Shown in pieces: positions 1 to 64,000 of a DNA stretch of 64,000 nt. Made by a program: the position numbers and the translations under genes. The stretch spans positions 620,001 through 684,000 of the forward strand of contig NZ_JAJHIZ010000003.1 in NCBI RefSeq assembly GCF_021538615.1, in the 5' to 3' direction. The notes under the pieces were generated by a model. It saw only the letters and a program-made list of their open reading frames with translations. It was not told where the DNA came from and ran no database searches. Origin of the DNA: Niabella agricola (lineage in GTDB: Bacteria > Bacteroidota > Bacteroidia > Chitinophagales > Chitinophagaceae). How positions within the stretch are numbered: the first letter of the stretch is position 1; each line of letters begins with the position of its first letter.

Positions 1-127
1 TGATGGGCGTTCCACGGTACACCAGGAGCTCCTGATGTCTGATGTTCTTCTTGCTCACCATGCAGGCTGCTGCAAACATCAGGATACAGAACCCGGGAAT
101 CATCCTGTTATAAATAGTAGCTAACAT
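1..127 (-). CDS. N-terminus of a putative lipoprotein (cut by window edge)
   Basis: Reading leftwards from an ATG at 127-125 gives 42 codons without a stop, running off the window. The N-terminus is a basic residue, a hydrophobic stretch and the lipobox-like FAAAC near residue 21, so this is probably the start of an exported lipoprotein. The remaining visible part (KKNIRHQELLVYRGTPI) is too short to assign to a family. It lies about 100 bp downstream of the beta-propeller gene in the same orientation and could be co-transcribed with it. Function unknown. Confidence 0.5.
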   Translation of the reverse strand, partial: MLATIYNRMIPGFCILMFAAACMVSKKNIRHQELLVYRGTPI

Positions 128-227
128 CTTACTTTTTTTAAAGAAACATACATTACTAAGGAAACCACCGCTTGCCGACCGGTTCCTTTGCGGTTGCCAT
201 TAATTGCTTCCGGGAACAGGAGCCGCG

Positions 228-1535
228 CTATGCCGGTATACTAAAGCGGATCAGGTCCGACACCGTTTTACCCGCCCTTGTAACACGGGCAATGGTATAG
301 ATATAACCATCGGCACTTACCGCTATGGCATTCACATAGGCGGGTCTTCCGCCATCCGCATAGAACACAGGCCCGTGATCCCGGTAAGCTTCCGATGGAA
401 TATGATAAGTAACCAGGTGCAGGTTTTCGGGTCCCCGTGCAGCACCTTTGGCAATGGCGGCTGCTCCCCTCAGCCATTTTCCTTTTTCATAAATCGGTCC
501 GCCTGTAAGATAATAAATGGTTTCATTGTCCGGTCCCAGGGCAAAGCCCAGGTATCCATAACTAAACTGATCATACATACCGCTGCGTCTGGATGGTTCA
601 GACGTCAATCTTGGGCCGAGCGACAGGTCCTGCGTTAATGGATCAAACTTAAACAGATATCCTGAATTGCCGTGAACGCCGTACACCTGCTTCGATTGCG
701 GGTGCCAGAACACTTTTCTCCAGTTATAGGCCATACTGCCCGGCTGTGTAAAATCATAAACACCGAAATAATCCTTCTTCAGATCCACCTGCTCCAAGCC
801 ATACAAAGCATCTGCAGCAGGATTATAACACAAAACAGCACCCTCTGCTGTTGATGCGAATACATGCCCGCTCCGGGGGTCAACCACCAAAGAACGGCAT
901 AATGAACGGAAATCTTTCCCCGGAATACCATTTTCCCCTTCCCCGCTTATCCTCCCTTTATTTTTCAGCACACCGGTTTTCACATCATAAAAAATAAAGT
1001 TACCCGTGGGCCAGCTAATACAAAAAATATGGCCCCGGATGGTATCCATTACCATAGACACCGCTCCTTCGCCACCCGGGATCATTGCCCGTGATGTTGT
1101 GCGACCTGTGACTGTGTCATACGATAAAATATGCCCACCCCGGTACAACCCATAGCCGGGTGGTGGATTACGCGGCAACCGGTCCATTCCATCGATCAGC
1201 TCGTAATAGCCAATATGTGTGGCAAAAAACAATTTTCCGTCATACTCATAAAACGATACGTGGCTTTTTCCCTGGGCAATGCATTGCGCGCTATCTTCAC
1301 CGCATAGCTCAGATAGATCTCCCATACACCGGGTAGTAACCGCAGCCGGATCAAAAACAAAAAACCGGCCTGCCACATTGTGTTTTTCAGACGAAAGCAC
1401 ATAATACACCTTACCGTCACCGGCAATGGTAACAGCATTATAGGTATCATGCGCATCCGCAAAACCGGAGTCAAATACTTCGGCGATCATTGTCCTTTCT
1501 GCAACTGGAAGCTCCAGGGTACTTACCGGCATCAT
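228..1535 (-). CDS. Beta-propeller (YVTN/NHL-like) protein of unknown function
   Basis: A 435-residue protein made of repeated short blades with the pattern 'G.vy.vl.....fvFDP', 'GhilsYDtvTG', 'G.ifcISWPTGNFIFYDVKTG', 'GhvFastaeGavlcYNP' and 'vYGvhGnsGylFkFDP', which is typical of WD40/NHL-like propellers. It is a distant relative of the longer propeller proteins at 6603-8531 and 55939-57840, which share the FDP/YDP blade ends. No signal peptide is obvious after either of the two adjacent ATG codons, unlike those relatives, so it may be cytoplasmic or have a misplaced start. Such propellers in glycan loci can be lyases, lactonases or binding scaffolds; no catalytic residue can be assigned here. 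Confidence 0.75.
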   Translation of the reverse strand: MMPVSTLELPVAERTMIAEVFDSGFADAHDTYNAVTIAGDGKVYYVLSSEKHNVAGRFFVFDPAAVTTRCMGDLSELCGEDSAQCIAQGKSHVSFYEYDGKLFFATHIGYYELIDGMDRLPRNPPPGYGLYRGGHILSYDTVTGRTTSRAMIPGGEGAVSMVMDTIRGHIFCISWPTGNFIFYDVKTGVLKNKGRISGEGENGIPGKDFRSLCRSLVVDPRSGHVFASTAEGAVLCYNPAADALYGLEQVDLKKDYFGVYDFTQPGSMAYNWRKVFWHPQSKQVYGVHGNSGYLFKFDPLTQDLSLGPRLTSEPSRRSGMYDQFSYGYLGFALGPDNETIYYLTGGPIYEKGKWLRGAAAIAKGAARGPENLHLVTYHIPSEAYRDHGPVFYADGGRPAYVNAIAVSADGYIYTIARVTRAGKTVSDLIRFSIPA

Positions 1536-1802
1536 GCTCTTTTTTTTATTCGCTGCGTGTTTGTGGTACTGATCAGCGATGGTTATGAAACATTAGGGTT
1601 ATTCTACTTAAGTCATGCCTGCACCAGGATGCAAGCGTATATTGCAGCCGGCATAAATATCCTGATCCGGCCGGCCCGTTGCTATACCGCAAAAATGGCT
1701 TTATCTTCTAAACGGCGGTATTGCCACAATCGTATTTTTATGCGTACTTAGTCTTCAAAAAATCATCTGTTCAACCGTTTAAAATTGTATTTTTCGGCAT
1801 AC

Positions 1803-1822
1803 TTTCGTTTACGTACACGAAA
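1803..1822. promoter_or_regulatory. Near-perfect 20-bp palindrome before the SGNH hydrolase
   Basis: TTTCGTTTACGTACACGAAA reads almost the same on both strands, with one mismatched pair (positions 7 and 14). It ends 9 bp before the ATG at 1832, a position typical of a repressor operator or a 5' leader structure. A second, looser inverted pair, GTATTTTTCG with CGAAAATAC, surrounds it. No regulator gene lies next to it. Confidence 0.45.
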
Positions 1823-1831
1823 ATACTCCAT

Positions 1832-2539
1832 ATGAAGAAATTATTCCTGATTCCACTACTGGTTTTGATAGCGACCGGGAGCAATGGCCAGAACCACCGG
1901 TCGTTAACGATTGTCACTTTCGGAAACTCGACCACCGCTTTAAGAGCCAATGTAAAGAAAGTATATGCCCAGCGGCTGCACGAGCAGCTGGACGCTCTCG
2001 GCATTGCAAATACAGTCATTAATTCGGGCGTACCCAGCAGTCACAGCGGATCCATCAAAGACAACAGTTTTGCAAAAGTGATTCACGCTATGGACCGCTT
2101 TGATACGGCCGTCTTAAAACATCATCCCGACTGGGTAACGATTAATTTCGGCCTTAATGATGCCTACCAGGACAAAGGAAAAGGAACGCCCTCCCGCATC
2201 CCGCTGAAACAATTCAAAAAAAACATCCATTACTTTATTCGCCGGATCGAAAAGCAAGGCGGACGGGTCATCTTACTGACCCCCAACCCGCTGGGCAGCA
2301 GGTTCGAACAATACCGGTACGACCGTGTAAAAGCATATGCAAATACCATCCGGAAAATCGCCCGGAAAAAACACCTCCACCTGGTCGATTCCTGGCTGCT
2401 TTTTTACAACTATACCAATGCCCTTCACCAACGGGTTGATGTACTGTTTACAGACAGCATCCATCCCAACGACGAAGGCCACCAGCTCATCGCTACAGCT
2501 TTAGCCCAGATCATCAGCGGGCAGCAACAACATCCATAA
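1832..2539 (+). CDS. Secreted SGNH/GDSL-family hydrolase
   Basis: A 235-residue exported esterase-like protein. The ATG at 1832 is chosen because it begins a classical signal peptide (MKKLFLIPLLVLIATGSNGQ); the frame opens further upstream but without any signal. Family blocks visible: block I TFGNST (usual GDS replaced by GNS, nucleophile Ser kept), block II with Gly in NSGVPSS, block III GLND (GxND), and block V DSIHPND carrying the catalytic Asp and His. Such enzymes in glycan loci usually remove acetyl or other acyl groups from sugars. It stands alone on the plus strand between minus-strand genes, with a palindrome upstream and a strong hairpin downstream, so it is probably a monocistronic unit. 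Confidence 0.85.
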   Translation: MKKLFLIPLLVLIATGSNGQNHRSLTIVTFGNSTTALRANVKKVYAQRLHEQLDALGIANTVINSGVPSSHSGSIKDNSFAKVIHAMDRFDTAVLKHHPDWVTINFGLNDAYQDKGKGTPSRIPLKQFKKNIHYFIRRIEKQGGRVILLTPNPLGSRFEQYRYDRVKAYANTIRKIARKKHLHLVDSWLLFYNYTNALHQRVDVLFTDSIHPNDEGHQLIATALAQIISGQQQHP

Positions 2540-2560
2540 AGAAAGAACTCAACCTTTTTT

Positions 2561-2589
2561 ATCCGTATGAGGCTGGGCCTCATACGGAT
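2561..2589 (+). terminator. Strong hairpin terminator after SGNH hydrolase
   Basis: A perfect 13-bp stem (ATCCGTATGAGGC pairing with GCCTCATACGGAT) closes on a TGG loop, 21 bp after the hydrolase stop codon. A run of six T precedes the stem and only a weak T-rich stretch follows it. It lies between converging genes and may stop transcription from both sides. Confidence 0.7.
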
Positions 2590-2730
2590 TCATATTTAAA
2601 TCCCCTACCTCAGGCTACGATCTCATCCGCCATATCGGGTCCAACGCTACCCGGGCGCCGGAAAGTCAAACCGGAGCAGGTGCATTGTAACGATTAAAAA
2701 AACATTCCTTATCCACCCTCCGGACCTGCA

Positions 2731-3729
2731 TTATTGCAAGCTAAGGTGCTCCTTCTCAATCGTTGCATTCCTGATGATCAGATGTCCCAGACCCGCATTC
2801 GGAGCATGATAGGAAATTTTTAATTGACGGGCTTTATCATAAAACAACATGCCGTGTCCGCCGTCATCGTTATTCAGGGCCGTGTCAGATTGTATCCAGG
2901 GGCCCGTCACCTTCCCTGAGGGCGCATACGCTGCGCCCATGGCGTATCTGCCATTCTTATCAAAGCTCGACCAAAGCATAACCAGCTTATCTTTGTTTAC
3001 ACGGTGTATAAAGGGAGCATCGGTAATCATTCCCTTTTTGTTCAGCTCCCTGGAGTAAATCGCTTTTACCCAGGGCGCCTCGCTGGCCCGGAACAGCAAT
3101 ACCGGCTCCCCCGCCGCATTTTTTAAATTGCGGCTCATCTGCTGTGCATAGATCTCCCCGTCGGTAACCTCCAGCCATTCGCGGCTGAACAGGATCCAGG
3201 GGGTATCATCCTTATCTATATACAATGACGCATCCAGGCACATCCAGTGTGCAGGTGTAACGGGTGCATTTACCAGCGGGCGGAACTGCTGATCCGGTGC
3301 GTCGGCCACCAATACAGATGTACCACGCATCCGGTTACTTCCGGAAAACGTAACAAACAGGTAATACTTTCCCTGATAGTAATAACAATCGGGTGCCCAA
3401 AAATCCTGTTTTCCCCAGAAGCTTGTATCTGCGGTAAATACATTTCCCACCGGTTCCCACTGTTCCAGGTCACTGCTGCGATAGGCTTTTATCGATGGCC
3501 GGTTATTGACGTACGTATAGTATTTTCCCGAACGCCGGTCATACAGTATAAAGGGATCGCGCAACCGCATGGCGCTGGTGGCGATGAATGGCTGCTGCGC
3601 AGCAACGGCAGCAGAACCCCGTCCTTTGCCTGCCCCGGAGCAGGCCCAGCCATTGAATAAAAGTAATAAAAGGAACAAACACCAGCCTAACCACCAGAAC
3701 CAGCTTTCTATGCTATCGTTTTCATGCAC
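2731..3729 (-). CDS. Glycoside hydrolase family 43-like lipoprotein
   Basis: A 332-residue five-bladed-propeller glycosidase candidate. A hydrophobic N-terminus ends at a lipobox-like NGWAC (Cys30), so it is probably a lipoprotein. GH43 features: RDPFILYD with catalytic-base Asp58, WAPDCYYYQGKYYLF, CLDASLY with Asp166 (pKa modulator) and FSREWLEV with Glu184 (acid), followed by GGHGMLFYD. Family members usually release arabinose, xylose or galactose from side chains. It is the last gene of the operon that begins with susC at 16658, 28 bp after the DegT aminotransferase gene. The subfamily and true substrate cannot be read from sequence. Confidence 0.85.
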   Translation of the reverse strand: MHENDSIESWFWWLGWCLFLLLLLFNGWACSGAGKGRGSAAVAAQQPFIATSAMRLRDPFILYDRRSGKYYTYVNNRPSIKAYRSSDLEQWEPVGNVFTADTSFWGKQDFWAPDCYYYQGKYYLFVTFSGSNRMRGTSVLVADAPDQQFRPLVNAPVTPAHWMCLDASLYIDKDDTPWILFSREWLEVTDGEIYAQQMSRNLKNAAGEPVLLFRASEAPWVKAIYSRELNKKGMITDAPFIHRVNKDKLVMLWSSFDKNGRYAMGAAYAPSGKVTGPWIQSDTALNNDDGGHGMLFYDKARQLKISYHAPNAGLGHLIIRNATIEKEHLSLQ

Positions 3730-3757
3730 GGGCGAAACAAATCAATATTAAACAACT

Positions 3758-5107
3758 TTATTTTTTTGCGATCTCCGCGGCATATTTCTGAATTTTACGC
3801 ATAGCCTCTGCGATCTGTTCCATATCTGTTTTTGTTCCGAGCAGCATATTCTGAAACAGCCATACCGACTGTTCGGAGGTCAACAGATCGTTCTGAGGAC
3901 ATTGATTTCTCTCCAGCCACTGCTGCATGGTCTTTTCACCGTATATTTTCAGATAATGTTTATTGGTTGCCAATGCCGTCACATAGCCGCTTTTGTTCAT
4001 CTGCCCGTACCCCGCAGAATTGGGCACGCCTTCTGCGCTCAATGCCTGCAGGAATTTTTCACGGCTTAATCCTGCAAAATGCTTCCTATCGTACCGGAAC
4101 ATATACAGATGATAGGCACTCCTGGTAGTGCCCGGGTACAATTTTGCCGGAGTGATTCCCGGTATCTCTTTTAATAACCGGGACAGATATTGTGCGTTTT
4201 CCCAGCGGCGGTTACTTTGTTCTGTTACACGGGTCATTTGAGCCAGCAGCAGACTCCCCTGAAACTCGGTCAGCCGCAGGTTGGTGCCACGGGTGCCCAC
4301 ACCTGTGGAAAAAGAAGTGGATCGTCCTCCCTGCCCCTGATTATGGAACGTATAACAGTTGGTAATAAAATCGTCGTTATTCGTAATAACGGCTCCGCCT
4401 TCGGCACAATTCAGGTTTTTAGATGATTGAAAGCTGAACGCACCGGCCAGTCCGTAGTTTCCCACTTTAACGCCTTTCCATTCTGCCAGATGCGCCTGGC
4501 AGGCATCTTCAACCACAGGTATGTTGTGTTGCTTTCCCATAGCTACAAAGGCATCAAGGTCTACAGGCGATCCGCCAATATGAACGGGCATGATCGCCCT
4601 GGTTTGGGCGGTAATCGCCGCCTTTGCCTTAGCTGCATCCATCTGAAAGGACTCTATATCCGTATCTACAAGGATGGGCAATGCATAGTTTAATACCACC
4701 ACATTGTATGTGGCCACAAAAGTGTACACCGGTATGGCTACCTCATCTCCCGGCCCTATATCCAATGCGCCTAAGATGGTAGTGAGTGCGCTGGTACCGC
4801 TGGAAACGCCCAGGCTGTGCTTCACTCCAAACAATTTACTGTACTCCTTTTCGAATGTGGCCATCCGGCTTCCATCTAACCGCCCCCACTTCTTACTTTG
4901 CAACACTTCCGTTAATCCTTTTTCCTCAATGACACTCTCTACCGGCCATGAAGGGAATGCTCCGGCATGCGCCTTGGGTCCGCCCAGGATCGCAGGCTTG
5001 GTATTATCGGTGCCGGCCGAAACGATGTGTGGAGCTCCGATGGCCAGGCCGGTGCCAACGATTGCTACATTACTGATAAATTTCCTGCGATTGAGCGCAC
5101 TACTCAT
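3758..5107 (-). CDS. Tat-exported DegT/DnrJ/EryC1/StrS-type PLP aminotransferase (copy 1)
   Basis: A 449-residue fold-type I PLP enzyme of the sugar aminotransferase family. The N-terminus NRRKFISNVAIVGTG followed by a hydrophobic run and IVSAG is a twin-arginine signal. The catalytic domain is intact: SSGTSAL for cofactor phosphate binding, VEDACQAH with Asp201 against the pyridine nitrogen, and FSFQSSKN with Schiff-base Lys230. Classical DegT enzymes transaminate nucleotide-bound keto-sugars in the cytoplasm, so a folded, PLP-loaded, exported version is unusual. Two paralogs with the same architecture lie at 26135-27475 and 35648-37000. It sits second from the end of a glycan-use operon, which suggests action on a free or glycan-bound keto-sugar; this is inference. 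Confidence 0.88.
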   Translation of the reverse strand: MSSALNRRKFISNVAIVGTGLAIGAPHIVSAGTDNTKPAILGGPKAHAGAFPSWPVESVIEEKGLTEVLQSKKWGRLDGSRMATFEKEYSKLFGVKHSLGVSSGTSALTTILGALDIGPGDEVAIPVYTFVATYNVVVLNYALPILVDTDIESFQMDAAKAKAAITAQTRAIMPVHIGGSPVDLDAFVAMGKQHNIPVVEDACQAHLAEWKGVKVGNYGLAGAFSFQSSKNLNCAEGGAVITNNDDFITNCYTFHNQGQGGRSTSFSTGVGTRGTNLRLTEFQGSLLLAQMTRVTEQSNRRWENAQYLSRLLKEIPGITPAKLYPGTTRSAYHLYMFRYDRKHFAGLSREKFLQALSAEGVPNSAGYGQMNKSGYVTALATNKHYLKIYGEKTMQQWLERNQCPQNDLLTSEQSVWLFQNMLLGTKTDMEQIAEAMRKIQKYAAEIAKK

Positions 5108-5181
5108 GATAGATATTTTTAGATTCGATAGAAATGATTACAAGTAAACAACGACTATGATTTCCTGGCAAAGCACAGCAT

Positions 5182-6588
5182 TCAAAGTACAAATATATGA
5201 ACCGCCAGTGGCTGTAAGATTTTTTTATTTGTTGCTGACAGATTAATCACAACCGCATCTGTTTTACTGGTGTTGCTGGCGATTATATATTTTTTCCCGC
5301 CCCCCTGTTTTATTAAAACATGACGATGCCCCCGGGCTTCCATTGCAACCGTAGGCAGCCGGATGATCTCCATATTGGCATTGAGTTCCGCCAGCATAGG
5401 CAACAGCGCACTAAACACATCCGGCTTTTTTGACCAGTCGTTCCAAAAAAGAATCCCCGTAGCTCCATGAATGATCGAGGTATATATTTGACATTTGACC
5501 ATGTTTATATAGGCTTCCGGTGAAACCTGTGCAGGTTTGGCATAGCCATTTCCGTCGAAGTACAGCCATACAGGTACATCTTTTCCCAATCCCGCTTTAA
5601 GCGCATCAGTGGTCACAGCAGACATGATGGGGTTGGCATTAAAATCCATAAATGCATTCATCCCAAAGACATCCCCGCTGCTCTTATATGCTTCCGCAAC
5701 CAGACTTACATTTTCGAACCATAACTGTTTCAGGGCTTCAAGATCGTAGTTCCTGTAAGCATACTTTCCGTCATCATCAAACTGGTATACAGGCGTCCCG
5801 TCGGAGGCCTGAAAAAAGCCCAGCAGCGGGATGTTTTTATTCGCCAAGGCCTGCGTATCCAGCAGCTCGTAAGGAGGAGCCTGCGGCAAGGCACTGTTTT
5901 TTGCCAGGTAGTTCTGCTCAAAAAAATAAGTGCTTCCCCTGCCATGTCCCAGCAGATCCACGAAAACCAGGGCTTTTTTATCTGCGTTCCGGACACGTTC
6001 ATAAATTTTGGCCCCTACAGCGGGGGGAACCATCCATTTACTAACACCGCCCAAAGCAATTTCGTCAATATGCGAATAAATGTATTTGCCATTGGGCAGC
6101 TGCTTCATCAGCACTCCGATCGCCGAATCCAGGTAATGATCAAATTCCGGTTTGTTTACTTCCTTTTTTAAAACCTGACTTCTGTAATAGTCTTTGTCCT
6201 TCCCTTTCGGCAGATCCGGTATCCGATCCAGATAATGATGCAGCATGGGTGAAAAAGGATTCAGTATCTGTATCTTTTCCGACATGTACTCTTTTTGCTG
6301 TCCGGGTGTAACAAATACCATATTGAACGGCGCTGTTCTGGTTTTAAACAGGTTGGCGTTCTTTGTTGCCACCGTATGGGTTTCTGCCGAATCCGTAAAA
6401 GAATAACCCGGAACATGCCAGGTACCGATCGCAAAGAACCGCTCATATTTTTCACTGCCGGCATTTTTCTTAAGAATCCACCCATCGCCGCTTTGTTTCC
6501 ACTGAAGGGGCTGCGAAAACAGCACCGTGGCAAAACAAAGCAAGCTACAATACAGGAAACAAAAACGTACTATATGAATCCGTTGCAT
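5182..6588 (-). CDS. Secreted TIM-barrel-like protein, putative glycosidase
   Basis: A 468-residue protein with a signal peptide of about 26 residues (ending VLFSQ). The mid-region has 'YSHIDEIALGG' and 'ALVFVDLLG', and the C-terminal third has 'HGATGILFWNDW' followed by a short beta-rich tail. The pattern 'hGA.GilfW' near the end of the barrel is common in (beta/alpha)8 glycoside hydrolases such as beta-galactosidase-like families. I cannot place it in a numbered GH family or name the catalytic acids with certainty (the Asp/Glu of HIDE are candidates). It is 14 bp downstream of the propeller gene and part of the same operon. Confidence 0.6.
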   Translation of the reverse strand: MQRIHIVRFCFLYCSLLCFATVLFSQPLQWKQSGDGWILKKNAGSEKYERFFAIGTWHVPGYSFTDSAETHTVATKNANLFKTRTAPFNMVFVTPGQQKEYMSEKIQILNPFSPMLHHYLDRIPDLPKGKDKDYYRSQVLKKEVNKPEFDHYLDSAIGVLMKQLPNGKYIYSHIDEIALGGVSKWMVPPAVGAKIYERVRNADKKALVFVDLLGHGRGSTYFFEQNYLAKNSALPQAPPYELLDTQALANKNIPLLGFFQASDGTPVYQFDDDGKYAYRNYDLEALKQLWFENVSLVAEAYKSSGDVFGMNAFMDFNANPIMSAVTTDALKAGLGKDVPVWLYFDGNGYAKPAQVSPEAYINMVKCQIYTSIIHGATGILFWNDWSKKPDVFSALLPMLAELNANMEIIRLPTVAMEARGHRHVLIKQGGGKKYIIASNTSKTDAVVINLSATNKKILQPLAVHIFVL

Positions 6589-6602
6589 TACCTGGTTTTA
6601 AA

Positions 6603-8531
6603 TTATAACCCGTAGCTAAACAAATGTGAGCCACAGATAAAATAAAGCCGGTCATTCAGAAAGCTACCTCCGGCTCTGATTGCCTGTGGCGTTTTTGATA
6701 CCAACCGGATCTCCGCCGTCTTGTGATCTACCCTTGTGATGGCATGTTCAAAAAGGATATACAGATCATCCTGCTTTCCGTTTATAAATACCCTGGGTGA
6801 TTGCTCACCCACTGCATAACCATAGTCCTTATACATATCCTTCTGATAAATAATCTTTTTTATTGCCGGGTCAAACAGGAAGAAGATCCGCCTGTCGGCA
6901 ATTCCGTACACCTTCCCGTCTTTCCGGGTTGTCAGGTCAGTATAGGAACGAACACCGGGAATTAACGGCTCTTTCCATTCTACTTTTTTGGACACCGGAT
7001 CGATAATATACAGGAGCGCCAGGCGGGCCTTCTGTTCCCCGCCTGTTCCCGGCGTTACGGTGGTACCGCCCAGTACCTTGCCACCGGCTATATTTGCAAG
7101 GCTCATGGTAGACTGGTCTTTTTCTACATCTTCGTCTGTCAGCAGCACATGCTTGTCTGTGGCAATATCGTAGAACAGTAAGCCTCCACCCGTATAACCA
7201 TATTGTGGAGTACCGCCTAAAATAACGGTTTTACCATCGGAATGTACCAATACCCGATGCGGGCGGTGTATTACAGGGCTGCACTTCAACAGCACACGCG
7301 GGTTGTCTTCTTTGGGATTGGCACTTTGGGTTTTAAACGACTTTTTGGTATCCCACATAATAAGATCTCCACTGGGATAAGATCCAAAGAACACGTTCTT
7401 ACCGCTTGTGGTTAGTGCATTGTACTGTCCTAACGCAGCCCGCGTACTCCATTTATCTTCCGATACGGTATAATTAAACTGCCGCATAGGAAAAGAACCA
7501 CCGCCAATCAACGACCGGCGATCCGGCGATGTACCCACCCCCATAACCCATGAGCCTTCAGAGGGGTAATCAAAATTTACGGTATTCTTTTTCCCACTGC
7601 GGGTGTCTTCCGTGGTTAATACCTTTTCAATAAGATCCAACTGGGTGATTTTTGTACCATCAGGAAACAACATATGCCGCAGCGCCTGGGAGCCGGTAAT
7701 CATTGGTTTTTCATTGGGCTGATGCCCGGTACCAATCGGTATTGCAGCACCATTATACAATTCATACCAGGTGCCGTCTTTATCTGCAAGTGCCTGCCCG
7801 TATACTTTCCCGTTCTTGTTGCGATACAGGTATGCAGTACCTCTTTTTCGTTCGCCGGGTTGTAAAAGCTGGTTTACCTGCCTGGACGCGGGATTAAAGG
7901 CGATCAGCTGGCTATTGGTATTTCCCAGTGCAAAATACACCCAGCCCTGGTCGTCAACCGCCAGGTATCGCTGATATTGCGCCCAGTTCTCTTTATGTAC
8001 ATACCCATAATCAGTAAAATCAGCAGTTGCCGGGTCATAACAAATAACACCGCTGTTGGGATAGGTCACCGCCCAAATCCGTCCCTTATCATCTTCTGTC
8101 ATTCCCATCGCCATCTGCGGTGCCGTTTTATGATGAAATGTAAATGCCCGCCTGACCGGATCGAACTCAACGAAGTTTCCGTTAAAAAGAGTGTAGAACC
8201 TTCCTTTAGAAGAAAAAATCGAGGAAAAGGGACAATCGCCCCCCGGATTAAACGGCATTGGAAATACTTCACTCTTCCCGGTTGCTGCATCTACCATTAA
8301 TAAAGCATATCCACCCCTTACATCAAAAAGCCAGGACAGCACTACATTACGGCCGTTGCCGTCAACTGCCGCCACGTTTCCACGGGTAGTGCTGTAGGGA
8401 GAGGCCGGACCGTGGTCTGTAAACGAAGCATTCGTCGTAAGCGGTTCCTTTTTTCCCCGCAGTGGCTGCGCCTTTAAAAAAGCAGGGACTGAAAGGATAG
8501 CAGCAATCAGAAGATATTTTGTTATGTCCAT
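6603..8531 (-). CDS. Secreted two-part beta-propeller protein (paralog of 55939-57840)
   Basis: A 642-residue protein with a cleavable signal peptide (about MDITKYLLIAAILSVPAFLKAQ). It is built of propeller blades such as 'NVVLSWLFDVRGGYALLMVDAATG', 'FVEFDPVRRAFTFHHK' and 'MTEDDKGRIWAVTYPNSGVICYDP'. The gene at 55939-57840 has the same blade order and near-identical segments (AWLFDHRGGYSLL, FAEFDPVKNAFTF, AATYPNCGLVSYDP), so the two are clear paralogs. The length suits two propellers or one propeller plus an accessory domain. Lyases and sugar-binding proteins are both possible. It lies mid-operon, 68 bp after the DUF4998 lipoprotein gene. Confidence 0.75.
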   Translation of the reverse strand: MDITKYLLIAAILSVPAFLKAQPLRGKKEPLTTNASFTDHGPASPYSTTRGNVAAVDGNGRNVVLSWLFDVRGGYALLMVDAATGKSEVFPMPFNPGGDCPFSSIFSSKGRFYTLFNGNFVEFDPVRRAFTFHHKTAPQMAMGMTEDDKGRIWAVTYPNSGVICYDPATADFTDYGYVHKENWAQYQRYLAVDDQGWVYFALGNTNSQLIAFNPASRQVNQLLQPGERKRGTAYLYRNKNGKVYGQALADKDGTWYELYNGAAIPIGTGHQPNEKPMITGSQALRHMLFPDGTKITQLDLIEKVLTTEDTRSGKKNTVNFDYPSEGSWVMGVGTSPDRRSLIGGGSFPMRQFNYTVSEDKWSTRAALGQYNALTTSGKNVFFGSYPSGDLIMWDTKKSFKTQSANPKEDNPRVLLKCSPVIHRPHRVLVHSDGKTVILGGTPQYGYTGGGLLFYDIATDKHVLLTDEDVEKDQSTMSLANIAGGKVLGGTTVTPGTGGEQKARLALLYIIDPVSKKVEWKEPLIPGVRSYTDLTTRKDGKVYGIADRRIFFLFDPAIKKIIYQKDMYKDYGYAVGEQSPRVFINGKQDDLYILFEHAITRVDHKTAEIRLVSKTPQAIRAGGSFLNDRLYFICGSHLFSYGL

Positions 8532-8599
8532 TCCGGTTTCAGGATATTAATAGTTAAAAATAAAAGGATACCGACTTTCTACGGTAATTGTGCCGCTAT

Positions 8600-10009
8600 T
8601 TAATTTACGATCCAGTATTTATCAGTTGCGTCAAAATTACTGTACACATAAAAATCCCCGCTGGCTTCCATACCATACAGCTTTGTTCCTACACAGATGA
8701 TCTTTGCAAACCGGTTCCATCCCAGGCCCATCCGGCTTTTGGAGCCAATAGACCCCGTAGCCATTACAGGAACTGTCCATAAATACCCCGTTGCATCCAC
8801 TCCCAACAATGTCTGGTAGTCGAACAATGCGTAAGGAGTATACGTAAATCCGGTGCCTACTACTGTTCCGTTTGGTGTGCCCCAGGTAGCATTGGGAAGC
8901 GCAAACCAGAATTTCATCTCACCCGTTGTTTCAGCAATGGAATAAAAAAAGCCTCTGGCCGGCACATACTTCAGGAAAGTAAAGCCCGCACCAAAATTAT
9001 CCACCCCTGCCGGTGTTTTAACGATTGTTAAAATACCGTTTACGATCTGGTACATATATACATTGTTATTGGTTTGAATGCCTATAAACCGGTCGCCATC
9101 ATAGAAAAAGAAATCCCTGAAAGCCGTGCGTGACACCAGTGCCGGGTACTTCGACTTTTCAGCTAATTCACCATTCGCTCCCACTGCATATACGATCAGA
9201 TCACCGGAGGTATTCCATTCACACAGATCGTCATTGAAACGAAAATATTTACTATTAACATTTCCTTTCAATGCGATTTTTGTACCACGGTCCGTAACAG
9301 CCTCCGGGGCGCTAAAAGCCTGATAATTGTTCCGCACTGTATCGATACCCTGGGGCAGGAAAAATATAGTACGGAATTGAAAGGTTCCGCCAGATGGAAA
9401 ATCAGGCAGTACAGCAATCGTATCACCCCGGTTAATGGCAACTGTATTGATCGTGTTTGATTTCGTGGTATATGTAATTTCCGAATAGATCACACTGTCT
9501 CCGGGCGTTGTTTTAGACAAGGCCAGGTTGTACCGGGATTGATTATAATCATAATCAAATGAAGTTAATGACCGGGCCCGCAGCCCATCCGCAAAACTTG
9601 GCCCCCAAACCGTTGCCGTTGCAGATGAAAGCAATGAAGTCTCCCCTTTGTTATTGGTATTTCTGAATTCGATCAGCATTGACCCTTCAGGCAAATGCTC
9701 CAGTATCACGGAATCCTTCTGCACGCCCGCGGTTGTACGAACAAATTGCTTAACAACGGAATCGCGGCGCTGGTTCCAATAGATAATGGTACGTTCTACT
9801 TTAGGGTCACTGCTTATATACCATACCAACTTGGTCTTTCCAAATCCCGGGTACGATTTTATTGAATCTACTTTTCCAAGGTAAACAGTCTCTTCCTTAT
9901 CCTCATATTTGCTTTGAATATCATTCATTTTATCGCATGATGACAGCAGCAACATGCAAAAAAGCGGAAGGGCGAGTGCTGTGTAAAATAATATACTGAG
10001 CTTTTTCAT
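8600..10009 (-). CDS. Surface lipoprotein: DUF4998-like N-terminus plus tachylectin-like propeller
   Basis: A 469-residue lipoprotein (lipobox LLSSC, Cys25). Residues about 26-220 resemble DUF4998, a paired beta-sandwich region common in SusD-associated lipoproteins (KTKLVWYISSDPKVERTIIYWN). The second half changes character: 'LLGVDATGYLWTVPVMATGSIGSKSRMG', 'LGWNRFAKIICVGTKLYGMEASGDFYVY'. The pattern 'G.GW..F..i...G..LYg....Gd.yvy' is that of tachylectin-2-like, sugar-binding propellers. It follows the DUF4959/DUF5000-like lipoprotein in the susC/susD operon, so it is probably a surface glycan-binding protein. The domain names are by recalled pattern, not a search. Confidence 0.72.
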   Translation of the reverse strand: MKKLSILFYTALALPLFCMLLLSSCDKMNDIQSKYEDKEETVYLGKVDSIKSYPGFGKTKLVWYISSDPKVERTIIYWNQRRDSVVKQFVRTTAGVQKDSVILEHLPEGSMLIEFRNTNNKGETSLLSSATATVWGPSFADGLRARSLTSFDYDYNQSRYNLALSKTTPGDSVIYSEITYTTKSNTINTVAINRGDTIAVLPDFPSGGTFQFRTIFFLPQGIDTVRNNYQAFSAPEAVTDRGTKIALKGNVNSKYFRFNDDLCEWNTSGDLIVYAVGANGELAEKSKYPALVSRTAFRDFFFYDGDRFIGIQTNNNVYMYQIVNGILTIVKTPAGVDNFGAGFTFLKYVPARGFFYSIAETTGEMKFWFALPNATWGTPNGTVVGTGFTYTPYALFDYQTLLGVDATGYLWTVPVMATGSIGSKSRMGLGWNRFAKIICVGTKLYGMEASGDFYVYSNFDATDKYWIVN

Positions 10010-10042
10010 TTTTAAGATTTTTATGCTACTTTTTCGGCTGCC

Positions 10043-11335
10043 TTAGTTTTGCGGTACGGTATTGTCCCCGTAAAAGGTAATTTCGCCCATTGAAAAATAA
10101 TTATTGGACGGCGGAGGCATCATATTACCCACCTGGCGCACAAAAATCCGGACATACCGCACCGGTTTGGCATCAATCGGCATTTCATACTCCGTGCCGT
10201 TGGCAGAAATATTTGCTATAGCCTGCTGATCGGGTGGTACCATCAGATCATAACGGGGGATGGCATGCCAGCCCAGGTATTGCCAGTCGTTTTTAAAGCT
10301 TGTTGCCGGCAGCACAGTGGTAGGATCCACACCCGCAATAGCCCCCCAGCGTACACTCAGTGAATCCAGCCAGTAAGGGCGGTCGGGCAATTTGGAAAAA
10401 TCGATTTTATCCGTACCCCAGGCTTCAAACTGCTGAATATTTACCTGACCATAAGGACTGTTTACATGATAGCCATGAATCACAATGCGGCTTAGCTTTA
10501 CCACCTGTTTCATATCAAACGTGATGGACAAACCACTGCTACCCTGTGTCGTTAGCCAGCCGTGTCCGCTCGTATTTACTACATTATCCCAAAGTGAGCT
10601 GAAAGGCTTACCGCTCAACGTAGTTGTATTGTCATAGGGGATGTTGGCGCGGTAGTCTGCATATGGTTTTGGTATAACTGTTTCATAAAATGGGGTTGTC
10701 GAATAACGTATTGTATCAGACGTATTTCCCCATTTATCCTCAAACGTGAGTGCAAAATCCGTTGGCTCCGGATCAAATCCTCTGAAAGCATGCTTATCAT
10801 TTGCAACTGTTGTAAAATACACTTCTTTGGTTTCAAGGTCCTTCCTGATCTCACCGGGAGCCAGCAGGCGCAGTCCCAGCTCCGTACTGGTTTGATTTTC
10901 CCAGTTGGCAACGATGCCCCCGAAACCTGGCTGTAACCGTATTGATTTTTTTGCAAGGCTCACCAAGCCTTCCATCGGCTCAAATTCTACTTCCGTAGAT
11001 TCGGATCGCTGTTCCTGCTTATTTACTTTATACACTTTTGCTTTTACCTTTGTATGCTCGGGCAAATTGAATCCTTCTATCCGAAGCGTATTTTTATACA
11101 CCGAAGATTTCTCTGTGAATATTTGACCGTTCCGCTCGTACTCTACCATTACATAGAGCAGGTTATCTTCCTTTGGAACATCATAAGCGATGATTGCACC
11201 ACCATTGATCGGGGTGATGGAGCTAACCGTAACCGGGGCCGAATTCCATACACCGGGGGTCTTTTCCTTTTCTTTTCTGCAAGCGTATAAAAGACCCAAA
11301 ACGATCAATCCGATTATAAAACTATATTTCTTCAT
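10043..11335 (-). CDS. Surface lipoprotein with DUF4959/DUF5126/DUF5000-like domains
   Basis: About 430 residues from the ATG at 11335, chosen because MKKYSFIIGLIVLGLLYAC gives a clean lipoprotein signal; an in-frame ATG six codons earlier is less good. Order: a DUF4959-like sandwich (VSSITPINGGAIIAYDVP), a DUF5126-like middle (RLQPGFGGIVANWEN) and a C-terminal F5/8-type discoidin-like DUF5000 domain (WLTTQGSSGLSITFDM, then KPVRYVRIFVRQVG and FSMGEITFYG). This three-domain set typically follows susD and helps hold glycan at the cell surface. It sits 27 bp behind susD. Confidence 0.78.
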   Translation of the reverse strand: MKKYSFIIGLIVLGLLYACRKEKEKTPGVWNSAPVTVSSITPINGGAIIAYDVPKEDNLLYVMVEYERNGQIFTEKSSVYKNTLRIEGFNLPEHTKVKAKVYKVNKQEQRSESTEVEFEPMEGLVSLAKKSIRLQPGFGGIVANWENQTSTELGLRLLAPGEIRKDLETKEVYFTTVANDKHAFRGFDPEPTDFALTFEDKWGNTSDTIRYSTTPFYETVIPKPYADYRANIPYDNTTTLSGKPFSSLWDNVVNTSGHGWLTTQGSSGLSITFDMKQVVKLSRIVIHGYHVNSPYGQVNIQQFEAWGTDKIDFSKLPDRPYWLDSLSVRWGAIAGVDPTTVLPATSFKNDWQYLGWHAIPRYDLMVPPDQQAIANISANGTEYEMPIDAKPVRYVRIFVRQVGNMMPPPSNNYFSMGEITFYGDNTVPQN

Positions 11336-11380
11336 AAGAAAATTCATTGTCATTTATTAAAAAACCGCTCCCTCTACCCG

Positions 11381-13375
11381 TTATTGCCATCCATAGGTCT
11401 GAACCAAATTCGTGTTAGCAAGCAGGTCTGATTTTTTGATCGGGTACAGGTAGTCTTTGTAACTAACCACACGGGTGGGGCCGTATACAAATGGCACATA
11501 AAACAAATTCGGATCTGTTGTATTCAACGACCAGGAAGTGGGTGGCAGGCTCCAGTACTGGCTTGCCGTTTTCCAGCGGCGGATATCCCAGAAACGCTGT
11601 CCTTCAAATGCCAATTCGATCAGGCGTTCCCGCTGTATGATCTTCCGCATCTCGTTCTTATTAGCGGGAGCCGCGGGATTCAGGGCTGCAGTTTGCCAGG
11701 ATTGTACGACTCCGTTCAGTCCCGCATTGGCCCGTACTTTATCGATCCATTCATACACTTCAGCATCCGGAGCCCCCTTTACTTCATTCAGCGCCTCGCT
11801 GTACAGCAGGTAAAGGTCGGCCAGGCGGAGCAAAGGAAATTGATACGGATATGCCGAAAATGCATTTCCGGTAACGCCCTTACTGGCGGAGCTTTCAAAG
11901 GCAATGATCTTTTTAGGCATATACGAAGCATAACCCGAAAACGTACCTACTTCGCCCGCTCTGTGGCGCAGGTACACCCCGAATGTTTTTCCACCGTCAA
12001 TTGTTGTTGATGCGATCTCAAAATAACCGCGGTCAAAACCCAGGTCGGCATAAAAACGGGGTTCCCGGAAGAAATTCATAGATGCTGTAATTTCCCCTGT
12101 TGGAATATAGGTGGTGTGATTATCACTGGCCGTTGCACGACGTGGTTGATACCGGTGGGCATAATCGAATGTTTTATCATCCTCTATGGGCACCCCGTTG
12201 TTGGAATAAAATAATTCCGCCATATGCCAGGAAGCAGAGCAATAGTTAACCAGGAAGGCCTGGTCCTGAGCATACATCTGCGGATACAGTGATTTTACCA
12301 TATTGCCAAGCGCGGCCAAACCCAGCCCCCCGCTTTTACCATCGGCAAACTGCTCTTGGGTAGCCCATATGACACCCGGGTTACGCTCCAGGCTTTCCGT
12401 GATCGATTTCCGGATGGTCATTAATTGCACCATGCTGTCATTCATCGCAAAAGTTTGGGCGCCGCCGGAAAATTTATCAAACTTGTATAACCGGAAGCCA
12501 TTACTTTCGGCAGCATCAATGGCCGCCTTGATAGCCGTAGCAGCGCGTTCCCATTTTTTGGAATCGTATGCAGTAGACACCAATTGCTTCTGCCGGTTAT
12601 CCGTCCAGCCCGCATAATCGGGATTTCCGTTAAACAGGGGGCTTGCGGCCCATGCCAGTAGCTTTGCTTTTACGCCCAGTGCAATTACCTGGGAAATTCT
12701 TCCCTGTTCGGTTGCAGGGTCTGGCAGTACGGGCGGCAGTCCGGAAATCGCTTCGTCGATCAATCCGGCAATATAATCCACGCATTCATCTACCGGCTCC
12801 CGGTACACCCTGGTTTGTTCCGGCGGAGCTGAAACAGGAATATTTTCTTTAACCAGTACAATGGGACCATACAGCTGCAACAAAAAGAAATGATAGTAGG
12901 CCTTCAGGAATTTCACTTCCGATATCCAGCGGGTGCGTTCATCCTCCGTAATGTCCCTGGGTATATGAGCGTTTTCCAGGAAAATATTACAATCGCGTAT
13001 GGCCTGGTACATCGCCGTACCTCCATTTCTGCCCGACCAGTAGTCCTGGTAGGGCGTATTTGTATTCTGAAGTCCTCTAGCAATCATACCTCCGGGAGAG
13101 TTTGCTGCCCTGCTGTCTGCCCGAAGATCAAATTCATCCCTGCTGGTAAAATAAGTGGGATAAAAGAAAGGATCCGTAGGATCGGGCAGCCAGGAATAAC
13201 AGGTTCTCAGAAACTTTTCCATTACTGAACGATTTGAAAAAGCATGATCCAGCGTGGGCGTATCATTGGGCACCACGTCCAGAAATTTGTTGCACCCCCA
13301 GGCCCCCAGCAACAGAAGAAAGACTCCCAGGATACCCGCCCATTTTGAAAATGATTTATAAATATCTTGTATCAT
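11381..13375 (-). CDS. RagB/SusD family glycan-binding lipoprotein
   Basis: A 664-residue SusD homolog. The N-terminus leads to the lipobox GAWGC (Cys28), then NKFLDVVPNDTPTLDHAF, the usual start of mature SusD proteins. The C-terminal signature 'IIQRERLIELAFEGQRFWDIRRWK' is the family hallmark. SusD proteins sit on the outer membrane as a lid on SusC and capture oligosaccharides. It begins 28 bp after the susC stop codon, as in almost all such pairs. At 664 residues it is somewhat longer than the usual 500-600. Confidence 0.95.
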   Translation of the reverse strand: MIQDIYKSFSKWAGILGVFLLLLGAWGCNKFLDVVPNDTPTLDHAFSNRSVMEKFLRTCYSWLPDPTDPFFYPTYFTSRDEFDLRADSRAANSPGGMIARGLQNTNTPYQDYWSGRNGGTAMYQAIRDCNIFLENAHIPRDITEDERTRWISEVKFLKAYYHFFLLQLYGPIVLVKENIPVSAPPEQTRVYREPVDECVDYIAGLIDEAISGLPPVLPDPATEQGRISQVIALGVKAKLLAWAASPLFNGNPDYAGWTDNRQKQLVSTAYDSKKWERAATAIKAAIDAAESNGFRLYKFDKFSGGAQTFAMNDSMVQLMTIRKSITESLERNPGVIWATQEQFADGKSGGLGLAALGNMVKSLYPQMYAQDQAFLVNYCSASWHMAELFYSNNGVPIEDDKTFDYAHRYQPRRATASDNHTTYIPTGEITASMNFFREPRFYADLGFDRGYFEIASTTIDGGKTFGVYLRHRAGEVGTFSGYASYMPKKIIAFESSASKGVTGNAFSAYPYQFPLLRLADLYLLYSEALNEVKGAPDAEVYEWIDKVRANAGLNGVVQSWQTAALNPAAPANKNEMRKIIQRERLIELAFEGQRFWDIRRWKTASQYWSLPPTSWSLNTTDPNLFYVPFVYGPTRVVSYKDYLYPIKKSDLLANTNLVQTYGWQ

Positions 13376-13403
13376 CTTTATATAATTTTAGTTTAGCAGT
13401 AAA

Positions 13404-16400
13404 TTAAAAAGTAGCGCTCAATCCAAAGTTGATCACCCGCTGAACAGGATACCCCAGTCCATTCCCTGCCATCTCCGGATCCCACATTTTGAATTTAGAC
13501 CACAGCAAAAGATTGGTACCACTCAGGTATAAGCGAAACTTGTCAACGCGCGCCTTTTTTGATAACCGGTCAGGAAGGGTATAACCAAACTCAGCTGACT
13601 TCAGGCGAACAAACGAACCGTCACGCAGCCAATGCGTACTATATACGTTTTTAGAGGGCTGGCCGTTATTCTGGATCACGTATTCCGACAGCCGCGGCCA
13701 AAAGGCATTGATATTCCGATTATTCTCCGACCAGTAGTCGTCTGCTATATATTGCAATACGCCTCTTTGCCCTTGATTCACAAATGGCGTGATCTTTTCC
13801 GGATCGATAAAGAAGGAAGACCGGGCAGAACCCTGGAAGAAGAGGGAAAGATCAAAGGATTTATATCCCGCCGTAAAACCGCCCCCATAAATGATCTCCG
13901 GAACGGTAGGATAACCGATAGGAACCATATCATCGAAATCGATCTGACCGTCTCCGTTAATGTCTTTGTATTTAATATCTCCTGCACCATACTCCCCAAA
14001 TAACTGACGGGGTGAGTTCTGCACTTCTTCCTCATCAATAAACAACCGTTCTGCAATTAATCCCATTGGCTGGGAAAGTTTCAGACCAACGCGGGATCTC
14101 CAGGGCGTATTGCTATAGTCGGGCTCTTCATATTTCTTATATTTACTGGAAGCATACGTAAACGTACCATTTACCAGCAACCAGAAACCGCTCTGGAAAT
14201 TCTTGTCATATTTTATTTCCGTTTCAAAACCTTTACCCTGTGCTACGCCTACATTGGCCCAGGGAATCACACGTAGTCCCATCGTGGTTGGTATATCAGC
14301 CCGTTCCTGTAGTACATTTTCGCGGGTCTCGGCAAAAAAATCCGTAATCAATGTAAAGTTTCTGAATAACCCCAGCTCCAGTCTTAAATTGGTCTTTTTG
14401 GCAATCTCCCAGGTGATCAGATCATTGGCATACCGGCCAATGGTAACCCCCGAACGATAGGCCCTGTTATATCCAAACCAATAACCTGCACCGTTCATAT
14501 CTACTTGTGGCAGGTAAAAGAAGCGATCGACCACATTTGAGATCAGGTCATCATCCTTTCTACTGGTACCACCGATCTGATCGTTACCTACTTTACCATA
14601 GGTACCGCTGATCTTCAATGTACTGATCACCTCTTTCGCGTTCTGCATGAACGTCTCGTTGCTTACCACCCATCCGGCACCTACAGAAGGGAAGAAACCC
14701 CACCGGTTCTTTTGGGCAAACCGCTCACTCCCGTTATACCCATAGTTAAACTCCAGGAAATATCGGGAATCATATCCATATGCAACCCTGCCCGCAGAAG
14801 AAATATTGCGCTGGGGCAATGAAGCCTGAAGTTGCTGATTGTCGGTAATTCTCGTTCCATCGCTCAGCCGTTCCTTCACAACCTGGCTGGCAGACCGGAT
14901 GGTTTCTACCAGCGTAACATTAATATCATGCACATCATTGAGCGTTTTGTTATACCCCAGACGTACCTCTCCATATTGAATGGCGCCTACGGTTCTGTTA
15001 CCTGGACTATAGCTTAGATACTCTGTTCCCCCATCTGGGTTCAGCGGCGTCAGCTGATAAGACCCGTCGATGGTTGTAGCCGGGATATAATAAAACGGAT
15101 TATATCCCCTGGACTGTTCGTATGAAGCCTTTCGCGTTACATTATATATGCCTTTGAGCGTCGCTCCTTTTAAAGCACCGTTGAATTTATGTTCCATTTC
15201 CAGCTGCAGTAACATCATAGACTTTTTTTGCTGCATAAAATTGCTTGCCAGAGTCGCGGCCGGGTTTTTCAAGCTCCTTTCCTGGTTATTTCCAAAAAGG
15301 ATATGCTTTGTAAACGCATTGGCTGAATCGGGTGGATAATAGGGCAAGAATTCCACAGGCACCGCATTGCGGGCATCCTGGAATACTGCCGCACCACCGC
15401 TTGCCGGACCGCTCAGATCATCAAACGACCCATAAGCCCTTACAATGGCTGTTGTGAAAGGAGTGAACTTAATGGTCACATTGGAGCGCAGCTGAAAACG
15501 ATCAATATTGATATTGTTCTTGATCAGGTTCTCCGGACTTTCCTTGATAATTCCCTGGTCTTTCTGGTAATTGGCCGCCAGGTAATAGAGCACTGTTTGT
15601 CCCCCCCCGGTCATATTCAGGTTGGCGCGCCGGTTCACCGCTTTGTTTTTTATCAGGTAGTCGTACCAATCTACAGAAGGATATAAAATGGGATTGGTTC
15701 CCAGTTCCGTTTCCCGGATCTTTGTTGGAGAATATGGCAGCATTACCATCGCATCCCGCGTCCTTACCGCCTCATTCCGCAGTTTCATATACGTAATCGG
15801 ATCGGCTAGTTTCACCAGTTCTGAGTTGTAGGAATTGGACTGCTCTGCCCTGAAGTTGAAGGCCAGCTTATCTACCTTCCCCTCCTTGGTCGTTACCAGG
15901 ATCACCCCATTGGCTCCGCGGGCACCATAGAGTGCCGCCGCGTTGGCATCTTTCATAATGGAAAATGAGGCAATATCGTCCACATTGATCCGGGCCAGGT
16001 CATTCGGTTCCATTTCTATACCATCGATCAAGATCAGCGGATTCTGCTTACCTGAAGAACTAAAGGAAGTAATCCCACGAATAAAAAATTCCGCATTATC
16101 CAGCCCCGGCTCGCCCGAACGCTGATAAGCGATTACCCCGGCCAGTCTTCCCGCAAAAGCCGTTGTCAGGTTGCTGGAGGGAACTTTTAAACTGGATGGG
16201 TTTACGGTAGTAATGGCGCTTACCACACTTTCCTTTTTTTGTTTTCCATAAGCCACCACCACTACATCGTCTTCGCTTTTAGAAACCGCCTTTAAGGTAA
16301 TCTCCATATTTTGATTTGTTGGTAATGCCACAGGGACTTCCCTGTCTTCATAACCAACATAGGTCACTACCAGCACCGCCTTGTCTGCCGGAAGTTTTAA

Positions 16401-16658
16401 AGAGAATTTACCCGCCATATCCGTGTTCGTTCCTGTTGTGGTCCCCTTGATAATAACACTGGCACCAATGATCCCTACTCCTATTTCGTCAACAACCCGG
16501 CCGGTAAGGATTTTATCTTCCTGGGCAGATCCCGTCCCGGGTTTCAGTACCAATAAGAAAAACAAGAAGCACAGCAGGGTCCGGCCGTTCAAAAAAGCCA
16601 GACAACAAATTCTCATCCGATCATTTTGATAGCTGTCGTAATTTTTATGTTCTTTCAT
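13404..16658 (-). CDS. SusC/RagA TonB-linked outer-membrane transporter
   Basis: A 1084-residue TonB-dependent importer. After the signal region (ending GTGSAQ) comes a carboxypeptidase-regulatory-like beta-sandwich (LTGRVVDEIGVGIIGASVIIKG), the VVVVAYGKQKKESVVSAI segment that serves as TonB box and lead-in, a plug with the family signature DANAAALYGARGANGVILV, and a beta-barrel ending in the aromatic TF. It imports the oligosaccharides captured by SusD. It is the first gene of an eight-gene minus-strand operon. The conserved promoter element at 16876-16999 lies about 220-340 bp upstream, giving a long leader. Confidence 0.96.
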   Translation of the reverse strand: MKEHKNYDSYQNDRMRICCLAFLNGRTLLCFLFFLLVLKPGTGSAQEDKILTGRVVDEIGVGIIGASVIIKGTTTGTNTDMAGKFSLKLPADKAVLVVTYVGYEDREVPVALPTNQNMEITLKAVSKSEDDVVVVAYGKQKKESVVSAITTVNPSSLKVPSSNLTTAFAGRLAGVIAYQRSGEPGLDNAEFFIRGITSFSSSGKQNPLILIDGIEMEPNDLARINVDDIASFSIMKDANAAALYGARGANGVILVTTKEGKVDKLAFNFRAEQSNSYNSELVKLADPITYMKLRNEAVRTRDAMVMLPYSPTKIRETELGTNPILYPSVDWYDYLIKNKAVNRRANLNMTGGGQTVLYYLAANYQKDQGIIKESPENLIKNNINIDRFQLRSNVTIKFTPFTTAIVRAYGSFDDLSGPASGGAAVFQDARNAVPVEFLPYYPPDSANAFTKHILFGNNQERSLKNPAATLASNFMQQKKSMMLLQLEMEHKFNGALKGATLKGIYNVTRKASYEQSRGYNPFYYIPATTIDGSYQLTPLNPDGGTEYLSYSPGNRTVGAIQYGEVRLGYNKTLNDVHDINVTLVETIRSASQVVKERLSDGTRITDNQQLQASLPQRNISSAGRVAYGYDSRYFLEFNYGYNGSERFAQKNRWGFFPSVGAGWVVSNETFMQNAKEVISTLKISGTYGKVGNDQIGGTSRKDDDLISNVVDRFFYLPQVDMNGAGYWFGYNRAYRSGVTIGRYANDLITWEIAKKTNLRLELGLFRNFTLITDFFAETRENVLQERADIPTTMGLRVIPWANVGVAQGKGFETEIKYDKNFQSGFWLLVNGTFTYASSKYKKYEEPDYSNTPWRSRVGLKLSQPMGLIAERLFIDEEEVQNSPRQLFGEYGAGDIKYKDINGDGQIDFDDMVPIGYPTVPEIIYGGGFTAGYKSFDLSLFFQGSARSSFFIDPEKITPFVNQGQRGVLQYIADDYWSENNRNINAFWPRLSEYVIQNNGQPSKNVYSTHWLRDGSFVRLKSAEFGYTLPDRLSKKARVDKFRLYLSGTNLLLWSKFKMWDPEMAGNGLGYPVQRVINFGLSATF

Positions 16659-16875
16659 TTTATTTCTGATTATTGTGTCCTTATCAACTTTAAGGGCTTG
16701 ACTTGTTTGCCCAGTACATAAAGGCCGGTTAAAAAATACCAGTACAAAAGAGAATGCTCAGGTCGGGTACTTATGGTTCTCATAAAAACCGGCCATCAAT
16801 AAAATGAGAAGAATCATTTTCCGGGAGGAGATAAAAAATCCGGAAAACTTCATAAAGCAATTGCCAATTATCATT

Positions 16876-16999
16876 TTTTGCAGTTTTTTAGCGGTTTTAC
16901 AACCAGTATTACACGCAATATAACAGCAAAAGGTGTAAAAAACAAGTTTTTTGCGGATTTTTTGCGGATTTAAATTTTAATTTATGCAAACAAACCGAC
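16876..16999 (-). promoter_or_regulatory. Conserved promoter/operator element, copy A (upstream of susC-1)
   Basis: One of three copies of an element of about 125 bp (others at 23866-23993 and 60391-60513). On the minus strand it contains TTG (16945-16943), 20 bp, then TATATTG (16922-16916), matching the Bacteroidota -33/-7 promoter. Just upstream of the -33 box are two direct TGCGG half-sites (16952-16956 and 16963-16967) exactly 11 bp apart. More half-sites, ACGCAA and TGCA, lie at the flanks. Placement upstream of -33 suits an activator, while the downstream half-sites could also serve a repressor. Confidence 0.7.
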
Positions 17000-17453
17000 T
17001 AGTCATGGTCTTAAAACCCGGCCTGTCTGTTTTAAAAACGAGGTACGCCGTTTAAAATCAGTAGCTTAGAATCTATACAAGAGCCTGTCAAGCCGTTTAA
17101 TGTTTAGGTGTGTACGTTACCGGCTTTAATAAATAAAGAAAACACCAGCAACATCTGCATTACCTGCCGCACAGCACCGCTCGTAGCACTGTTTAAATAC
17201 AGTCATCTTGCTATTTGTTGTTGCCCGCTAAAGTAACCATGCATCGACGTCGCGATCTCCTTACGGTGTTCCACTATTTTACTACTGGTCCTGATTGACA
17301 GGAACAAACTATGGTCCTGTTATTACAGGCCTCCCCTGTATATCATGAAGACGGCGACATACCTTTCAATCTTTACATCATACCATCATACTTCCTTATG
17401 TTAACACGAATGAAGATTCTGTATCTGTCAGATGATCATCAGTCCTGTTTTTA
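17000..17453. other. Non-coding stretch between the two susC operons
   Basis: No convincing gene is seen here. It is the 3' end region of the second glycan operon followed by sequence upstream of the conserved element. A short stem (TACAGG, loop CCTCC, CCTGTA) near 17335 lacks a T-run, so it is only a weak terminator candidate. Confidence 0.5.
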
Positions 17454-18536
17454 CTAAGGCATTACATTCACTGCTATCTTTTTAACGACCGTCTCCGCTT
17501 CTTCAATGGTATTGTTAGCAGCAACAAAAACCGCTTCATACCGGCCGGGGGTATTGTATGTATAGCTATACGCTGTTGGCATTGCTCCATAAATGGATGT
17601 CCGAACCGGAATGGACCAATCCTTACCCAGCTCAACCGTACTTAAGGTAACGGGTGCCGAAACCGCCCAGTTCTCACTGTATGGATCATTGTACGGACTA
17701 TTGGGGTCATAAGGCACATATACCGGCAACACCGCCCCCGGGTTGTATTGCGGACTTTTGGGATCGTAGATCGGGTTCTTCGGGTCAAACACCGGGTTAT
17801 TAGGATCATAAATGGGATCCGTGGGATTTTTGTATATTGGTCCGTAAAGTGTTACTCTCGTATTGGTAATGGTGGAACGTGCTTTTGCATTCACCGGGTT
17901 TTCATCCACGATCCGGAAACCGGCAAGGGCCTGATCGGCAATGGTAACAACCGTACCATTTACTACAGCACCAATACTTTTCAGTAAAAAGTTTTCAATG
18001 ATCCATTGCCGCGCATAACCATTGGCCACCTGGGGCCGGTTGATATAACGCAGTGCAAAGTAAACCGGCTTGCCGGCCACTACATACCTAGAAAGATCGA
18101 CCGTGCGGGTAGCCACCATTGCAGCTGAGTTTGCCAGGGCAAAACTATCTGTTATATTTACCCAGGTAGCAGCCTTTACACTGGCAAGGTCGGCATAGTT
18201 CCCGCTAAAGTCTGTGGAAAGCAAAATGGAAAACTGATTGGCCTGTGTTCCTGCCGGATTGCCTGCGGCCACACCGTTTGAAAAACTTAGCGTAAGCCCT
18301 TTACCAGCTACGTCTACGATCCGGCCATCTTTATACTGATAGTCCTTGTAAATTTCACCGGGGTAAAATGAAACCATCGCCGCTGCTCCCGAAAACTTAA
18401 AAACAGCAGGCGTTCCGGCCTTAACCGTCAACTCGGTTGTGGTTACATCAAAGTCGGGCACCGCTACTTCGGCCAGCTCTTTCTGGCAGGATACCAGAAC
18501 GATTCCTGCCATTGCGATCCAATTTTTTATTTTCAT
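17454..18536 (-). CDS. DUF5017-like surface lipoprotein with DP-rich heptad repeats
   Basis: About 360 residues from the ATG at 18536, chosen because MKIKNWIAMAGIVLVSC is a lipoprotein signal; the frame opens 12 codons earlier. The start of the mature protein (VPDFDVTTTELTVKAGTPAVFKFSG, then VSFYPGEIYKDYQY) matches the DUF5017 family found behind susD genes. Within it, at about 17741-17838, a seven-residue unit of the type DPxNPxY is repeated three to four times (DPNNPVF, DPKNPIY, DPKSPQY), mirrored by a 21-bp DNA period. It is the third gene of the susC-2 operon, 29 bp after the disrupted susD. Probably an accessory glycan-binding protein. Confidence 0.75.
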   Translation of the reverse strand: MKIKNWIAMAGIVLVSCQKELAEVAVPDFDVTTTELTVKAGTPAVFKFSGAAAMVSFYPGEIYKDYQYKDGRIVDVAGKGLTLSFSNGVAAGNPAGTQANQFSILLSTDFSGNYADLASVKAATWVNITDSFALANSAAMVATRTVDLSRYVVAGKPVYFALRYINRPQVANGYARQWIIENFLLKSIGAVVNGTVVTIADQALAGFRIVDENPVNAKARSTITNTRVTLYGPIYKNPTDPIYDPNNPVFDPKNPIYDPKSPQYNPGAVLPVYVPYDPNSPYNDPYSENWAVSAPVTLSTVELGKDWSIPVRTSIYGAMPTAYSYTYNTPGRYEAVFVAANNTIEEAETVVKKIAVNVMP

Positions 18537-18565
18537 AACGATTATTTTTTGAAACCAGGCATGCA

Positions 18566-20415
18566 TTACCAACCCGGGTTTTGAGTCATTTTTAAATTAT
18601 TGATCATCTCCTTCTCCGGTATAGGCATCAGCACGTCCCGGGCAGAAGCCCGCGTAAAAGAAAGCACGAAGCCCGCGCCGGGCACATCCTGCTGCGCCTG
18701 ATTCCCCATATCCTGGTTTATTTTCAGGAAGATTCCCCAGCGAAGCAGGTCTGCCTTCCGGCAACCTTCCATATTGAATTCCCGCATGCGCTCATCCTGG
18801 ATAAAAGAGAGAAATGCTGCTTTAGAAGCACGTGCGGAAGCAGGCACTTCCCCATCTGCGGCCTTGTAAATAGTGGCCACTGCCGCCGCTCCAGAGCCAC
18901 CGCCCCCGAGATGGAAACCTGCGGCGCACTGGTGTAACTGCCTTCTTTGAAGAACCGGACACCCGTTGGATCTCTGGTTAAATTCACGGCTACCACTACT
19001 CCTCCCTGAACCAGGGCCGTTGCCTCGGCGCTGCTCCCGTTGCCCGCAGCAATGGTTACCGTGGGCGCGCTGGTATAGCCGCTTCCTCCATTGGTAACGG
19101 CAATGGATTTTACTCCGGTAGACCAGGCCCGTCTGCGCACAAGGTTCACAGCCGCTATGGCATCCGCCGTAGGCCCCCCGTTGATTTCGTTTTCCGCCTC
19201 AGCGAACATCAGGAGGATATCCGAATATCTTATAATCGGCATGTTAGTAGCGGATACTACGGAACTCCCTCTTGGGATGGCCTCGTATTCGCGTCGCCAT
19301 TTTGCAGGGAACATATACCATTTATCTCTTTCTGTTGCAGGCAACGGGCTCATCAATTTTTCTCCGTTCACCTGGGAATTCACATAGGTAAAATGGGCGA
19401 TGCTCCACCATTTCCTCAGATCACCTTCTTCAAAAGCATTATAAAATTTTGCAGTAATATTCATATAAGCGACGCCGTTACCGGTAGCAGAACCGGCTGC
19501 GGACTGCGGTCCGTTGATATAACCGATATTGGTCCATTCAGAAAAGGCCATAGTGGCAGGATCTGCATTATTTCCATAAAATTCCGCCTCCCACAAATTT
19601 TCTTTAATATCGTACTTATCCTGCGCTAATGTTATAAAAATATTGGGATAGCCGGGGTTCAGGCCATGGCCGGCCTCGGCATCATCCATCACCTTTTTTG
19701 CCCACATTTTTGCATCCTGATACTTCGTTACATCTTTTAATGGTTCTCCGGCCATCGTAAGGCAAACCCTTGCCAGCATTCCCCGGACGGCCGACTTGTT
19801 AACGGCACCGGAAAAACCCAGGCTCCGGATGTTTCGCACCAATGGCTCTGCCGCCGTTATATCCGCAAGTACCTGCGCGTATACTTCCTTTGCCGGAGCC
19901 CTGGCCACCGATACTTCAGACGGAGATTTGGTAGACGTTAGCTTGATCGGCACCCCGCCCCAGTATTGCACCAGTGTAAAATAGTAATAGCCTCTTAAAA
20001 ACAGTGCCTCTCCTTTTACGCGATCTCTTGCAGCCAGCGGAATTGCCGGGTTTTTATCTATATTTTCAAGCAGTACGTTCGCCCGGTTAATCCCATCCCA
20101 CAATGTAGTCCAAAGCCCTGTCATATACGGATCCGATGCCGAGTAATTGAAGTTAAAGGGACCGTTTAATGTAAGCCGGTTCATATACGCAATATCGGCC
20201 TCCCAATCCAGCAGATAATTTGCATAACTGCCCCAGAAACCGCCATTGCCCACCGTATTGTATACCCCCGCCAATGCAAAGTTCAGTTGTTGTTCGGTTT
20301 TGTAATAGGTGTCCGTGCCCAGAAAATCTGTGGGTTTGGGTTGTAAAAATTTCTTGCAGCTTCCCAGACCAATAACAGCGAAACACAAAATCGGTAAATA
20401 ATATTTTCGGTTCAT
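18566..20415 (-). pseudogene. RagB/SusD family lipoprotein, frame disrupted by one missing base
   Basis: The reading frame from 20415 encodes a normal SusD start (lipobox GLGSC, then KKFLQPKPTDFLGTDTYYK) but leaves the family at about residue 505. The family C-terminus (AFLSFIQDERMREFNMEGCRKADLLRWG) continues in the next frame down to 18566. Adding one G to the G5 run at 18907-18903 (minus strand) joins both into 616 residues. Between them, residues 437 to about 524 are an unusual insert of two GGxGYTSAPxVxI-type repeats not normally seen in SusD. Either a true frameshift, a slippage site or a sequencing error at a homopolymer. The partner susC and downstream genes are intact. Confidence 0.8.
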
Positions 20416-20434
20416 TGTTGAAAAAATAAAGTGA

Positions 20435-23400
20435 TTAAAAAGTCGCTTTCAAACCAAATACGATGGTGCGTACATTTGGATACGCCGAAAAATCATAGCC
20501 CGGCATTAACACATTATCCGCGGTAGATACTTCGGGATCAAGGCCGGAATAGCGGGTCCAGGTAACCAGGTTCTGTGCCGAAAGATCGACCGATAAGTTT
20601 TTGAGATAGGCTTTCCGGATCAGCCTGGAGGGAAGTGAATAAGACAGCGATACAGTTTTCAGCCTGAGGTAAGAACCGTCCTCGACATTCTTGGATGAAA
20701 AATAACCAATGAAGCCCTGCCCGCGTGTCCGGTAATTTTCATTGGTTGGATTTTCCGGGGTCCACCGGTTAACATAGCTGGCGTATTGATTGATATTGGC
20801 AAAGCCGTTACTGTTTCCTTCGAGCAACAAGCGGTTGGCATTGTAGATATCATTGCCGTAAGACCACTGAAAAAAAACATTCAGCGAAAATCCCTTGTAA
20901 TTTAAATTATTTGAAAAACCTCCGATATGTACCGGCTGCCCCCGCCCGATAATGGTCATATCGGACGCATTTACGGTTCCATCACCATTTAGATCCCTAA
21001 GCTTGATATCGCCCGGCTGTACCACATTGCGCGCGGTACCATTGGTTGCAACCGTTTTCTTGAGAACGTAGACACCGGGAGCCGGATTATCAAAATCCTC
21101 ATATTGATAATTTCCGTCCCAGATATAACCGATCATCATTCCTACCGGTCTGCCAACCTCCGAAAGATACAGGGGTTGCCCAAACTGGGAGAGATAGGCA
21201 GGCACCCTGCTCAAAGAGGGTTGGCCATAAGCAAGCGACAATACTTTATTTTTATTAAAGCTGATATTAAAACTGCTGGTCCAGTTAAAATCTGTTGTTT
21301 TGATGTTGGTAGTATTCAGTGTAAACTCCCAGCCTGTATTACGCAGGCTGCCGATATTTACCTGGGCCGTACCAAAGCCGGAGCTCTGCGGCAGATCTGT
21401 ATTCAGCAGCAGGTTGGATGCCGTACGGCGATACCAGTCCACTTCCAGCCCGATCCGGTTATCCAGTATGCCAATTTCATAACCGATATCGATCTGTTCG
21501 GTTTTCTCCCACTGCAGCAGGGGGTTTCCCAGCGTGGATAAATATGCAGCGGGTACAGGGGCCTGGTTGTTGAAAGAATATCCCTGACCCGTATTGTTTA
21601 GCGACAGTTTTGCATAGGCGTCGTAATCACCTACACGATTGTTACCATTCTGACCGTAGCTGGCCCTCAGTTTTGAGTTTGTAATAAATGGCAGTCCTTC
21701 CCGGAAAAAATCTTCCTGACCCATGTTCCAGGCAACGGCGCCCCCGGGAAAATAACCCCAGGGCTGAAAAAATTTCGAGGAACCGTCGGCCCTGAAATTC
21801 AATGTAAACATATATTTGGATCTGAAATTATAATCCACCCGTGCCGCGTAGGACACCATGGTATTGACGGTATTATAAATACTGGGAGCCGTAAACGTAC
21901 CGCCCGATGACTCGTCCAATCCGTCCATGCGTTTTGCTTCATTTGGAAGTTGTATACCAGTAAAGGAAGTGTACATTGTTTTATACTGGTTTACGCCAAA
22001 TAACAACATTCCGTTGATGGAATGGTCCTCCCCGATCAGCGTTTTGTAATTCAGTGTATTTTCATTAAAAAAGCTGTTGGAATTATTGTTGCTCATGCTT
22101 CCCCATACGCCATTCTTATTGGAGGGGTTTAACGGGCTCCCCTGTGATGTTTTAGAGTTATAAAACTGTTCGTTGCGTACATTGGATTGCATCAAGCCTG
22201 CTGCAGATTTTAAAATGAGTTCCGGGGTAAGGGCATAGCTGACATACGCATCGGCCTGCAACTGGTTACGTATCGTATGCTGGTATTGGTTTTGCAGATC
22301 AGTAACGGGGTTGATCCGGAAGTCGCTGCCTGTAACCGCCTGCTGATCGGCATCTTCGCTTAATAAGTCCTGCCCCTCAATAGCCGATACCGGCCGGTAC
22401 ATCCAGGCACGAACGAGGGCGGGAGACGTAGCGTTGCCGCCCCCGTAAATGGAGCGGATCTGCTGGCCGTAAACATCGGTTTGTGTAAGCGCCACATTGG
22501 TTCCCACTTTGAACTTTTCCGAAATCACCTGATCCAATGAAAGTCTTCCCGTATACCGGTCCATTCCCGTATTAATGATTACCCCTTTTTGGTTGAATAC
22601 CGATCCGGACACCGAATATCTTGTTTGTTCCGAACCACCACGGATTCCCAGGTTGTAATTCCGGTACACGCCCGTTTGTAAAATATGGTCCTGCCAGTTA
22701 ATACCCTGAACATTTTTATAATCATCCAGCGTTTTTCCCAATGCTGTATAAGCCGGCGTATTAAAAGAGTTGGGGTTTAATTCCATTTGGTATTTCACAA
22801 ACTCATAGGGGCTCATTACGGGAATCAGCGGCGGCTTTAGCTGATAGCCCATAGTACCGCCGATCGTCACCTCCGGTTTGCCCTGCTTTCCCCTACGCGT
22901 TTGAATGAGCACCACTCCGTTTGCGCCTCTTGAACCATAAATTGAAGTAGACGAAGCATCTTTCAGGATCGACACCGATGCGATGTCATCCATATTCAGC
23001 GTATTGGGATCGAGATTTTCTATGGGAAATCCATCTACCACATACAAGGGGGTAGTACTTTGTGTTAATGACCCCGCTCCGCGGATCATGATATTCATCC
23101 CTCCTCCGGGCTGCCCATCTGTACTATTTACCTGTACACCGGCGACCCTTCCGGCCAGCGCCTGCGCAAAGGAAGGCACCGGCGCTTTCTTCATATCTTC
23201 CACATTAACAGTTCCTACCGAGCCCGTAAGATCAAGTTTACGAACAGATCCGTAACCAATTACCACCACCTGGTCCAGAGAAGCATTTAAGGGAGTGAGC
23301 TGCACATCAATTTTTGACTGTCCGGCAATGGCAACGGCCAGGCGCTCAAAACCTACATGCGAAAACAGGATCGAATCCGTGGAACTGCCGCCACTGAGCT

Positions 23401-23590
23401 GATAGCTGCCTTCCGCATTCGTAGTGGTTATGGCAGCAGACTTACCATTTACCTGGACCGTAACTCCTTCCAATGGCCGGTTGTCCGTTTTTGCGCGAAC
23501 CACGCCTTTGATTACCTGCCCATGCACGGAGCCGTTCCCCCATATCCATACCCCGACGCAAAAAAGCAACTTTACAAATAAAATACGCAT
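20435..23590 (-). CDS. SusC/RagA TonB-linked outer-membrane transporter (second copy)
   Basis: A 1051-residue importer with signal peptide (ending GSVHGQ), carboxypeptidase-regulatory-like domain (IKGVVRAKTDNRPLEGVTV), the lead-in QVVVIGYGSVRKLDLTGSVG, the plug signature DASSTSIYGSRGANGVVLIQ, and a barrel ending in KATF. It differs clearly from the copy at 13404-16658, so it probably takes up a different or partly processed glycan. Its partner susD starts 19 bp downstream but is frame-disrupted. Conserved promoter element copy B lies upstream in the gap shared with the divergent oxidoreductase gene. Confidence 0.96.
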   Translation of the reverse strand: MRILFVKLLFCVGVWIWGNGSVHGQVIKGVVRAKTDNRPLEGVTVQVNGKSAAITTTNAEGSYQLSGGSSTDSILFSHVGFERLAVAIAGQSKIDVQLTPLNASLDQVVVIGYGSVRKLDLTGSVGTVNVEDMKKAPVPSFAQALAGRVAGVQVNSTDGQPGGGMNIMIRGAGSLTQSTTPLYVVDGFPIENLDPNTLNMDDIASVSILKDASSTSIYGSRGANGVVLIQTRRGKQGKPEVTIGGTMGYQLKPPLIPVMSPYEFVKYQMELNPNSFNTPAYTALGKTLDDYKNVQGINWQDHILQTGVYRNYNLGIRGGSEQTRYSVSGSVFNQKGVIINTGMDRYTGRLSLDQVISEKFKVGTNVALTQTDVYGQQIRSIYGGGNATSPALVRAWMYRPVSAIEGQDLLSEDADQQAVTGSDFRINPVTDLQNQYQHTIRNQLQADAYVSYALTPELILKSAAGLMQSNVRNEQFYNSKTSQGSPLNPSNKNGVWGSMSNNNSNSFFNENTLNYKTLIGEDHSINGMLLFGVNQYKTMYTSFTGIQLPNEAKRMDGLDESSGGTFTAPSIYNTVNTMVSYAARVDYNFRSKYMFTLNFRADGSSKFFQPWGYFPGGAVAWNMGQEDFFREGLPFITNSKLRASYGQNGNNRVGDYDAYAKLSLNNTGQGYSFNNQAPVPAAYLSTLGNPLLQWEKTEQIDIGYEIGILDNRIGLEVDWYRRTASNLLLNTDLPQSSGFGTAQVNIGSLRNTGWEFTLNTTNIKTTDFNWTSSFNISFNKNKVLSLAYGQPSLSRVPAYLSQFGQPLYLSEVGRPVGMMIGYIWDGNYQYEDFDNPAPGVYVLKKTVATNGTARNVVQPGDIKLRDLNGDGTVNASDMTIIGRGQPVHIGGFSNNLNYKGFSLNVFFQWSYGNDIYNANRLLLEGNSNGFANINQYASYVNRWTPENPTNENYRTRGQGFIGYFSSKNVEDGSYLRLKTVSLSYSLPSRLIRKAYLKNLSVDLSAQNLVTWTRYSGLDPEVSTADNVLMPGYDFSAYPNVRTIVFGLKATF

Positions 23591-23865
23591 AAATCGAGAT
23601 TATTTAGAGTTAAAAGCATCCAATTGCCGGGCAACACCCCAACAGCCATGGTAAGTCAACAAACCGCATCCTTTTCAAACGAGGCCGTTATTCCATTCGC
23701 TGTATATTTTGTCCGGCCGCAGGACCGGCAGGTCATCACAGGTAGCGATTCGCTTTGGCCGCCGGGTATGTAAACACATTTCTACCACAAACCGTTCGCA
23801 TTCATTTATCAGGAGGTCCGGAGAACCCGGACTACAATTGCTTAAAAAAAGGGGCGTCAGCAATT

Positions 23866-23993
23866 GCGTGTTTGCAATATTTTAGCGGTTTCACAATTGA
23901 TATATTACGCAATATAACGGCAAAATTTATAAAAACAACATTTTATTGCGTTTTATTTGCGGTATTTTTTATTTTTTTTACGCAAAAAAACCG
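23866..23993 (-). promoter_or_regulatory. Conserved promoter/operator element, copy B (upstream of susC-2)
   Basis: On the minus strand: TTG (23938-23936), 19 bp, TATATTG (23916-23910), with direct TGCG half-sites at 23947-23950 and 23958-23961, again 11 bp apart, upstream of the -33 box. The flanking ACGCAA at about 23980 and the TTTAGCGGTTTCAC segment also match copy A. The element lies in a 483-bp gap between susC-2 and the divergent Gfo/Idh gene and may control both. The rest of the gap (23591-23865 and 23994-24073) shows no gene. Confidence 0.7.
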
Positions 23994-24073
23994 AGTATCT
24001 TGTAGCCGGTATCGTTCCGGCTTCGCCATAAGCGTTTTAAACACATCATTCATCATCACGTAATCGTTTTTGT

Positions 24074-25071
24074 ATGCAGAAGAATCCAACCAGAAGAAAT
24101 TTTATTAAAATGACCAGTCTTGCAGTTTATAACGCCGCACTGGGGCCAACGGCTTTGAATCAAAAAAAAAGATATGCGCAGGGTGGGCATTATCGGGCTG
24201 GACACATCACATTCCACCGAATTTATTAAAGCGCTAAACAACGCAAAGCAAACGACCGCTTATAATGGATATTATGTACCGATCGCCTATCCCTATGGCA
24301 GCCGGAAAATAGAAAGCAGTTACAGCCGCATCGGTCAGTATACCAGAGAAGCAAAAGAAAACGGGGTCGCCATTGCAGGTTCTATTGATGAACTGTTGAA
24401 CAATTGCGATGTTGTATTGCTTGAAACCAACGACGGGTCCCTGCACCTGGAACAGGCCGCTCAAATTTTCAAAAGCAGGAAAAAAGTATTTATGGACAAA
24501 CCGGCTGCCGCCAAAATAGATGATGTTATCAGTATTTACAAGCTTGCCCAACAATACCATGCCCCGATGTTTTCATCATCATCCCTGCGGTTTATAGAAA
24601 AAGCGCAGCAGGTACGTAACCGTAGCTTTGGAAAAGTGTTGGGCGCGAGCACATTTAGCCCTGCCAAAATTGAGGCCTCTCACACCGACCTGTTCTGGTA
24701 TGGCATCCATGGTGTGGAGTTGTTGTATACGGTCATGGGCACAGGCTGTGTAAGTGTACGCCAGTCCTCAACAACCGATACAGATGTGGTAGTAGGTACC
24801 TGGAGCGATGGCAGGATCGGCGTTTTCCGGGGTACGCGGAATGGCAAACACGATTATGGAGGCATCGCACACACAGAAAACGCAACTGTATATATTGACC
24901 AATATGAAGGCTATGTACCGTTACTAAAAGAGATCATCAAATTTTTTGAAAACCGGCACCTCTCCGGTTCCTCCCGCAGAAACCCTGGAAATTTACGCAT
25001 TCATGGATGCAGCCGCCAAAAGTAAAGCAAACAAAGGACAAAATATACCCTTGCAAAAGATGCTGTTATAG
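24074..25071 (+). pseudogene. Tat-exported Gfo/Idh/MocA-family oxidoreductase, two frameshifts
   Basis: The ATG at 24074 opens a twin-arginine signal (NPTRRNFIKMTSLAVYNAAL) that runs into an A9 tract (24162-24170) and goes out of frame with the enzyme body, RRVGIIGLDTSHS onward (Rossmann motif, dinucleotide binding). Removing one A restores QKKDMRRVGIIG. Near the end, the run A4 at 24949-24952 again shifts the frame: removing one A gives FFETGTSPVPPAETLEIYAFMDAA, the expected family C-terminus, ending at the TAG at 25069-25071. The repaired protein would be 331 residues. Family members oxidise or reduce sugar hydroxyls with NAD(P). The intact middle could still be translated from an internal ATG (24174) but would lack the signal and the last strand. 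Confidence 0.8.
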
Positions 25072-25183
25072 TACCGGAACCTTAGTTTTTCCGATATATA
25101 CTATATATTTACTATTAAATTAACCTGAACAGTTTCAGCGATAAATTGTTAACATGGAAATCACTTGGAACTAAATCATTACT

Positions 25184-25933
25184 ATGCGTAAAGACGAACG
25201 GCAAAAGTTAATATTAAAAGAAATCAACCTACACAACAAAGTGTTGTGCGCAGACCTGAGTTTGCAGCTAAAAGTGTCTGACGATACCATCCGGCGGGAC
25301 ATTATTGAGCTGGCCGAAATCGGAAAAGTGGTAAAAGTGCACGGAGGCGCCGTTGGCCCTTCTTTTGTGTCGCCATTTAGCGGACAAAATGAAGTTTACG
25401 CCCTGGAATCCAAAAAAATCATTGCAGAAAAGGCTCTAAGACTGATAAAAAATAATTCAACCGTACTCACCGAGGGGGGAACAACCATACTTGAATTAGC
25501 CAAAATGATCCCCAAAAATATGAAAGCTACATTCTTTACCATCAGTCCGCAAATCGCCATTACTTTATCGGAATTCGACAATATAGAAGTGATCACCATC
25601 GGCGGGCGGCTGCTGAAAAACGCCAACCTGCATGTGGGATCCGGAATGATCAACCAGCTTTCTGAAATAAAAGCAGACCTCTGTTTACTGGGCGCAAACG
25701 CTTTCTCCGTCGTCGAAGGGTTAACCGATCTTGACTGGGAAGTAGTTCAGGCCAAAAAGGCCCTGATACGATCTGCAAAAAAAGTGGCCGTTCTTACAAT
25801 TTCTGAGAAGTTAAATACCATCCAGACGATCAAGATCTGCGATGTAAACCAGGTGAATTACCTGATCACCGAACTGGACCCCGATGACCCCAGCCTGATC
25901 AGATACCAGGATACCAATCTCACCCTACTTTAA
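25184..25933 (+). CDS. DeoR-family transcriptional regulator
   Basis: A 249-residue regulator. The N-terminal helix-turn-helix (LSLQLKVSDDTIRRDIIELAEIGKVVKVHGGAV) is the classical DeoR signature. The C-terminal sugar-phosphate sensor domain shows EGGTTILELAK (the DSGTT-type phosphate-binding loop), TISPQIA and LGANAFSVVEGLTD. DeoR proteins usually repress sugar-use genes and are released by a phosphorylated sugar. It lies 112 bp after the disrupted Gfo/Idh gene in the same direction and is the only DNA-binding regulator in the window. It is therefore the leading candidate to read the 11-bp CGCA repeats seen at five places; there is no direct proof. Confidence 0.93.
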   Translation: MRKDERQKLILKEINLHNKVLCADLSLQLKVSDDTIRRDIIELAEIGKVVKVHGGAVGPSFVSPFSGQNEVYALESKKIIAEKALRLIKNNSTVLTEGGTTILELAKMIPKNMKATFFTISPQIAITLSEFDNIEVITIGGRLLKNANLHVGSGMINQLSEIKADLCLLGANAFSVVEGLTDLDWEVVQAKKALIRSAKKVAVLTISEKLNTIQTIKICDVNQVNYLITELDPDDPSLIRYQDTNLTLL

Positions 25934-26134
25934 CCACTAGCCGACACTCCTTTGCTGGTTTTGCTGAACCGGGAACAAAGTCAGCAAGACAGCAGCAGCC
26001 GGCCAAAACTTATACTCACTTCCAGACCAACAGCTGGCATGGCCGCGTCAAAACAGGTTGTACTTTCACCATACACAACCAAAATCATAATGCCTGTTAA
26101 TTGGTCCCGGTCAATCAGCTCCCCAATAATGAAG

Positions 26135-27475
26135 CTAGCCCCCTTTTTTACCAATGGCAGCGGCATTTTTCTGAATCCGCTGAATGGCCGAAACAATCAT
26201 ATCCATGCTTTCCCGGTTGGCGAGTAACACATTCTGCGGCAACCATACGGCTTCCTGGCAAAGCTGTTCATTCCTGGGGCATTGATTATGCTCTTTAAAC
26301 CGCTCGTAACTCAACTCGGGTGCTGAATACATTTTTTTATAATTCTTGGTTTCAAATGTATTACCCAGATTCTCCACTGTATTCAGGGGTGTATACCCCC
26401 CCGAACAAGGAACTCCTTCCGCCTGCAACGCTTTTATGAATTGCGCTTTCGAAAGATCCGCAAAATGCCGCTTATCGTACCTGAAGGGAAACAGGTGGTA
26501 AGCCGCCTTTGTTACGCCGGCGTTGAGGGTATGTGGTACAATTCCTTTTATCTGCTTCATCTGCTGCCGTAAATAACCTGCATTTTCGTTCCTGGTGGCG
26601 GTTTGAGGTAATAGCCGCTCCATCTGCACCATCCCGATTGCAGCCTGGTATTCCGTCAACCGTAATTTGCTACCCGGACGTGCGGACGCGGTTCCATAGG
26701 GTAAACCAAGATTATGATATGACACGCACCGGTCCATAAAGGCCTCATCGTCACTTACAATAGCGCCGCCTTCCCCTATCGGCAGGTTTTTAGAATTCTG
26801 AAAGCTGAAACAACCGGCGTGACCAAAAGTGCCTACCTTCTTGTTGTTGATCTCCGCCAGCCAGGCCTGGCAGGCATCTTCAATCACCACCAGGTCGTGC
26901 TGCTTCGCAATTTGCATTATACTTCCCATATCTGCGGGCAATCCGCAAATATGCACCGGTAATATGGCCCTCGTGCGGGGTGTGATCTTTTTCTTTATAG
27001 CCTCCGGATCGATCAGAAAGGTATCGGGGTTTATATCGGCAAATACAGGCATCGCACCGGCGTTCAGTACTGCAGTAAGGGTGGCAATAAACGTATAGGG
27101 CGGTAAAATCACCTCATCCCCGCCTCCGATATCCGATTGCGCCACTGCAGTGATCAGCGCATTGGTTCCGTTAACCGTGGTAAGTGCTCTTTTTGCCCCA
27201 ATCAGCGCTGCCCATTTTTTTTCGAACAGGGTCACTTTCTCCGCCCGCGACCAAACGCCGCTGCGTAATGCTTCCAAAACAAGCGGCTCATCGGTTTCTT
27301 TATTCCAAATGGGCCATTTGGGCCAGGGCGCATTGACCAGAGGTGTTCCGCCCAGCACGGCCGGCGTTGCCCCGGCATTCAAAACAGTGGGCAATACCTT
27401 ATCAAAGCTGAGTGTTGCTCCCAGTCCGATAACTGCTGACTTTTTTATAAAACTTCTGCGGCCTTTATTGTTCAT
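26135..27475 (-). CDS. Tat-exported DegT/DnrJ/EryC1/StrS-type PLP aminotransferase (copy 2)
   Basis: A 446-residue paralog of the enzymes at 3758-5107 and 35648-37000. The twin-arginine N-terminus is GRRSFIKKSAVIGLGATLSF. PLP features are kept: NGTNAL, IEDACQAW (Asp200) and FSFQNSKN (Schiff-base Lys229). The conserved Pro-rich 'APWPKWPIW' after the signal is shared with copy 3 (TQPWPQWPN), where the chain enters the catalytic domain. It is the last gene of the operon starting with the Nramp-type transporter, 100 bp after the enolase-superfamily gene. The enzymes encoded with it (aldolase-like, dehydratase-like, dehydrogenase-like) suggest a sugar-acid or keto-sugar route; the amino acceptor is unknown. 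Confidence 0.88.
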   Translation of the reverse strand: MNNKGRRSFIKKSAVIGLGATLSFDKVLPTVLNAGATPAVLGGTPLVNAPWPKWPIWNKETDEPLVLEALRSGVWSRAEKVTLFEKKWAALIGAKRALTTVNGTNALITAVAQSDIGGGDEVILPPYTFIATLTAVLNAGAMPVFADINPDTFLIDPEAIKKKITPRTRAILPVHICGLPADMGSIMQIAKQHDLVVIEDACQAWLAEINNKKVGTFGHAGCFSFQNSKNLPIGEGGAIVSDDEAFMDRCVSYHNLGLPYGTASARPGSKLRLTEYQAAIGMVQMERLLPQTATRNENAGYLRQQMKQIKGIVPHTLNAGVTKAAYHLFPFRYDKRHFADLSKAQFIKALQAEGVPCSGGYTPLNTVENLGNTFETKNYKKMYSAPELSYERFKEHNQCPRNEQLCQEAVWLPQNVLLANRESMDMIVSAIQRIQKNAAAIGKKGG

Positions 27476-27575
27476 ACTTACAAATTTTAATTATGTTATA
27501 TTTTTAAACCGTTCCCAGATGATAGCGCATACCGCTCCATACATCTTCGTTTATTTTAATAAAAGGAAATCATGA

Positions 27576-28955
27576 TCAGCTTCGTTTAAACATCCTTTCA
27601 TAATGATCTGTACCCATAAAGATGCCACCGCTGCGCTTATAAAAATCATCATTCAACTCAAACACCCCTTGCTTCACTTGTTGCCAGGATGCGTTTTGCA
27701 CGGGGTGAAAGGTTTTCATCAACTCCCAATTCCTGTAATTCATATCCCCATTGGTTTCGATCATCGGCATTCCGATTCCCGGAAATGGCTGTAACCGCCC
27801 CGCCAGGTTTTTGTGCCAGTCCAGCAGCAACGGGTTTACGGTAAGATCCGCGCAGATGCAGGCTACATTATTTTCGTGGGCTACCTTGGCTATTTTAAAA
27901 CTCACACTTAAGGTTTTGGCAATGCCTTTTAACACCAGGGCCTTGTACCCCTGTTGAATTCTTTTGATGGCATCGGCCTCCGTATGTACGCTTTCATCGG
28001 CTCCTATAATCACCCCAACATCCTCAACAGTTTCATTATTGGACTCCCAAAACGGTTCTTCAATTAACCGTATCTGGTCAAAAGCACCTATTTTCCGGGC
28101 ATGATCAAGATACCTCAACAAGCTTTCCTTTTTTTGGTACCGTCCGTTTGCATCCAGTGTGTACACAAGCCGTCCATCCTTTGTTTGAGGCGTTCTTAAA
28201 TTTTTAAGCGTTTGATGTATAAGCGTAAGCCGCTCTATATCTGATTGGAGCATTTGCTCCTGGTTGCCCGGCATCCCGGTTTTAATTTTAAAAACAAAAT
28301 ACCCCTCCCCGGCAGCCTTTACCAGGTCCGTCATCGGCATACCATAAGGAATCTGATACATGACTGCAATCCTCGGATTATGCATACTGAGTGGCTTCCG
28401 GTAAAGAGCCGGGATCATCGTATCGAAATCCGGGCATTTGTTTTCAGATGCATAAACGAGCCAGGCAGCATTGTCTACACTAACCAGGGCATTATAAATA
28501 AAATTAAGGTTTACGTTGCTTCGTCCGGTAAGCGACACAGCGTATTTGCGCACCTCGGGCAAGATCGCAGATAAAAGATCTGCCGGCGTTTCGAAGGGCG
28601 TTTCTCTTGCCAATTGCAAGGCTTTTTCAGATAGTGCATACATCAATGCATTACCTGCACTTTCCGAGTGTGCCGAAAAGACGTCGGGATCTCCGTACAA
28701 AACACTCTGTGTGGCAAGGCCAAGCTTGGGACCGCTTGCAGCAGTTTGCATTAACGCAACCGTTTGCCATAATTCGGTTAAATACCCGCCCTTAAATCCA
28801 AAGGGCCGAACCAGGGGTTGCCGCTCAAAATCCGAAGCAATATGATCAATTTTGATTTTCATGTTTGAGGATTGACGGGCCATGCCTGCCAACGGTTTGA
28901 TGGCTGGCAGCAGCGACCATACAACCGTATCTTTGATAAAAGCCCTTCGTTTCAT
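27576..28955 (-). CDS. Enolase-superfamily (mandelate racemase/muconate lactonizing-like) enzyme with Tat-like leader
   Basis: A 459-residue protein. The leader MKRRAFIKDTVVWSLLPAIK looks like a weak twin-arginine signal. The barrel carries superfamily residues: FKIKTG with Lys223/Lys225, LDANGRY with metal ligand Asp268, LIEEPF with Glu299/Glu300, GADES with Asp320/Glu321 and a Lys at about 343 (LKGIA). Members abstract a proton alpha to a carboxylate, giving racemisation, cycloisomerisation or sugar-acid dehydration. With a DHDPS-like aldolase directly upstream (20 bp), dehydration of a sugar acid followed by aldol cleavage is plausible. If the leader is real, the reaction is periplasmic whereas the aldolase has no leader. 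Confidence 0.8.
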   Translation of the reverse strand: MKRRAFIKDTVVWSLLPAIKPLAGMARQSSNMKIKIDHIASDFERQPLVRPFGFKGGYLTELWQTVALMQTAASGPKLGLATQSVLYGDPDVFSAHSESAGNALMYALSEKALQLARETPFETPADLLSAILPEVRKYAVSLTGRSNVNLNFIYNALVSVDNAAWLVYASENKCPDFDTMIPALYRKPLSMHNPRIAVMYQIPYGMPMTDLVKAAGEGYFVFKIKTGMPGNQEQMLQSDIERLTLIHQTLKNLRTPQTKDGRLVYTLDANGRYQKKESLLRYLDHARKIGAFDQIRLIEEPFWESNNETVEDVGVIIGADESVHTEADAIKRIQQGYKALVLKGIAKTLSVSFKIAKVAHENNVACICADLTVNPLLLDWHKNLAGRLQPFPGIGMPMIETNGDMNYRNWELMKTFHPVQNASWQQVKQGVFELNDDFYKRSGGIFMGTDHYERMFKRS

Positions 28956-28975
28956 AACAATCCCTTACCAGACAG

Positions 28976-30031
28976 CTAGCCTCTATCCTGTTGTAAAAAG
29001 GTTGTTACAAAATCATCGTCCACCAGATCCGGATAAGCCCGGGTTACCCGTGTTATTTCATCCGCCTGCCCGGGCGATAACACCTCATTCGGGTTCAGGC
29101 ACCAGGTTCCCTTTAATAAACCCTGCCTTCTCAATACTTCATGAATACCGGGAATGCATCCGTGAAAACGATTGACCGGATCAAAAATGGCGGCATTCAT
29201 ATCCGTTACCTGAATATTTTTAGTGAGCCAGTCTCCCAGGCCGGCCTGATCGCCGGATTTATAGGCCTTGATGGCATCGAGCAACCTGGCAGCCTTATGT
29301 GTCCACACCGCCCAATGCCCCAGCAGGCCGCCCCGAAAATCTTTTTGCACGAGTCTTCCGTTGATATTAAACTGATACGTCGTCAGCAGATCTGCGATGA
29401 TATTATCATCATTGCCCGTGTACAGCGCAATCTCGTCCGCCCTTTCAGAACTGCAAACCGCCCGCACCACATCCAGTGTCTGATAGCGGTTAAAGGCAGC
29501 AATTTTGATGGCCTGTACATTAGGTATTGCTGCAAACTTTCGCCAGAATTCAAAACTCAAAATCCGGCCGCCTACTGCAGGTTGTAAGTAAAACCCAAAT
29601 ACCGGAACAATCTCGGCAACGGCTTTAGCACGCTCGATCAGTGCCTCTTCGGTCAGCGTATTCAGCCCACCCATGCTTAACAATCCAAGGTGATAGCCAT
29701 ATCGCTTTGCCAACCTGGCTTCACTAACGGCCTGGTCCGTTGGTCCGCAGATACCAGCAACCTTTACAAACTGCTCTTTACCGCTTTTCTCAACTTCATC
29801 AGCAGCCGTGTACAGCACTTTCTCCAGCAAATTAACCTGAGGCTCTCTTATTTCAAATTGGGTGGAATGCACCGCTACCGCAATTCCCCCGGCACCACTG
29901 GCCAGGTAATAGCGGGTCAACCTGCGTTGGATGGCCTCATCAAAATCTCTTTCGGCAGTAAGGGCCAGCGGATGTGCCGGTATTGCAATCCCCTCATGCA
30001 ATATATTTTTTATTGTATCCGGTAAACTCAT
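28976..30031 (-). CDS. Dihydrodipicolinate synthase/N-acetylneuraminate lyase-family aldolase
   Basis: A 351-residue class I aldolase-type (beta/alpha)8 enzyme without a signal peptide. Catalytic residues in place: Tyr148 (FGFYLQP) and Schiff-base Lys176 (AIKIAAF). The usual G-T-T phosphate-type loop near the N-terminus is altered (SGAGGIAVAVHSTQFEI), and a C-terminal extension of about 50 residues is present. Family members cleave or form 2-keto-3-deoxy acids. It overlaps no gene but is 12 bp after the epimerase-like gene, so the two are probably co-expressed. It is unlikely to be lysine-pathway DapA, given its context and sequence. Confidence 0.85.
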   Translation of the reverse strand: MSLPDTIKNILHEGIAIPAHPLALTAERDFDEAIQRRLTRYYLASGAGGIAVAVHSTQFEIREPQVNLLEKVLYTAADEVEKSGKEQFVKVAGICGPTDQAVSEARLAKRYGYHLGLLSMGGLNTLTEEALIERAKAVAEIVPVFGFYLQPAVGGRILSFEFWRKFAAIPNVQAIKIAAFNRYQTLDVVRAVCSSERADEIALYTGNDDNIIADLLTTYQFNINGRLVQKDFRGGLLGHWAVWTHKAARLLDAIKAYKSGDQAGLGDWLTKNIQVTDMNAAIFDPVNRFHGCIPGIHEVLRRQGLLKGTWCLNPNEVLSPGQADEITRVTRAYPDLVDDDFVTTFLQQDRG

Positions 30032-30043
30032 AATTGATATTCA

Positions 30044-31060
30044 TTAAAATTGTCCTTGCCGTTCCTGAAAATGAGTAGGCTTGTTTATCTGTCGCCCCTC
30101 CAGGCGGATCCAATCGGCTACCAACCGGATCATTTTTCGCAAACTTACACGTGGATAGCCAAAAAGCTGGTGCGCCTCAGACGCATTACTCAACAGAGCC
30201 GTATCCTGAACCTGCCCTGTAAACACTGGCTGTTTATCGAACAGGCCCCCAAACTGCGTAGCCAGCCAGGTTAAACTTATGGTTTCCGGACCGGTTACAT
30301 TTAAAATTTTTGCCGGGGTGCTGCAATGCAAAAAGCTGCGTAATGCGATCTCATTGGCATCGCCCTGCCAGATCACATTTACCGCTCCTGTCGAAATATT
30401 GATCGGTGTTCCGTTGTAAACCGATTTCCCTACTTCCAGCAAAACCCCGTAACGCAAATCAACGGCATAATTCAAACGGTAAATCAGCACCGGCGTTTGA
30501 TAAACCCTGGAAAAATACTGGAATATGCGCTCCCGGCCCAGGCACGACTGGCCGTACTCACCAACGGGATCCGGTTTTGTTTCCTCTGAAAATCCCCCCT
30601 GCTCCAATTTGGAAAAGGGGTATACATTGCCGGTGGAAAACGCAACAATCCGGGAGTTTTTATATTTTTCTGCAACACGCCCCGGCAAATACGCATTCAT
30701 AGCCCAGGTAAAGGGCTCATTTCCGTTTGTTCCAAATTTCGTTCCCGCCAGGTACATTACGTTCTTAACATCCGGCAGTGCCTGCAGTTGTGCATCATCC
30801 AGCAGGTCTGCTGCAATAATCTCAACCCCCAGATCCTCTAACTCCTTTTTTGCAGCCTCATCACTAAACCTGGAAACAGCGATCAGTCTTTTAGATAAAT
30901 TTGCTGCGCGCAATGCTATACTGGCGAGTTTTATCATGCTGGGCCCCATTTTACCACCGGCCCCCAGAAAAATGATATCGCCGTCCAATGCCTGCAGATC
31001 TTCCAGCAAGGCCTTCGATGGCTGGTACAATTCGTCTTCTATTAATTGCAATTCATTCAT
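30044..31060 (-). CDS. NAD-dependent epimerase/dehydratase-like protein with altered active site
   Basis: A 338-residue extended-SDR-like protein. The Rossmann motif is FLGAGGKMGPS (residues 31-41). STGNVYPFS supplies the usual catalytic Ser/Thr region. The expected YxxxK motif reads YGQSC (Tyr169, Cys173), so the catalytic lysine is replaced by cysteine while the surrounding 'EYGxS..GRE' is normal. Such enzymes oxidise, reduce or epimerise sugars. Loss of the lysine suggests changed chemistry or a non-enzymatic role. It lies in the operon between the transporter and the aldolase. Confidence 0.8.
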   Translation of the reverse strand: MNELQLIEDELYQPSKALLEDLQALDGDIIFLGAGGKMGPSMIKLASIALRAANLSKRLIAVSRFSDEAAKKELEDLGVEIIAADLLDDAQLQALPDVKNVMYLAGTKFGTNGNEPFTWAMNAYLPGRVAEKYKNSRIVAFSTGNVYPFSKLEQGGFSEETKPDPVGEYGQSCLGRERIFQYFSRVYQTPVLIYRLNYAVDLRYGVLLEVGKSVYNGTPINISTGAVNVIWQGDANEIALRSFLHCSTPAKILNVTGPETISLTWLATQFGGLFDKQPVFTGQVQDTALLSNASEAHQLFGYPRVSLRKMIRLVADWIRLEGRQINKPTHFQERQGQF

Positions 31061-31164
31061 GTGTTTATTTTTATTAATTGAGTCCGGGTACTACCGGGAT
31101 TTTCACCAACGATCCTGGGTTCTTCGTATGTAAAGACCATCGCTTCTTTTGCAACGTCTTAGGT

Positions 31165-32388
31165 TTATTTAAAAAATAACTCTTTAATATTAACAACCGC
31201 CAAAACCAGCAACAGCAGGAGCCCGACACCCGCAACCAGCTTGGTAAGCGGTGTATTCACATAGCGGCCCATGATGCTGCGGTCGTTGGAAATACTAAAC
31301 ATAGCAATACCCATAAACGGCACCACCAGTATCGTGACGCTTTGCGCCAGCACAATCAGCTCCAGCGGCGCTTTATCAAACTGTAATGCTACAAAAGCAC
31401 CGATGATCATTACCAGTGCAATCAAAATACGCACAACATTGGAGCTTAGCTGCCCTTTATATCCCAATGCATCTCCCAGCAGTGTGCCACCCACTGAAGC
31501 ATTACCGATAAGTGAAGAAAAGGAAGCGCCAAATAATCCGATCAGAAAAAGATGTGCCGCGTATTCGCCAAATAAAGGCGCCAGGGTTTTGGACATATCC
31601 GTTGCCTTGGTTACCACCACTCCTGCAGGGTGTAAAACCGAAGCAGCACATATCAATACGATACTGGCCATAATGCCCAGGATCAGGATACCCGGAAGGC
31701 TGTCTGAGGGCTTTTGTCTCAAATCGGGCGACAAGCGCCGTCGTTCCTGAACCATATATGATTGGTATAAAGCACCAACGATTGAAAACGCAGAAGCAAA
31801 CAAAGCAATAACCAATCCCAAAGACCCTTCGGGCAAACTGGGAACTAACCCTTTTGCAATGTTACCCGCGGATGGCTTCGCTAAAAAGAACGTAACAATA
31901 AACGAACCCAGCATGATCACAATCAGGAGGATCATGATTTTTTCAAGAATCTTATAAAATCCCTTAAAGAATAATAAGGCAATACCCAAGGCATTGGCAA
32001 GCAAGATCCACACTTTGGAACTCAAACCGGTTGTTTCCGCCAGTGAGATTCCCACACCGGTTGAATTACCTGCCTGGAAAGAAGCCGTAACCAAAAAAAC
32101 ACCGATCCCAACCAACACGGATACCGGTTTACCCCAGCGATCTTTGATCAGGGATAAAAAAGACCGGTCTGTTGCCAACGCGATACGGGAAGCCATACTT
32201 GTAAATACCGCCATAAAAAAAATCGCCACTACAATGGCCCAAAGCAAATCATAACCATATGTAGCACCTAATTTTGAGGTGATCGTCATTTTGCTGGGAC
32301 CAAAAACCAATGCAGCCGTGATGATTCCTGGGCCTAACACGTGTAACAATCCCGATCTCCGGCGATTTCCCTTGTCATTATTTCCCAT
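31165..32388 (-). CDS. Nramp-fold transporter lacking the canonical metal-binding motifs
   Basis: A 407-residue, about 11-segment membrane protein of the LeuT-fold Nramp family (GPGIITAALVFGPSKMT, YGYDLLWAI, ATDRSF, GNASVGGTLLGDALG). In true Mn/Fe transporters the first helix carries DPGN and the sixth MPH. Here the first motif reads GPSKM (residues 30-34) and the sixth-helix region reads FSIVGALYQSYMVQERR, without MPH. It therefore probably does not carry the usual divalent metals. It is the first gene of an operon for sugar-acid-like enzymes, so an organic substrate is plausible. It faces the divergent murQ operon across a 1.1-kb gap. Confidence 0.85.
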   Translation of the reverse strand: MGNNDKGNRRRSGLLHVLGPGIITAALVFGPSKMTITSKLGATYGYDLLWAIVVAIFFMAVFTSMASRIALATDRSFLSLIKDRWGKPVSVLVGIGVFLVTASFQAGNSTGVGISLAETTGLSSKVWILLANALGIALLFFKGFYKILEKIMILLIVIMLGSFIVTFFLAKPSAGNIAKGLVPSLPEGSLGLVIALFASAFSIVGALYQSYMVQERRRLSPDLRQKPSDSLPGILILGIMASIVLICAASVLHPAGVVVTKATDMSKTLAPLFGEYAAHLFLIGLFGASFSSLIGNASVGGTLLGDALGYKGQLSSNVVRILIALVMIIGAFVALQFDKAPLELIVLAQSVTILVVPFMGIAMFSISNDRSIMGRYVNTPLTKLVAGVGLLLLLVLAVVNIKELFFK

Positions 32389-32504
32389 AATAAAATAGAT
32401 TTCCGCTATGTTTTACCTTGCAACCATTAAATACCCTTCAAAAAACGAATATAAAAAATAATTCAACACAATGAGCAGTTTCTGCGTATTTTTAATTTAA
32501 AAAA

Positions 32505-32521
32505 CCGCATACAAAACGCAA
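32505..32521. promoter_or_regulatory. CGCA direct repeat, 11-bp spacing, upstream of Nramp operon
   Basis: CCGCATACAAAACGCAAA contains CGCA at 32506-32509 and 32517-32520, exactly 11 bp apart, the same half-site and spacing as in the three conserved elements. A further TGCGTA lies at 32483-32488 in the opposite sense. It is about 120 bp before the transporter start codon. The orientation relative to the gene is opposite to that in the three conserved elements. Confidence 0.45.
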
Positions 32522-33418
32522 ATCAATTCCCGGTATTCGCTGAACCGGAACTTAAACGGATTGTATCCTTCTCCTGCACCCATGCTATACCAGTTCAATT
32601 ACAACTACCAACCGTCGTTTTATGATGCGGAAAGAAAGCACATAACAGACCTGATGCTTGCCTCCAAAGCCGCAAACCAGCATTTATTCATTACAGCACA
32701 CCATCACAACGATCTGTCCTAAAAACGCCCCCTCAATAAATAATGCCGGCCGCAAACAGTCCGGAATAGCTATCTCAACTTACGGGCGGCACAAACCCGC
32801 CGGAGCGTACACGGATATTTCCATGAAATACAGCAGCATTCTGCACGGCGTCTTTTTTATCGCCGGCGACCCGATCCGGCATATGCGGACCGGCAGATCC
32901 GCCAGGCCGGGATACCAGGGCATTCCTTTCAGCGCCGACCGCCATTTCGAGCCGGTATTTACTGATCACTCCTTACTCTTTCAAAAATCATTGTACCCCT
33001 GTATTCCCGGAAAACGTGCCGAACAGCGCAATGGGCGCATCCGTTACAATGAATATTTGGCATAAAAACCGGCCAGTGTATCCGAAAGTGCCCGAACAAT
33101 GCCACTTTGCAGCAGCATACACATTGCAACCTTACTTTATAGGCCGTGTTGAAAAATTTGTGAGAACAAAACCGTCTCGTCTTCAAACCGATTAAAATCC
33201 CGCTACCGGGCTCTGGTCCGTTATGTTCCGATCGCCGCAAAGCAGTGCTCCGGGCAGCCGGGCACCGCAATAACCGTGTCCAAGCAACGCTTGGTGGGCG
33301 AAACCGGCAGCGCAACCCGATCAGGAAAACTACAGATATCAATTCCCGCAATTTGCCTTTGCTACCCCGGTAATTTTTAATGGAATAAAAAGCATAAAAA
33401 AAGCATTCAAATACAGTA

Positions 33419-33459
33419 TTTGCGTATATTCGCAATAAATTAACGCACAAAAACCGCAC
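33419..33459. promoter_or_regulatory. Cluster of CGCA half-sites just before murQ
   Basis: TTTGCG (33419-33424) and CGCA (33431-33434) form an inverted pair. CGCA at 33444-33447 and 33455-33458 form a direct pair 11 bp apart. The cluster ends only about 15 bp before the murQ start codon, a place that suits repression. No clear TAnnTTTG box could be fixed next to it. Confidence 0.5.
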
Positions 33460-33473
33460 GACTCACCAATAAA

Positions 33474-34310
33474 ATGATTTTCATGCAGAATAGAATTACA
33501 GAACAGCCATCCGGCTACAGGAGCCTTGAAAAGAAGACAACTGAAGAGTTAACCATGCTGATCAACAGGGAAGATCAGCGGGTTGCGCCTGCGGTGGAAA
33601 AAGAATTACCCCGGATCAATGCGTTAATAGAGGCCATTGTAGCAAAAATCACCAATGGCGGAAGACTGTTTTATGTAGGCGCCGGCAGCAGTGGCCGCTT
33701 ATCTGTTTTAGATGTGATTGAGCTTCCGACTACCTATGGCGTTTCACCTGATTTATTCCAGGTCATCCTCGCCGGAGGCGTAGACCGGTTAGTGGAAGCC
33801 CGCGAAGAAATGGAAGATGACAAAAATGAAGCCTGGGAAAAACTGGAAGAAAGAGGGATTAACAAAAAAGATATTGTAGTGGGCATCTCCGCCAGCGGTA
33901 CCACTCCCTTTGTGTTGGCAGCACTCACACAATGCAGAAAAGCAAACATCGATACCGGATGCATTGTAAGCAATCCGGATAGTCCTATTGCCGCACAGGC
34001 GCTGTATCCGGTAGAAGTTATAACCGGACCTGAATTTATAACCGGCAGTACGCGTATGAAATGTGCTACGGCCCACAAAATGATCTTTGACATGATCAGT
34101 ACCACTACCATGGTGCGTCTGGGGCGCATCATCGATAACCAGATGGTAAATGTAAAGCTCATCAATAATAAAATCACCGACCGGGCCACAAAGATGCTCA
34201 TGAGGCTGGGGAATATCAACGATTATGATACCGCAAGAGAAATCCTGTTCAGGAATGGCAGCGTGCAGAATGCACTGAAGTCGCTGGACGCCGGCAATTA
34301 CCCCGTATAA
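33474..34310 (+). CDS. murQ: N-acetylmuramic acid 6-phosphate etherase (MurQ-like)
   Basis: A 278-residue SIS-domain enzyme. MurQ removes the D-lactyl ether from MurNAc-6-phosphate, giving GlcNAc-6-phosphate and lactate in the cytoplasm. Family marks: TEQPSGYRSLEKKTTEELTMLINREDQRV at the start, GAGSSGRLSVLD phosphosugar loop, Glu83 in VIELPTTYG and Glu114 in EEMEDD (positions of the catalytic glutamates of E. coli MurQ), SASGTTPFV and GSTRMKCATAHK. It is slightly shorter than the usual 300 residues. ATG at 33483 is an alternative start. It begins a plus-strand operon with a FucP/NagP-type permease 41 bp downstream; a kinase to supply its substrate may be the BadF protein at 60719. Confidence 0.88.
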   Translation: MIFMQNRITEQPSGYRSLEKKTTEELTMLINREDQRVAPAVEKELPRINALIEAIVAKITNGGRLFYVGAGSSGRLSVLDVIELPTTYGVSPDLFQVILAGGVDRLVEAREEMEDDKNEAWEKLEERGINKKDIVVGISASGTTPFVLAALTQCRKANIDTGCIVSNPDSPIAAQALYPVEVITGPEFITGSTRMKCATAHKMIFDMISTTTMVRLGRIIDNQMVNVKLINNKITDRATKMLMRLGNINDYDTAREILFRNGSVQNALKSLDAGNYPV

Positions 34311-34351
34311 GATTTCAACAAAATCAAAAACATACCTGATAATTCAAAAAT

Positions 34352-35629
34352 ATGCCCAGGCAAACGTCAACAATCGCTTCAGGTGAACAGCAGTCGATCA
34401 AAAAATCGCTGATCATCATCGGCCTTTTATTTTCCGTATTTGGCTTTGTGACCTGGCTGAGCTCCGTATTGATTCCCTATTTAAAATTAGCATGCGAGTT
34501 AAACAATACGCAGGCCTACCTCGTAGCCTTTGCGCTTTATATTTCTTACTTTGTGATGGCCCTGCCCGGAGGCTGGATCCTGAAAAAAACCGGTTTTAAA
34601 AAAGGCATATCGCTGGGATTGATCATCATGGCAGTCGGCTCGCTGATCTTCATTCCCGCAGCTTTATCCCGCACCTATCCGGTTTTCTTAACCGGGCTAT
34701 TTGTACAGGGTGCCGGCCTTTCGATTCTGCAAACCGCATCCAATCCCTATGTAACCATTTTAGGACCTCGTAAAACCGCCGCCAGGCGTATCAGCATTAT
34801 GGGGATCTGCAACGGGATTGCCGGCATTATCGCACCCATTGTTCTGGGCTCGGTTATTTTAAACGATACCGATGCCATCAGTAAAAACATAGCGCAACTG
34901 AACCCCGCGGCGAAAATAGCGGAGCTAAACGCATTGGCACACCGGGTGATCCTTCCGTATATCATAATGGCGATTGTACTCGTGATACTGGCGCTCCTGG
35001 TACATTATTCAGGCCTCCCCGAGGTTGAGGAAGAAGAAGATGCAGCAGCAAGCACAGCGGCTAATAACAAAAAATCCATTCTCCAGTTTCCGCATCTTTT
35101 AATCGGCGCCTTCACCCTGTTCCTGTATGTTGGAGCGGAAGTCATTTCCGGCAATACGATTATCGACTATGGGTCCTACCAGGGCATTCCCATGGTAACC
35201 GCAAAGTTCTTCACAAGCATGACCTTAACCGCCATGCTTATCGGGTATTTAATTGGCATCATCAGCATGCCCAGGTTCCTGTCACAGGAAAAAGCCCTGC
35301 AATATTCCGCTTTGGCGGGTATCGTCTTCCTGTTATGCGCTTTATTTACCACGGGCTATCTTTCTGTATTGTTTATCGCGTTGCTGGGATTGGCGAATGC
35401 GCTTATGTGGCCGGCTATATGGCCCCTGGCTATCGCAAATCTGGGTCGGTTTACTAAAATCGGATCCTCGTTACTGATCATGAGCATCTGCGGCGGCGCT
35501 TTATTACCGCTGGTATACGGGCATTTTGCAGACATCTCCAATCCTCAAAAAGCCTACTGGATTGTAGCTCCCTGTTATTTAATGATTCTTTACTACTCCC
35601 TCCGGGGATATAAAATACGCACACAATAA
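34352..35629 (+). CDS. FucP/NagP-type MFS sugar permease
   Basis: A 425-residue, 12-helix major facilitator protein. The segment GLFVQGAGLSILQTASNPYVTILGP is the hallmark of the fucose/glucose-galactose/NagP branch of sugar:proton symporters. The loop between the halves carries an acidic stretch (EVEEEEDAAAS). With murQ just upstream it most likely imports an amino sugar such as MurNAc, GlcNAc or a related lactyl sugar, but substrate cannot be read from sequence. The next gene (DegT copy 3) follows by 18 bp. Confidence 0.9.
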   Translation: MPRQTSTIASGEQQSIKKSLIIIGLLFSVFGFVTWLSSVLIPYLKLACELNNTQAYLVAFALYISYFVMALPGGWILKKTGFKKGISLGLIIMAVGSLIFIPAALSRTYPVFLTGLFVQGAGLSILQTASNPYVTILGPRKTAARRISIMGICNGIAGIIAPIVLGSVILNDTDAISKNIAQLNPAAKIAELNALAHRVILPYIIMAIVLVILALLVHYSGLPEVEEEEDAAASTAANNKKSILQFPHLLIGAFTLFLYVGAEVISGNTIIDYGSYQGIPMVTAKFFTSMTLTAMLIGYLIGIISMPRFLSQEKALQYSALAGIVFLLCALFTTGYLSVLFIALLGLANALMWPAIWPLAIANLGRFTKIGSSLLIMSICGGALLPLVYGHFADISNPQKAYWIVAPCYLMILYYSLRGYKIRTQ

Positions 35630-35647
35630 CTTCGAAAACAAATTGCC

Positions 35648-37000
35648 ATGAACAAAAAACAATACTCCCGCAGAAAATTCATCTCGGTATTATCTGCCAG
35701 CTCAGCAGCCCTTACCATCCCTTCGGTGGTATCAGCCGGACCGCATATTAAAGCCAGCACGGCCAGGCTTGCGATAAGCGGCGGCACACCGGTAAGAACA
35801 CAACCCTGGCCGCAATGGCCCAACATGATTGTTGACGACAACATGATTGCCAATATCACGACCACCACAAAAAGCGGAGCCTGGAGCAGGATCAGTAATC
35901 CCGTTCACGGAACCGTGGCCACTTTTGAAAAAAAATACGCAGCGCTCACCGGTGCAAAATACTGTGTAGGAACCGGCTCGGGAACACAGGCACTGGGTGT
36001 TTGCATAGATGCCCTAGGCATACAACCCGGCGATGAGGTCATTACCTCTTCCTATACCGACTTCGGCACCATCTCTGCAATACTGGCCGCCCGGGCACTT
36101 CCGATATTTGCTGACCTGGATTACCGAAGCTACCAGATTGATCCGGCAGCAATAGCTCAAAAGATCACTCCAAACACCAAGGCGATTATGCCAGTGCACA
36201 TTATGGGCTCGGCCTGTAATATGGACGCAATAATGGCGGTAGCCAACAAACACAATATCCCGGTAATTGAAGATGCCTGCCAGGCAAACTTTGCCAAATA
36301 CAAAGGCCGCCAGTTAGGAACCATCGGTCAGCTGGGATGTTTCAGCTTCCAGGGCAGCAAACAAATCGCTGCCGGCGAAGGCGGTGCTGTTATCGGCAAC
36401 GATGATGTCCTGATGGATAAAGTGTATACCATACAAAATCACGGCACCAATAAGAAAGGACAGAATACGACCATCGGTCAGAAAATGCGGATGAACGAAT
36501 TTGAAGGCAGCATCATCCTCTCGCAACTCGATAAAGCCGTTGAACGTTTTGAAAAACGCAATGAAAATGCCAATTACCTGAGCAGCAAAATAAAAAACAT
36601 ACCCGGCCTGACGCCACAGCTCCAATATGAAGGATCTAACAGCTCCGGCTACTACCTATACGCTTTCACCTACGACAAAAAGCATTTTAACAACGTGGAA
36701 CGGCAGGTATTTCTGAAAGCGTTGAATGCAGAAGGAATACCGGCAGGCGGCTATATCAAAGGTATGCAGCATGATTTGTGGGCCACCAATATTTTGGAAC
36801 TCGGCAACTACAAAAAAAACTATACCAAACAACAGATCAAACTTTTTAAAGACAGCCTGGTACTGCCCTCCTGCGACAGAGTAACAGAAACGGTTGTGGT
36901 GATCAGCGCCGGAGCGATTTTACTCGGTACCAAAGCGGATATGGACGACATCATTAATGCATTGGAAAAAGTATACAACAACAGAAACAGTCTTTCCTGA
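35648..37000 (+). CDS. Tat-exported DegT/DnrJ/EryC1/StrS-type PLP aminotransferase (copy 3)
   Basis: A 450-residue paralog of the enzymes at 3758-5107 and 26135-27475. The N-terminus SRRKFISVLSASSAALTIPSVVSAG is a twin-arginine signal. PLP features: GSGTQAL, IEDACQAN (Asp209) and FSFQGSKQ (Schiff-base Lys238). The active-site lysine is followed by QI rather than NL as in the other two, so it is the most divergent copy. It lies directly behind the murQ-permease pair and 24 bp before a Tat amidohydrolase. Three active-looking exported copies in three operons argue for different substrates or steps rather than simple redundancy. Confidence 0.88.
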   Translation: MNKKQYSRRKFISVLSASSAALTIPSVVSAGPHIKASTARLAISGGTPVRTQPWPQWPNMIVDDNMIANITTTTKSGAWSRISNPVHGTVATFEKKYAALTGAKYCVGTGSGTQALGVCIDALGIQPGDEVITSSYTDFGTISAILAARALPIFADLDYRSYQIDPAAIAQKITPNTKAIMPVHIMGSACNMDAIMAVANKHNIPVIEDACQANFAKYKGRQLGTIGQLGCFSFQGSKQIAAGEGGAVIGNDDVLMDKVYTIQNHGTNKKGQNTTIGQKMRMNEFEGSIILSQLDKAVERFEKRNENANYLSSKIKNIPGLTPQLQYEGSNSSGYYLYAFTYDKKHFNNVERQVFLKALNAEGIPAGGYIKGMQHDLWATNILELGNYKKNYTKQQIKLFKDSLVLPSCDRVTETVVVISAGAILLGTKADMDDIINALEKVYNNRNSLS

Positions 37001-37024
37001 TTCGTTCAATCATTGTAATTACTT

Positions 37025-38005
37025 ATGGCAAAAGAGAAATCAACCCGGAGAGATTTTATCAGGCGATCATCCGTCCTGGGCGCCGGTCTTTTTACGATGG
37101 CTTCTGTAAAAGGAGATGTATGGCAGCAGTCGTTGAAAGCCCCCGCCCGGGAAAAAATCATAGACATTCATCAGCATACGGATTATTCAGACCGGAGCAA
37201 TGAGGCATTATTAGCCCATCAGAAGACAATGGGGGTCGACTATACCGTTCTTCTTCCCTCCGGTCATCCGGTGAGCATGGGCTCTACTCATTATGGCGTT
37301 TCAAACGGGTTGCAGGCAAAGGCCACACCCAATGAAGCCTGCTATCAGCTGGCGCAACAATACAAGGGAATTTATTTCTTCGGTGCCAACGAAGTACCCG
37401 ATGTACCGGACGCTGTAAAAGAAATTGAAAAATATTTAAAACTGGGCGCCTGCGTGATCGGTGAGCTGAAGTTTAATATTGACTGCGATTCAAAAGAAAT
37501 GCAGGCTATTTACAAGTTAGCACAGGATTACGATGTGCCGGTACTGATCCATTTCCAGTACAAAATGTACAACTGGGGATTTGAACGGTTGCACAATATG
37601 CTGCGCAAGTACAAAAAAGTAAATTTCATCGGGCATGCACAAACATGGTGGGCCAATATTGATAAAAATCACAGCAACCAGAACATACTCTACCCTACCG
37701 GAAAAGTGACGCCAGGAGGCATGACGGACATGTTGCTCACCCGGTACGATAATGTTTACGGCGACCTCTCCGCCGGCTCGGGCCTGGCCGCAATGACACG
37801 TGATGAAGACTTCACAAGGTCGTTCTTAAAACGCCACCAGGATAAGCTGATCTATGGCAGTGATTGTTCAGATTCCGTTGGAACCGGAAAAGCCTGTACC
37901 GGTTGGCAGGCCATAGAAGCGATCAGAAAGCTTGCCCCGGATAAAAATGCAGAACGAAAAATGTTTTTTGATAATGCCAACCGGCTGTTCAAGTTAAAAT
38001 TGTAA
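37025..38005 (+). CDS. Tat-exported amidohydrolase (PF04909-type, metal-dependent)
   Basis: A 326-residue TIM-barrel hydrolase or decarboxylase. STRRDFIRRSSVLGAGLFTMAS is a Tat signal. Metal and catalytic residues are complete: HxH in IDIHQHTDYS, His in VLIHFQYK, His in NFIGHAQTWW and Asp in IYGSDCSD. PF04909 members act on lactones, beta-keto acids or amide-like bonds. It is a separate branch from the two paired amidohydrolases at 41.8-45.4 kb, and has no degenerate partner next to it. Confidence 0.87.
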   Translation: MAKEKSTRRDFIRRSSVLGAGLFTMASVKGDVWQQSLKAPAREKIIDIHQHTDYSDRSNEALLAHQKTMGVDYTVLLPSGHPVSMGSTHYGVSNGLQAKATPNEACYQLAQQYKGIYFFGANEVPDVPDAVKEIEKYLKLGACVIGELKFNIDCDSKEMQAIYKLAQDYDVPVLIHFQYKMYNWGFERLHNMLRKYKKVNFIGHAQTWWANIDKNHSNQNILYPTGKVTPGGMTDMLLTRYDNVYGDLSAGSGLAAMTRDEDFTRSFLKRHQDKLIYGSDCSDSVGTGKACTGWQAIEAIRKLAPDKNAERKMFFDNANRLFKLKL

Positions 38006-38115
38006 ATGGCGCTGAAGGAACTATCCATGATGCTTTATAGCAACCCAGCGTAAAACAGAGCCACAGAAGTGCCGATACCAAATCTTTTTTCACGGCACCA
38101 AAAAGTTTTTATATA

Positions 38116-39993
38116 ATGATGCAACATCTATTCAACAATATGCGCATGAAGTTTGTACCAACCATTTTTTTTATTTCCCAAAAAGCTGCTGCGCTGCATA
38201 AGGTATTTATATTGGCAACCCTCTTGCTGTCAGCTACAGTTCTTTACGCCCAACAGAAAGCAGGTACCCCGGTAACCATCGCCGCCGGTGTAGCCAGCAC
38301 CGATATTACGCCCCAGTTTCCCATCCGTATGGCCGGTTATGCAGCGCGGCTCAGTACCGATGCCGATAGTGTGCTGCAACCGATCGCCGCAAAGGCACTT
38401 GCCCTGGGCAGCGATGCACAACACCCAACCCTGCTGCTCACCGTAGACCTGGTAGGGATCCCCTGGCGCATTACGAAAAATGTAACCGATTTTCTCGCAA
38501 AAGAAAAAGGGATCAATCCTTCACAGGTAGCCATTTTCGCCTCCCATACGCATGGCGGGCCCGAGGTAGGCAACCTGATCAATATCCTGCAATACAGGGA
38601 TGGCCGTTTTACAGATTCCCTTTTAGCGCTGAAACAACTCATAGAGATTACGCAATATACCGAGCAGCTTACACAAAAGCTGAAAGACCTCGCCGTGGCC
38701 GCCTTAAACAACCGCAAGCCCTCCCTTATTTCATGGGGCCAGGGACAGGCGCAGTTTGCAAAGAATCGGCGTACCAAGGACGGCCCCGTAGACCTGGCGC
38801 TCCCTATCCTGAAAATAACGGATCCCAATGGCGCACTGAAAGCCGTTTTTATGAACTATGCCTGTCATGGTACCACGCTGGGAGGAGATGCGCATAAGAT
38901 CCACGGCGACTGGATCGCAGAGGCGCACCGGCTTATTGAACAGCGGCATCCCGGCACCACGGCCCTCATCGCATTGGGCTGCGCCGGGGATGCCAACCCC
39001 GAGCCACGCGGCACTCTTGAAAATATGCAGCGGCATGGTAAAGAGATTGCCGACAATATCGACAAGCTGCTGACGGCACAGCTGCAACCGCTGCACACCG
39101 CACCTTCCGGTACAATGCAGTGGATCAAGCTGCCCTTCTCAAAAGTGCCGTCAGCAGCCGAACTCGTTGAATGGACCAAAGACGCATCCATAAAAGGATA
39201 CTATGCGCGGCTCGCACTTGAACGGCTGGAAAGAGGAGAAACGATCCCTGCTGCCGTAGATTATTCCTTCCAGGTTTGGAACTTCGATAACAAAATGGCC
39301 ATGGTAAACCTGGCCGGCGAAGTGGTGGTCGATTATTCAATACGTCTGAAAGAAGCCTACGGTGCCGAACGGCTTTGGGTAAACGCATACGCCAATGACG
39401 TGCCTTCCTATATTGCATCGCGCCGCGTTATCGGCGAGGGTGGTTATGAACCCGAAAGCAGTATGTACTGGTACAATAAGCCATCCCCTTTTGTACCTGA
39501 AGTGGAAGATATAATCGTAAACGCAGTAGGTGGATTAATGCCCGCAGCATTTAAAGATCAACGGCCCGCCACCAATAAGCTCCAGCCTGTTCAGAAAGAA
39601 GAAGACGGTTCCTACAACCTGTCATCGTGGCTGGCCGGAACCGAAGGCAGCCGCATCAAATACATGCCCGAGTGGAAGGCCTTTGGCTGGTTTGATGCAA
39701 AAGACAAAGCCATCTGGAATGTCAACATCGCAAAAACAGGAAGATACGATGTATATCTTGAGTGGTCTGTTTCTGACGCTAATGCAGGAAAAACATTTGA
39801 AGTTACCGCGGGTGCAAAACGTATCAAAAGCAAGGTAGATAAAACAGGTTCCTGGTTTACTTATCGCACCAAAAAGATCGGGTCCCTGCAATTCCTAAAG
39901 GGAATCACCAGCATTGTATTACAGTCAGGCGCTTCAAACGAAAAAGGCTCCATGTTTGATGTAAGAGCACTTAGATTGGTACCCGTAAAATAA
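38116..39993 (+). CDS. Secreted neutral/alkaline ceramidase-like protein with C-terminal beta domain
   Basis: Up to 625 residues; several in-frame ATG codons (38116, 38119, 38140, 38146) precede a long signal region ending LLSATVLYAQ. The body starts IAAGVASTDITPQFPIRMAGYAAR and has ASHTHGGPEVG and NYACHGTTLGGD, the pattern of the neutral/alkaline non-lysosomal ceramidase N-terminal family, which in bacteria also includes uncharacterised hydrolases in sugar loci. The last 120 residues (YNLSSWLAGTEGS to FDVRALRLVPVK) look like a separate carbohydrate-binding-type sandwich. Context points to a glycan or glycan-amide substrate rather than ceramide. Confidence 0.82.
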   Translation: MMQHLFNNMRMKFVPTIFFISQKAAALHKVFILATLLLSATVLYAQQKAGTPVTIAAGVASTDITPQFPIRMAGYAARLSTDADSVLQPIAAKALALGSDAQHPTLLLTVDLVGIPWRITKNVTDFLAKEKGINPSQVAIFASHTHGGPEVGNLINILQYRDGRFTDSLLALKQLIEITQYTEQLTQKLKDLAVAALNNRKPSLISWGQGQAQFAKNRRTKDGPVDLALPILKITDPNGALKAVFMNYACHGTTLGGDAHKIHGDWIAEAHRLIEQRHPGTTALIALGCAGDANPEPRGTLENMQRHGKEIADNIDKLLTAQLQPLHTAPSGTMQWIKLPFSKVPSAAELVEWTKDASIKGYYARLALERLERGETIPAAVDYSFQVWNFDNKMAMVNLAGEVVVDYSIRLKEAYGAERLWVNAYANDVPSYIASRRVIGEGGYEPESSMYWYNKPSPFVPEVEDIIVNAVGGLMPAAFKDQRPATNKLQPVQKEEDGSYNLSSWLAGTEGSRIKYMPEWKAFGWFDAKDKAIWNVNIAKTGRYDVYLEWSVSDANAGKTFEVTAGAKRIKSKVDKTGSWFTYRTKKIGSLQFLKGITSIVLQSGASNEKGSMFDVRALRLVPVK

Positions 39994-40006
39994 CAGCGTA
40001 TATGGC

Positions 40007-40241
40007 ATGAAAAAAAATTGTATTGTATATAGTATTTCTCTTACTGATGAGCAGCCCGGTCCTTTTGGCACAACAGAGAGATCCGGGCTGGGTACGAGAG
40101 CAAATGCATGCAAGCAGGCAGCGAAGGCTGGCGCAAAAAACCGCTCAGCCCTTTTATACGATCACCAGATTGTATTCCCATCACAACACAAACGAACCTG
40201 ATCCTAGAAACAGATCTTCAGGAGTAAACATACAAAAATGA
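40007..40241 (+). pseudogene. Small secreted protein with frame break at an A8 run
   Basis: ATG at 40007 is followed by A8 (40010-40017) and then an out-of-frame signal peptide. Removing one A gives MKKIVLYIVFLLLMSSPV, a clear signal sequence, then LLAQQRDPGWVREQMHASR and a basic, His-rich tail: 77 residues in total. The stop codon overlaps the ATG of the next gene (ATGA at 40238-40241), which supports translation of this frame. A TTG at 40023 is an alternative start that would avoid the break. No family was recognised; it could be a decayed N-terminus of a larger gene. Confidence 0.5.
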
Positions 40242-41749
40242 ACAAACTGGTACGCTTTCCTGTAGCTTTCATGCTTTTATTTACACTCACTGGGCCCGTT
40301 TTATCACAGGAGAAAACTGACTTTTCAAAAAACGGTGCCGTTCATGACCAGGTGATACATGCATGGAATCACTATTTCCGTGATCATTATGCTGCGGAGC
40401 TTCAAAAGAGGTTATTTGAACAGGAGGATGTTTATGTTTTATACGATGTGCAAATAGGAGGATTGCAGGCTTTCACAGAGATGACGCGGAGGTGTAAGGA
40501 TCTCCGGCAGATTGCAGAGCTTGCAGATCTGTTAAGTCCGGTCTTCTCTGTATTAAAACCGATACCAGGCAGCAATAACAGTACCGGCTGGATTTGTTCT
40601 GGCGGAAATATATGTACCGCCTACGGCCTTTTGGGTAAAGAGGTGCCGCTTTGCAGTGTGCAGTTCCTGGGCCTGCTAGGCGCATTGGCCACCAGTATAT
40701 CCGAAAATATTCCTCCTGATCAGCAAACAGTGGCACTGAGGACCTTTGTAAAAAACACTTTCAACACCATGGCTGTTCAACTGGATCGCTGGTTGACCGT
40801 TGATTATTTTTCGTCCGTTCAAAAAAGACTCCAGGCAACCGTTGCCGATGTAAAAGACAAAAATTCAGGTTATTATTTTACCGATCGGGATCTCTGGTAC
40901 CTGACGGTACTTTCTGATCTGTCGGAACTACAGCAGTCAGGAGTTCAGGCTGCATCAGCAGATGGAAAGAATGCTTTTGAAGCATTGCTCAATAAAAAAG
41001 GCAACATAAAAAAAATATTCGACCTGTTCGTAGCCCGGAGTTTTCTTACGCAATCGCCAAATGGCATAAGAGCAGAGATAGACAAAGGATTTTGGAAATA
41101 TCATTTTGATAACCGGTATGCCGGCTATACAGGCACCCAGAGTCCTGTTAGCTGGGAAAAGGAGGGCAACGGGGAATGGAAAATGAGATCACTGGTTCAA
41201 TGGAACAGTTCTTATCTTGTACAGGATGCCGGATGGGATATCAGTCATTCCAGAAGACTGGTGCCAGCCTTTGAAACGTTCATAAGGAACCGGGAAAATA
41301 TTAAAAGGGTCTGGGGTGCAGCTTTTGACCCGGTCGTGCTTTGTAAGGCCTATGCTAACCAGATCGTTGAAAAACTATGGAACGGCAATACCCGTTACCC
41401 GTTATTTTCCAATTTGTGGAGCGGAGACAATGGTTGGTACCGCGTAGCTTACGCCAGCCAAACCGGAAGACAATTTGCAGGCTACCCGCCCTATGGCCTG
41501 AGCTCGTCCATACCGGACGGTGGTTATGCCGTTTGGGGGGCTATCCAACCGACTCTGCATACTATTTTCAGGACTATTTTCCAATTATCACAATCGGATG
41601 ACACAGGGGCAAAATCGTTCATGGCGCAGTATTACCCGCAACTCTCTGGCAACCGTTCCGATATTATCAAAAGATCCACCAACCATTTCGCCTTTTTATC
41701 GGACCTGGTGGAACTTCCTTTGAAGAGTGCAGATAAACAGGAATATTAA
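40238..41749 (+). CDS. Secreted protein of unknown function
   Basis: A 503-residue exported protein (signal about MNKLVRFPVAFMLLFTLTGPVLSQ). I do not recognise the family. It is helix-rich in the middle (repeated 'Vqkrlqatvadvkdk', 'LsdlsELqqSG'), has aromatic-rich parts such as SLVQWNSSYLVQDAGWDISHSRR and SNLWSGDNGWYRVAYASQTG, and two Cys near residues 115-120 and 145. An alpha-helical toroid fold, as in several lyases, is one possibility. Its start overlaps the stop of the small upstream frame by ATGA. It lies between the ceramidase-like gene and the paired amidohydrolase genes in the same direction. Confidence 0.7.
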   Translation: MNKLVRFPVAFMLLFTLTGPVLSQEKTDFSKNGAVHDQVIHAWNHYFRDHYAAELQKRLFEQEDVYVLYDVQIGGLQAFTEMTRRCKDLRQIAELADLLSPVFSVLKPIPGSNNSTGWICSGGNICTAYGLLGKEVPLCSVQFLGLLGALATSISENIPPDQQTVALRTFVKNTFNTMAVQLDRWLTVDYFSSVQKRLQATVADVKDKNSGYYFTDRDLWYLTVLSDLSELQQSGVQAASADGKNAFEALLNKKGNIKKIFDLFVARSFLTQSPNGIRAEIDKGFWKYHFDNRYAGYTGTQSPVSWEKEGNGEWKMRSLVQWNSSYLVQDAGWDISHSRRLVPAFETFIRNRENIKRVWGAAFDPVVLCKAYANQIVEKLWNGNTRYPLFSNLWSGDNGWYRVAYASQTGRQFAGYPPYGLSSSIPDGGYAVWGAIQPTLHTIFRTIFQLSQSDDTGAKSFMAQYYPQLSGNRSDIIKRSTNHFAFLSDLVELPLKSADKQEY

Positions 41750-41797
41750 GCTTAACCGGAAATTATAAATACAATCAAATCGCTTATCTGTTGATAT

Positions 41798-42733
41798 ATG
41801 TTGAAAATAAATCGTAGAAAATTTGTAACCGGAACGGCCACCTCAGGTGCTGGGCTGCTGCTGGGCAGCCTGCTAACAGGATTCAACCACAAGGAAGGGC
41901 CCTTTTTCAGTGCCGGGGAGTTTTCGGAAAAAAAGAACTTCATGCCGGAGGTGCTGAAGTACCGGAAGATTGATGCGCATGCCCACGCTGATGAAGGCCA
42001 GTACAAGACGGCGATTAACCTGGATTTTGCAGACCGCCTGGGTATTGAAAAACTAATGATCTCGAATTTTATAAGGCCCTTTAGCGAAGGAACGCCAGAC
42101 GACTTCCGATCTAAAAATAATTTTATCATCAAGTGTATGAAGGAATATCCCGGCAGGTTTATCGGTACGGTAGCCCTGAACCCTGCTTTCCAAAAGGAAT
42201 CACTGGAAGAGATCGACCGCTGCCGGGATGCCGGCATGACAGGACTGGGAGAACTTTACAACCAGGTAAAAATTGACGACCCGCTTTATTACCCGATTAT
42301 TGAGAAATGCATTGATCTTAACTGGAACATCATGATGCACTCCCCGGTAGGTCATTCCCGCGTAACGCTTTATCCAACTGAGCCAAAGAACATATCCCTG
42401 CCGGAGGATTTTGCAAATATTGCCAAAAGATACCCGGAAGCCCTGTTCCAGTTTGCGCATATCGGAGGTGGCATCGATTGGGAATATGCCTGTAAGGTAC
42501 TGAAAGATGTGCCCAACGTTTTTATCGAAGTATCCGGGAGCAACAATGCTGCCGGCATGATTGATTTCGCGCTGAAATGCGTTGGAGAAGACCGGCTGGT
42601 ATTTGGGTGCGATTACAGCTTCTATCAGGGCGTAGGCCAGATCTTTTCAGCCCGGCTTACCGATACACAACGAAGAAAGATTTTTTTTGAAAATATGGCC
42701 AACCGGTTAAAAAAAGCAGGTATCCAATGTTAA
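41798..42733 (+). CDS. Tat-exported amidohydrolase, active member of pair 1
   Basis: A 311-residue PF04909-type enzyme. The Tat signal is NRRKFVTGTATSGAGLLLGS. All metal/catalytic residues are kept: His61 and His63 (DAHAHAD), His181 (MMHSPVG), His221 (FAHIGGG) and Asp272 (FGCDYSF). Its 3' end overlaps the next gene by 7 bp. The pair it forms is repeated at 43639-45379. The substrate is unknown; related enzymes open lactones or decarboxylate acids. Confidence 0.87.
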   Translation: MLKINRRKFVTGTATSGAGLLLGSLLTGFNHKEGPFFSAGEFSEKKNFMPEVLKYRKIDAHAHADEGQYKTAINLDFADRLGIEKLMISNFIRPFSEGTPDDFRSKNNFIIKCMKEYPGRFIGTVALNPAFQKESLEEIDRCRDAGMTGLGELYNQVKIDDPLYYPIIEKCIDLNWNIMMHSPVGHSRVTLYPTEPKNISLPEDFANIAKRYPEALFQFAHIGGGIDWEYACKVLKDVPNVFIEVSGSNNAAGMIDFALKCVGEDRLVFGCDYSFYQGVGQIFSARLTDTQRRKIFFENMANRLKKAGIQC

Positions 42734-43512
42734 TAGACAGCAATGCATATATCGGCCACTGGCCGTTCCTCAAACTAGAATACAACACGCCGGAAACCCT
42801 CCTGGGCAGGATGAAGGAATTTGGCACGGACATATCGGTGATCAGTAATCTGAATGGCATTTTTTATAAGAACACACAGCACGCCAACGACGAATTGCAG
42901 GAAGCCATCCGCAGTAAAAAAATATACCAGGACCGGTTCATTCCTTTCGCCGTCATCAACCCGGCATACGGCGGCTGGCGCGACGATCTTGAACAGTGCA
43001 TCACCCGGATGGGAATGAAAGGCATACGGCTTTATCCCCAGTATCATGGCTATGAAATAGCCGCCCCTGCCTGCGTTGAGCTGGTAAAAAGATGCCGCGA
43101 TAAGGGTCTGCCGGTTGCATTTTGTCTGAGAATGGTCGACAGCAGAACCAGCTCTTGGATGGATCTTGAAAAAGAATGGACGTTAAAAAATATCGTACCC
43201 ATTGTAAAAGCCGTTCCGGATGCAAAATACCTGGTAGTGAACGCAGCCAACAGCTTAGCATTGAATCCGGAAGAAATGGACCTTTTCAAAAAGGCGGATC
43301 TCCTGATCGATTCGTCCGGCAGGAATATCACCAACTGGAGCGACCTGTTCAAATCATTTGGAACGGGCAGCTTCTGTTTCGGCACCCACTCCCCTATCCT
43401 TGATTATTTCTCCGGTTTACTCCGCATCGAATCGTCACGAGCAACGGAGACAGACGAAAAAACAAAAGAACAATTAAGATCGGGAAACCTGAAAAGGATG
43501 CTGGGCATCTGA
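42727..43512 (+). CDS. Amidohydrolase-like protein lacking metal ligands, partner of pair 1
   Basis: A 261-residue protein with the amidohydrolase barrel pattern but no active site: the first strand reads IDSNAYIGHWPF instead of DxHxH, the FAHIG position reads VVNAANS, and the last Asp position reads FGTHSPI. It has no signal peptide. Its start overlaps the stop region of the active, Tat-exported gene upstream. This suggests a tight complex in which the degenerate chain supports, or shapes the substrate pocket of, the active one. Export together with the Tat-bearing partner is a reasonable inference but not shown. Confidence 0.82.
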   Translation: MLIDSNAYIGHWPFLKLEYNTPETLLGRMKEFGTDISVISNLNGIFYKNTQHANDELQEAIRSKKIYQDRFIPFAVINPAYGGWRDDLEQCITRMGMKGIRLYPQYHGYEIAAPACVELVKRCRDKGLPVAFCLRMVDSRTSSWMDLEKEWTLKNIVPIVKAVPDAKYLVVNAANSLALNPEEMDLFKKADLLIDSSGRNITNWSDLFKSFGTGSFCFGTHSPILDYFSGLLRIESSRATETDEKTKEQLRSGNLKRMLGI

Positions 43513-43638
43513 ACGGGAGACCGGCAGCCGGAATCAACCCGATATTTGTAAACGATCCATTCTAAAATATGTAATCAACTTCGAAAGCCGCAGGCAGCGC
43601 ACCAACACAATAATAAGTCAACATAATAATTCCTGAAC

Positions 43639-44583
43639 ATGAACCGAAGAAATTTTGTTACCCGGGGGGCCGCTGGCATAGCAGGTATGCTGGTGAGCCG
43701 GCCGCTAGCCGGGAAATCGGACTCCGTACCATCACATCAAACGGAGGTGCTTTCCGCTGCGCCACAACGCTATGACCTGATGAAAGAAGTTATGAAGTAC
43801 CGGAAAATTGATGTACATGCGCATATTTACTGGACGGACGACAGCCCCGAAACACAGCTCGATTACGGAAGACGGTTGGGAATCGAAAAGCAGGTCATTT
43901 CGCGATACCTGGATGTAATGCCCGGCACTCCCGAAGAATTCCGGAAATTCAATGATCTTACCATCAAGGCAATTAAGAAGTATCCGGATCAGTTGCTGGG
44001 CGGCTTTGTATTAAACCCTGTTTATCAAAAAGAATCGCTGGAGGAAATCAAACGCTGTACCGATGCCGGGATGATCGGACCGGGAGAATTGTACTACCAG
44101 GTAAAAATCAATGATCCGAAGTATTACCCCATCATTGAAAAACTGATCGATCTGAAGATGATTATCCATTCGCATGGCGAATGCCAGTTGGGCGTAGGCG
44201 GATACCGGATGAAATATAACGGATATAAACAACCCAATACCTCCATACCCGAAGACTTTGTGGACATCGCCCGGCGCTATCCGGAAGGCATATTCCAGTA
44301 TGCACATATTGGAATGGGGGGCGACTGGGAGTATGAATGTAAACTGTTCCGGGAATGTCCTAATATTTATGTAGACACTTCCGGAAGTAACAACGCCGAA
44401 AACATGATCGACTTTGCCGTAGAACATCTTGGCGAAGACCGCTTATTTTTTGCTTCCGACAATTCTTACTACCAGGGAGTGGGCAGGATCCTGTCTGCAA
44501 ACTTAACCGACCGGCAAAAGCAAAAGATATTTTTTGATAATTATAATAATCTCTTAAAAAAAGGAGGCAGAGGTGTTGATTGA
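43639..44583 (+). CDS. Tat-exported amidohydrolase, active member of pair 2
   Basis: A 314-residue paralog of 41798-42733. N-terminus MNRRNFVTRGAAGIAGMLVS is a Tat signal. Ligands are complete: His60 and His62 (DVHAHIY), His177 or His179 (IIHSHGE), His223 (YAHIGMG) and Asp274 (ASDNSYY). The two active enzymes share long near-identical parts (QKESLEEI, YYPIIEK, SGSNNA.NMIDFA). Its 3' end overlaps the next gene by 11 bp. It starts about 125 bp after pair 1, so the locus is a tandem duplication of a two-gene unit. Confidence 0.87.
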   Translation: MNRRNFVTRGAAGIAGMLVSRPLAGKSDSVPSHQTEVLSAAPQRYDLMKEVMKYRKIDVHAHIYWTDDSPETQLDYGRRLGIEKQVISRYLDVMPGTPEEFRKFNDLTIKAIKKYPDQLLGGFVLNPVYQKESLEEIKRCTDAGMIGPGELYYQVKINDPKYYPIIEKLIDLKMIIHSHGECQLGVGGYRMKYNGYKQPNTSIPEDFVDIARRYPEGIFQYAHIGMGGDWEYECKLFRECPNIYVDTSGSNNAENMIDFAVEHLGEDRLFFASDNSYYQGVGRILSANLTDRQKQKIFFDNYNNLLKKGGRGVD

Positions 44584-45379
44584 TATTAATGCATACGTAG
44601 GACACTGGCCCTTCATGCAGCTGAAGTACAACAACTGTGCGGCGCTTTTGGAGCGAATGAACAAGTATGGCGTGCAAACATCCGTAATCAGTAACCTGAA
44701 TGGTATTTTTTATAAAAACACCCAATCCGCCAACCGGGAATTGTACGATGAATTGAAAGCGCTGGGAACACACCGGAAACGCTTTATTCCGTTCGCTGTT
44801 ATCAATCCCACCTATGCCGGCTGGCAATATGACCTGGAGGAAAGTGTAAAAAAATTCGGGATGAAAGGGGTGCGCGTCTACCCCAAATACCATGATTACG
44901 AAATTACCGATCCCGCGCTCATTGAACTGGTAAAAAGAACCCGGGACATGAACCTGCCGGTAGCCTTTAATTATAAAATGGTAGACAGCCGGCAGCGCTC
45001 CTGGATGGATATCGACTATGTAGCGTACACGCCCAAGCCGGAATGGTCTTTAAAAAACATTTTCCCGATCATCAAGGCGGTTCCGGATGCAAAATATATG
45101 ATCCTGAATGTAACCAATAGCATGCAGCTTGATGCAGCAGATGCTGCTTTATTTAAGAAGGCACAGGTGTTGATGGATACCTCCGGAAGAACCATCAACG
45201 ACCTGGGAAATCTTCTGAAAACACAGGGTACGGAGCGATTTGCTTTTGGAACCCACTCCCCCATCCTCGATTACCTCACCGGAATGTTGCGGATAGAGGC
45301 ATTAAGAGCGCAGGAAGCCGATGTTACCGTAAAAGAATTATTACGATCGGGAAACGCAAAAAAATTTTTAGGGCTGTAA
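44573..45379 (+). CDS. Amidohydrolase-like protein lacking metal ligands, partner of pair 2
   Basis: A 268-residue paralog of 42727-43512 (shared VGHWPF, SVISNLNGIFYKNTQ, RFIPFAVINP, FGTHSPILDY). The first-strand HxH is replaced by DINAYVGH and the other ligands are also gone. It starts with GTG at 44573, preceded by AAGGAGG at 44561-44567, an unusually strong Shine-Dalgarno for this genome, inside the end of the upstream gene. That arrangement favours coupled translation and equal amounts of both chains. No signal peptide is present. Confidence 0.82.
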   Translation: MLIDINAYVGHWPFMQLKYNNCAALLERMNKYGVQTSVISNLNGIFYKNTQSANRELYDELKALGTHRKRFIPFAVINPTYAGWQYDLEESVKKFGMKGVRVYPKYHDYEITDPALIELVKRTRDMNLPVAFNYKMVDSRQRSWMDIDYVAYTPKPEWSLKNIFPIIKAVPDAKYMILNVTNSMQLDAADAALFKKAQVLMDTSGRTINDLGNLLKTQGTERFAFGTHSPILDYLTGMLRIEALRAQEADVTVKELLRSGNAKKFLGL

Positions 45380-45528
45380 GAAATCAGGTTCATAGGCTCT
45401 TTCCCGTTCCCTGAGGCGCTGGATTCACCGCAGTGGCAATTATCAGCTAAAACGCAGGCAAATACAAAAGCACTTCCCGGATCACTCAGCATTATAAATA
45501 ATATTTCACTCACTCTAAAGTTTATATA

Positions 45529-48500
45529 GTGAAAAAACTACTTCTGCTACAATTGGTCCTGCTGGCATTACTCCCCTCCCTGGCCCAGCAGTCATCTGCC
45601 ACCCGCATCTTTGGGGGGCAGTATTCGGCGGCACGCATCAATAATCTCAGGAACAATTGCCGTAAATATGATTGGGCAAGGCAACAATTAACGGCGGCCG
45701 TTGAAAAAGCCAGGCCCTGGCTGGCCAAAACCGATGAAACGCTATGGGCAATGGTTCCGGGCCAGGATCTGCCCAGGACCATCGACGTAGGTTATGATAA
45801 ATTTGCATCCGGTCCTAAATTTGTAGGTTGTATTGTTTGCGGCGACAAAATCCTTCAATACGGGAATTACCCCTACAATCCTGATTTTGAAAAAAAGCCC
45901 TGGAAATTGACCTGCCCCGCATGCGGTTCGGTTTTTCCCACCAATGATTTCGGAAAATATTATCAAAGCGCGCTGGATGAGCAAGGGCTGTTCAACCCGG
46001 CCAAAGGAGACACCAGTTTACTCTTTAACACCGATCATCCCGATCCCAAAGACCCGCTGCACAAATTTGGCGTGGATAACGGTTTTGGCTATGTTCATAA
46101 TGGCCGGGCTTATAAATATATCGGGTATTACAGCTGGAAATACTGGCGCTATATTCAGGAAGGGCTCACAGCCCTTGCCAATGCCTTCCTTTATACAGGA
46201 GATCAGCGCTATGCCCATAAAGCAGCTATTTTGTTAGACCGGATCGCAGACGTATATCCGTCGATGGATTGGAGCCCCTATGCCCGCCGGGGCTGGTATC
46301 ATTCGGATGGTTCGACCGGTCGTGGAAAAATAGAAGGATCCATATGGGAAACCGGAATCGTGCAGGGAATGGCAGATGCCTATGATAAGATCCTGAGCGG
46401 CACCCAAAATGATCCGGCATTGTATGCATTTCTAAAACAGCAGGGCCAGCGATACCGGCTCCCCAACTCCAAGGGCACACGGGAACTGTTTGTTACCAAT
46501 GTGGATGAGGGCATCCTGAAAACGACCTTCCAGGCAGTGCTCGATCAGCGGATCCGCGGAAACCAGGGCATGTATCAGCACACGGTAGCCCTATGCGCGC
46601 TTGCCCTGAATACTGCCCCCTTTACCACACAGTGGCTGGATTGGTTGTTTGCCCCCGATGGCGGCGCCATTCCCGAATTAATGATCAACCGCTTCGACAG
46701 AGATGGCACTTCCGACGAAGGCGCCCCTGGATACGCCGTAATCTGGGGCCTGCATATTTCGCCTCTGGCCGCGCTGCTCCGTTCCTACCCATCGTACACG
46801 AATCATAATATTTTCAGGGATTTCCCACAATTCAAAAACGTTTATACCGTAGCCTATCGCATGGCAGTACTCGGCAAAGCCATTCCCAATATCGGGGATG
46901 CCGGCTCAACGGGGCTGGTAGGTATACCCAATGCCGATCCAAAATTTATGGCATTGGGGTACCTGTATACCCGGGATCCGGAAATTGCCGTTGCCGCCTA
47001 TCGTGCCAACGGCTACTCGGCAAAAGGGCTCGGACTGGACATATTTGCCGAAAACCCCGAAGCCGTCAACCTGGAAATAAAAAAAATAGGAGAAGCGGCC
47101 GGCACCCGACCCATAGGAGGCTACCTTATGAGTGGGTTCGGACTGTCGATACTGGAATCCGGACGTGGAGCATCGGGCATCGCATTAGCCAGTAACTACG
47201 GGCGCACGATACATCATGCGCATAACGATATGCTTAATTTCGATCTGTTTGCCTTTGGACATTGGCTAACGCCGGACCTGGGATACCCGGAATTTGCCAC
47301 CAATATACCCAGTGTTACCGAATGGACCCGGAGCACCATTTCACACAACCTGGTGTTCGCCAATAAGCGGCCGCAGGGCTCCGCCTGGAGCGGACACACC
47401 CGTCTCTTTAAACAATTGAACGGCTTTGGCGCGTTTGAACTGGACGGAAAAGCGGCTTACCCGGATCTGAAAACATACAGCCGTACCTTGCTCCTCGTAG
47501 GTGGCAGCAGCAACAATGCAGCAGACAGCAATGCCTACGTGGTTGACATCTTCAGAGTCAGGGGCGGTAATGACCATGTTTTCAGCTTTCATGGTCCTCC
47601 GGGCGCAGTTCGTACAGAAGGACTGCAATTACAGGTACAGGAAAAGGGCACGTACGCAGGCACCCATATTTCCAAAGGTACAAAGGCCGCAGGCTTTCCC
47701 TATGGGTATTCATTCCTTTATAACGTGGAAAAAGACACAAGCCCACCGGCCAGTTTCATCGCAGACTGGAAGGCGCAGCCAGGATACCGGGGACTAACGG
47801 AAAACGACCATATCCATATCCGGATGCATGCCACGACATCTTCCGATGATGTATCATTGGCCGATGGCGATCCGCCTCAAAACAAACCGGGCAATCCCAA
47901 AACACTTCGCTACCTGCTCATGCATCGCGCAGGCAGCGACCTGACCAGCAACTTTGTTACTATTCTTGAACCTTACCGCAATCATCCTTTTATCAAGTCG
48001 GTACGGCGGATGGATAACGGCAAGGAAGAAAGCATCAGCATCCGGGTAGAAAAAGCAGACGGCACCGTCGATTACCTGGTATACAATCCCGCTGCACAAA
48101 ACGGCATACAACTGGCCAACGGTATTGCCGTAACCGGCACTATCGGCTATATACAAGAAAAAAGCAATCGTGTTACAAAGGCCATCCTGATAAACGGCAC
48201 CGCGCTTACCTACAAAAAAGCAAGCCTTACATCCGCCGGTACCATCGAAGGTCATGTTGTAAAAATGTACCGAGGGCTTGGTGGCGAAGCATGGATCACC
48301 GTGGATACCAAACAGCCGGTCAATAAAAGCCTGATTGGTGAGCAAATCATGATTGAAACCAAAGGAGAACGGGATGCCTGTTACCGGATCCGGGACATCA
48401 AAAAAGAAGGAACATTCACACGGATCTTTTTTGGTCCCGGTACGTTTGTAAGTAACATAAAAAAAGGGAGTACCGCGAAAAACAAAACGGCAAAAGAACA

Positions 48501-48582
48501 GGAACAAAACTATAGCTATGACTTTGAAGAAGGCGCTGCATTTAAGATTGCCACCCATGCTTCATGGAATATCAAAAAATGA
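45529..48582 (+). CDS. Secreted heparinase II/III-like polysaccharide lyase with paired CxxC motifs
   Basis: A 1017-residue protein starting with GTG at 45529, which opens a signal peptide (KKLLLLQLVLLALLPSLAQQ). Residues about 180-430 fit an alpha/alpha toroid; the central motif TIHHAHNDMLNFDLFAFGHWLTPD matches the heparinase II/III beta-sandwich start, where the His is a likely metal or catalytic residue. Near the N-terminus, Cys101/Cys104 and Cys129/Cys132 form two CxxC pairs like a zinc ribbon, an addition not found in typical heparinase II. Such enzymes eliminate uronic-acid linkages in acidic glycans. A Lys-rich 'KKGSTAKNKTAKEQ' stretch precedes the C-terminus. It follows the second amidohydrolase pair by 149 bp. 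Confidence 0.85.
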   Translation: MKKLLLLQLVLLALLPSLAQQSSATRIFGGQYSAARINNLRNNCRKYDWARQQLTAAVEKARPWLAKTDETLWAMVPGQDLPRTIDVGYDKFASGPKFVGCIVCGDKILQYGNYPYNPDFEKKPWKLTCPACGSVFPTNDFGKYYQSALDEQGLFNPAKGDTSLLFNTDHPDPKDPLHKFGVDNGFGYVHNGRAYKYIGYYSWKYWRYIQEGLTALANAFLYTGDQRYAHKAAILLDRIADVYPSMDWSPYARRGWYHSDGSTGRGKIEGSIWETGIVQGMADAYDKILSGTQNDPALYAFLKQQGQRYRLPNSKGTRELFVTNVDEGILKTTFQAVLDQRIRGNQGMYQHTVALCALALNTAPFTTQWLDWLFAPDGGAIPELMINRFDRDGTSDEGAPGYAVIWGLHISPLAALLRSYPSYTNHNIFRDFPQFKNVYTVAYRMAVLGKAIPNIGDAGSTGLVGIPNADPKFMALGYLYTRDPEIAVAAYRANGYSAKGLGLDIFAENPEAVNLEIKKIGEAAGTRPIGGYLMSGFGLSILESGRGASGIALASNYGRTIHHAHNDMLNFDLFAFGHWLTPDLGYPEFATNIPSVTEWTRSTISHNLVFANKRPQGSAWSGHTRLFKQLNGFGAFELDGKAAYPDLKTYSRTLLLVGGSSNNAADSNAYVVDIFRVRGGNDHVFSFHGPPGAVRTEGLQLQVQEKGTYAGTHISKGTKAAGFPYGYSFLYNVEKDTSPPASFIADWKAQPGYRGLTENDHIHIRMHATTSSDDVSLADGDPPQNKPGNPKTLRYLLMHRAGSDLTSNFVTILEPYRNHPFIKSVRRMDNGKEESISIRVEKADGTVDYLVYNPAAQNGIQLANGIAVTGTIGYIQEKSNRVTKAILINGTALTYKKASLTSAGTIEGHVVKMYRGLGGEAWITVDTKQPVNKSLIGEQIMIETKGERDACYRIRDIKKEGTFTRIFFGPGTFVSNIKKGSTAKNKTAKEQEQNYSYDFEEGAAFKIATHASWNIKK

Positions 48583-48782
48583 CACCTGCCTGTTTGGCAT
48601 ACGCAGTTTGTTTGCATCGATCGGGCAAAGAACGGGTGCGTTACCGGCCGCAAAAGCATGCTTCCGGGTCAACACATAAAACATACTTAAATATGTCAGC
48701 ACAACGGGAGCAACAGCATCGTCTTATACTGAAAACATATGCATAAAAATAGCCGTTTATATGTTAAAATAAACCCAAGTTC

Positions 48783-48814
48783 TTTTGGAAACTGGGCCAT
48801 CAAATCTTATCTTG
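48783..48814 (+). promoter_or_regulatory. Candidate promoter of the TMEM220-ebo operon
   Basis: TTTTG (48783-48787), 20 bp, TATCTTG (48808-48814), near the Bacteroidota -33/-7 consensus and with the same 20-bp spacing as in the three conserved elements. Predicted transcription would start about 48821, shortly before the ATG at 48834. Confidence 0.45.
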
Positions 48815-48833
48815 TATACGTAATTCTACAACG

Positions 48834-49202
48834 ATGTTTTTACTGATTTTTAATATTATTTTTTGCATTGCCTTTATCGGGTTTGCCTGGGTAAATTTAA
48901 ATGATAATGATGCCTGGTTATGGGTAAGTATTTATGGCATCCCTGCGGCACTTTGCGGACTGGCAGTGTTTCATAAATATTTCCCAACGGCATACCTGGC
49001 AGTGGCGCTTCTGTGCTTCGGTTACGCCATCAGTATTTTTTTTGCTAAAGACGGTGTAAAAGACTGGATCCAAAAATACAATGCACCCAGCCTGGTGGAG
49101 TCAATGAAAGCCAATAAACCCTATATTGAAAAGGCAAGAGAATTCTTTGGTTTGTTAATTGTTGTGGCAGTAGTGCTCATTAACTATTTTGTAACCGCTT
49201 AA
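48834..49202 (+). CDS. TMEM220-family membrane protein
   Basis: A 122-residue protein with four predicted membrane helices (FLLIFNIIFCIAFIGFAW, WVSIYGIPAALCGLAVF, TAYLAVALLCFGYAISIFF, FFGLLIVVAVVLINYFV) and the family pattern 'NlNDnDawlW..iY..pA'. Function is unknown in all species. It ends only 10 bp before eboA, and the candidate promoter lies before it, so it is probably the first gene of the ebo operon here. Confidence 0.82.
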   Translation: MFLLIFNIIFCIAFIGFAWVNLNDNDAWLWVSIYGIPAALCGLAVFHKYFPTAYLAVALLCFGYAISIFFAKDGVKDWIQKYNAPSLVESMKANKPYIEKAREFFGLLIVVAVVLINYFVTA

Positions 49203-49212
49203 CCTGACCGTC

Positions 49213-49950
49213 ATGTTTGCTTTTAATATTGCTTTACTACGAACAATGCTGTCTGAGTTTCTACAAAAAAACAGTACCGCAGAGAGTTTCAGCTGGCTGC
49301 TCACCCAAAGCATTACTTCGCAAAATGCAAACAGGAACTTTGCTTTGTCCGGCAGGAAGTTCGGCAAACAAAAACCAGATAGCAGTCCGGATCAATTCAT
49401 TTATATGAGCGGAAACTTCCCTCAAACCAACTGGTCGAACTGGACGGTGCTGGATATGGCCCGGTTATACCAGCTATTGCAACTGGAAGCAAGCAGCAGG
49501 CAGGACTACATCCGCCTGGTTGAGTCCCTCTTTCTTCAGGCAGACCTGGGTGAGCTCTCCATTTTGTACAAATCATTACCTTTCTACGCGTATCCGGAAG
49601 CATGGTCTGTGCGTTGTGCTGAAGGCATCCGGAGCAATATGGGACCCGTGCTGGAGGCCATCATGCAGGAAAATAATTATCCGGCCGAACATTTGCCGGA
49701 AGCAGCCTGGAATCAAATGATATTGAAAGCCATTTTTACAGGCAAAAACCTGTCACTTATATACGGCCTCAAAAAAAGAAAGAATCCGGCTTTAGCTGCT
49801 TCTTTATTAGATTATGCGGAAGAACGGCTGGCCGCGGGAAGAGATATCGATGCGGGGATATGGGACTTGACTGCGCCTTTTTTCCCAGAGGAAACAGAAA
49901 CTTTAAAATTAAAATTCTTACAAACAAACGAATATGTGTTGCGGAAATAA
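49213..49950 (+). CDS. eboA: EboA-domain protein
   Basis: First of six consecutive ebo genes. A 245-residue, helix-rich soluble protein with short repeated helices (MARLYQLLQLEASSRQDYIRLVESLFLQADLGELSILYKSLP, ESLFLQ-type pattern, and YPEAWSVRCAEGIRSNMGPVLEAIM) characteristic of EboA; ATG at 49246 is an alternative start. Its biochemical role is unknown. In cyanobacteria the ebo cluster is linked to export or maturation of the sunscreen scytonemin; in other bacteria its product is not known. The 3' end overlaps eboB by 17 bp. Confidence 0.85.
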   Translation: MFAFNIALLRTMLSEFLQKNSTAESFSWLLTQSITSQNANRNFALSGRKFGKQKPDSSPDQFIYMSGNFPQTNWSNWTVLDMARLYQLLQLEASSRQDYIRLVESLFLQADLGELSILYKSLPFYAYPEAWSVRCAEGIRSNMGPVLEAIMQENNYPAEHLPEAAWNQMILKAIFTGKNLSLIYGLKKRKNPALAASLLDYAEERLAAGRDIDAGIWDLTAPFFPEETETLKLKFLQTNEYVLRK

Positions 49951-50914
49951 CGACATTGAAAAACGGGCGGAGCTTCCGGATGCCGTAGACATGGAGCTGA
50001 TAAACGGCCTGTGCTTTTTTGACCCGCATGTGCATATGACCTCTCGCACTACGGACGATTACCAGGCGATGGCAGATAACGGGATCGTGGCGTTGATTGA
50101 GCCTTCTTTCTGGCTGGGACAGCCACGCACCCATGTAGGCACGTTTAACGATTATTACAGCTCGCTGCTGGGTTGGGAGCGCTTCCGTTCCGGCCAGTTC
50201 GGCATTAAGCACTATTGCACAATCGGCCTCAATTCCAGGGAGGCCAATAATGAAGCGCTGGCAGAAGCGGTAATGGCATTATTACCAACATTTATTTACA
50301 AAGAAGGCGTGGTGGGCATCGGCGAAATAGGCTTTGACGACCAGACAACGCTAGAAGAAAAATATTACCGGTTACAATTGGAGCTGGCCAAAGAAGCGGC
50401 GCTGCCGGTACAGGTACATACGCCGCATCGCGACAAGAAGAAAGGCACACAACGCAGTATGGACATTGCACTGGAGCACCAGCTGGACCCCTCCATGGTT
50501 ATTATTGATCACAACAATGAGGAAACCGTGGAAGAAGTGCTCAACCGCGGATTCTGGGCCGCCTTTACCATCTATCCGTTTACAAAAATGGGCAATGAGC
50601 GGATGGTAGAAATCATCAAGCAATATGGCTCCGAACGCATCATGATCAATTCTGCTGCCGACTGGGGCATCAGTGATCCGCTGGCCGTTCCCAAAACCGC
50701 GATGCTTATGAAGAAAAGAGGCATTGATGCGGCCACTATAAAAGCTGTCACCTATAGCAACGCGATTGCGGCATTTGGCCAAAGCGGGCAGATAGACCCC
50801 AATGACTTTATTCATGGGGTTGCCGTTAATCAATCAGAGAAGTTTGAGAACAATTCCATTTTACGCGGAGGTCAACAGCCCCGCATCGACAAAGGTTCCA
50901 TCATCATCCAATAA
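49934..50914 (+). CDS. eboB: EboB, TatD-like metal-dependent hydrolase
   Basis: A 326-residue TatD-family TIM barrel. Metal ligands: HxH in DPHVHMTS, Glu in VGIGEIGFDD, His in VQVHTPHRD, His in IIDHNNEE and Asp in NSAADWG. The N-terminus starts inside the eboA gene (17-bp overlap), with MCCGNNDIEKRAELP. TatD proteins are usually nucleases, but in the ebo cluster the substrate is unknown. Cytoplasmic by sequence. Confidence 0.9.
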   Translation: MCCGNNDIEKRAELPDAVDMELINGLCFFDPHVHMTSRTTDDYQAMADNGIVALIEPSFWLGQPRTHVGTFNDYYSSLLGWERFRSGQFGIKHYCTIGLNSREANNEALAEAVMALLPTFIYKEGVVGIGEIGFDDQTTLEEKYYRLQLELAKEAALPVQVHTPHRDKKKGTQRSMDIALEHQLDPSMVIIDHNNEETVEEVLNRGFWAAFTIYPFTKMGNERMVEIIKQYGSERIMINSAADWGISDPLAVPKTAMLMKKRGIDAATIKAVTYSNAIAAFGQSGQIDPNDFIHGVAVNQSEKFENNSILRGGQQPRIDKGSIIIQ

Positions 50915-50924
50915 CAACCGGAAT

Positions 50925-51812
50925 GTGAACAGGCTATTTTATTATATCACACTGTGCCGGCCGGCCAACGTAATTACCGCCATGGCAGATGTACTGGCCG
51001 GCAGCAGCATTGCACTGTTTTATAGCAATATAGCGGATACGGAAAATGTTTATCCTCATATTGCCCTGCTGTTGATTGCAACGGCAGCCCTCTATGCCGG
51101 AGGAATTGTATTTAACGACATTTTTGATGCCGGCACCGATCGTATTGAACGCCCCGAACGGATGATTCCAAGTGGCCGGATTTCAAAAAAATCTGCAACA
51201 ATATTTGGAACAGCTCTATTCATCATTGCACTAACCAGCAGCGCCCTGGTCAATGGCACCGCCCTTTTAATAGCTGGCGCCATTGCTTTGTCCGCATTCC
51301 TGTACGATTCCAAAAGCAAGCAGCATCCCATTGCCGGACCTTTAACGATGGGTCTTTGCAGGGGACTTAATTTATTACTAGGCATTTCGCTGATGCCTCC
51401 GCTCGTAACACAGGAGCTGTATTTGGGCATTGTACCGCTGGTTTATATTTTCGCAGTAACCACCATCAGCCGTGACGAAGTGCATGGCGGCAAAAGGCGC
51501 AACCTGGCAATAACTTTTATCCTGTACCTGCTCGTTTTTATCATTCTGGGCATTGTTGGCTGTTATACAAAAGCATATACAGGGCTTTTACTGCTGCTGC
51601 CCTTTTTCATTAGTATTATGCGGCCTTTATTTAAGGCCTGGCAAAACCCCCAGGCTAAAAACATCGTACGCGCCGTAAAGGCCGGGGTATTGAGCATTAT
51701 TCTCTTAGATGCTACCTGGGCCGCTGTTCATCACCAGTTTGTTATTTGTGGCATCATCCTTTGCCTGTTACCGCTTTCGATCTTATTAGGAAAATATTTT
51801 GCAGTCACATAA
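50925..51812 (+). CDS. eboC: EboC, UbiA-family prenyltransferase
   Basis: About 295 residues from GTG at 50925, chosen because it follows the eboB stop codon by 10 bp and opens the family N-terminus (NRLFYYITLCRPANVITAMADVLAG); the frame is open upstream inside eboB. Eight to nine helices; the first Asp-rich motif NDIFDAGTD (NDxxDxxxD) and RPxRxIPSGR are intact, with YDSKSK as the second motif. It should attach a prenyl or similar diphosphate group to a small acceptor in the membrane. Confidence 0.9.
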   Translation: MNRLFYYITLCRPANVITAMADVLAGSSIALFYSNIADTENVYPHIALLLIATAALYAGGIVFNDIFDAGTDRIERPERMIPSGRISKKSATIFGTALFIIALTSSALVNGTALLIAGAIALSAFLYDSKSKQHPIAGPLTMGLCRGLNLLLGISLMPPLVTQELYLGIVPLVYIFAVTTISRDEVHGGKRRNLAITFILYLLVFIILGIVGCYTKAYTGLLLLLPFFISIMRPLFKAWQNPQAKNIVRAVKAGVLSIILLDATWAAVHHQFVICGIILCLLPLSILLGKYFAVT

Positions 51813-51821
51813 CTTTCAGAT

Positions 51822-52976
51822 ATGATTATTGAACAACGATTTACTATCAACTATCATTACAATGTGCATTTCATTGCAGATGTTTTTAGTATACACAATA
51901 CCACATTCAGCGACATCCTGTTAACCCATTCCAACAGCGGGTTTTCCCCTTCCCTGTTATTTGTCATCGACAGCAATGTAGGCATGCGGCACCCGCAACT
52001 GCAGCAGGCAATAACGAACTACCTGGATCAACGGAGCCCGGGCAAACTGAACACCTATTTTTTAACCATACCCGGTGGTGAAAAAGCCAAGGAGAACGAC
52101 CATGCCTACCAGGCCATCCTCCGTGCGATCAACCAATTCAATATCGACCGCCACTCGTTTGTCATCGCCATCGGAGGCGGCGCCGTTTGTGACGTTACCG
52201 GTTTTGCCGCAACCGTTGCCCACCGGGGCATTAAGCTGATCCGCATCCCCACTACCACACTGGCTCAAAATGATGCCGCCATCGGTGTAAAAAACGGCAT
52301 CAATGCATTTGATAAGAAAAACTTTTTAGGAACCTTCGCAACCCCTGTTGCAGTGATCAACGATAGTGCTTTTCTAAAAACACTATCCCAAAGGACCTGG
52401 ATCTCCGGGATTTCCGAAGCCATAAAAGTGGCCTTAATCAAGGATGCCCGGTTCTTTGAACGGATAGAGCAACTCGCTCCTGCCGTAGCCGAAAGAGATG
52501 AAGCGGCGATGCAGGAAACCATTATTGAATGCGCCAGACTGCACCTGCAGCATATTGCAAATGGAGACCCCTTTGAAGCAGGTTCGTCAAGACCACTGGA
52601 TTTCGGGCATTGGAGCGCACATAAGCTGGAGCGCATGTCGGATTATAAATTACTACATGGGGAAGCCGTTGCCATCGGTATTGCGCTGGATTGCACCTAT
52701 GCCAACCTGATGGGATACCTGGGTGCCGATGCGCTGGACCGGATACTTGAGCTGTTATGGCATCTTAACCTGCCCATTGCACACCCGCTGCTGGAGCGCA
52801 CGGAGGAATTGCTGCGCGGGCTGCATGAATTCAGCGCCCACCTGGGCGGCGTATTAACCATACCCCTGTTAACCAGCATTGGCCATGCCCGCAATGTTAC
52901 GTTTATCGATGAACAGGTAATGCAGCAAGCCGCCAAAAGATTAATCGCCATTTCTCAATCCACATCCCTGGTATAA
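51822..52976 (+). CDS. eboD: EboD, 3-dehydroquinate synthase-like enzyme
   Basis: A 384-residue sugar-phosphate cyclase-type protein. NAD-binding loop AIGGGAVCDVTGFAA, PTTTLAQNDAAIGVKNGINA, and metal ligands Glu in ISEAIKVAL, His in FGHWSAHK and His in LLHGEAVAIG are all present. EboD is distinct from housekeeping AroB (for example 'LAQNDAAIG' in place of 'LAQVDSSVG'), and probably cyclises a sugar phosphate. Starts 9 bp after eboC. Confidence 0.9.
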   Translation: MIIEQRFTINYHYNVHFIADVFSIHNTTFSDILLTHSNSGFSPSLLFVIDSNVGMRHPQLQQAITNYLDQRSPGKLNTYFLTIPGGEKAKENDHAYQAILRAINQFNIDRHSFVIAIGGGAVCDVTGFAATVAHRGIKLIRIPTTTLAQNDAAIGVKNGINAFDKKNFLGTFATPVAVINDSAFLKTLSQRTWISGISEAIKVALIKDARFFERIEQLAPAVAERDEAAMQETIIECARLHLQHIANGDPFEAGSSRPLDFGHWSAHKLERMSDYKLLHGEAVAIGIALDCTYANLMGYLGADALDRILELLWHLNLPIAHPLLERTEELLRGLHEFSAHLGGVLTIPLLTSIGHARNVTFIDEQVMQQAAKRLIAISQSTSLV

Positions 52977-52981
52977 ATATC

Positions 52982-54193
52982 ATGATCACCAACTACGGGC
53001 ATCTTACCTATTGCAGCAATATTCACTCCGGGGAATCCTGGGCAGCACATTTTGATCAACTCCGGAAATACCTTCCGGAAATTAAAAAAAAATGCAGCCC
53101 CCGTTCCGCAATGGGCATCGGTTTAAGGCTGTCGGCCATTGCTGCCCGGGTCCTTTCAAAGAAAAATGAACTCCTGCTGTTTCAAAACTGGTTAAAGGAA
53201 CAAAACGCTTATGTGTTTACCATTAACGGATTCCCTTATGGAGGCTTCCATAAAACCGTTGTAAAAGACCAGGTGCATACACCAGACTGGACTACGGCAA
53301 AACGTGTCGTATACACGAAACAACTCGCAGACATATTGGCTGTCTTATTACCGGACAAAATGGAAGGCAGTATCTCCACCTCACCATTAAGCTACCGCCA
53401 CTGGTATAAAAATGAAGCCGCAACAAACCGGGCCATCCAAACATCCACATACAACCTGGTTGCTGTTGTTGAACATTTAATAACACTGCATCAACAATCC
53501 GGGAAAATCATTTTCATCGCAATTGAACCCGAGCCAGACGGTATTTTAACAGACACCGCAACGTTCATCCATTGGTATAAAAATGCGTTACTGAAAACAG
53601 GAGCAAAGCGGCTCAGTCAAAAACTGGATATCCCGCTTTCGAAGGCAGCAACGCTTTTAAAAAAGCATGTCCGGTTGTGTTACGATATCTGTCATGCAGC
53701 TGTTAACTATGAAGCGCATGCAGACCAAATCATACAGCTGCAAAGATCGGGGATCAAAATCGGCAAAATACAGATCAGCGCCGCTTTAAAGGCTGGCTTC
53801 ACCAAAAACAAGAAACAGAACGACACCCTCCTGGAAGCCATCAATCAGTTCCTGGAACCCACTTATCTGCACCAGGTGATCAGCCGCAACGATCAGCAGG
53901 AACTTTCGGTATATCCCGACCTGCCGGAAGCACTGAAAAGCGTTGAAGCCGCGCCCGCCAAAGAATGGCGGATCCACTACCATGTGCCCATTTTTACAAA
54001 AAGAATTCCGCCCTTATCCACTACCCAGGAAGATATCGTAACGGTTTTAAACATTCATAAACAAACGCCCCTCACCCAACACCTGGAAATTGAAACCTAT
54101 ACCTGGGAGGTTTTACCCAACTCTTTAAAAAGAGACATTGCGGGTTCCATTACCAGGGAAATGAAATGGGTGCTTAAACAACTGAACAAATAG
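52982..54193 (+). CDS. eboE: EboE, TIM-barrel metabolite-traffic protein
   Basis: A 403-residue protein with a xylose-isomerase-type barrel pattern: it opens NYGHLTYCSNIHSGESWAAHFDQL, and has IAIEPEPDGIL, VRLCYDICHAAVNYE and KIGKIQISAALK, with Glu and His residues likely to bind metal. This opening and length are typical of EboE. The catalysed step is unknown. It is 5 bp after eboD and 2 bp before eboF. Confidence 0.9.
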   Translation: MITNYGHLTYCSNIHSGESWAAHFDQLRKYLPEIKKKCSPRSAMGIGLRLSAIAARVLSKKNELLLFQNWLKEQNAYVFTINGFPYGGFHKTVVKDQVHTPDWTTAKRVVYTKQLADILAVLLPDKMEGSISTSPLSYRHWYKNEAATNRAIQTSTYNLVAVVEHLITLHQQSGKIIFIAIEPEPDGILTDTATFIHWYKNALLKTGAKRLSQKLDIPLSKAATLLKKHVRLCYDICHAAVNYEAHADQIIQLQRSGIKIGKIQISAALKAGFTKNKKQNDTLLEAINQFLEPTYLHQVISRNDQQELSVYPDLPEALKSVEAAPAKEWRIHYHVPIFTKRIPPLSTTQEDIVTVLNIHKQTPLTQHLEIETYTWEVLPNSLKRDIAGSITREMKWVLKQLNK

Positions 54194-54195
54194 TC

Positions 54196-55545
54196 ATGCA
54201 AAAAACGGTTGTCATCAATATCGTAGGGCTATCAAAATCGGTTCTCCACTTAATGCCCTTTGTTAACAACTATGCCGCGCAGCACCACCTGAAGGTTATT
54301 GAACCCATGTTGCCGGCGGTAACAACAGCGGTACAATCCACCTACCTCACCGGGAAATGGCCATCGGAAACCGGCATTGTCGGCAATGGATGGTATGATC
54401 GTACCGATAGTGAAGTAAAATTCTGGAAACAGTCGAACCACCTGGTGCAATCCAAAAAAATATGGGAGGCAGCAAAAGAGGCCGATCCATCCTTTACCTC
54501 CAGCAATATGTTCTGGTGGTACAATATGTATTCATCGGTTGATTACAGCGCCACCCCACGTCCCAACTATCTTGCAGATGGAAGGAAGATACCGGATTGC
54601 TATACCCATCCTGCATCCCTCCGAGACCACCTGCAACAGGAACTGGGGAAATTTCCGCTTTTTCAGTTTTGGGGCCCGGGTGCCCATATCAAATCTTCTC
54701 AATGGATCGCCGATGCATCTATAAGAACAGACCGGTTATACAACCCTACGCTCACGCTTGTTTATCTGCCGCACCTGGATTATTGCTTGCAAAAATTCGG
54801 GAACGATGAAGCACTGATAAAAAACGACTGCCAGGAAGTGGATCTTGTAGTCAGGCAGTTAATACAGTACTATCAGGAACAACAGGCGCGAATCATCTTA
54901 CTTTCCGAATACGGCATTACTCCTGTTTTCAAACCGGTTCATATAAACCGGATCCTCCGTAGTAAAGGCTATATTGCTGTAAGGGAAGAGCGCGGACTGG
55001 AACTGCTGGACGCAGGCGCTTCGAAAGCTTTTGCAGTGGCAGATCATCAGATCGCTCATATTTACATTGCGGATAAGCAGCAGATCCCCGAAATTAAAAG
55101 CTTATTTGAAAACACCGACGGAATCGCCGGTGTATTGGATAAGGCAGGTCAGGTTAATGGTCATATACATCATGAACGCTCCGGCGACCTGGTGTTGATA
55201 GCTGCCAGCAATAGCTGGTTCACGTATTATTTCTGGGAAGACGACAAACGGGCACCCGATTACGCACGCTGTGTAGATATACATAAAAAACCCGGCTATG
55301 ACCCGGTGGAATTATTTATGACTTCAAAGCTACGGGCTGCCTATAAATTGCTTAAAAAGAAGCTGGGCATGCGTTATGTAATGGATGTGATTCCGATGGA
55401 TGCTTCACTGGTCAAAGGTTCACACGGAAGCCCTTTTGTTAAAGATGATTACAAACCGGTACTCATTACCAAGAACGGCACTGCAACACAGCAGGTACGG
55501 GCTACCGATATCTATGATATCATCTGGCAGCACCTCTGCTCCTGA
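54196..55545 (+). CDS. eboF: EboF, nucleotide pyrophosphatase/alkaline phosphatase-family protein
   Basis: A 449-residue protein of the phosphodiesterase/alkaline-phosphatase fold: AVTTAVQSTYLTGKWPSETGIVGNGWYDR includes the nucleophile Thr region, LPHLDY the second metal region. The usual first Asp is absent (VVINIVGLSKS) and the SDHG motif reads SEYG, so metal binding is changed relative to standard members. Cytoplasmic by sequence. Last gene of the ebo operon; it converges with the HiPIP gene at a 2-bp gap. Confidence 0.88.
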   Translation: MQKTVVINIVGLSKSVLHLMPFVNNYAAQHHLKVIEPMLPAVTTAVQSTYLTGKWPSETGIVGNGWYDRTDSEVKFWKQSNHLVQSKKIWEAAKEADPSFTSSNMFWWYNMYSSVDYSATPRPNYLADGRKIPDCYTHPASLRDHLQQELGKFPLFQFWGPGAHIKSSQWIADASIRTDRLYNPTLTLVYLPHLDYCLQKFGNDEALIKNDCQEVDLVVRQLIQYYQEQQARIILLSEYGITPVFKPVHINRILRSKGYIAVREERGLELLDAGASKAFAVADHQIAHIYIADKQQIPEIKSLFENTDGIAGVLDKAGQVNGHIHHERSGDLVLIAASNSWFTYYFWEDDKRAPDYARCVDIHKKPGYDPVELFMTSKLRAAYKLLKKKLGMRYVMDVIPMDASLVKGSHGSPFVKDDYKPVLITKNGTATQQVRATDIYDIIWQHLCS

Positions 55546-55547
55546 CA

Positions 55548-55931
55548 TTATCCCTGCTTTGCTGCCCAGTAGGGGCAATATCCATCAGGCGCAATGGGCC
55601 CGCGCAGCAACTGGCAACCACCATATTTTTTGTTCTCCCCTTCCGGTTGCAGGTACAGCGCGCAATTTTCACACCGGTTCTCCTCCATCGGCGATTTTTC
55701 TACATACCCCAGGTTTTTCCGCTTGTCAAAATCTTCCTGCGTCATTTGAGAGCTGTCGATAATAGCAGGTCCCTGCGCTTCCGGTGCGGCGGCCGGCTTA
55801 TCGGTCTTTTCGGCTGCAGGATTTTCTTTTGCCGGTTCATTACCGCCACATCCCTGCAACAATGCGGTTCCGAAAGCCGCGGTAGTTGCCGAAAAAAATA
55901 TGCCCTTCAAAAATTTACGTCGGTCTTGCAT
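55548..55931 (-). CDS. High-potential iron-sulfur protein (HiPIP), Tat lipoprotein
   Basis: A 127-residue electron carrier. DRRKFLKGIFFSATTAAFG is a Tat signal, followed by LLQGC (Cys28), a lipobox, so the protein is probably anchored. An Ala/Pro/Lys linker leads to the [4Fe-4S] ligands Cys87, Cys90, Cys106 and Cys119 (CxxC, 15 residues, C, 12 residues, C), with the family ending GYCPYW. HiPIPs pass electrons in the periplasm. It lies 7 bp after the propeller gene whose own upstream neighbour is a dehydrogenase-like lipoprotein, suggesting an electron-transfer unit. Confidence 0.93.
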   Translation of the reverse strand: MQDRRKFLKGIFFSATTAAFGTALLQGCGGNEPAKENPAAEKTDKPAAAPEAQGPAIIDSSQMTQEDFDKRKNLGYVEKSPMEENRCENCALYLQPEGENKKYGGCQLLRGPIAPDGYCPYWAAKQG

Positions 55932-55938
55932 AACACGT

Positions 55939-57840
55939 TTAATTTAATTGATAACTACACAAATGAGAGTCACTTATAAAATATATTTTATTCTTGTAAC
56001 AGGCGCCGCCGGCTTCAATCTTCACCAGGGATGTTACTACGGTTTCCAGTTTAAAGGATGACCGGTTTACTTTTAAGATACCCTTCCTGCAAATCAGGTA
56101 ACAATCACCGGTGGAAGGATTTTTTACAAACACCCGCGGCGATTGTACGGTTACAACCGGGCCCAGCTCATCCGGTATGGTTTCCTTATAAATAATGCTC
56201 CGCTTTACCGGATCAAAAACAAAAAACAGTTTACTATCCGCAATTCCAAAAACATACTTACCGGCTTTATACAGATCACTATAGGTTTGCGTGCCGGGTA
56301 ATACATTTTCCTGCCAAATCGGTTTCAGCTTTTTTGCATCGAAAAGATACAGGGTTGCTTCCGTTGCTTTCTTCAGCCCACCAGTACCCGGTGCCGTAGT
56401 TGTACCGCAAAGCACCCGGATATCATCCAACGCCGTCATGCTCATTGTAGACTGATCGGGGATCAGCAATGTATCACTCAGGGTTTGTATCTTCCCGTCC
56501 TTTTCGTTATAGATCAACATCCCGCCACCGGTATAGCCATATTCCGGTGTACCGGTTAATAAAACCTTGCCCAACCGATCCAATACCAGCACGCGGTGCG
56601 GCCGGTGCACATGCTGTTTATCGGCGCCTAACACTACCGGGTTGGTTGCCCCCGCATTACTGCTTACCGGTTGGTTTGCACGGTACCGTACCAGTGCCCC
56701 GTAGGGATAAGCGGCAAAATAAATATGGTTTTTAAATGCCACCGAAGCATTGAACTGCCCGTAGGCATTGTAATTTTTAAACGCACGGGTAGCCGGATCA
56801 AACTCAAAAAACCGCATCGGAAAGGTGGTACCGCCAATCAGTTTTCCCGTAGAAGCCAGGTCTACGGCCATCACAAGGCTTCCCTCACTGGTATAGGTAA
56901 AATTTACTTTCTTTTCGCCTGAATGATTTTTAATCACCAGCTCCCGAAGACGAAAATCCATCGTTTGAATCATTGATCCATCCGGGAATTTTTTATGAAA
57001 CAATACCTGCGAGCCGGCGATGGAGGGCTTTTCATTCACCACTTTAAATGCTTCCGTAGTAAACGTTGCCGCACCTTTAAACAGTTTGATACATTTACCC
57101 GCTTCTTCGATCGATGCAGATCCGTACACGTTACCATCCTGCGCCCGGTACAACGAAGGCCATCCTTTCAACCGTTGCTTTCCGGTGAGCAGTTTCCGGG
57201 TTTCTTTTGTTTGGGCATTAAATGCGATAAGCTGGGTTTCGGTAGAGCCCACTCCTACATACACCCAGCCTGCGGCATCCGCAGCAATGGCCCGCGGGTA
57301 TTGCATCCAGGGTTCCTTGTTTATAAAACCATGATCTACCAACTGCCGGGTGCCGGGGTCATAAGAAACCAGTCCGCAATTGGGATAAGTGGCCGCCCAT
57401 ATCACCCCGTTATCATCCTCCGTAAAGGCCATAGCCGTAAGATCAAAGGCCTTTTGCGAAAAAGTAAACGCATTTTTCACCGGGTCAAATTCTGCAAAAT
57501 TGCGATTGAAATAGCCGTAAAACTTATTACGGGAAGACAACATAGACGCATACGGAGCATCGCCGGGAGGAAATGGAAGATCAAACTGGCGGGTAGCGCC
57601 CGAAGCGGCATCAACAGACAATAAACTATATCCGCCCCTGTGATCAAACAACCAGGCCAATACCACATTTTTTCCGTCGGCCCCGGTGGTCGCTACCACA
57701 CCCCGGTCGTTGCTTTCAGGACAGGCCACGCCATAATCATAAAAACCATTTCCCAGGTCCTGCGCAGTGCCGGCATAAGTACCTGAAAGGGCAGTAAGAA
57801 AAAAACAAAAAAAACGAAGCCGTTGGTACATTTTTAACAA
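55939..57840 (-). CDS. Secreted beta-propeller protein (paralog of 6603-8531)
   Basis: A 633-residue exported protein (signal ending TYAGTAQ) with blades such as NVVLAWLFDHRGGYSLLSVDAASG, FAEFDPVKNAFTF and IWAATYPNCGLVSYDPGTR. It matches 6603-8531 along nearly its full length, for example HRPHRVLVLD and GYTGGGML. Both carry a 'tpgTGG' loop near residue 470. It is encoded between a dehydrogenase-like lipoprotein and a HiPIP gene. A role in sugar oxidation or sugar-lyase chemistry is possible but unproven. Confidence 0.77.
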   Translation of the reverse strand: MLKMYQRLRFFCFFLTALSGTYAGTAQDLGNGFYDYGVACPESNDRGVVATTGADGKNVVLAWLFDHRGGYSLLSVDAASGATRQFDLPFPPGDAPYASMLSSRNKFYGYFNRNFAEFDPVKNAFTFSQKAFDLTAMAFTEDDNGVIWAATYPNCGLVSYDPGTRQLVDHGFINKEPWMQYPRAIAADAAGWVYVGVGSTETQLIAFNAQTKETRKLLTGKQRLKGWPSLYRAQDGNVYGSASIEEAGKCIKLFKGAATFTTEAFKVVNEKPSIAGSQVLFHKKFPDGSMIQTMDFRLRELVIKNHSGEKKVNFTYTSEGSLVMAVDLASTGKLIGGTTFPMRFFEFDPATRAFKNYNAYGQFNASVAFKNHIYFAAYPYGALVRYRANQPVSSNAGATNPVVLGADKQHVHRPHRVLVLDRLGKVLLTGTPEYGYTGGGMLIYNEKDGKIQTLSDTLLIPDQSTMSMTALDDIRVLCGTTTAPGTGGLKKATEATLYLFDAKKLKPIWQENVLPGTQTYSDLYKAGKYVFGIADSKLFFVFDPVKRSIIYKETIPDELGPVVTVQSPRVFVKNPSTGDCYLICRKGILKVNRSSFKLETVVTSLVKIEAGGACYKNKIYFISDSHLCSYQLN

Positions 57841-58057
57841 ATTAAGATCATAAGCTCCTAACCGATCATGTTCATCACATAATTACGCTGATCGCTGTCA
57901 TCCGGATAGCCCGGCGTTCTTTTAAGCGCCGGAGCACCCTGCAGTATACAGGAGGAGTACGCGCCCCGGTTCACGCCGGATACGCAAATAACTCCAATAG
58001 CCATCACACCACACGGCTAAGAACTTTTTGCCGGTTCCATATAAAACCGGATACCAC

Positions 58058-60223
58058 CTATTTCTTCTCCTGTTTAATTTTCACATATTTGGCGGCGGTA
58101 TCGGCAATATCCTTTGCCGGACTGGCTTTTAATTTTTCAATTTCCGCCAGGGTTGCCGGGCTTATTTTTATCTTCCCGGTACTGTATACTTTGCCCAATC
58201 CTTTTATGACCGCATATTTCCAGCCCGGGTTACCGGCCAATGGTGCTGCATCCATCTGTTTCAGAAGGGTGCTTACTTCGGATGCATTATTGCGCGCAGC
58301 AATGATGCTTGCATAATCTTCCACCAGTGCACCTTTATTAGTAGCAAAGTCGTTAAAAAACGTTTTACGGTCGATCAACGATTTAAAGAATCCCGTAGTG
58401 CTGCCTTCGGTACTGCTCAATATGGCCGTTTTATACCATGGGTTACTTCCGGCATATTTCTCGGCTACCTGCAACAGCACGTCCTTAACCAGCTGTTTGT
58501 TTTTCGAATTGCCGATACTCAGCGCGGCCTGCAATGAAACCCGCGTGGAAGGGTCGTTCAATGCGATTTGGCCGATTTGCTGAGCCAGCTCCGGATAGCG
58601 TTCGGCCAGTATCAGGCCGTGCTCCCGCACACCTGGGGCCGCATCCGCCAATGCTGTTTTCACGGCCGCCGCATCCAACGCATTCAGTCCGTCCAAAGTA
58701 TATATGGCATGTAACCGTTCTAATGGATTGCCGGTCGTTTTAACCAGTTGCTTTAAAGTGTCTACCACGGTTTTATCCTGCTTTGCAATCAATAACCGTT
58801 GTGCCTGCAACCGGTACCATTGATTACCATTGCCCAGATACGGCAACAATTGGGCGGGAGTCATTGCTGATAATTTAGCATAATCCGTGATGGCTTTTTT
58901 CCCTTTCGGCACAATCCGGTAAATCCGTCCCATATCGCTGCCACGCATAAAATCCATGTCCTTTTTAAGACTATCGGGAATCGACATCGGCGTTTCAATA
59001 TGCTGCCGGTAATAATCGATCACGTATAAATACCCGTCGGGCCCAACGGTAAAGCCCACCGGCCGGAACCAGGAGTCGGTAGTCGCCAGGAACTCCTTGT
59101 CTTTTTCGCTTGCTGCCCGCTTGGCGGTATAAACAGCGCTCTGCAGATCCAGGTTCATTACATCGCGGTGCACCAGGCTTCCGGCAACATCACCGGTAAA
59201 CACATTTCCATAAAATTCTTTAGGGAACGCATCGGCATCATATACCGTTCCACCAGAAGACCCGGTAAAATGATCCCTGGCATATTCGATCTGTTTCGAT
59301 CCCTGCTTTTTGAAGTTTGCATTACGCGCATCCGTACGCGCCTGGCGCCAGTACGGTGTTTCGGTTTTTTGATACATTATAGGATCGTGATCGGAAATAT
59401 TAATAATGGCCCTTGGATTTTTTAAATACTCGATGCGGTGTGTATACCTCCAGGGAATTACCGATTCCTGGATATGGATGGAATTCTCTGTAAAGAACCG
59501 GTGTCCCCAATCGTTAATGGTTTGCCCGAACTGCCCGGGCCCCGTTTCCTGCTCAAATTTCTTCTGGTCCAGGCGAAACCTGAAATCAGCACCCTGCATA
59601 TTGATGGGTGACACATTCGGTTCATCGGGAGCACTCACTTCACCTGCCTGTCCGCGGTTATTGGCATAAATCCAGTTATCTACGGAGTAACGCAGACTGG
59701 TGATCTGCGCTTCCGAGTTGGCCTTGTAAAAGCCGGTATACAATACTTCTTTGATGTCGGCCCGATAATCGTTATTGGTATCTTTTAAAAACAAAATATC
59801 GGGCGCTGCAGTTACGATCAGCCCGCCCTTCCAGGGCAATATGCTGGTTGCTTCAGAAAGTTTATCGGCAAACACAACGGACGAATCTACCCTGCCGTCT
59901 TTATTCAGATCCAGCAGCGCCCGGATATTGCCTTTTTCTTCCCCGGGTTTGGGAGGAAAAGGATAGTCCGGCATTCCCACGGCATATGCCACCCCGTCTT
60001 CATCAAAAGCCAGGTCAACCGGGTCGGTAATATATGGCTCCGCCGCAAATACCTGTATCTCGAAATTCGGATCCAGTTCAAATTTTTTTAATGCTTCTTC
60101 AGCGGTCAGCGGTTCAGCGTAAAGCGGCTTTTGCCCCTGTTTCCCGTCTTTACTCTTGCAGGAAAAAAAAGCAAGCAGGCAAAGTGCAGCTACTACAGAC
60201 AATAAACTAAACGTTCTTTTCAT
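58058..60223 (-). CDS. PVC-type membrane-bound dehydrogenase-like lipoprotein with HEAT repeats, no heme site
   Basis: A 721-residue lipoprotein (lipobox AFFSC, Cys22). The first 430 residues resemble the six-bladed propeller of PVC-type membrane-bound dehydrogenases (FAAEPYITDPVDLAFDEDGVAYAVGM, LLDLNKDGRVD, RPVGFTVGPDGYLYVIDYYRQHIETP). The second half is HEAT-like (ALADAAPGVREHGLILAERYPEL, LQAALSIGNSKNKQLVKDVL). Related planctomycete proteins end in a cytochrome c domain, but no CxxCH occurs here. Electrons might instead go to the HiPIP encoded downstream. Conserved element copy C lies upstream. Confidence 0.85.
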   Translation of the reverse strand: MKRTFSLLSVVAALCLLAFFSCKSKDGKQGQKPLYAEPLTAEEALKKFELDPNFEIQVFAAEPYITDPVDLAFDEDGVAYAVGMPDYPFPPKPGEEKGNIRALLDLNKDGRVDSSVVFADKLSEATSILPWKGGLIVTAAPDILFLKDTNNDYRADIKEVLYTGFYKANSEAQITSLRYSVDNWIYANNRGQAGEVSAPDEPNVSPINMQGADFRFRLDQKKFEQETGPGQFGQTINDWGHRFFTENSIHIQESVIPWRYTHRIEYLKNPRAIINISDHDPIMYQKTETPYWRQARTDARNANFKKQGSKQIEYARDHFTGSSGGTVYDADAFPKEFYGNVFTGDVAGSLVHRDVMNLDLQSAVYTAKRAASEKDKEFLATTDSWFRPVGFTVGPDGYLYVIDYYRQHIETPMSIPDSLKKDMDFMRGSDMGRIYRIVPKGKKAITDYAKLSAMTPAQLLPYLGNGNQWYRLQAQRLLIAKQDKTVVDTLKQLVKTTGNPLERLHAIYTLDGLNALDAAAVKTALADAAPGVREHGLILAERYPELAQQIGQIALNDPSTRVSLQAALSIGNSKNKQLVKDVLLQVAEKYAGSNPWYKTAILSSTEGSTTGFFKSLIDRKTFFNDFATNKGALVEDYASIIAARNNASEVSTLLKQMDAAPLAGNPGWKYAVIKGLGKVYSTGKIKISPATLAEIEKLKASPAKDIADTAAKYVKIKQEKK

Positions 60224-60390
60224 AAATCATTAGATTGATTATATTTTTTTTAAGCAAGACGGGCTATACCAAAATATTTCTGTTTATTTCCTGTATTCTG
60301 ACCGCTTTTTGAACGGTAGCAACCACAATACAGTGAAGGTTGCCGATACCTATACGAACAGATTTCAGCGTTGATATTGGCAATCATTCT

Positions 60391-60513
60391 ATCTTGCAGT
60401 ATTTTAGCCCTTTACTAAAATGATAACGCAATATAGCTGCAAAAGCTAGAAAAAACAATTATTTTGCGGATTTTTTGCGGATTTATATTTTATTTTACGC
60501 AAACAAACCGACA
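60391..60513 (-). promoter_or_regulatory. Conserved promoter/operator element, copy C (upstream of dehydrogenase-like gene)
   Basis: On the minus strand TTG (60458-60456), 20 bp, TATATTG (60435-60429). Direct TGCGG half-sites lie at 60465-60469 and 60476-60480, 11 bp apart, upstream of the -33 box. The right part (GCGGATTTTTTGCGGATTTA, then ACGCAAACAAACCGAC) is nearly identical to copy A. The element lies in a 495-bp gap between the dehydrogenase-like gene and the divergent sugar kinase; nothing else is recognised in that gap. Confidence 0.7.
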
Positions 60514-60718
60514 TTTCATTCTTGTAAATCTCCCTTAAAATAAAAATCAATTAATTAAAAATCAAAAATTTATAGTTAAAATGCCACACTTTATCGTCAA
60601 AACAAAATTTTGCGGTTTTTTGGACAGTACCGATCCACGACACCGGTTCCTGCCGGACCGCACGATCCGGTGCTGTTTAAAGTAAATCATCCAATTCATC
60701 TTAAAAATTCGCGCTACA

Positions 60719-61567
60719 ATGATCCTAATCGCAGATGGCGGTGCCACACGAACATCCTGGAGTTTCATCGATGACCAATCGGTTTTTCATTTTGAAACCG
60801 AGGGCTATCACCCCTTCTTTGTCGATGCAAGGTATATTGCCCAATCCCTTCAAAAAGCCTTACCCGGTACGTTGGCCCGCCATAGCGGCAATATAAAAGC
60901 GGTTTATTTTTACAGTGCCGGCTCCGGCTATTCGAAGGAGGCAGATGCCGTGTTGGAAGAAGGCATTGCAGCGGTATTTCATAATGCCGAAATTGTGCTT
61001 GAAACCGACTTACTGGCGGCGGCCCGGGCTTTGCTGCAAAAAGAAGCCGGCTTCGCTGCCATATTGGGAACAGGCAGCAACAGCGGGTTGTATAATGGCT
61101 CCCATATTACCCATAATATAGAATCCGGCGGGTTCCTGCTGGGCGATGAAGGCAGCGGGTCCTATCTTGGAAAAATGGTCATCGCCGGGTATATACGGGG
61201 AGAGATGCCCAAGGAATTGCAACATCTCTTTGAGGACCGGTACCGGCTGACACCCGAACAGCTGATCAACGAAGTGTACACTTCAAAAACACCAAACCGG
61301 TATTGTGCCGGGTTTGCAACATTTGCCGGCGATCACATCCACCATCCTTATTGCAGAGCGCTGGCCATTGCCAATTTCGATGATTTCTTCAAAAAGATCA
61401 TTACCCGGTATCCAGACTATCAGCACTATTCCATCAACACTGTAGGATCAGTGGGTTATCATCTGAAAGATATCTTTATACAGGTAGCAGCACAGCATAA
61501 AGTGCGCGTAGGCAATATATTCCCTTCCGCTATAGAGGGGCTTACCCGGTACCATCGCGGCTACTGA
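60719..61567 (+). CDS. BadF/BadG-type sugar kinase (N-acetylglucosamine/N-acetylmuramate kinase-like)
   Basis: A 282-residue ASKHA-fold ATPase. Phosphate-1 loop ADGGATRTSW, the second loop GTGSNSGLY, and GGFLLGDEGSGSYLGK are standard for the branch containing eukaryote-like GlcNAc kinase and the MurNAc/GlcNAc kinases of some Firmicutes and Bacteroidota. It would phosphorylate an imported amino sugar in the cytoplasm, supplying MurQ (33474-34310) or a GlcNAc-6-phosphate pathway. It is divergent to the dehydrogenase-like gene, sharing the conserved element between them. Confidence 0.88.
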   Translation: MILIADGGATRTSWSFIDDQSVFHFETEGYHPFFVDARYIAQSLQKALPGTLARHSGNIKAVYFYSAGSGYSKEADAVLEEGIAAVFHNAEIVLETDLLAAARALLQKEAGFAAILGTGSNSGLYNGSHITHNIESGGFLLGDEGSGSYLGKMVIAGYIRGEMPKELQHLFEDRYRLTPEQLINEVYTSKTPNRYCAGFATFAGDHIHHPYCRALAIANFDDFFKKIITRYPDYQHYSINTVGSVGYHLKDIFIQVAAQHKVRVGNIFPSAIEGLTRYHRGY

Positions 61568-61600
61568 TATAATACGGGGTCTTCTTACAACTGCCTGCAT

Positions 61601-61629
61601 AAAAGCAGCCCGGCACACTGCGGCTTTTT
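61601..61629 (+). terminator. Likely terminator after sugar kinase
   Basis: AAAAGC pairs with GCTTTT, with an inner GC pair beyond one mismatch, followed by T residues; 33 bp after the kinase stop codon. It also directly precedes the candidate promoter of the CLC gene. Confidence 0.45.
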
Positions 61630-61630
61630 A

Positions 61631-61638
61631 TATCTTTG
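61631..61638 (+). promoter_or_regulatory. TATCTTTG -7 box before CLC channel gene
   Basis: An exact TAnnTTTG box, 30 bp before the ATG at 61668. No good -33 box is visible at 19-21 bp. Confidence 0.4.
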
Positions 61639-61667
61639 TGCCTTTACCCTCCGGGCGGTCAATTCAA

Positions 61668-63512
61668 ATGAAGAAAAACCACTTAAGAAAATATCATAGC
61701 TTTTTAAGATTCAAAAGGGATTTTACCCGGTACAGCATCCGTAAAGTCAAAAGTTACGAGGTGGTTTTGCATTGGCTAAAAAGCCGGATGAGCCGGACGC
61801 AGTTTCTTATTCTTTCGGGCATCCTGGTAGGTATTACTTCCGGCCTGGCCGGAGTAGCCTTAAAATCACTGGTGCATCATATTCATTATTTCATCACACA
61901 TAAGATTCACTTTGAATACCAGATCCTGTTTTATATTATTTTTCCGTTCCTGGGCATTGTACTGACAACAGCGATCGTTATCTCCTTTTTTAAAGGCCAG
62001 TCCCGCAAAGGGATCGGGGCCATCCTTTACGAAATTGCACAAAACTCCAGCATTGTTTCACCGGTTAAAATGTACTCGCAGGTTTTTCAAAGTGCCATAA
62101 CGGTAGGATTGGGTGGTTCCGCAGGTCTCGAAAGCCCGATAGCGGTTACCGGCGCCGCTATTGGCTCTAACTTTGCCCAAACCTATAAACTCAATTATAA
62201 AGAGCGTACGTTGCTGTTGGCTGCCGGCGCTACCGCAGGTATCGCATCGGCCTTTAACGCACCGATAGCCGGTATTATGTTTGCTTTTGAAATTCTGCTG
62301 ACCGGAGTGGTATTCACAGACTTTATTCCGCTGGTTGTTGCAGCCATCTGCGGCAGCCTGGTATCAAAGATCATATTGCAGGAAGATGCCTTATTCCGCT
62401 TTCACGCCAGGGAACCGTTCAATTACCTCAATACCCTGTACTACCTGGCACTGGGATTGCTGACCGCTTTCTATGCCCGGTATTTTCTCCTCATCAGTCA
62501 AAAAGTGGAACACTGGTTTCAACGGATAAAAGGCTCCAAAATGCAACGGGCAATGGTAGGCGGCATATTGCTTTCCATCCTTTGTGTATTGCTGCCACCC
62601 CTGTTCGGCGAAGGATATGATGCGATCAAAGCATTTAGCAACGGGCAGGTATCCGCCATCCTGCACAACAGCTTTCTCCGCTACTTCGATGTCAATGAGT
62701 GGACGGTTATCCTTTTCCTGGCATTGATCTGCATCCTCAAAGCTTTTGCTACACCTTTTACGATATTTGGCGGAGGAAACGGGGGCAACTTTGCTCCTTC
62801 CCTATTTGCCGGTGGCACATTGGGCTACCTGTTTGCGCTGCTTTGCAAACTGGCAGGATTTGAACAGGTACCCGAAACCAACCTGGTGCTGGCAGGCATG
62901 GCCGGGGTAATGAGCGGTGTATTGTACGCACCCCTGACTGCTATATTTCTTATTGCAGAATCCAGCTTCGGGTACGACCTTTTTATTCCGCTGATGATCG
63001 TATCCGTAATCTCTTATCTGATCGCAAAGCGCTTTTCTCCCATATCGCCGGACCTCAAACCGCTTGCCGATGAAGGAAAGATCTTTACCCGGGCACACGA
63101 CAAAAACCTGTTATCACTGCTTCATATTGCAGACCTTATCGATAAGCAGGCACAGCGCCTTTCGCCTGGTGATTCTTTAAGTACGTTGCTTGAACTTATT
63201 AAGACGGGAAACAAGAATATTTTTGCAGTTGTTGATACAGCCGGACAGCTTTGCGGCGTGCTTACACTCGACGACATCCGGCAGGTATTGTTTGCTCCCG
63301 ATCCCGGCTCTATAAAGATCGCTTCCCTCATGAAACCGCCGCCAACCGTTATACATATTAACGACGACATGTTTCAGGCAGTTAAAGCATTCGACGAAAC
63401 CGGTGCATGGCAACTGCCGGTGATCAGCAACGACGAAACCTTTATCGGCTTTATTTCCAAATCCAATATCCTTTTACACTACCGGAAGCTGATGCAGGCC
63501 TATTCAGAGTAA
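61668..63512 (+). CDS. CLC-family chloride channel/transporter with C-terminal CBS pair
   Basis: About 614 residues from ATG at 61668 (MKKNHLRKYHSF); the frame is open ten codons earlier but those lack coding character. Selectivity features: GGSAGLESPIAVTGAAIGS containing the gating Glu, and GGGNGGNFAPSLFAGGTLGY (GxFxP). Ten or more helices precede two CBS domains from about residue 480 (FAVVDTAGQLCGVLTLDDIRQ, then QLPVISNDETFIGFISKSNIL), which sense nucleotides in many homologs. Exports or exchanges chloride (or fluoride/nitrate) across the inner membrane. Housekeeping; not evidently linked to the glycan genes. Confidence 0.92.
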   Translation: MKKNHLRKYHSFLRFKRDFTRYSIRKVKSYEVVLHWLKSRMSRTQFLILSGILVGITSGLAGVALKSLVHHIHYFITHKIHFEYQILFYIIFPFLGIVLTTAIVISFFKGQSRKGIGAILYEIAQNSSIVSPVKMYSQVFQSAITVGLGGSAGLESPIAVTGAAIGSNFAQTYKLNYKERTLLLAAGATAGIASAFNAPIAGIMFAFEILLTGVVFTDFIPLVVAAICGSLVSKIILQEDALFRFHAREPFNYLNTLYYLALGLLTAFYARYFLLISQKVEHWFQRIKGSKMQRAMVGGILLSILCVLLPPLFGEGYDAIKAFSNGQVSAILHNSFLRYFDVNEWTVILFLALICILKAFATPFTIFGGGNGGNFAPSLFAGGTLGYLFALLCKLAGFEQVPETNLVLAGMAGVMSGVLYAPLTAIFLIAESSFGYDLFIPLMIVSVISYLIAKRFSPISPDLKPLADEGKIFTRAHDKNLLSLLHIADLIDKQAQRLSPGDSLSTLLELIKTGNKNIFAVVDTAGQLCGVLTLDDIRQVLFAPDPGSIKIASLMKPPPTVIHINDDMFQAVKAFDETGAWQLPVISNDETFIGFISKSNILLHYRKLMQAYSE

Positions 63513-63599
63513 CAACATAACCCATCCGTTTATCCTGGCTAAAAATCTGCGCGTTACCCACAGCTTGACATGCGGGTATTTTAAGTACCTTCCGGCGGT

Positions 63600-63920
63600 A
63601 TGCAGGCATTGATCCACTACTTTTTACATTTTATTTTTCCGGCTGCCATCGCCTACGGGTTTTACCGGAAAAACTGGCTGAAGATTTATGGGATACTGGT
63701 AGCTACCATGCTGGTTGATTTGGACCACCTGTTAGCCACGCCCGTTTTTGAAGCCTGCCGTTGCAGTATCAACTTTCATCCTCTGCATAGTTACTGGGCG
63801 ATCGGTGCTTACATCCTCCTGCTGTGTTTTCGCGGCCCGAGGGTGATTGCGCTGGGGCTATTGCTACACATGGGTACAGATGCGCTTGACTGTATGTTCA
63901 GCCGGCTTTATTGCGGTTAA
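63600..63920 (+). CDS. DUF6122-like small integral membrane protein
   Basis: A 106-residue, four-helix membrane protein (IHYFLHFIFPAAIAYGFY, IYGILVATMLVDLDHLLA, SYWAIGAYILLLCF, ALGLLLHMGTDALDC). Conserved His/Asp in HFIFP, DLDHLLA and LHMGTDALDC are typical of the family and resemble metal-hydrolase-like membrane proteins, but no activity is known. A TTG-N18-TACCTTCC candidate promoter lies at about 63564-63592. Stands alone between the CLC gene and the window end. Confidence 0.75.
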   Translation: MQALIHYFLHFIFPAAIAYGFYRKNWLKIYGILVATMLVDLDHLLATPVFEACRCSINFHPLHSYWAIGAYILLLCFRGPRVIALGLLLHMGTDALDCMFSRLYCG

Positions 63921-63964
63921 TGCTTACTGCTCTCGCTTTATTGAACTTTCTCATCCGGAAAAGG

Positions 63965-63988
63965 AACCGGCTTCCCGGTTAATTTTTC
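63965..63988 (+). terminator. Short hairpin with T-run after DUF6122 gene
   Basis: AACCGG, loop CTTC, CCGGTT, then AATTTTTC; 44 bp after the stop codon. The stem is only 6 bp but stable because of the tetraloop and G/C pairs. Confidence 0.45.
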
Positions 63989-64000
63989 AACCGGCATCTG

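Follow-up and report, generated by a model that had tools for sequence, protein, structure and literature searches.

A putative local DeoR-family regulon with composite promoter-operator blocks in a SusC/SusD gene island of Niabella agricola

The window analyzed here is a 64,000-bp stretch of the Niabella agricola genome (contig NZ_JAJHIZ010000003.1, positions 620,001 to 684,000). It holds an island of genes, the operons of which are collected in Table 1 together with the features discussed below. The limits of operons A, B, C, and E are predicted, those of operon A from spacing, and operon D may extend beyond position 38005. The island encodes a MurNAc-6-P-etherase-like SIS protein (33474-34310), three DegT aminotransferases, and a DHDPS-like protein, as well as carrying several amidohydrolase genes. 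Such a gene set suggests catabolism of an amino sugar or aminocyclitol. Of the 44 window proteins scanned, Pfam identified a single one as a regulator, the DeoR-family protein, which possesses HTH_DeoR (53.1 bits; cut-off 21) and DeoRC (119.5 bits; cut-off 31.8) domains; neither an HTCS nor an AraC-type regulator was found among these 44 proteins. Among the NCBIfam models matched, one that stays below its cut-off is named L-fucose operon activator.

Table 1. Operons, regulator, and putative operator sites of the island (window coordinates).
Feature	Position	Strand	Content or context
Operon A	2731..16658	-	SusC, SusD, DUF4959/5126/5000 protein, DUF4998 protein, two proteins without Pfam match, DegT aminotransferase, GH43
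Putative composite operator/promoter, copy 1	16874..16998 (core 16913-16998; triad 16952-16988)	-	Before susC operon starting at 16658
Operon B	17454..23590	-	SusC, SusD, DUF5017 protein
Putative composite operator/promoter, copy 2	23870..23994 (core 23907-23994; triad 23947-23984)	-	Before susC operon starting at 23590
DeoR-family regulator (HTH_DeoR + DeoRC)	25184..25933	+	Proposed binder of the five sites; Pfam, NCBIfam
Operon C	26135..32388	-	Nramp-type transporter, epimerase-like, DHDPS-like, enolase-superfamily-like (weak, below cut-off), DegT aminotransferase
Putative fourth operator (triad, reversed relative to operon)	32483..32520	+	Upstream of operon starting at 32388 (-)
Putative fifth operator (triad)	33421..33458	+	About 15 bp before SIS/MurQ-like gene at 33474 (+)
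Operon D (at least)	33474..38005	+	MurNAc-6-P-etherase-like SIS protein, MFS transporter, DegT aminotransferase, amidohydrolase
Operon E	55548..60223	-	PVC-type heme-binding DUF7133 protein, 633-aa protein, HiPIP (55548-55931)
Putative composite operator/promoter, copy 3	60390..60511 (core 60426-60511; triad 60465-60501)	-	Before DUF7133/HiPIP operon starting at 60223

The three minus-strand copies of about 125 bp which the earlier note had aligned are indeed present in front of operons A, B, and E. Used as single nhmmer queries, they detect one another with E values of 7.6e-16 to 1.8e-7, and the next best window match of such queries has E = 0.1. Copies 1 and 3 are closely similar across the entire core, including the spacer. 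Each copy carries the arrangement TTG-N19/20-TATATTG, as had been claimed; in copy 1 the -33 TTG is found at 16943-16945 and the -7 box TATATTGC begins at 16922. Window-wide, TTG-N19/20-TATATTGC occurs only at 16945, 23938, and 60458, on the minus strand.

The anatomy of the core was read off the GC positions of 17 aligned copies from six genomes. It spans TCGGTTT to TTGCGT and measures 86 bp in 12 of the copies and 87-90 bp in five. The two half-sites that had been described just upstream of the -33 box, 11 bp apart, are found at exactly this spacing in all three window copies and in 17/17 overall; the half-site preceding this pair is 22 bp off in 15 copies, and 23 and 24 bp off in the other two. 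A pair of opposite direction, absent from the earlier note, is embedded in the -7 box of operons A, B, and E (TTTTGC-N3-TATATTGCG); its spacing is 11 bp in 15/17 copies, one half being lost in two. Downstream, the aligned place holds a pair spaced by 11 bp in 11 copies and by 12 bp in one, which is missing in five. This is the least constant of the pairs, and part of it is what had previously been recorded as "CCGCTAAAA." Nor is the -33 TTG constant across species, with TTA or TTC in 3 of the 17 rows.

Between species, the mean pairwise identity of the core at the three operons is 0.80, 0.89, and 0.92; the corresponding values are 0.25, 0.50, and 0.36 for the 25 bp upstream of the core and 0.76, 0.57, and 0.60 for the transcribed part. 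Two copies from genome G016, the susC3 copy with a run of N and a copy truncated at a contig end, were excluded from these figures and from the core model described below. Conservation of the whole block, including its transcribed part, had been proposed; it is the core that is conserved most strongly (0.80-0.92), whereas the transcribed part is lower (0.57-0.76) and the upstream flank lower still (0.25-0.50). Related Niabella genomes have retained the 86-bp core in front of the corresponding operons, but not the upstream flank. A search of the window for structured RNA leaders gave no Rfam match at or above the gathering score.

The -7 box TATATTGC of operons A, B, and E differs from the sigma-A consensus TAnnTTTG and matches the variant TAnnTTGY. 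No occurrence of TTG-N19/20-TAnnTTTG, the Bacteroidota sigma-A form, was found in the window, while TTG-N19/20-TAnnTTGY occurs eight times, the three copies among them. A second candidate -7 sequence, TATATTCG, is present in the window solely at operons C (32446-32453, minus strand) and D. Over 17 genomes the -7 block TTTGCNNNTATATTGCG is matched 14 times, in 13 cases at the elements. The unusual form of the TATATTGC box may be due either to a sigma factor or to the half-sites that lie within it.

Operons C and D are preceded by sites which the earlier note did not contain (the fourth and fifth of Table 1) and which possess a triad of half-sites without the remainder of the composite module. 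This triad, TGCG-N18-20-CGCA-N7-CGCA, consists of a same-direction pair 11 bp apart and an inverted half-site 22-24 bp away; taken jointly with the DeoR-operator explanation given below, it is in all likelihood the recognition unit. The fourth-site triad follows the exact pattern and is kept in 5/5 genomes aligned, the same type of string being found in all six island genomes. The fifth-site triad, likewise kept in 5/5 genomes aligned, overlaps the candidate -7 TATATTCG at 33425-33432. In copy 1, TGCA replaces TGCG in the first half of the triad. A search of the window for TGCG-N17-20-CGCA-N7-CGCA gives four matches (23947, 32483, 33421, and 60465), where 0.07 is expected from shuffles. In the six island genomes the triad pattern has 45 matches, namely 28 island-type and 17 elsewhere, and it has two in the other 11 Niabella genomes; the reversed control pattern has three and four, respectively. 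Two triad sites of G016, which is made up of short contigs, were assigned by sequence alone. A first, loose pattern had proved too weak (13 own-genome matches versus 5 for the control).

The N. agricola genome contains five additional exact triad matches, which are G+C-richer and apparently unrelated. The A+T content of the spacer is 0.38-0.72 for the 17 matches elsewhere versus 0.77-0.96 for 32 DeoR-linked triads (28 island-type and four from distant genomes), this cut having been noticed post hoc. CGCA-rich strings (e.g. TTTTTTTTAACGCAACGGGCGCAAGG..TTTCGCA) recur off-island, at G000:C3:4769475-4769638, G000:C3:4903106-4903156, G005:C11:606163, and G005:C63:340728-341062, and explain part of the off-island pattern matches.

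Within the 220 bp upstream of deoR (25184), the TMEM220/ebo gene (48834), and the gene at 38116, no conserved triad was found among the five to six species aligned. The regions upstream of 24174 and 60719 are common with copies 2 and 3, and 40238, 45529, and other genes were left out of these alignments. The 220 bp before 48834 contain a different conserved block, with no triad. The seven plus-strand genes which follow (48834-55545) encode a TMEM220-like protein, a 245-aa protein with no Pfam match, TatD-like, UbiA-like, and dehydroquinate-synthase-like proteins, a protein with a below-cut-off TIM-barrel match, and a type I phosphodiesterase; they resemble the ebo operon eboA-F (PMC5133447; PMC6282210).

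The element is confined to one island. When a sequence model built from the three window copies (R1) was run against the 6.26-Mb N. agricola genome, the three copies have E ≤ 4.3e-29 and nothing further was better than E = 0.008 among the 150 of 496 first-look candidates scored. Such a scan had been set as a check on the element, which was not found before many unrelated genes. A core model of 17 copies from six genomes (R2) was applied to 17 Niabella genomes; in that of N. agricola, at E ≤ 0.1 and among the 150 of 6826 candidates scored, it yields, besides the three copies, one weaker place at 32439-32528, upstream of operon C (two overlapping matches). All of these are in the window, and the idea of a "scattered glycan regulon" is not supported. 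The strong core (R2, 1.6e-24 to 1.1e-10) is present in 6 of the 17 genomes. The best R2 match in the 11 island-free genomes, three of which are 72-83% complete, has only E = 0.0015; at E ≤ 0.1 some match is present in 17/17. Among 119 genomes, own included, R1-type copies at E ≤ 5.1e-9 are limited to the own genome and five of the same genus; this survey used stricter filters, so that weak copies may have been missed. In G007 the island gene order is altered, and the elements remain with the same operons.

Orthologues of the DeoR protein (94-99%) are found in exactly the six Niabella genomes with the strong core; the other 11 possess homologues of at most 61%. Among named genomes, the protein is encoded by N. 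aurantiaca, Niabella pedocola, and two metagenome bins of the genus, and that of N. aurantiaca DSM 17617 contains the orthologous island. Since in Niabella the entire island, deoR included, is inherited as one, this co-occurrence does not single out DeoR, but the presence of the triad beside distant orthologues in three genomes does. The triad pattern was fixed first and then sought beside 57 loci (55 genes) outside the six, with DeoR homologues of 43-71%. At all three of the 70-71% loci (Daejeonella sp. L129, G783, and G703) a triad is found no more than 1.5 kb from deoR. In Daejeonella it lies about 30 bp ahead of the SIS gene; in G783, about 50 bp ahead of deoR, between deoR and a susC-like gene; and in G703, about 15 bp beyond deoR. 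Among 1000 simulated sequences of the same first-order composition, the triad was attained by 3, 4, and 2 for L129, G783, and G703, respectively. The SIS gene has a triad directly in front of it in both Niabella and Daejeonella, and the two SIS proteins are 69% identical. G703 has a second A+T-rich triad 29 kb away, approximately 0.4 kb upstream of the Nramp orthologue. Whole-genome scans of Daejeonella, G703, and G783 reveal one triad match each away from deoR.

Beside DeoR homologues of 43-64%, the triad was found at none of 54 loci (mostly 3.7 kb; two genes counted twice). Eight whole genomes with homologues of 56-64% contain 16 triad matches versus 4 for the control, with none less than 35 kb from the deoR homologues found. 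The 61% homologue of G015 is accompanied by an inverted half-site pair only. A small number of the 54 loci have a related 10-bp-spaced pair, e.g. TTTGCGTTTTTATGCG upstream of the G011 homologue. Similar 10-bp-spaced pairs are found near homologues of 46-51% (L096 2613 and 11854; L102 372), with ATGCGTTTTTATGCA at L097 10664; they are perhaps the operator of a sister regulator.

The proposal that one regulator serves all copies is well supported. The sites co-occur with deoR both within and beyond the genus. The DeoR protein, which had been named as a candidate binder, is favored by the phyletic match (6/17 Niabella genomes) and by the triad at 3/3 distant loci of 70-71%; all five putative sites in the window are within approximately 35 kb of deoR. 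The 125-bp blocks are thus very probably promoters with putative operators for this protein, the unit of which would be the half-site CGCA(AA). Together with the sites at operons C and D, they would constitute a local DeoR regulon of at least five neighboring operons, which is probably repressive. At operons A, B, and E the triad is situated immediately upstream of the -33 position. DeoR is predicted to bind the sites with four subunits and would repress in competition with RNA polymerase for the -7 box; it would be released on binding a phosphorylated sugar-type intermediate from the island's enzymes. The number of half-sites, four, suggests a tetramer. Competition with RNA polymerase, and hence repression, is the simplest reading of the pair within the -7 box at A, B, and E and of the triad over the candidate -7 at D. 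As no triad precedes deoR in Niabella (220 bp aligned), autoregulation is not indicated.

The operon C triad lies upstream of the candidate promoter, an arrangement which also fits activation. It is nevertheless unlikely that DeoR binds the sites but activates, or does both, recruiting RNA polymerase at A, B, E, and C and repressing only at D. Such a role would suit the 11-bp pair situated just upstream of -33 in 17/17 core copies, the site at operon C, and the name of the below-cut-off NCBIfam match, whereas the -7 box of A, B, and E includes a second pair and the candidate -7 of D is covered by the triad, both of which point to repression. So do data from Caldicellulosiruptor, in which the predicted sites of 12/12 LacI- and DeoR-family regulators overlap promoters or are found in 5′ UTRs, which the authors attribute to repression (PMC8579813).

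The second alternative is that the sharing is explained by the -7 region TAnnTTGY, recognized by an alternative sigma factor, rather than by an operator. The sequence TATATTGC does fit TAnnTTGY, which is motif SM5 of Flavobacterium psychrophilum and for which its authors consider control by an alternative sigma factor most likely (PMC9723704); furthermore, TTG-N19/20-TATATTGC is confined in the window to the three copies. The Niabella box differs from SM5 in that CGCA-type half-sites are found inside it and that operons C and D carry TATATTCG. We consider a sigma factor an improbable explanation, since it would account neither for the upstream triad, nor for the triads at C and D with TATATTCG as candidate -7, nor for the triad that accompanies deoR orthologues in other genera, and the more general TTG-N19/20-TAnnTTGY has, as noted, occurrences in the window other than the copies. 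The operators might also be bound by another protein encoded outside the window, and the domain scan covered 44 of the 87 window ORFs (≥100 aa); with deoR common to the island in six Niabella genomes and to three distant triad loci, and with a repeat spacing that agrees with the DeoR family, this is very unlikely. Although copies 1 and 3 are very alike over the entire core, it is scarcely credible that the blocks arose from a small mobile or duplicated element and play no part in regulation. A mobile repeat is rejected in view of the few copies per genome (the own genome has no strong ones beyond the three), their placement before the same operons in related species, and the retention of the core while the flanks diverged.

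With the blocks read as promoters operated by DeoR, it is conceivable, although we incline against it, that the core is a portable composite switch, in which a DeoR-type tetramer would bridge the upstream triad and the second operator in the -7 box, and which was copied onto three unrelated operons, of which two encode importers and one is the heme/HiPIP electron-transfer operon. With the second operator within the -7 box itself, promoter and operator could not drift apart. SusC/SusD loci are usually controlled by HTCS and by sigma/anti-sigma systems. If it exists, a portable switch would represent a DeoR-run alternative to these.

We regard the finding as well supported and ordinary in kind; the uncommon trait would be the composite switches on three operons with a predicted operator inside the -7 box. 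Neither DeoR control of SusC/SusD operons nor any Niabella DeoR was found in the open-licence literature. IolR of Bacillus subtilis, a member of the DeoR family, has an operator of tandem direct 11-mer repeats, the sequence and target genes of which differ from those of the Niabella sites. For the DeoR-family protein RhaR, the motifs of four taxonomic groups have in common a pair of imperfect direct repeats of 10-11-bp periodicity, and a gel shift was performed on DNA containing four tandem sites (PMC3870299). The Niabella system resembles RhaR in the protein family, in direct repeats of this periodicity, and in a local regulon, those of RhaR comprising mostly one to several operons. In contrast to RhaR (PMC3870299), the Niabella half-site is CGCAAA (TCGAAA in the C. 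aurantiacus consensus), there is an additional inverted half-site 22-24 bp away as well as a further pair within the -7 box, and the predicted targets are SusC/SusD and aminotransferase/amidohydrolase operons. A tetramer on a two-half operator, as predicted here for Niabella, is also a feature of CggR and the SorC-family DeoR of B. subtilis, the operator of the latter having a palindromic part and a direct-repeat part (PMC11229326). Despite the name these belong to a different protein family, and the analogy extends to the four-subunit reading only.

The island gains a testable regulator-operator pair, in which a candidate protein is matched with a half-site of defined spacings and with five target operons. 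A single signal would then govern two SusC/SusD importers, the three DegT aminotransferases, the amidohydrolases, the MurQ-like SIS protein, and the heme/HiPIP operon, which should aid the search for the substrate of the island. In Daejeonella L129 the region directly before the deoR orthologue (336-9844) contains contractile-injection-system genes (tape measure, eCIS core domain) and an AAA ATPase.
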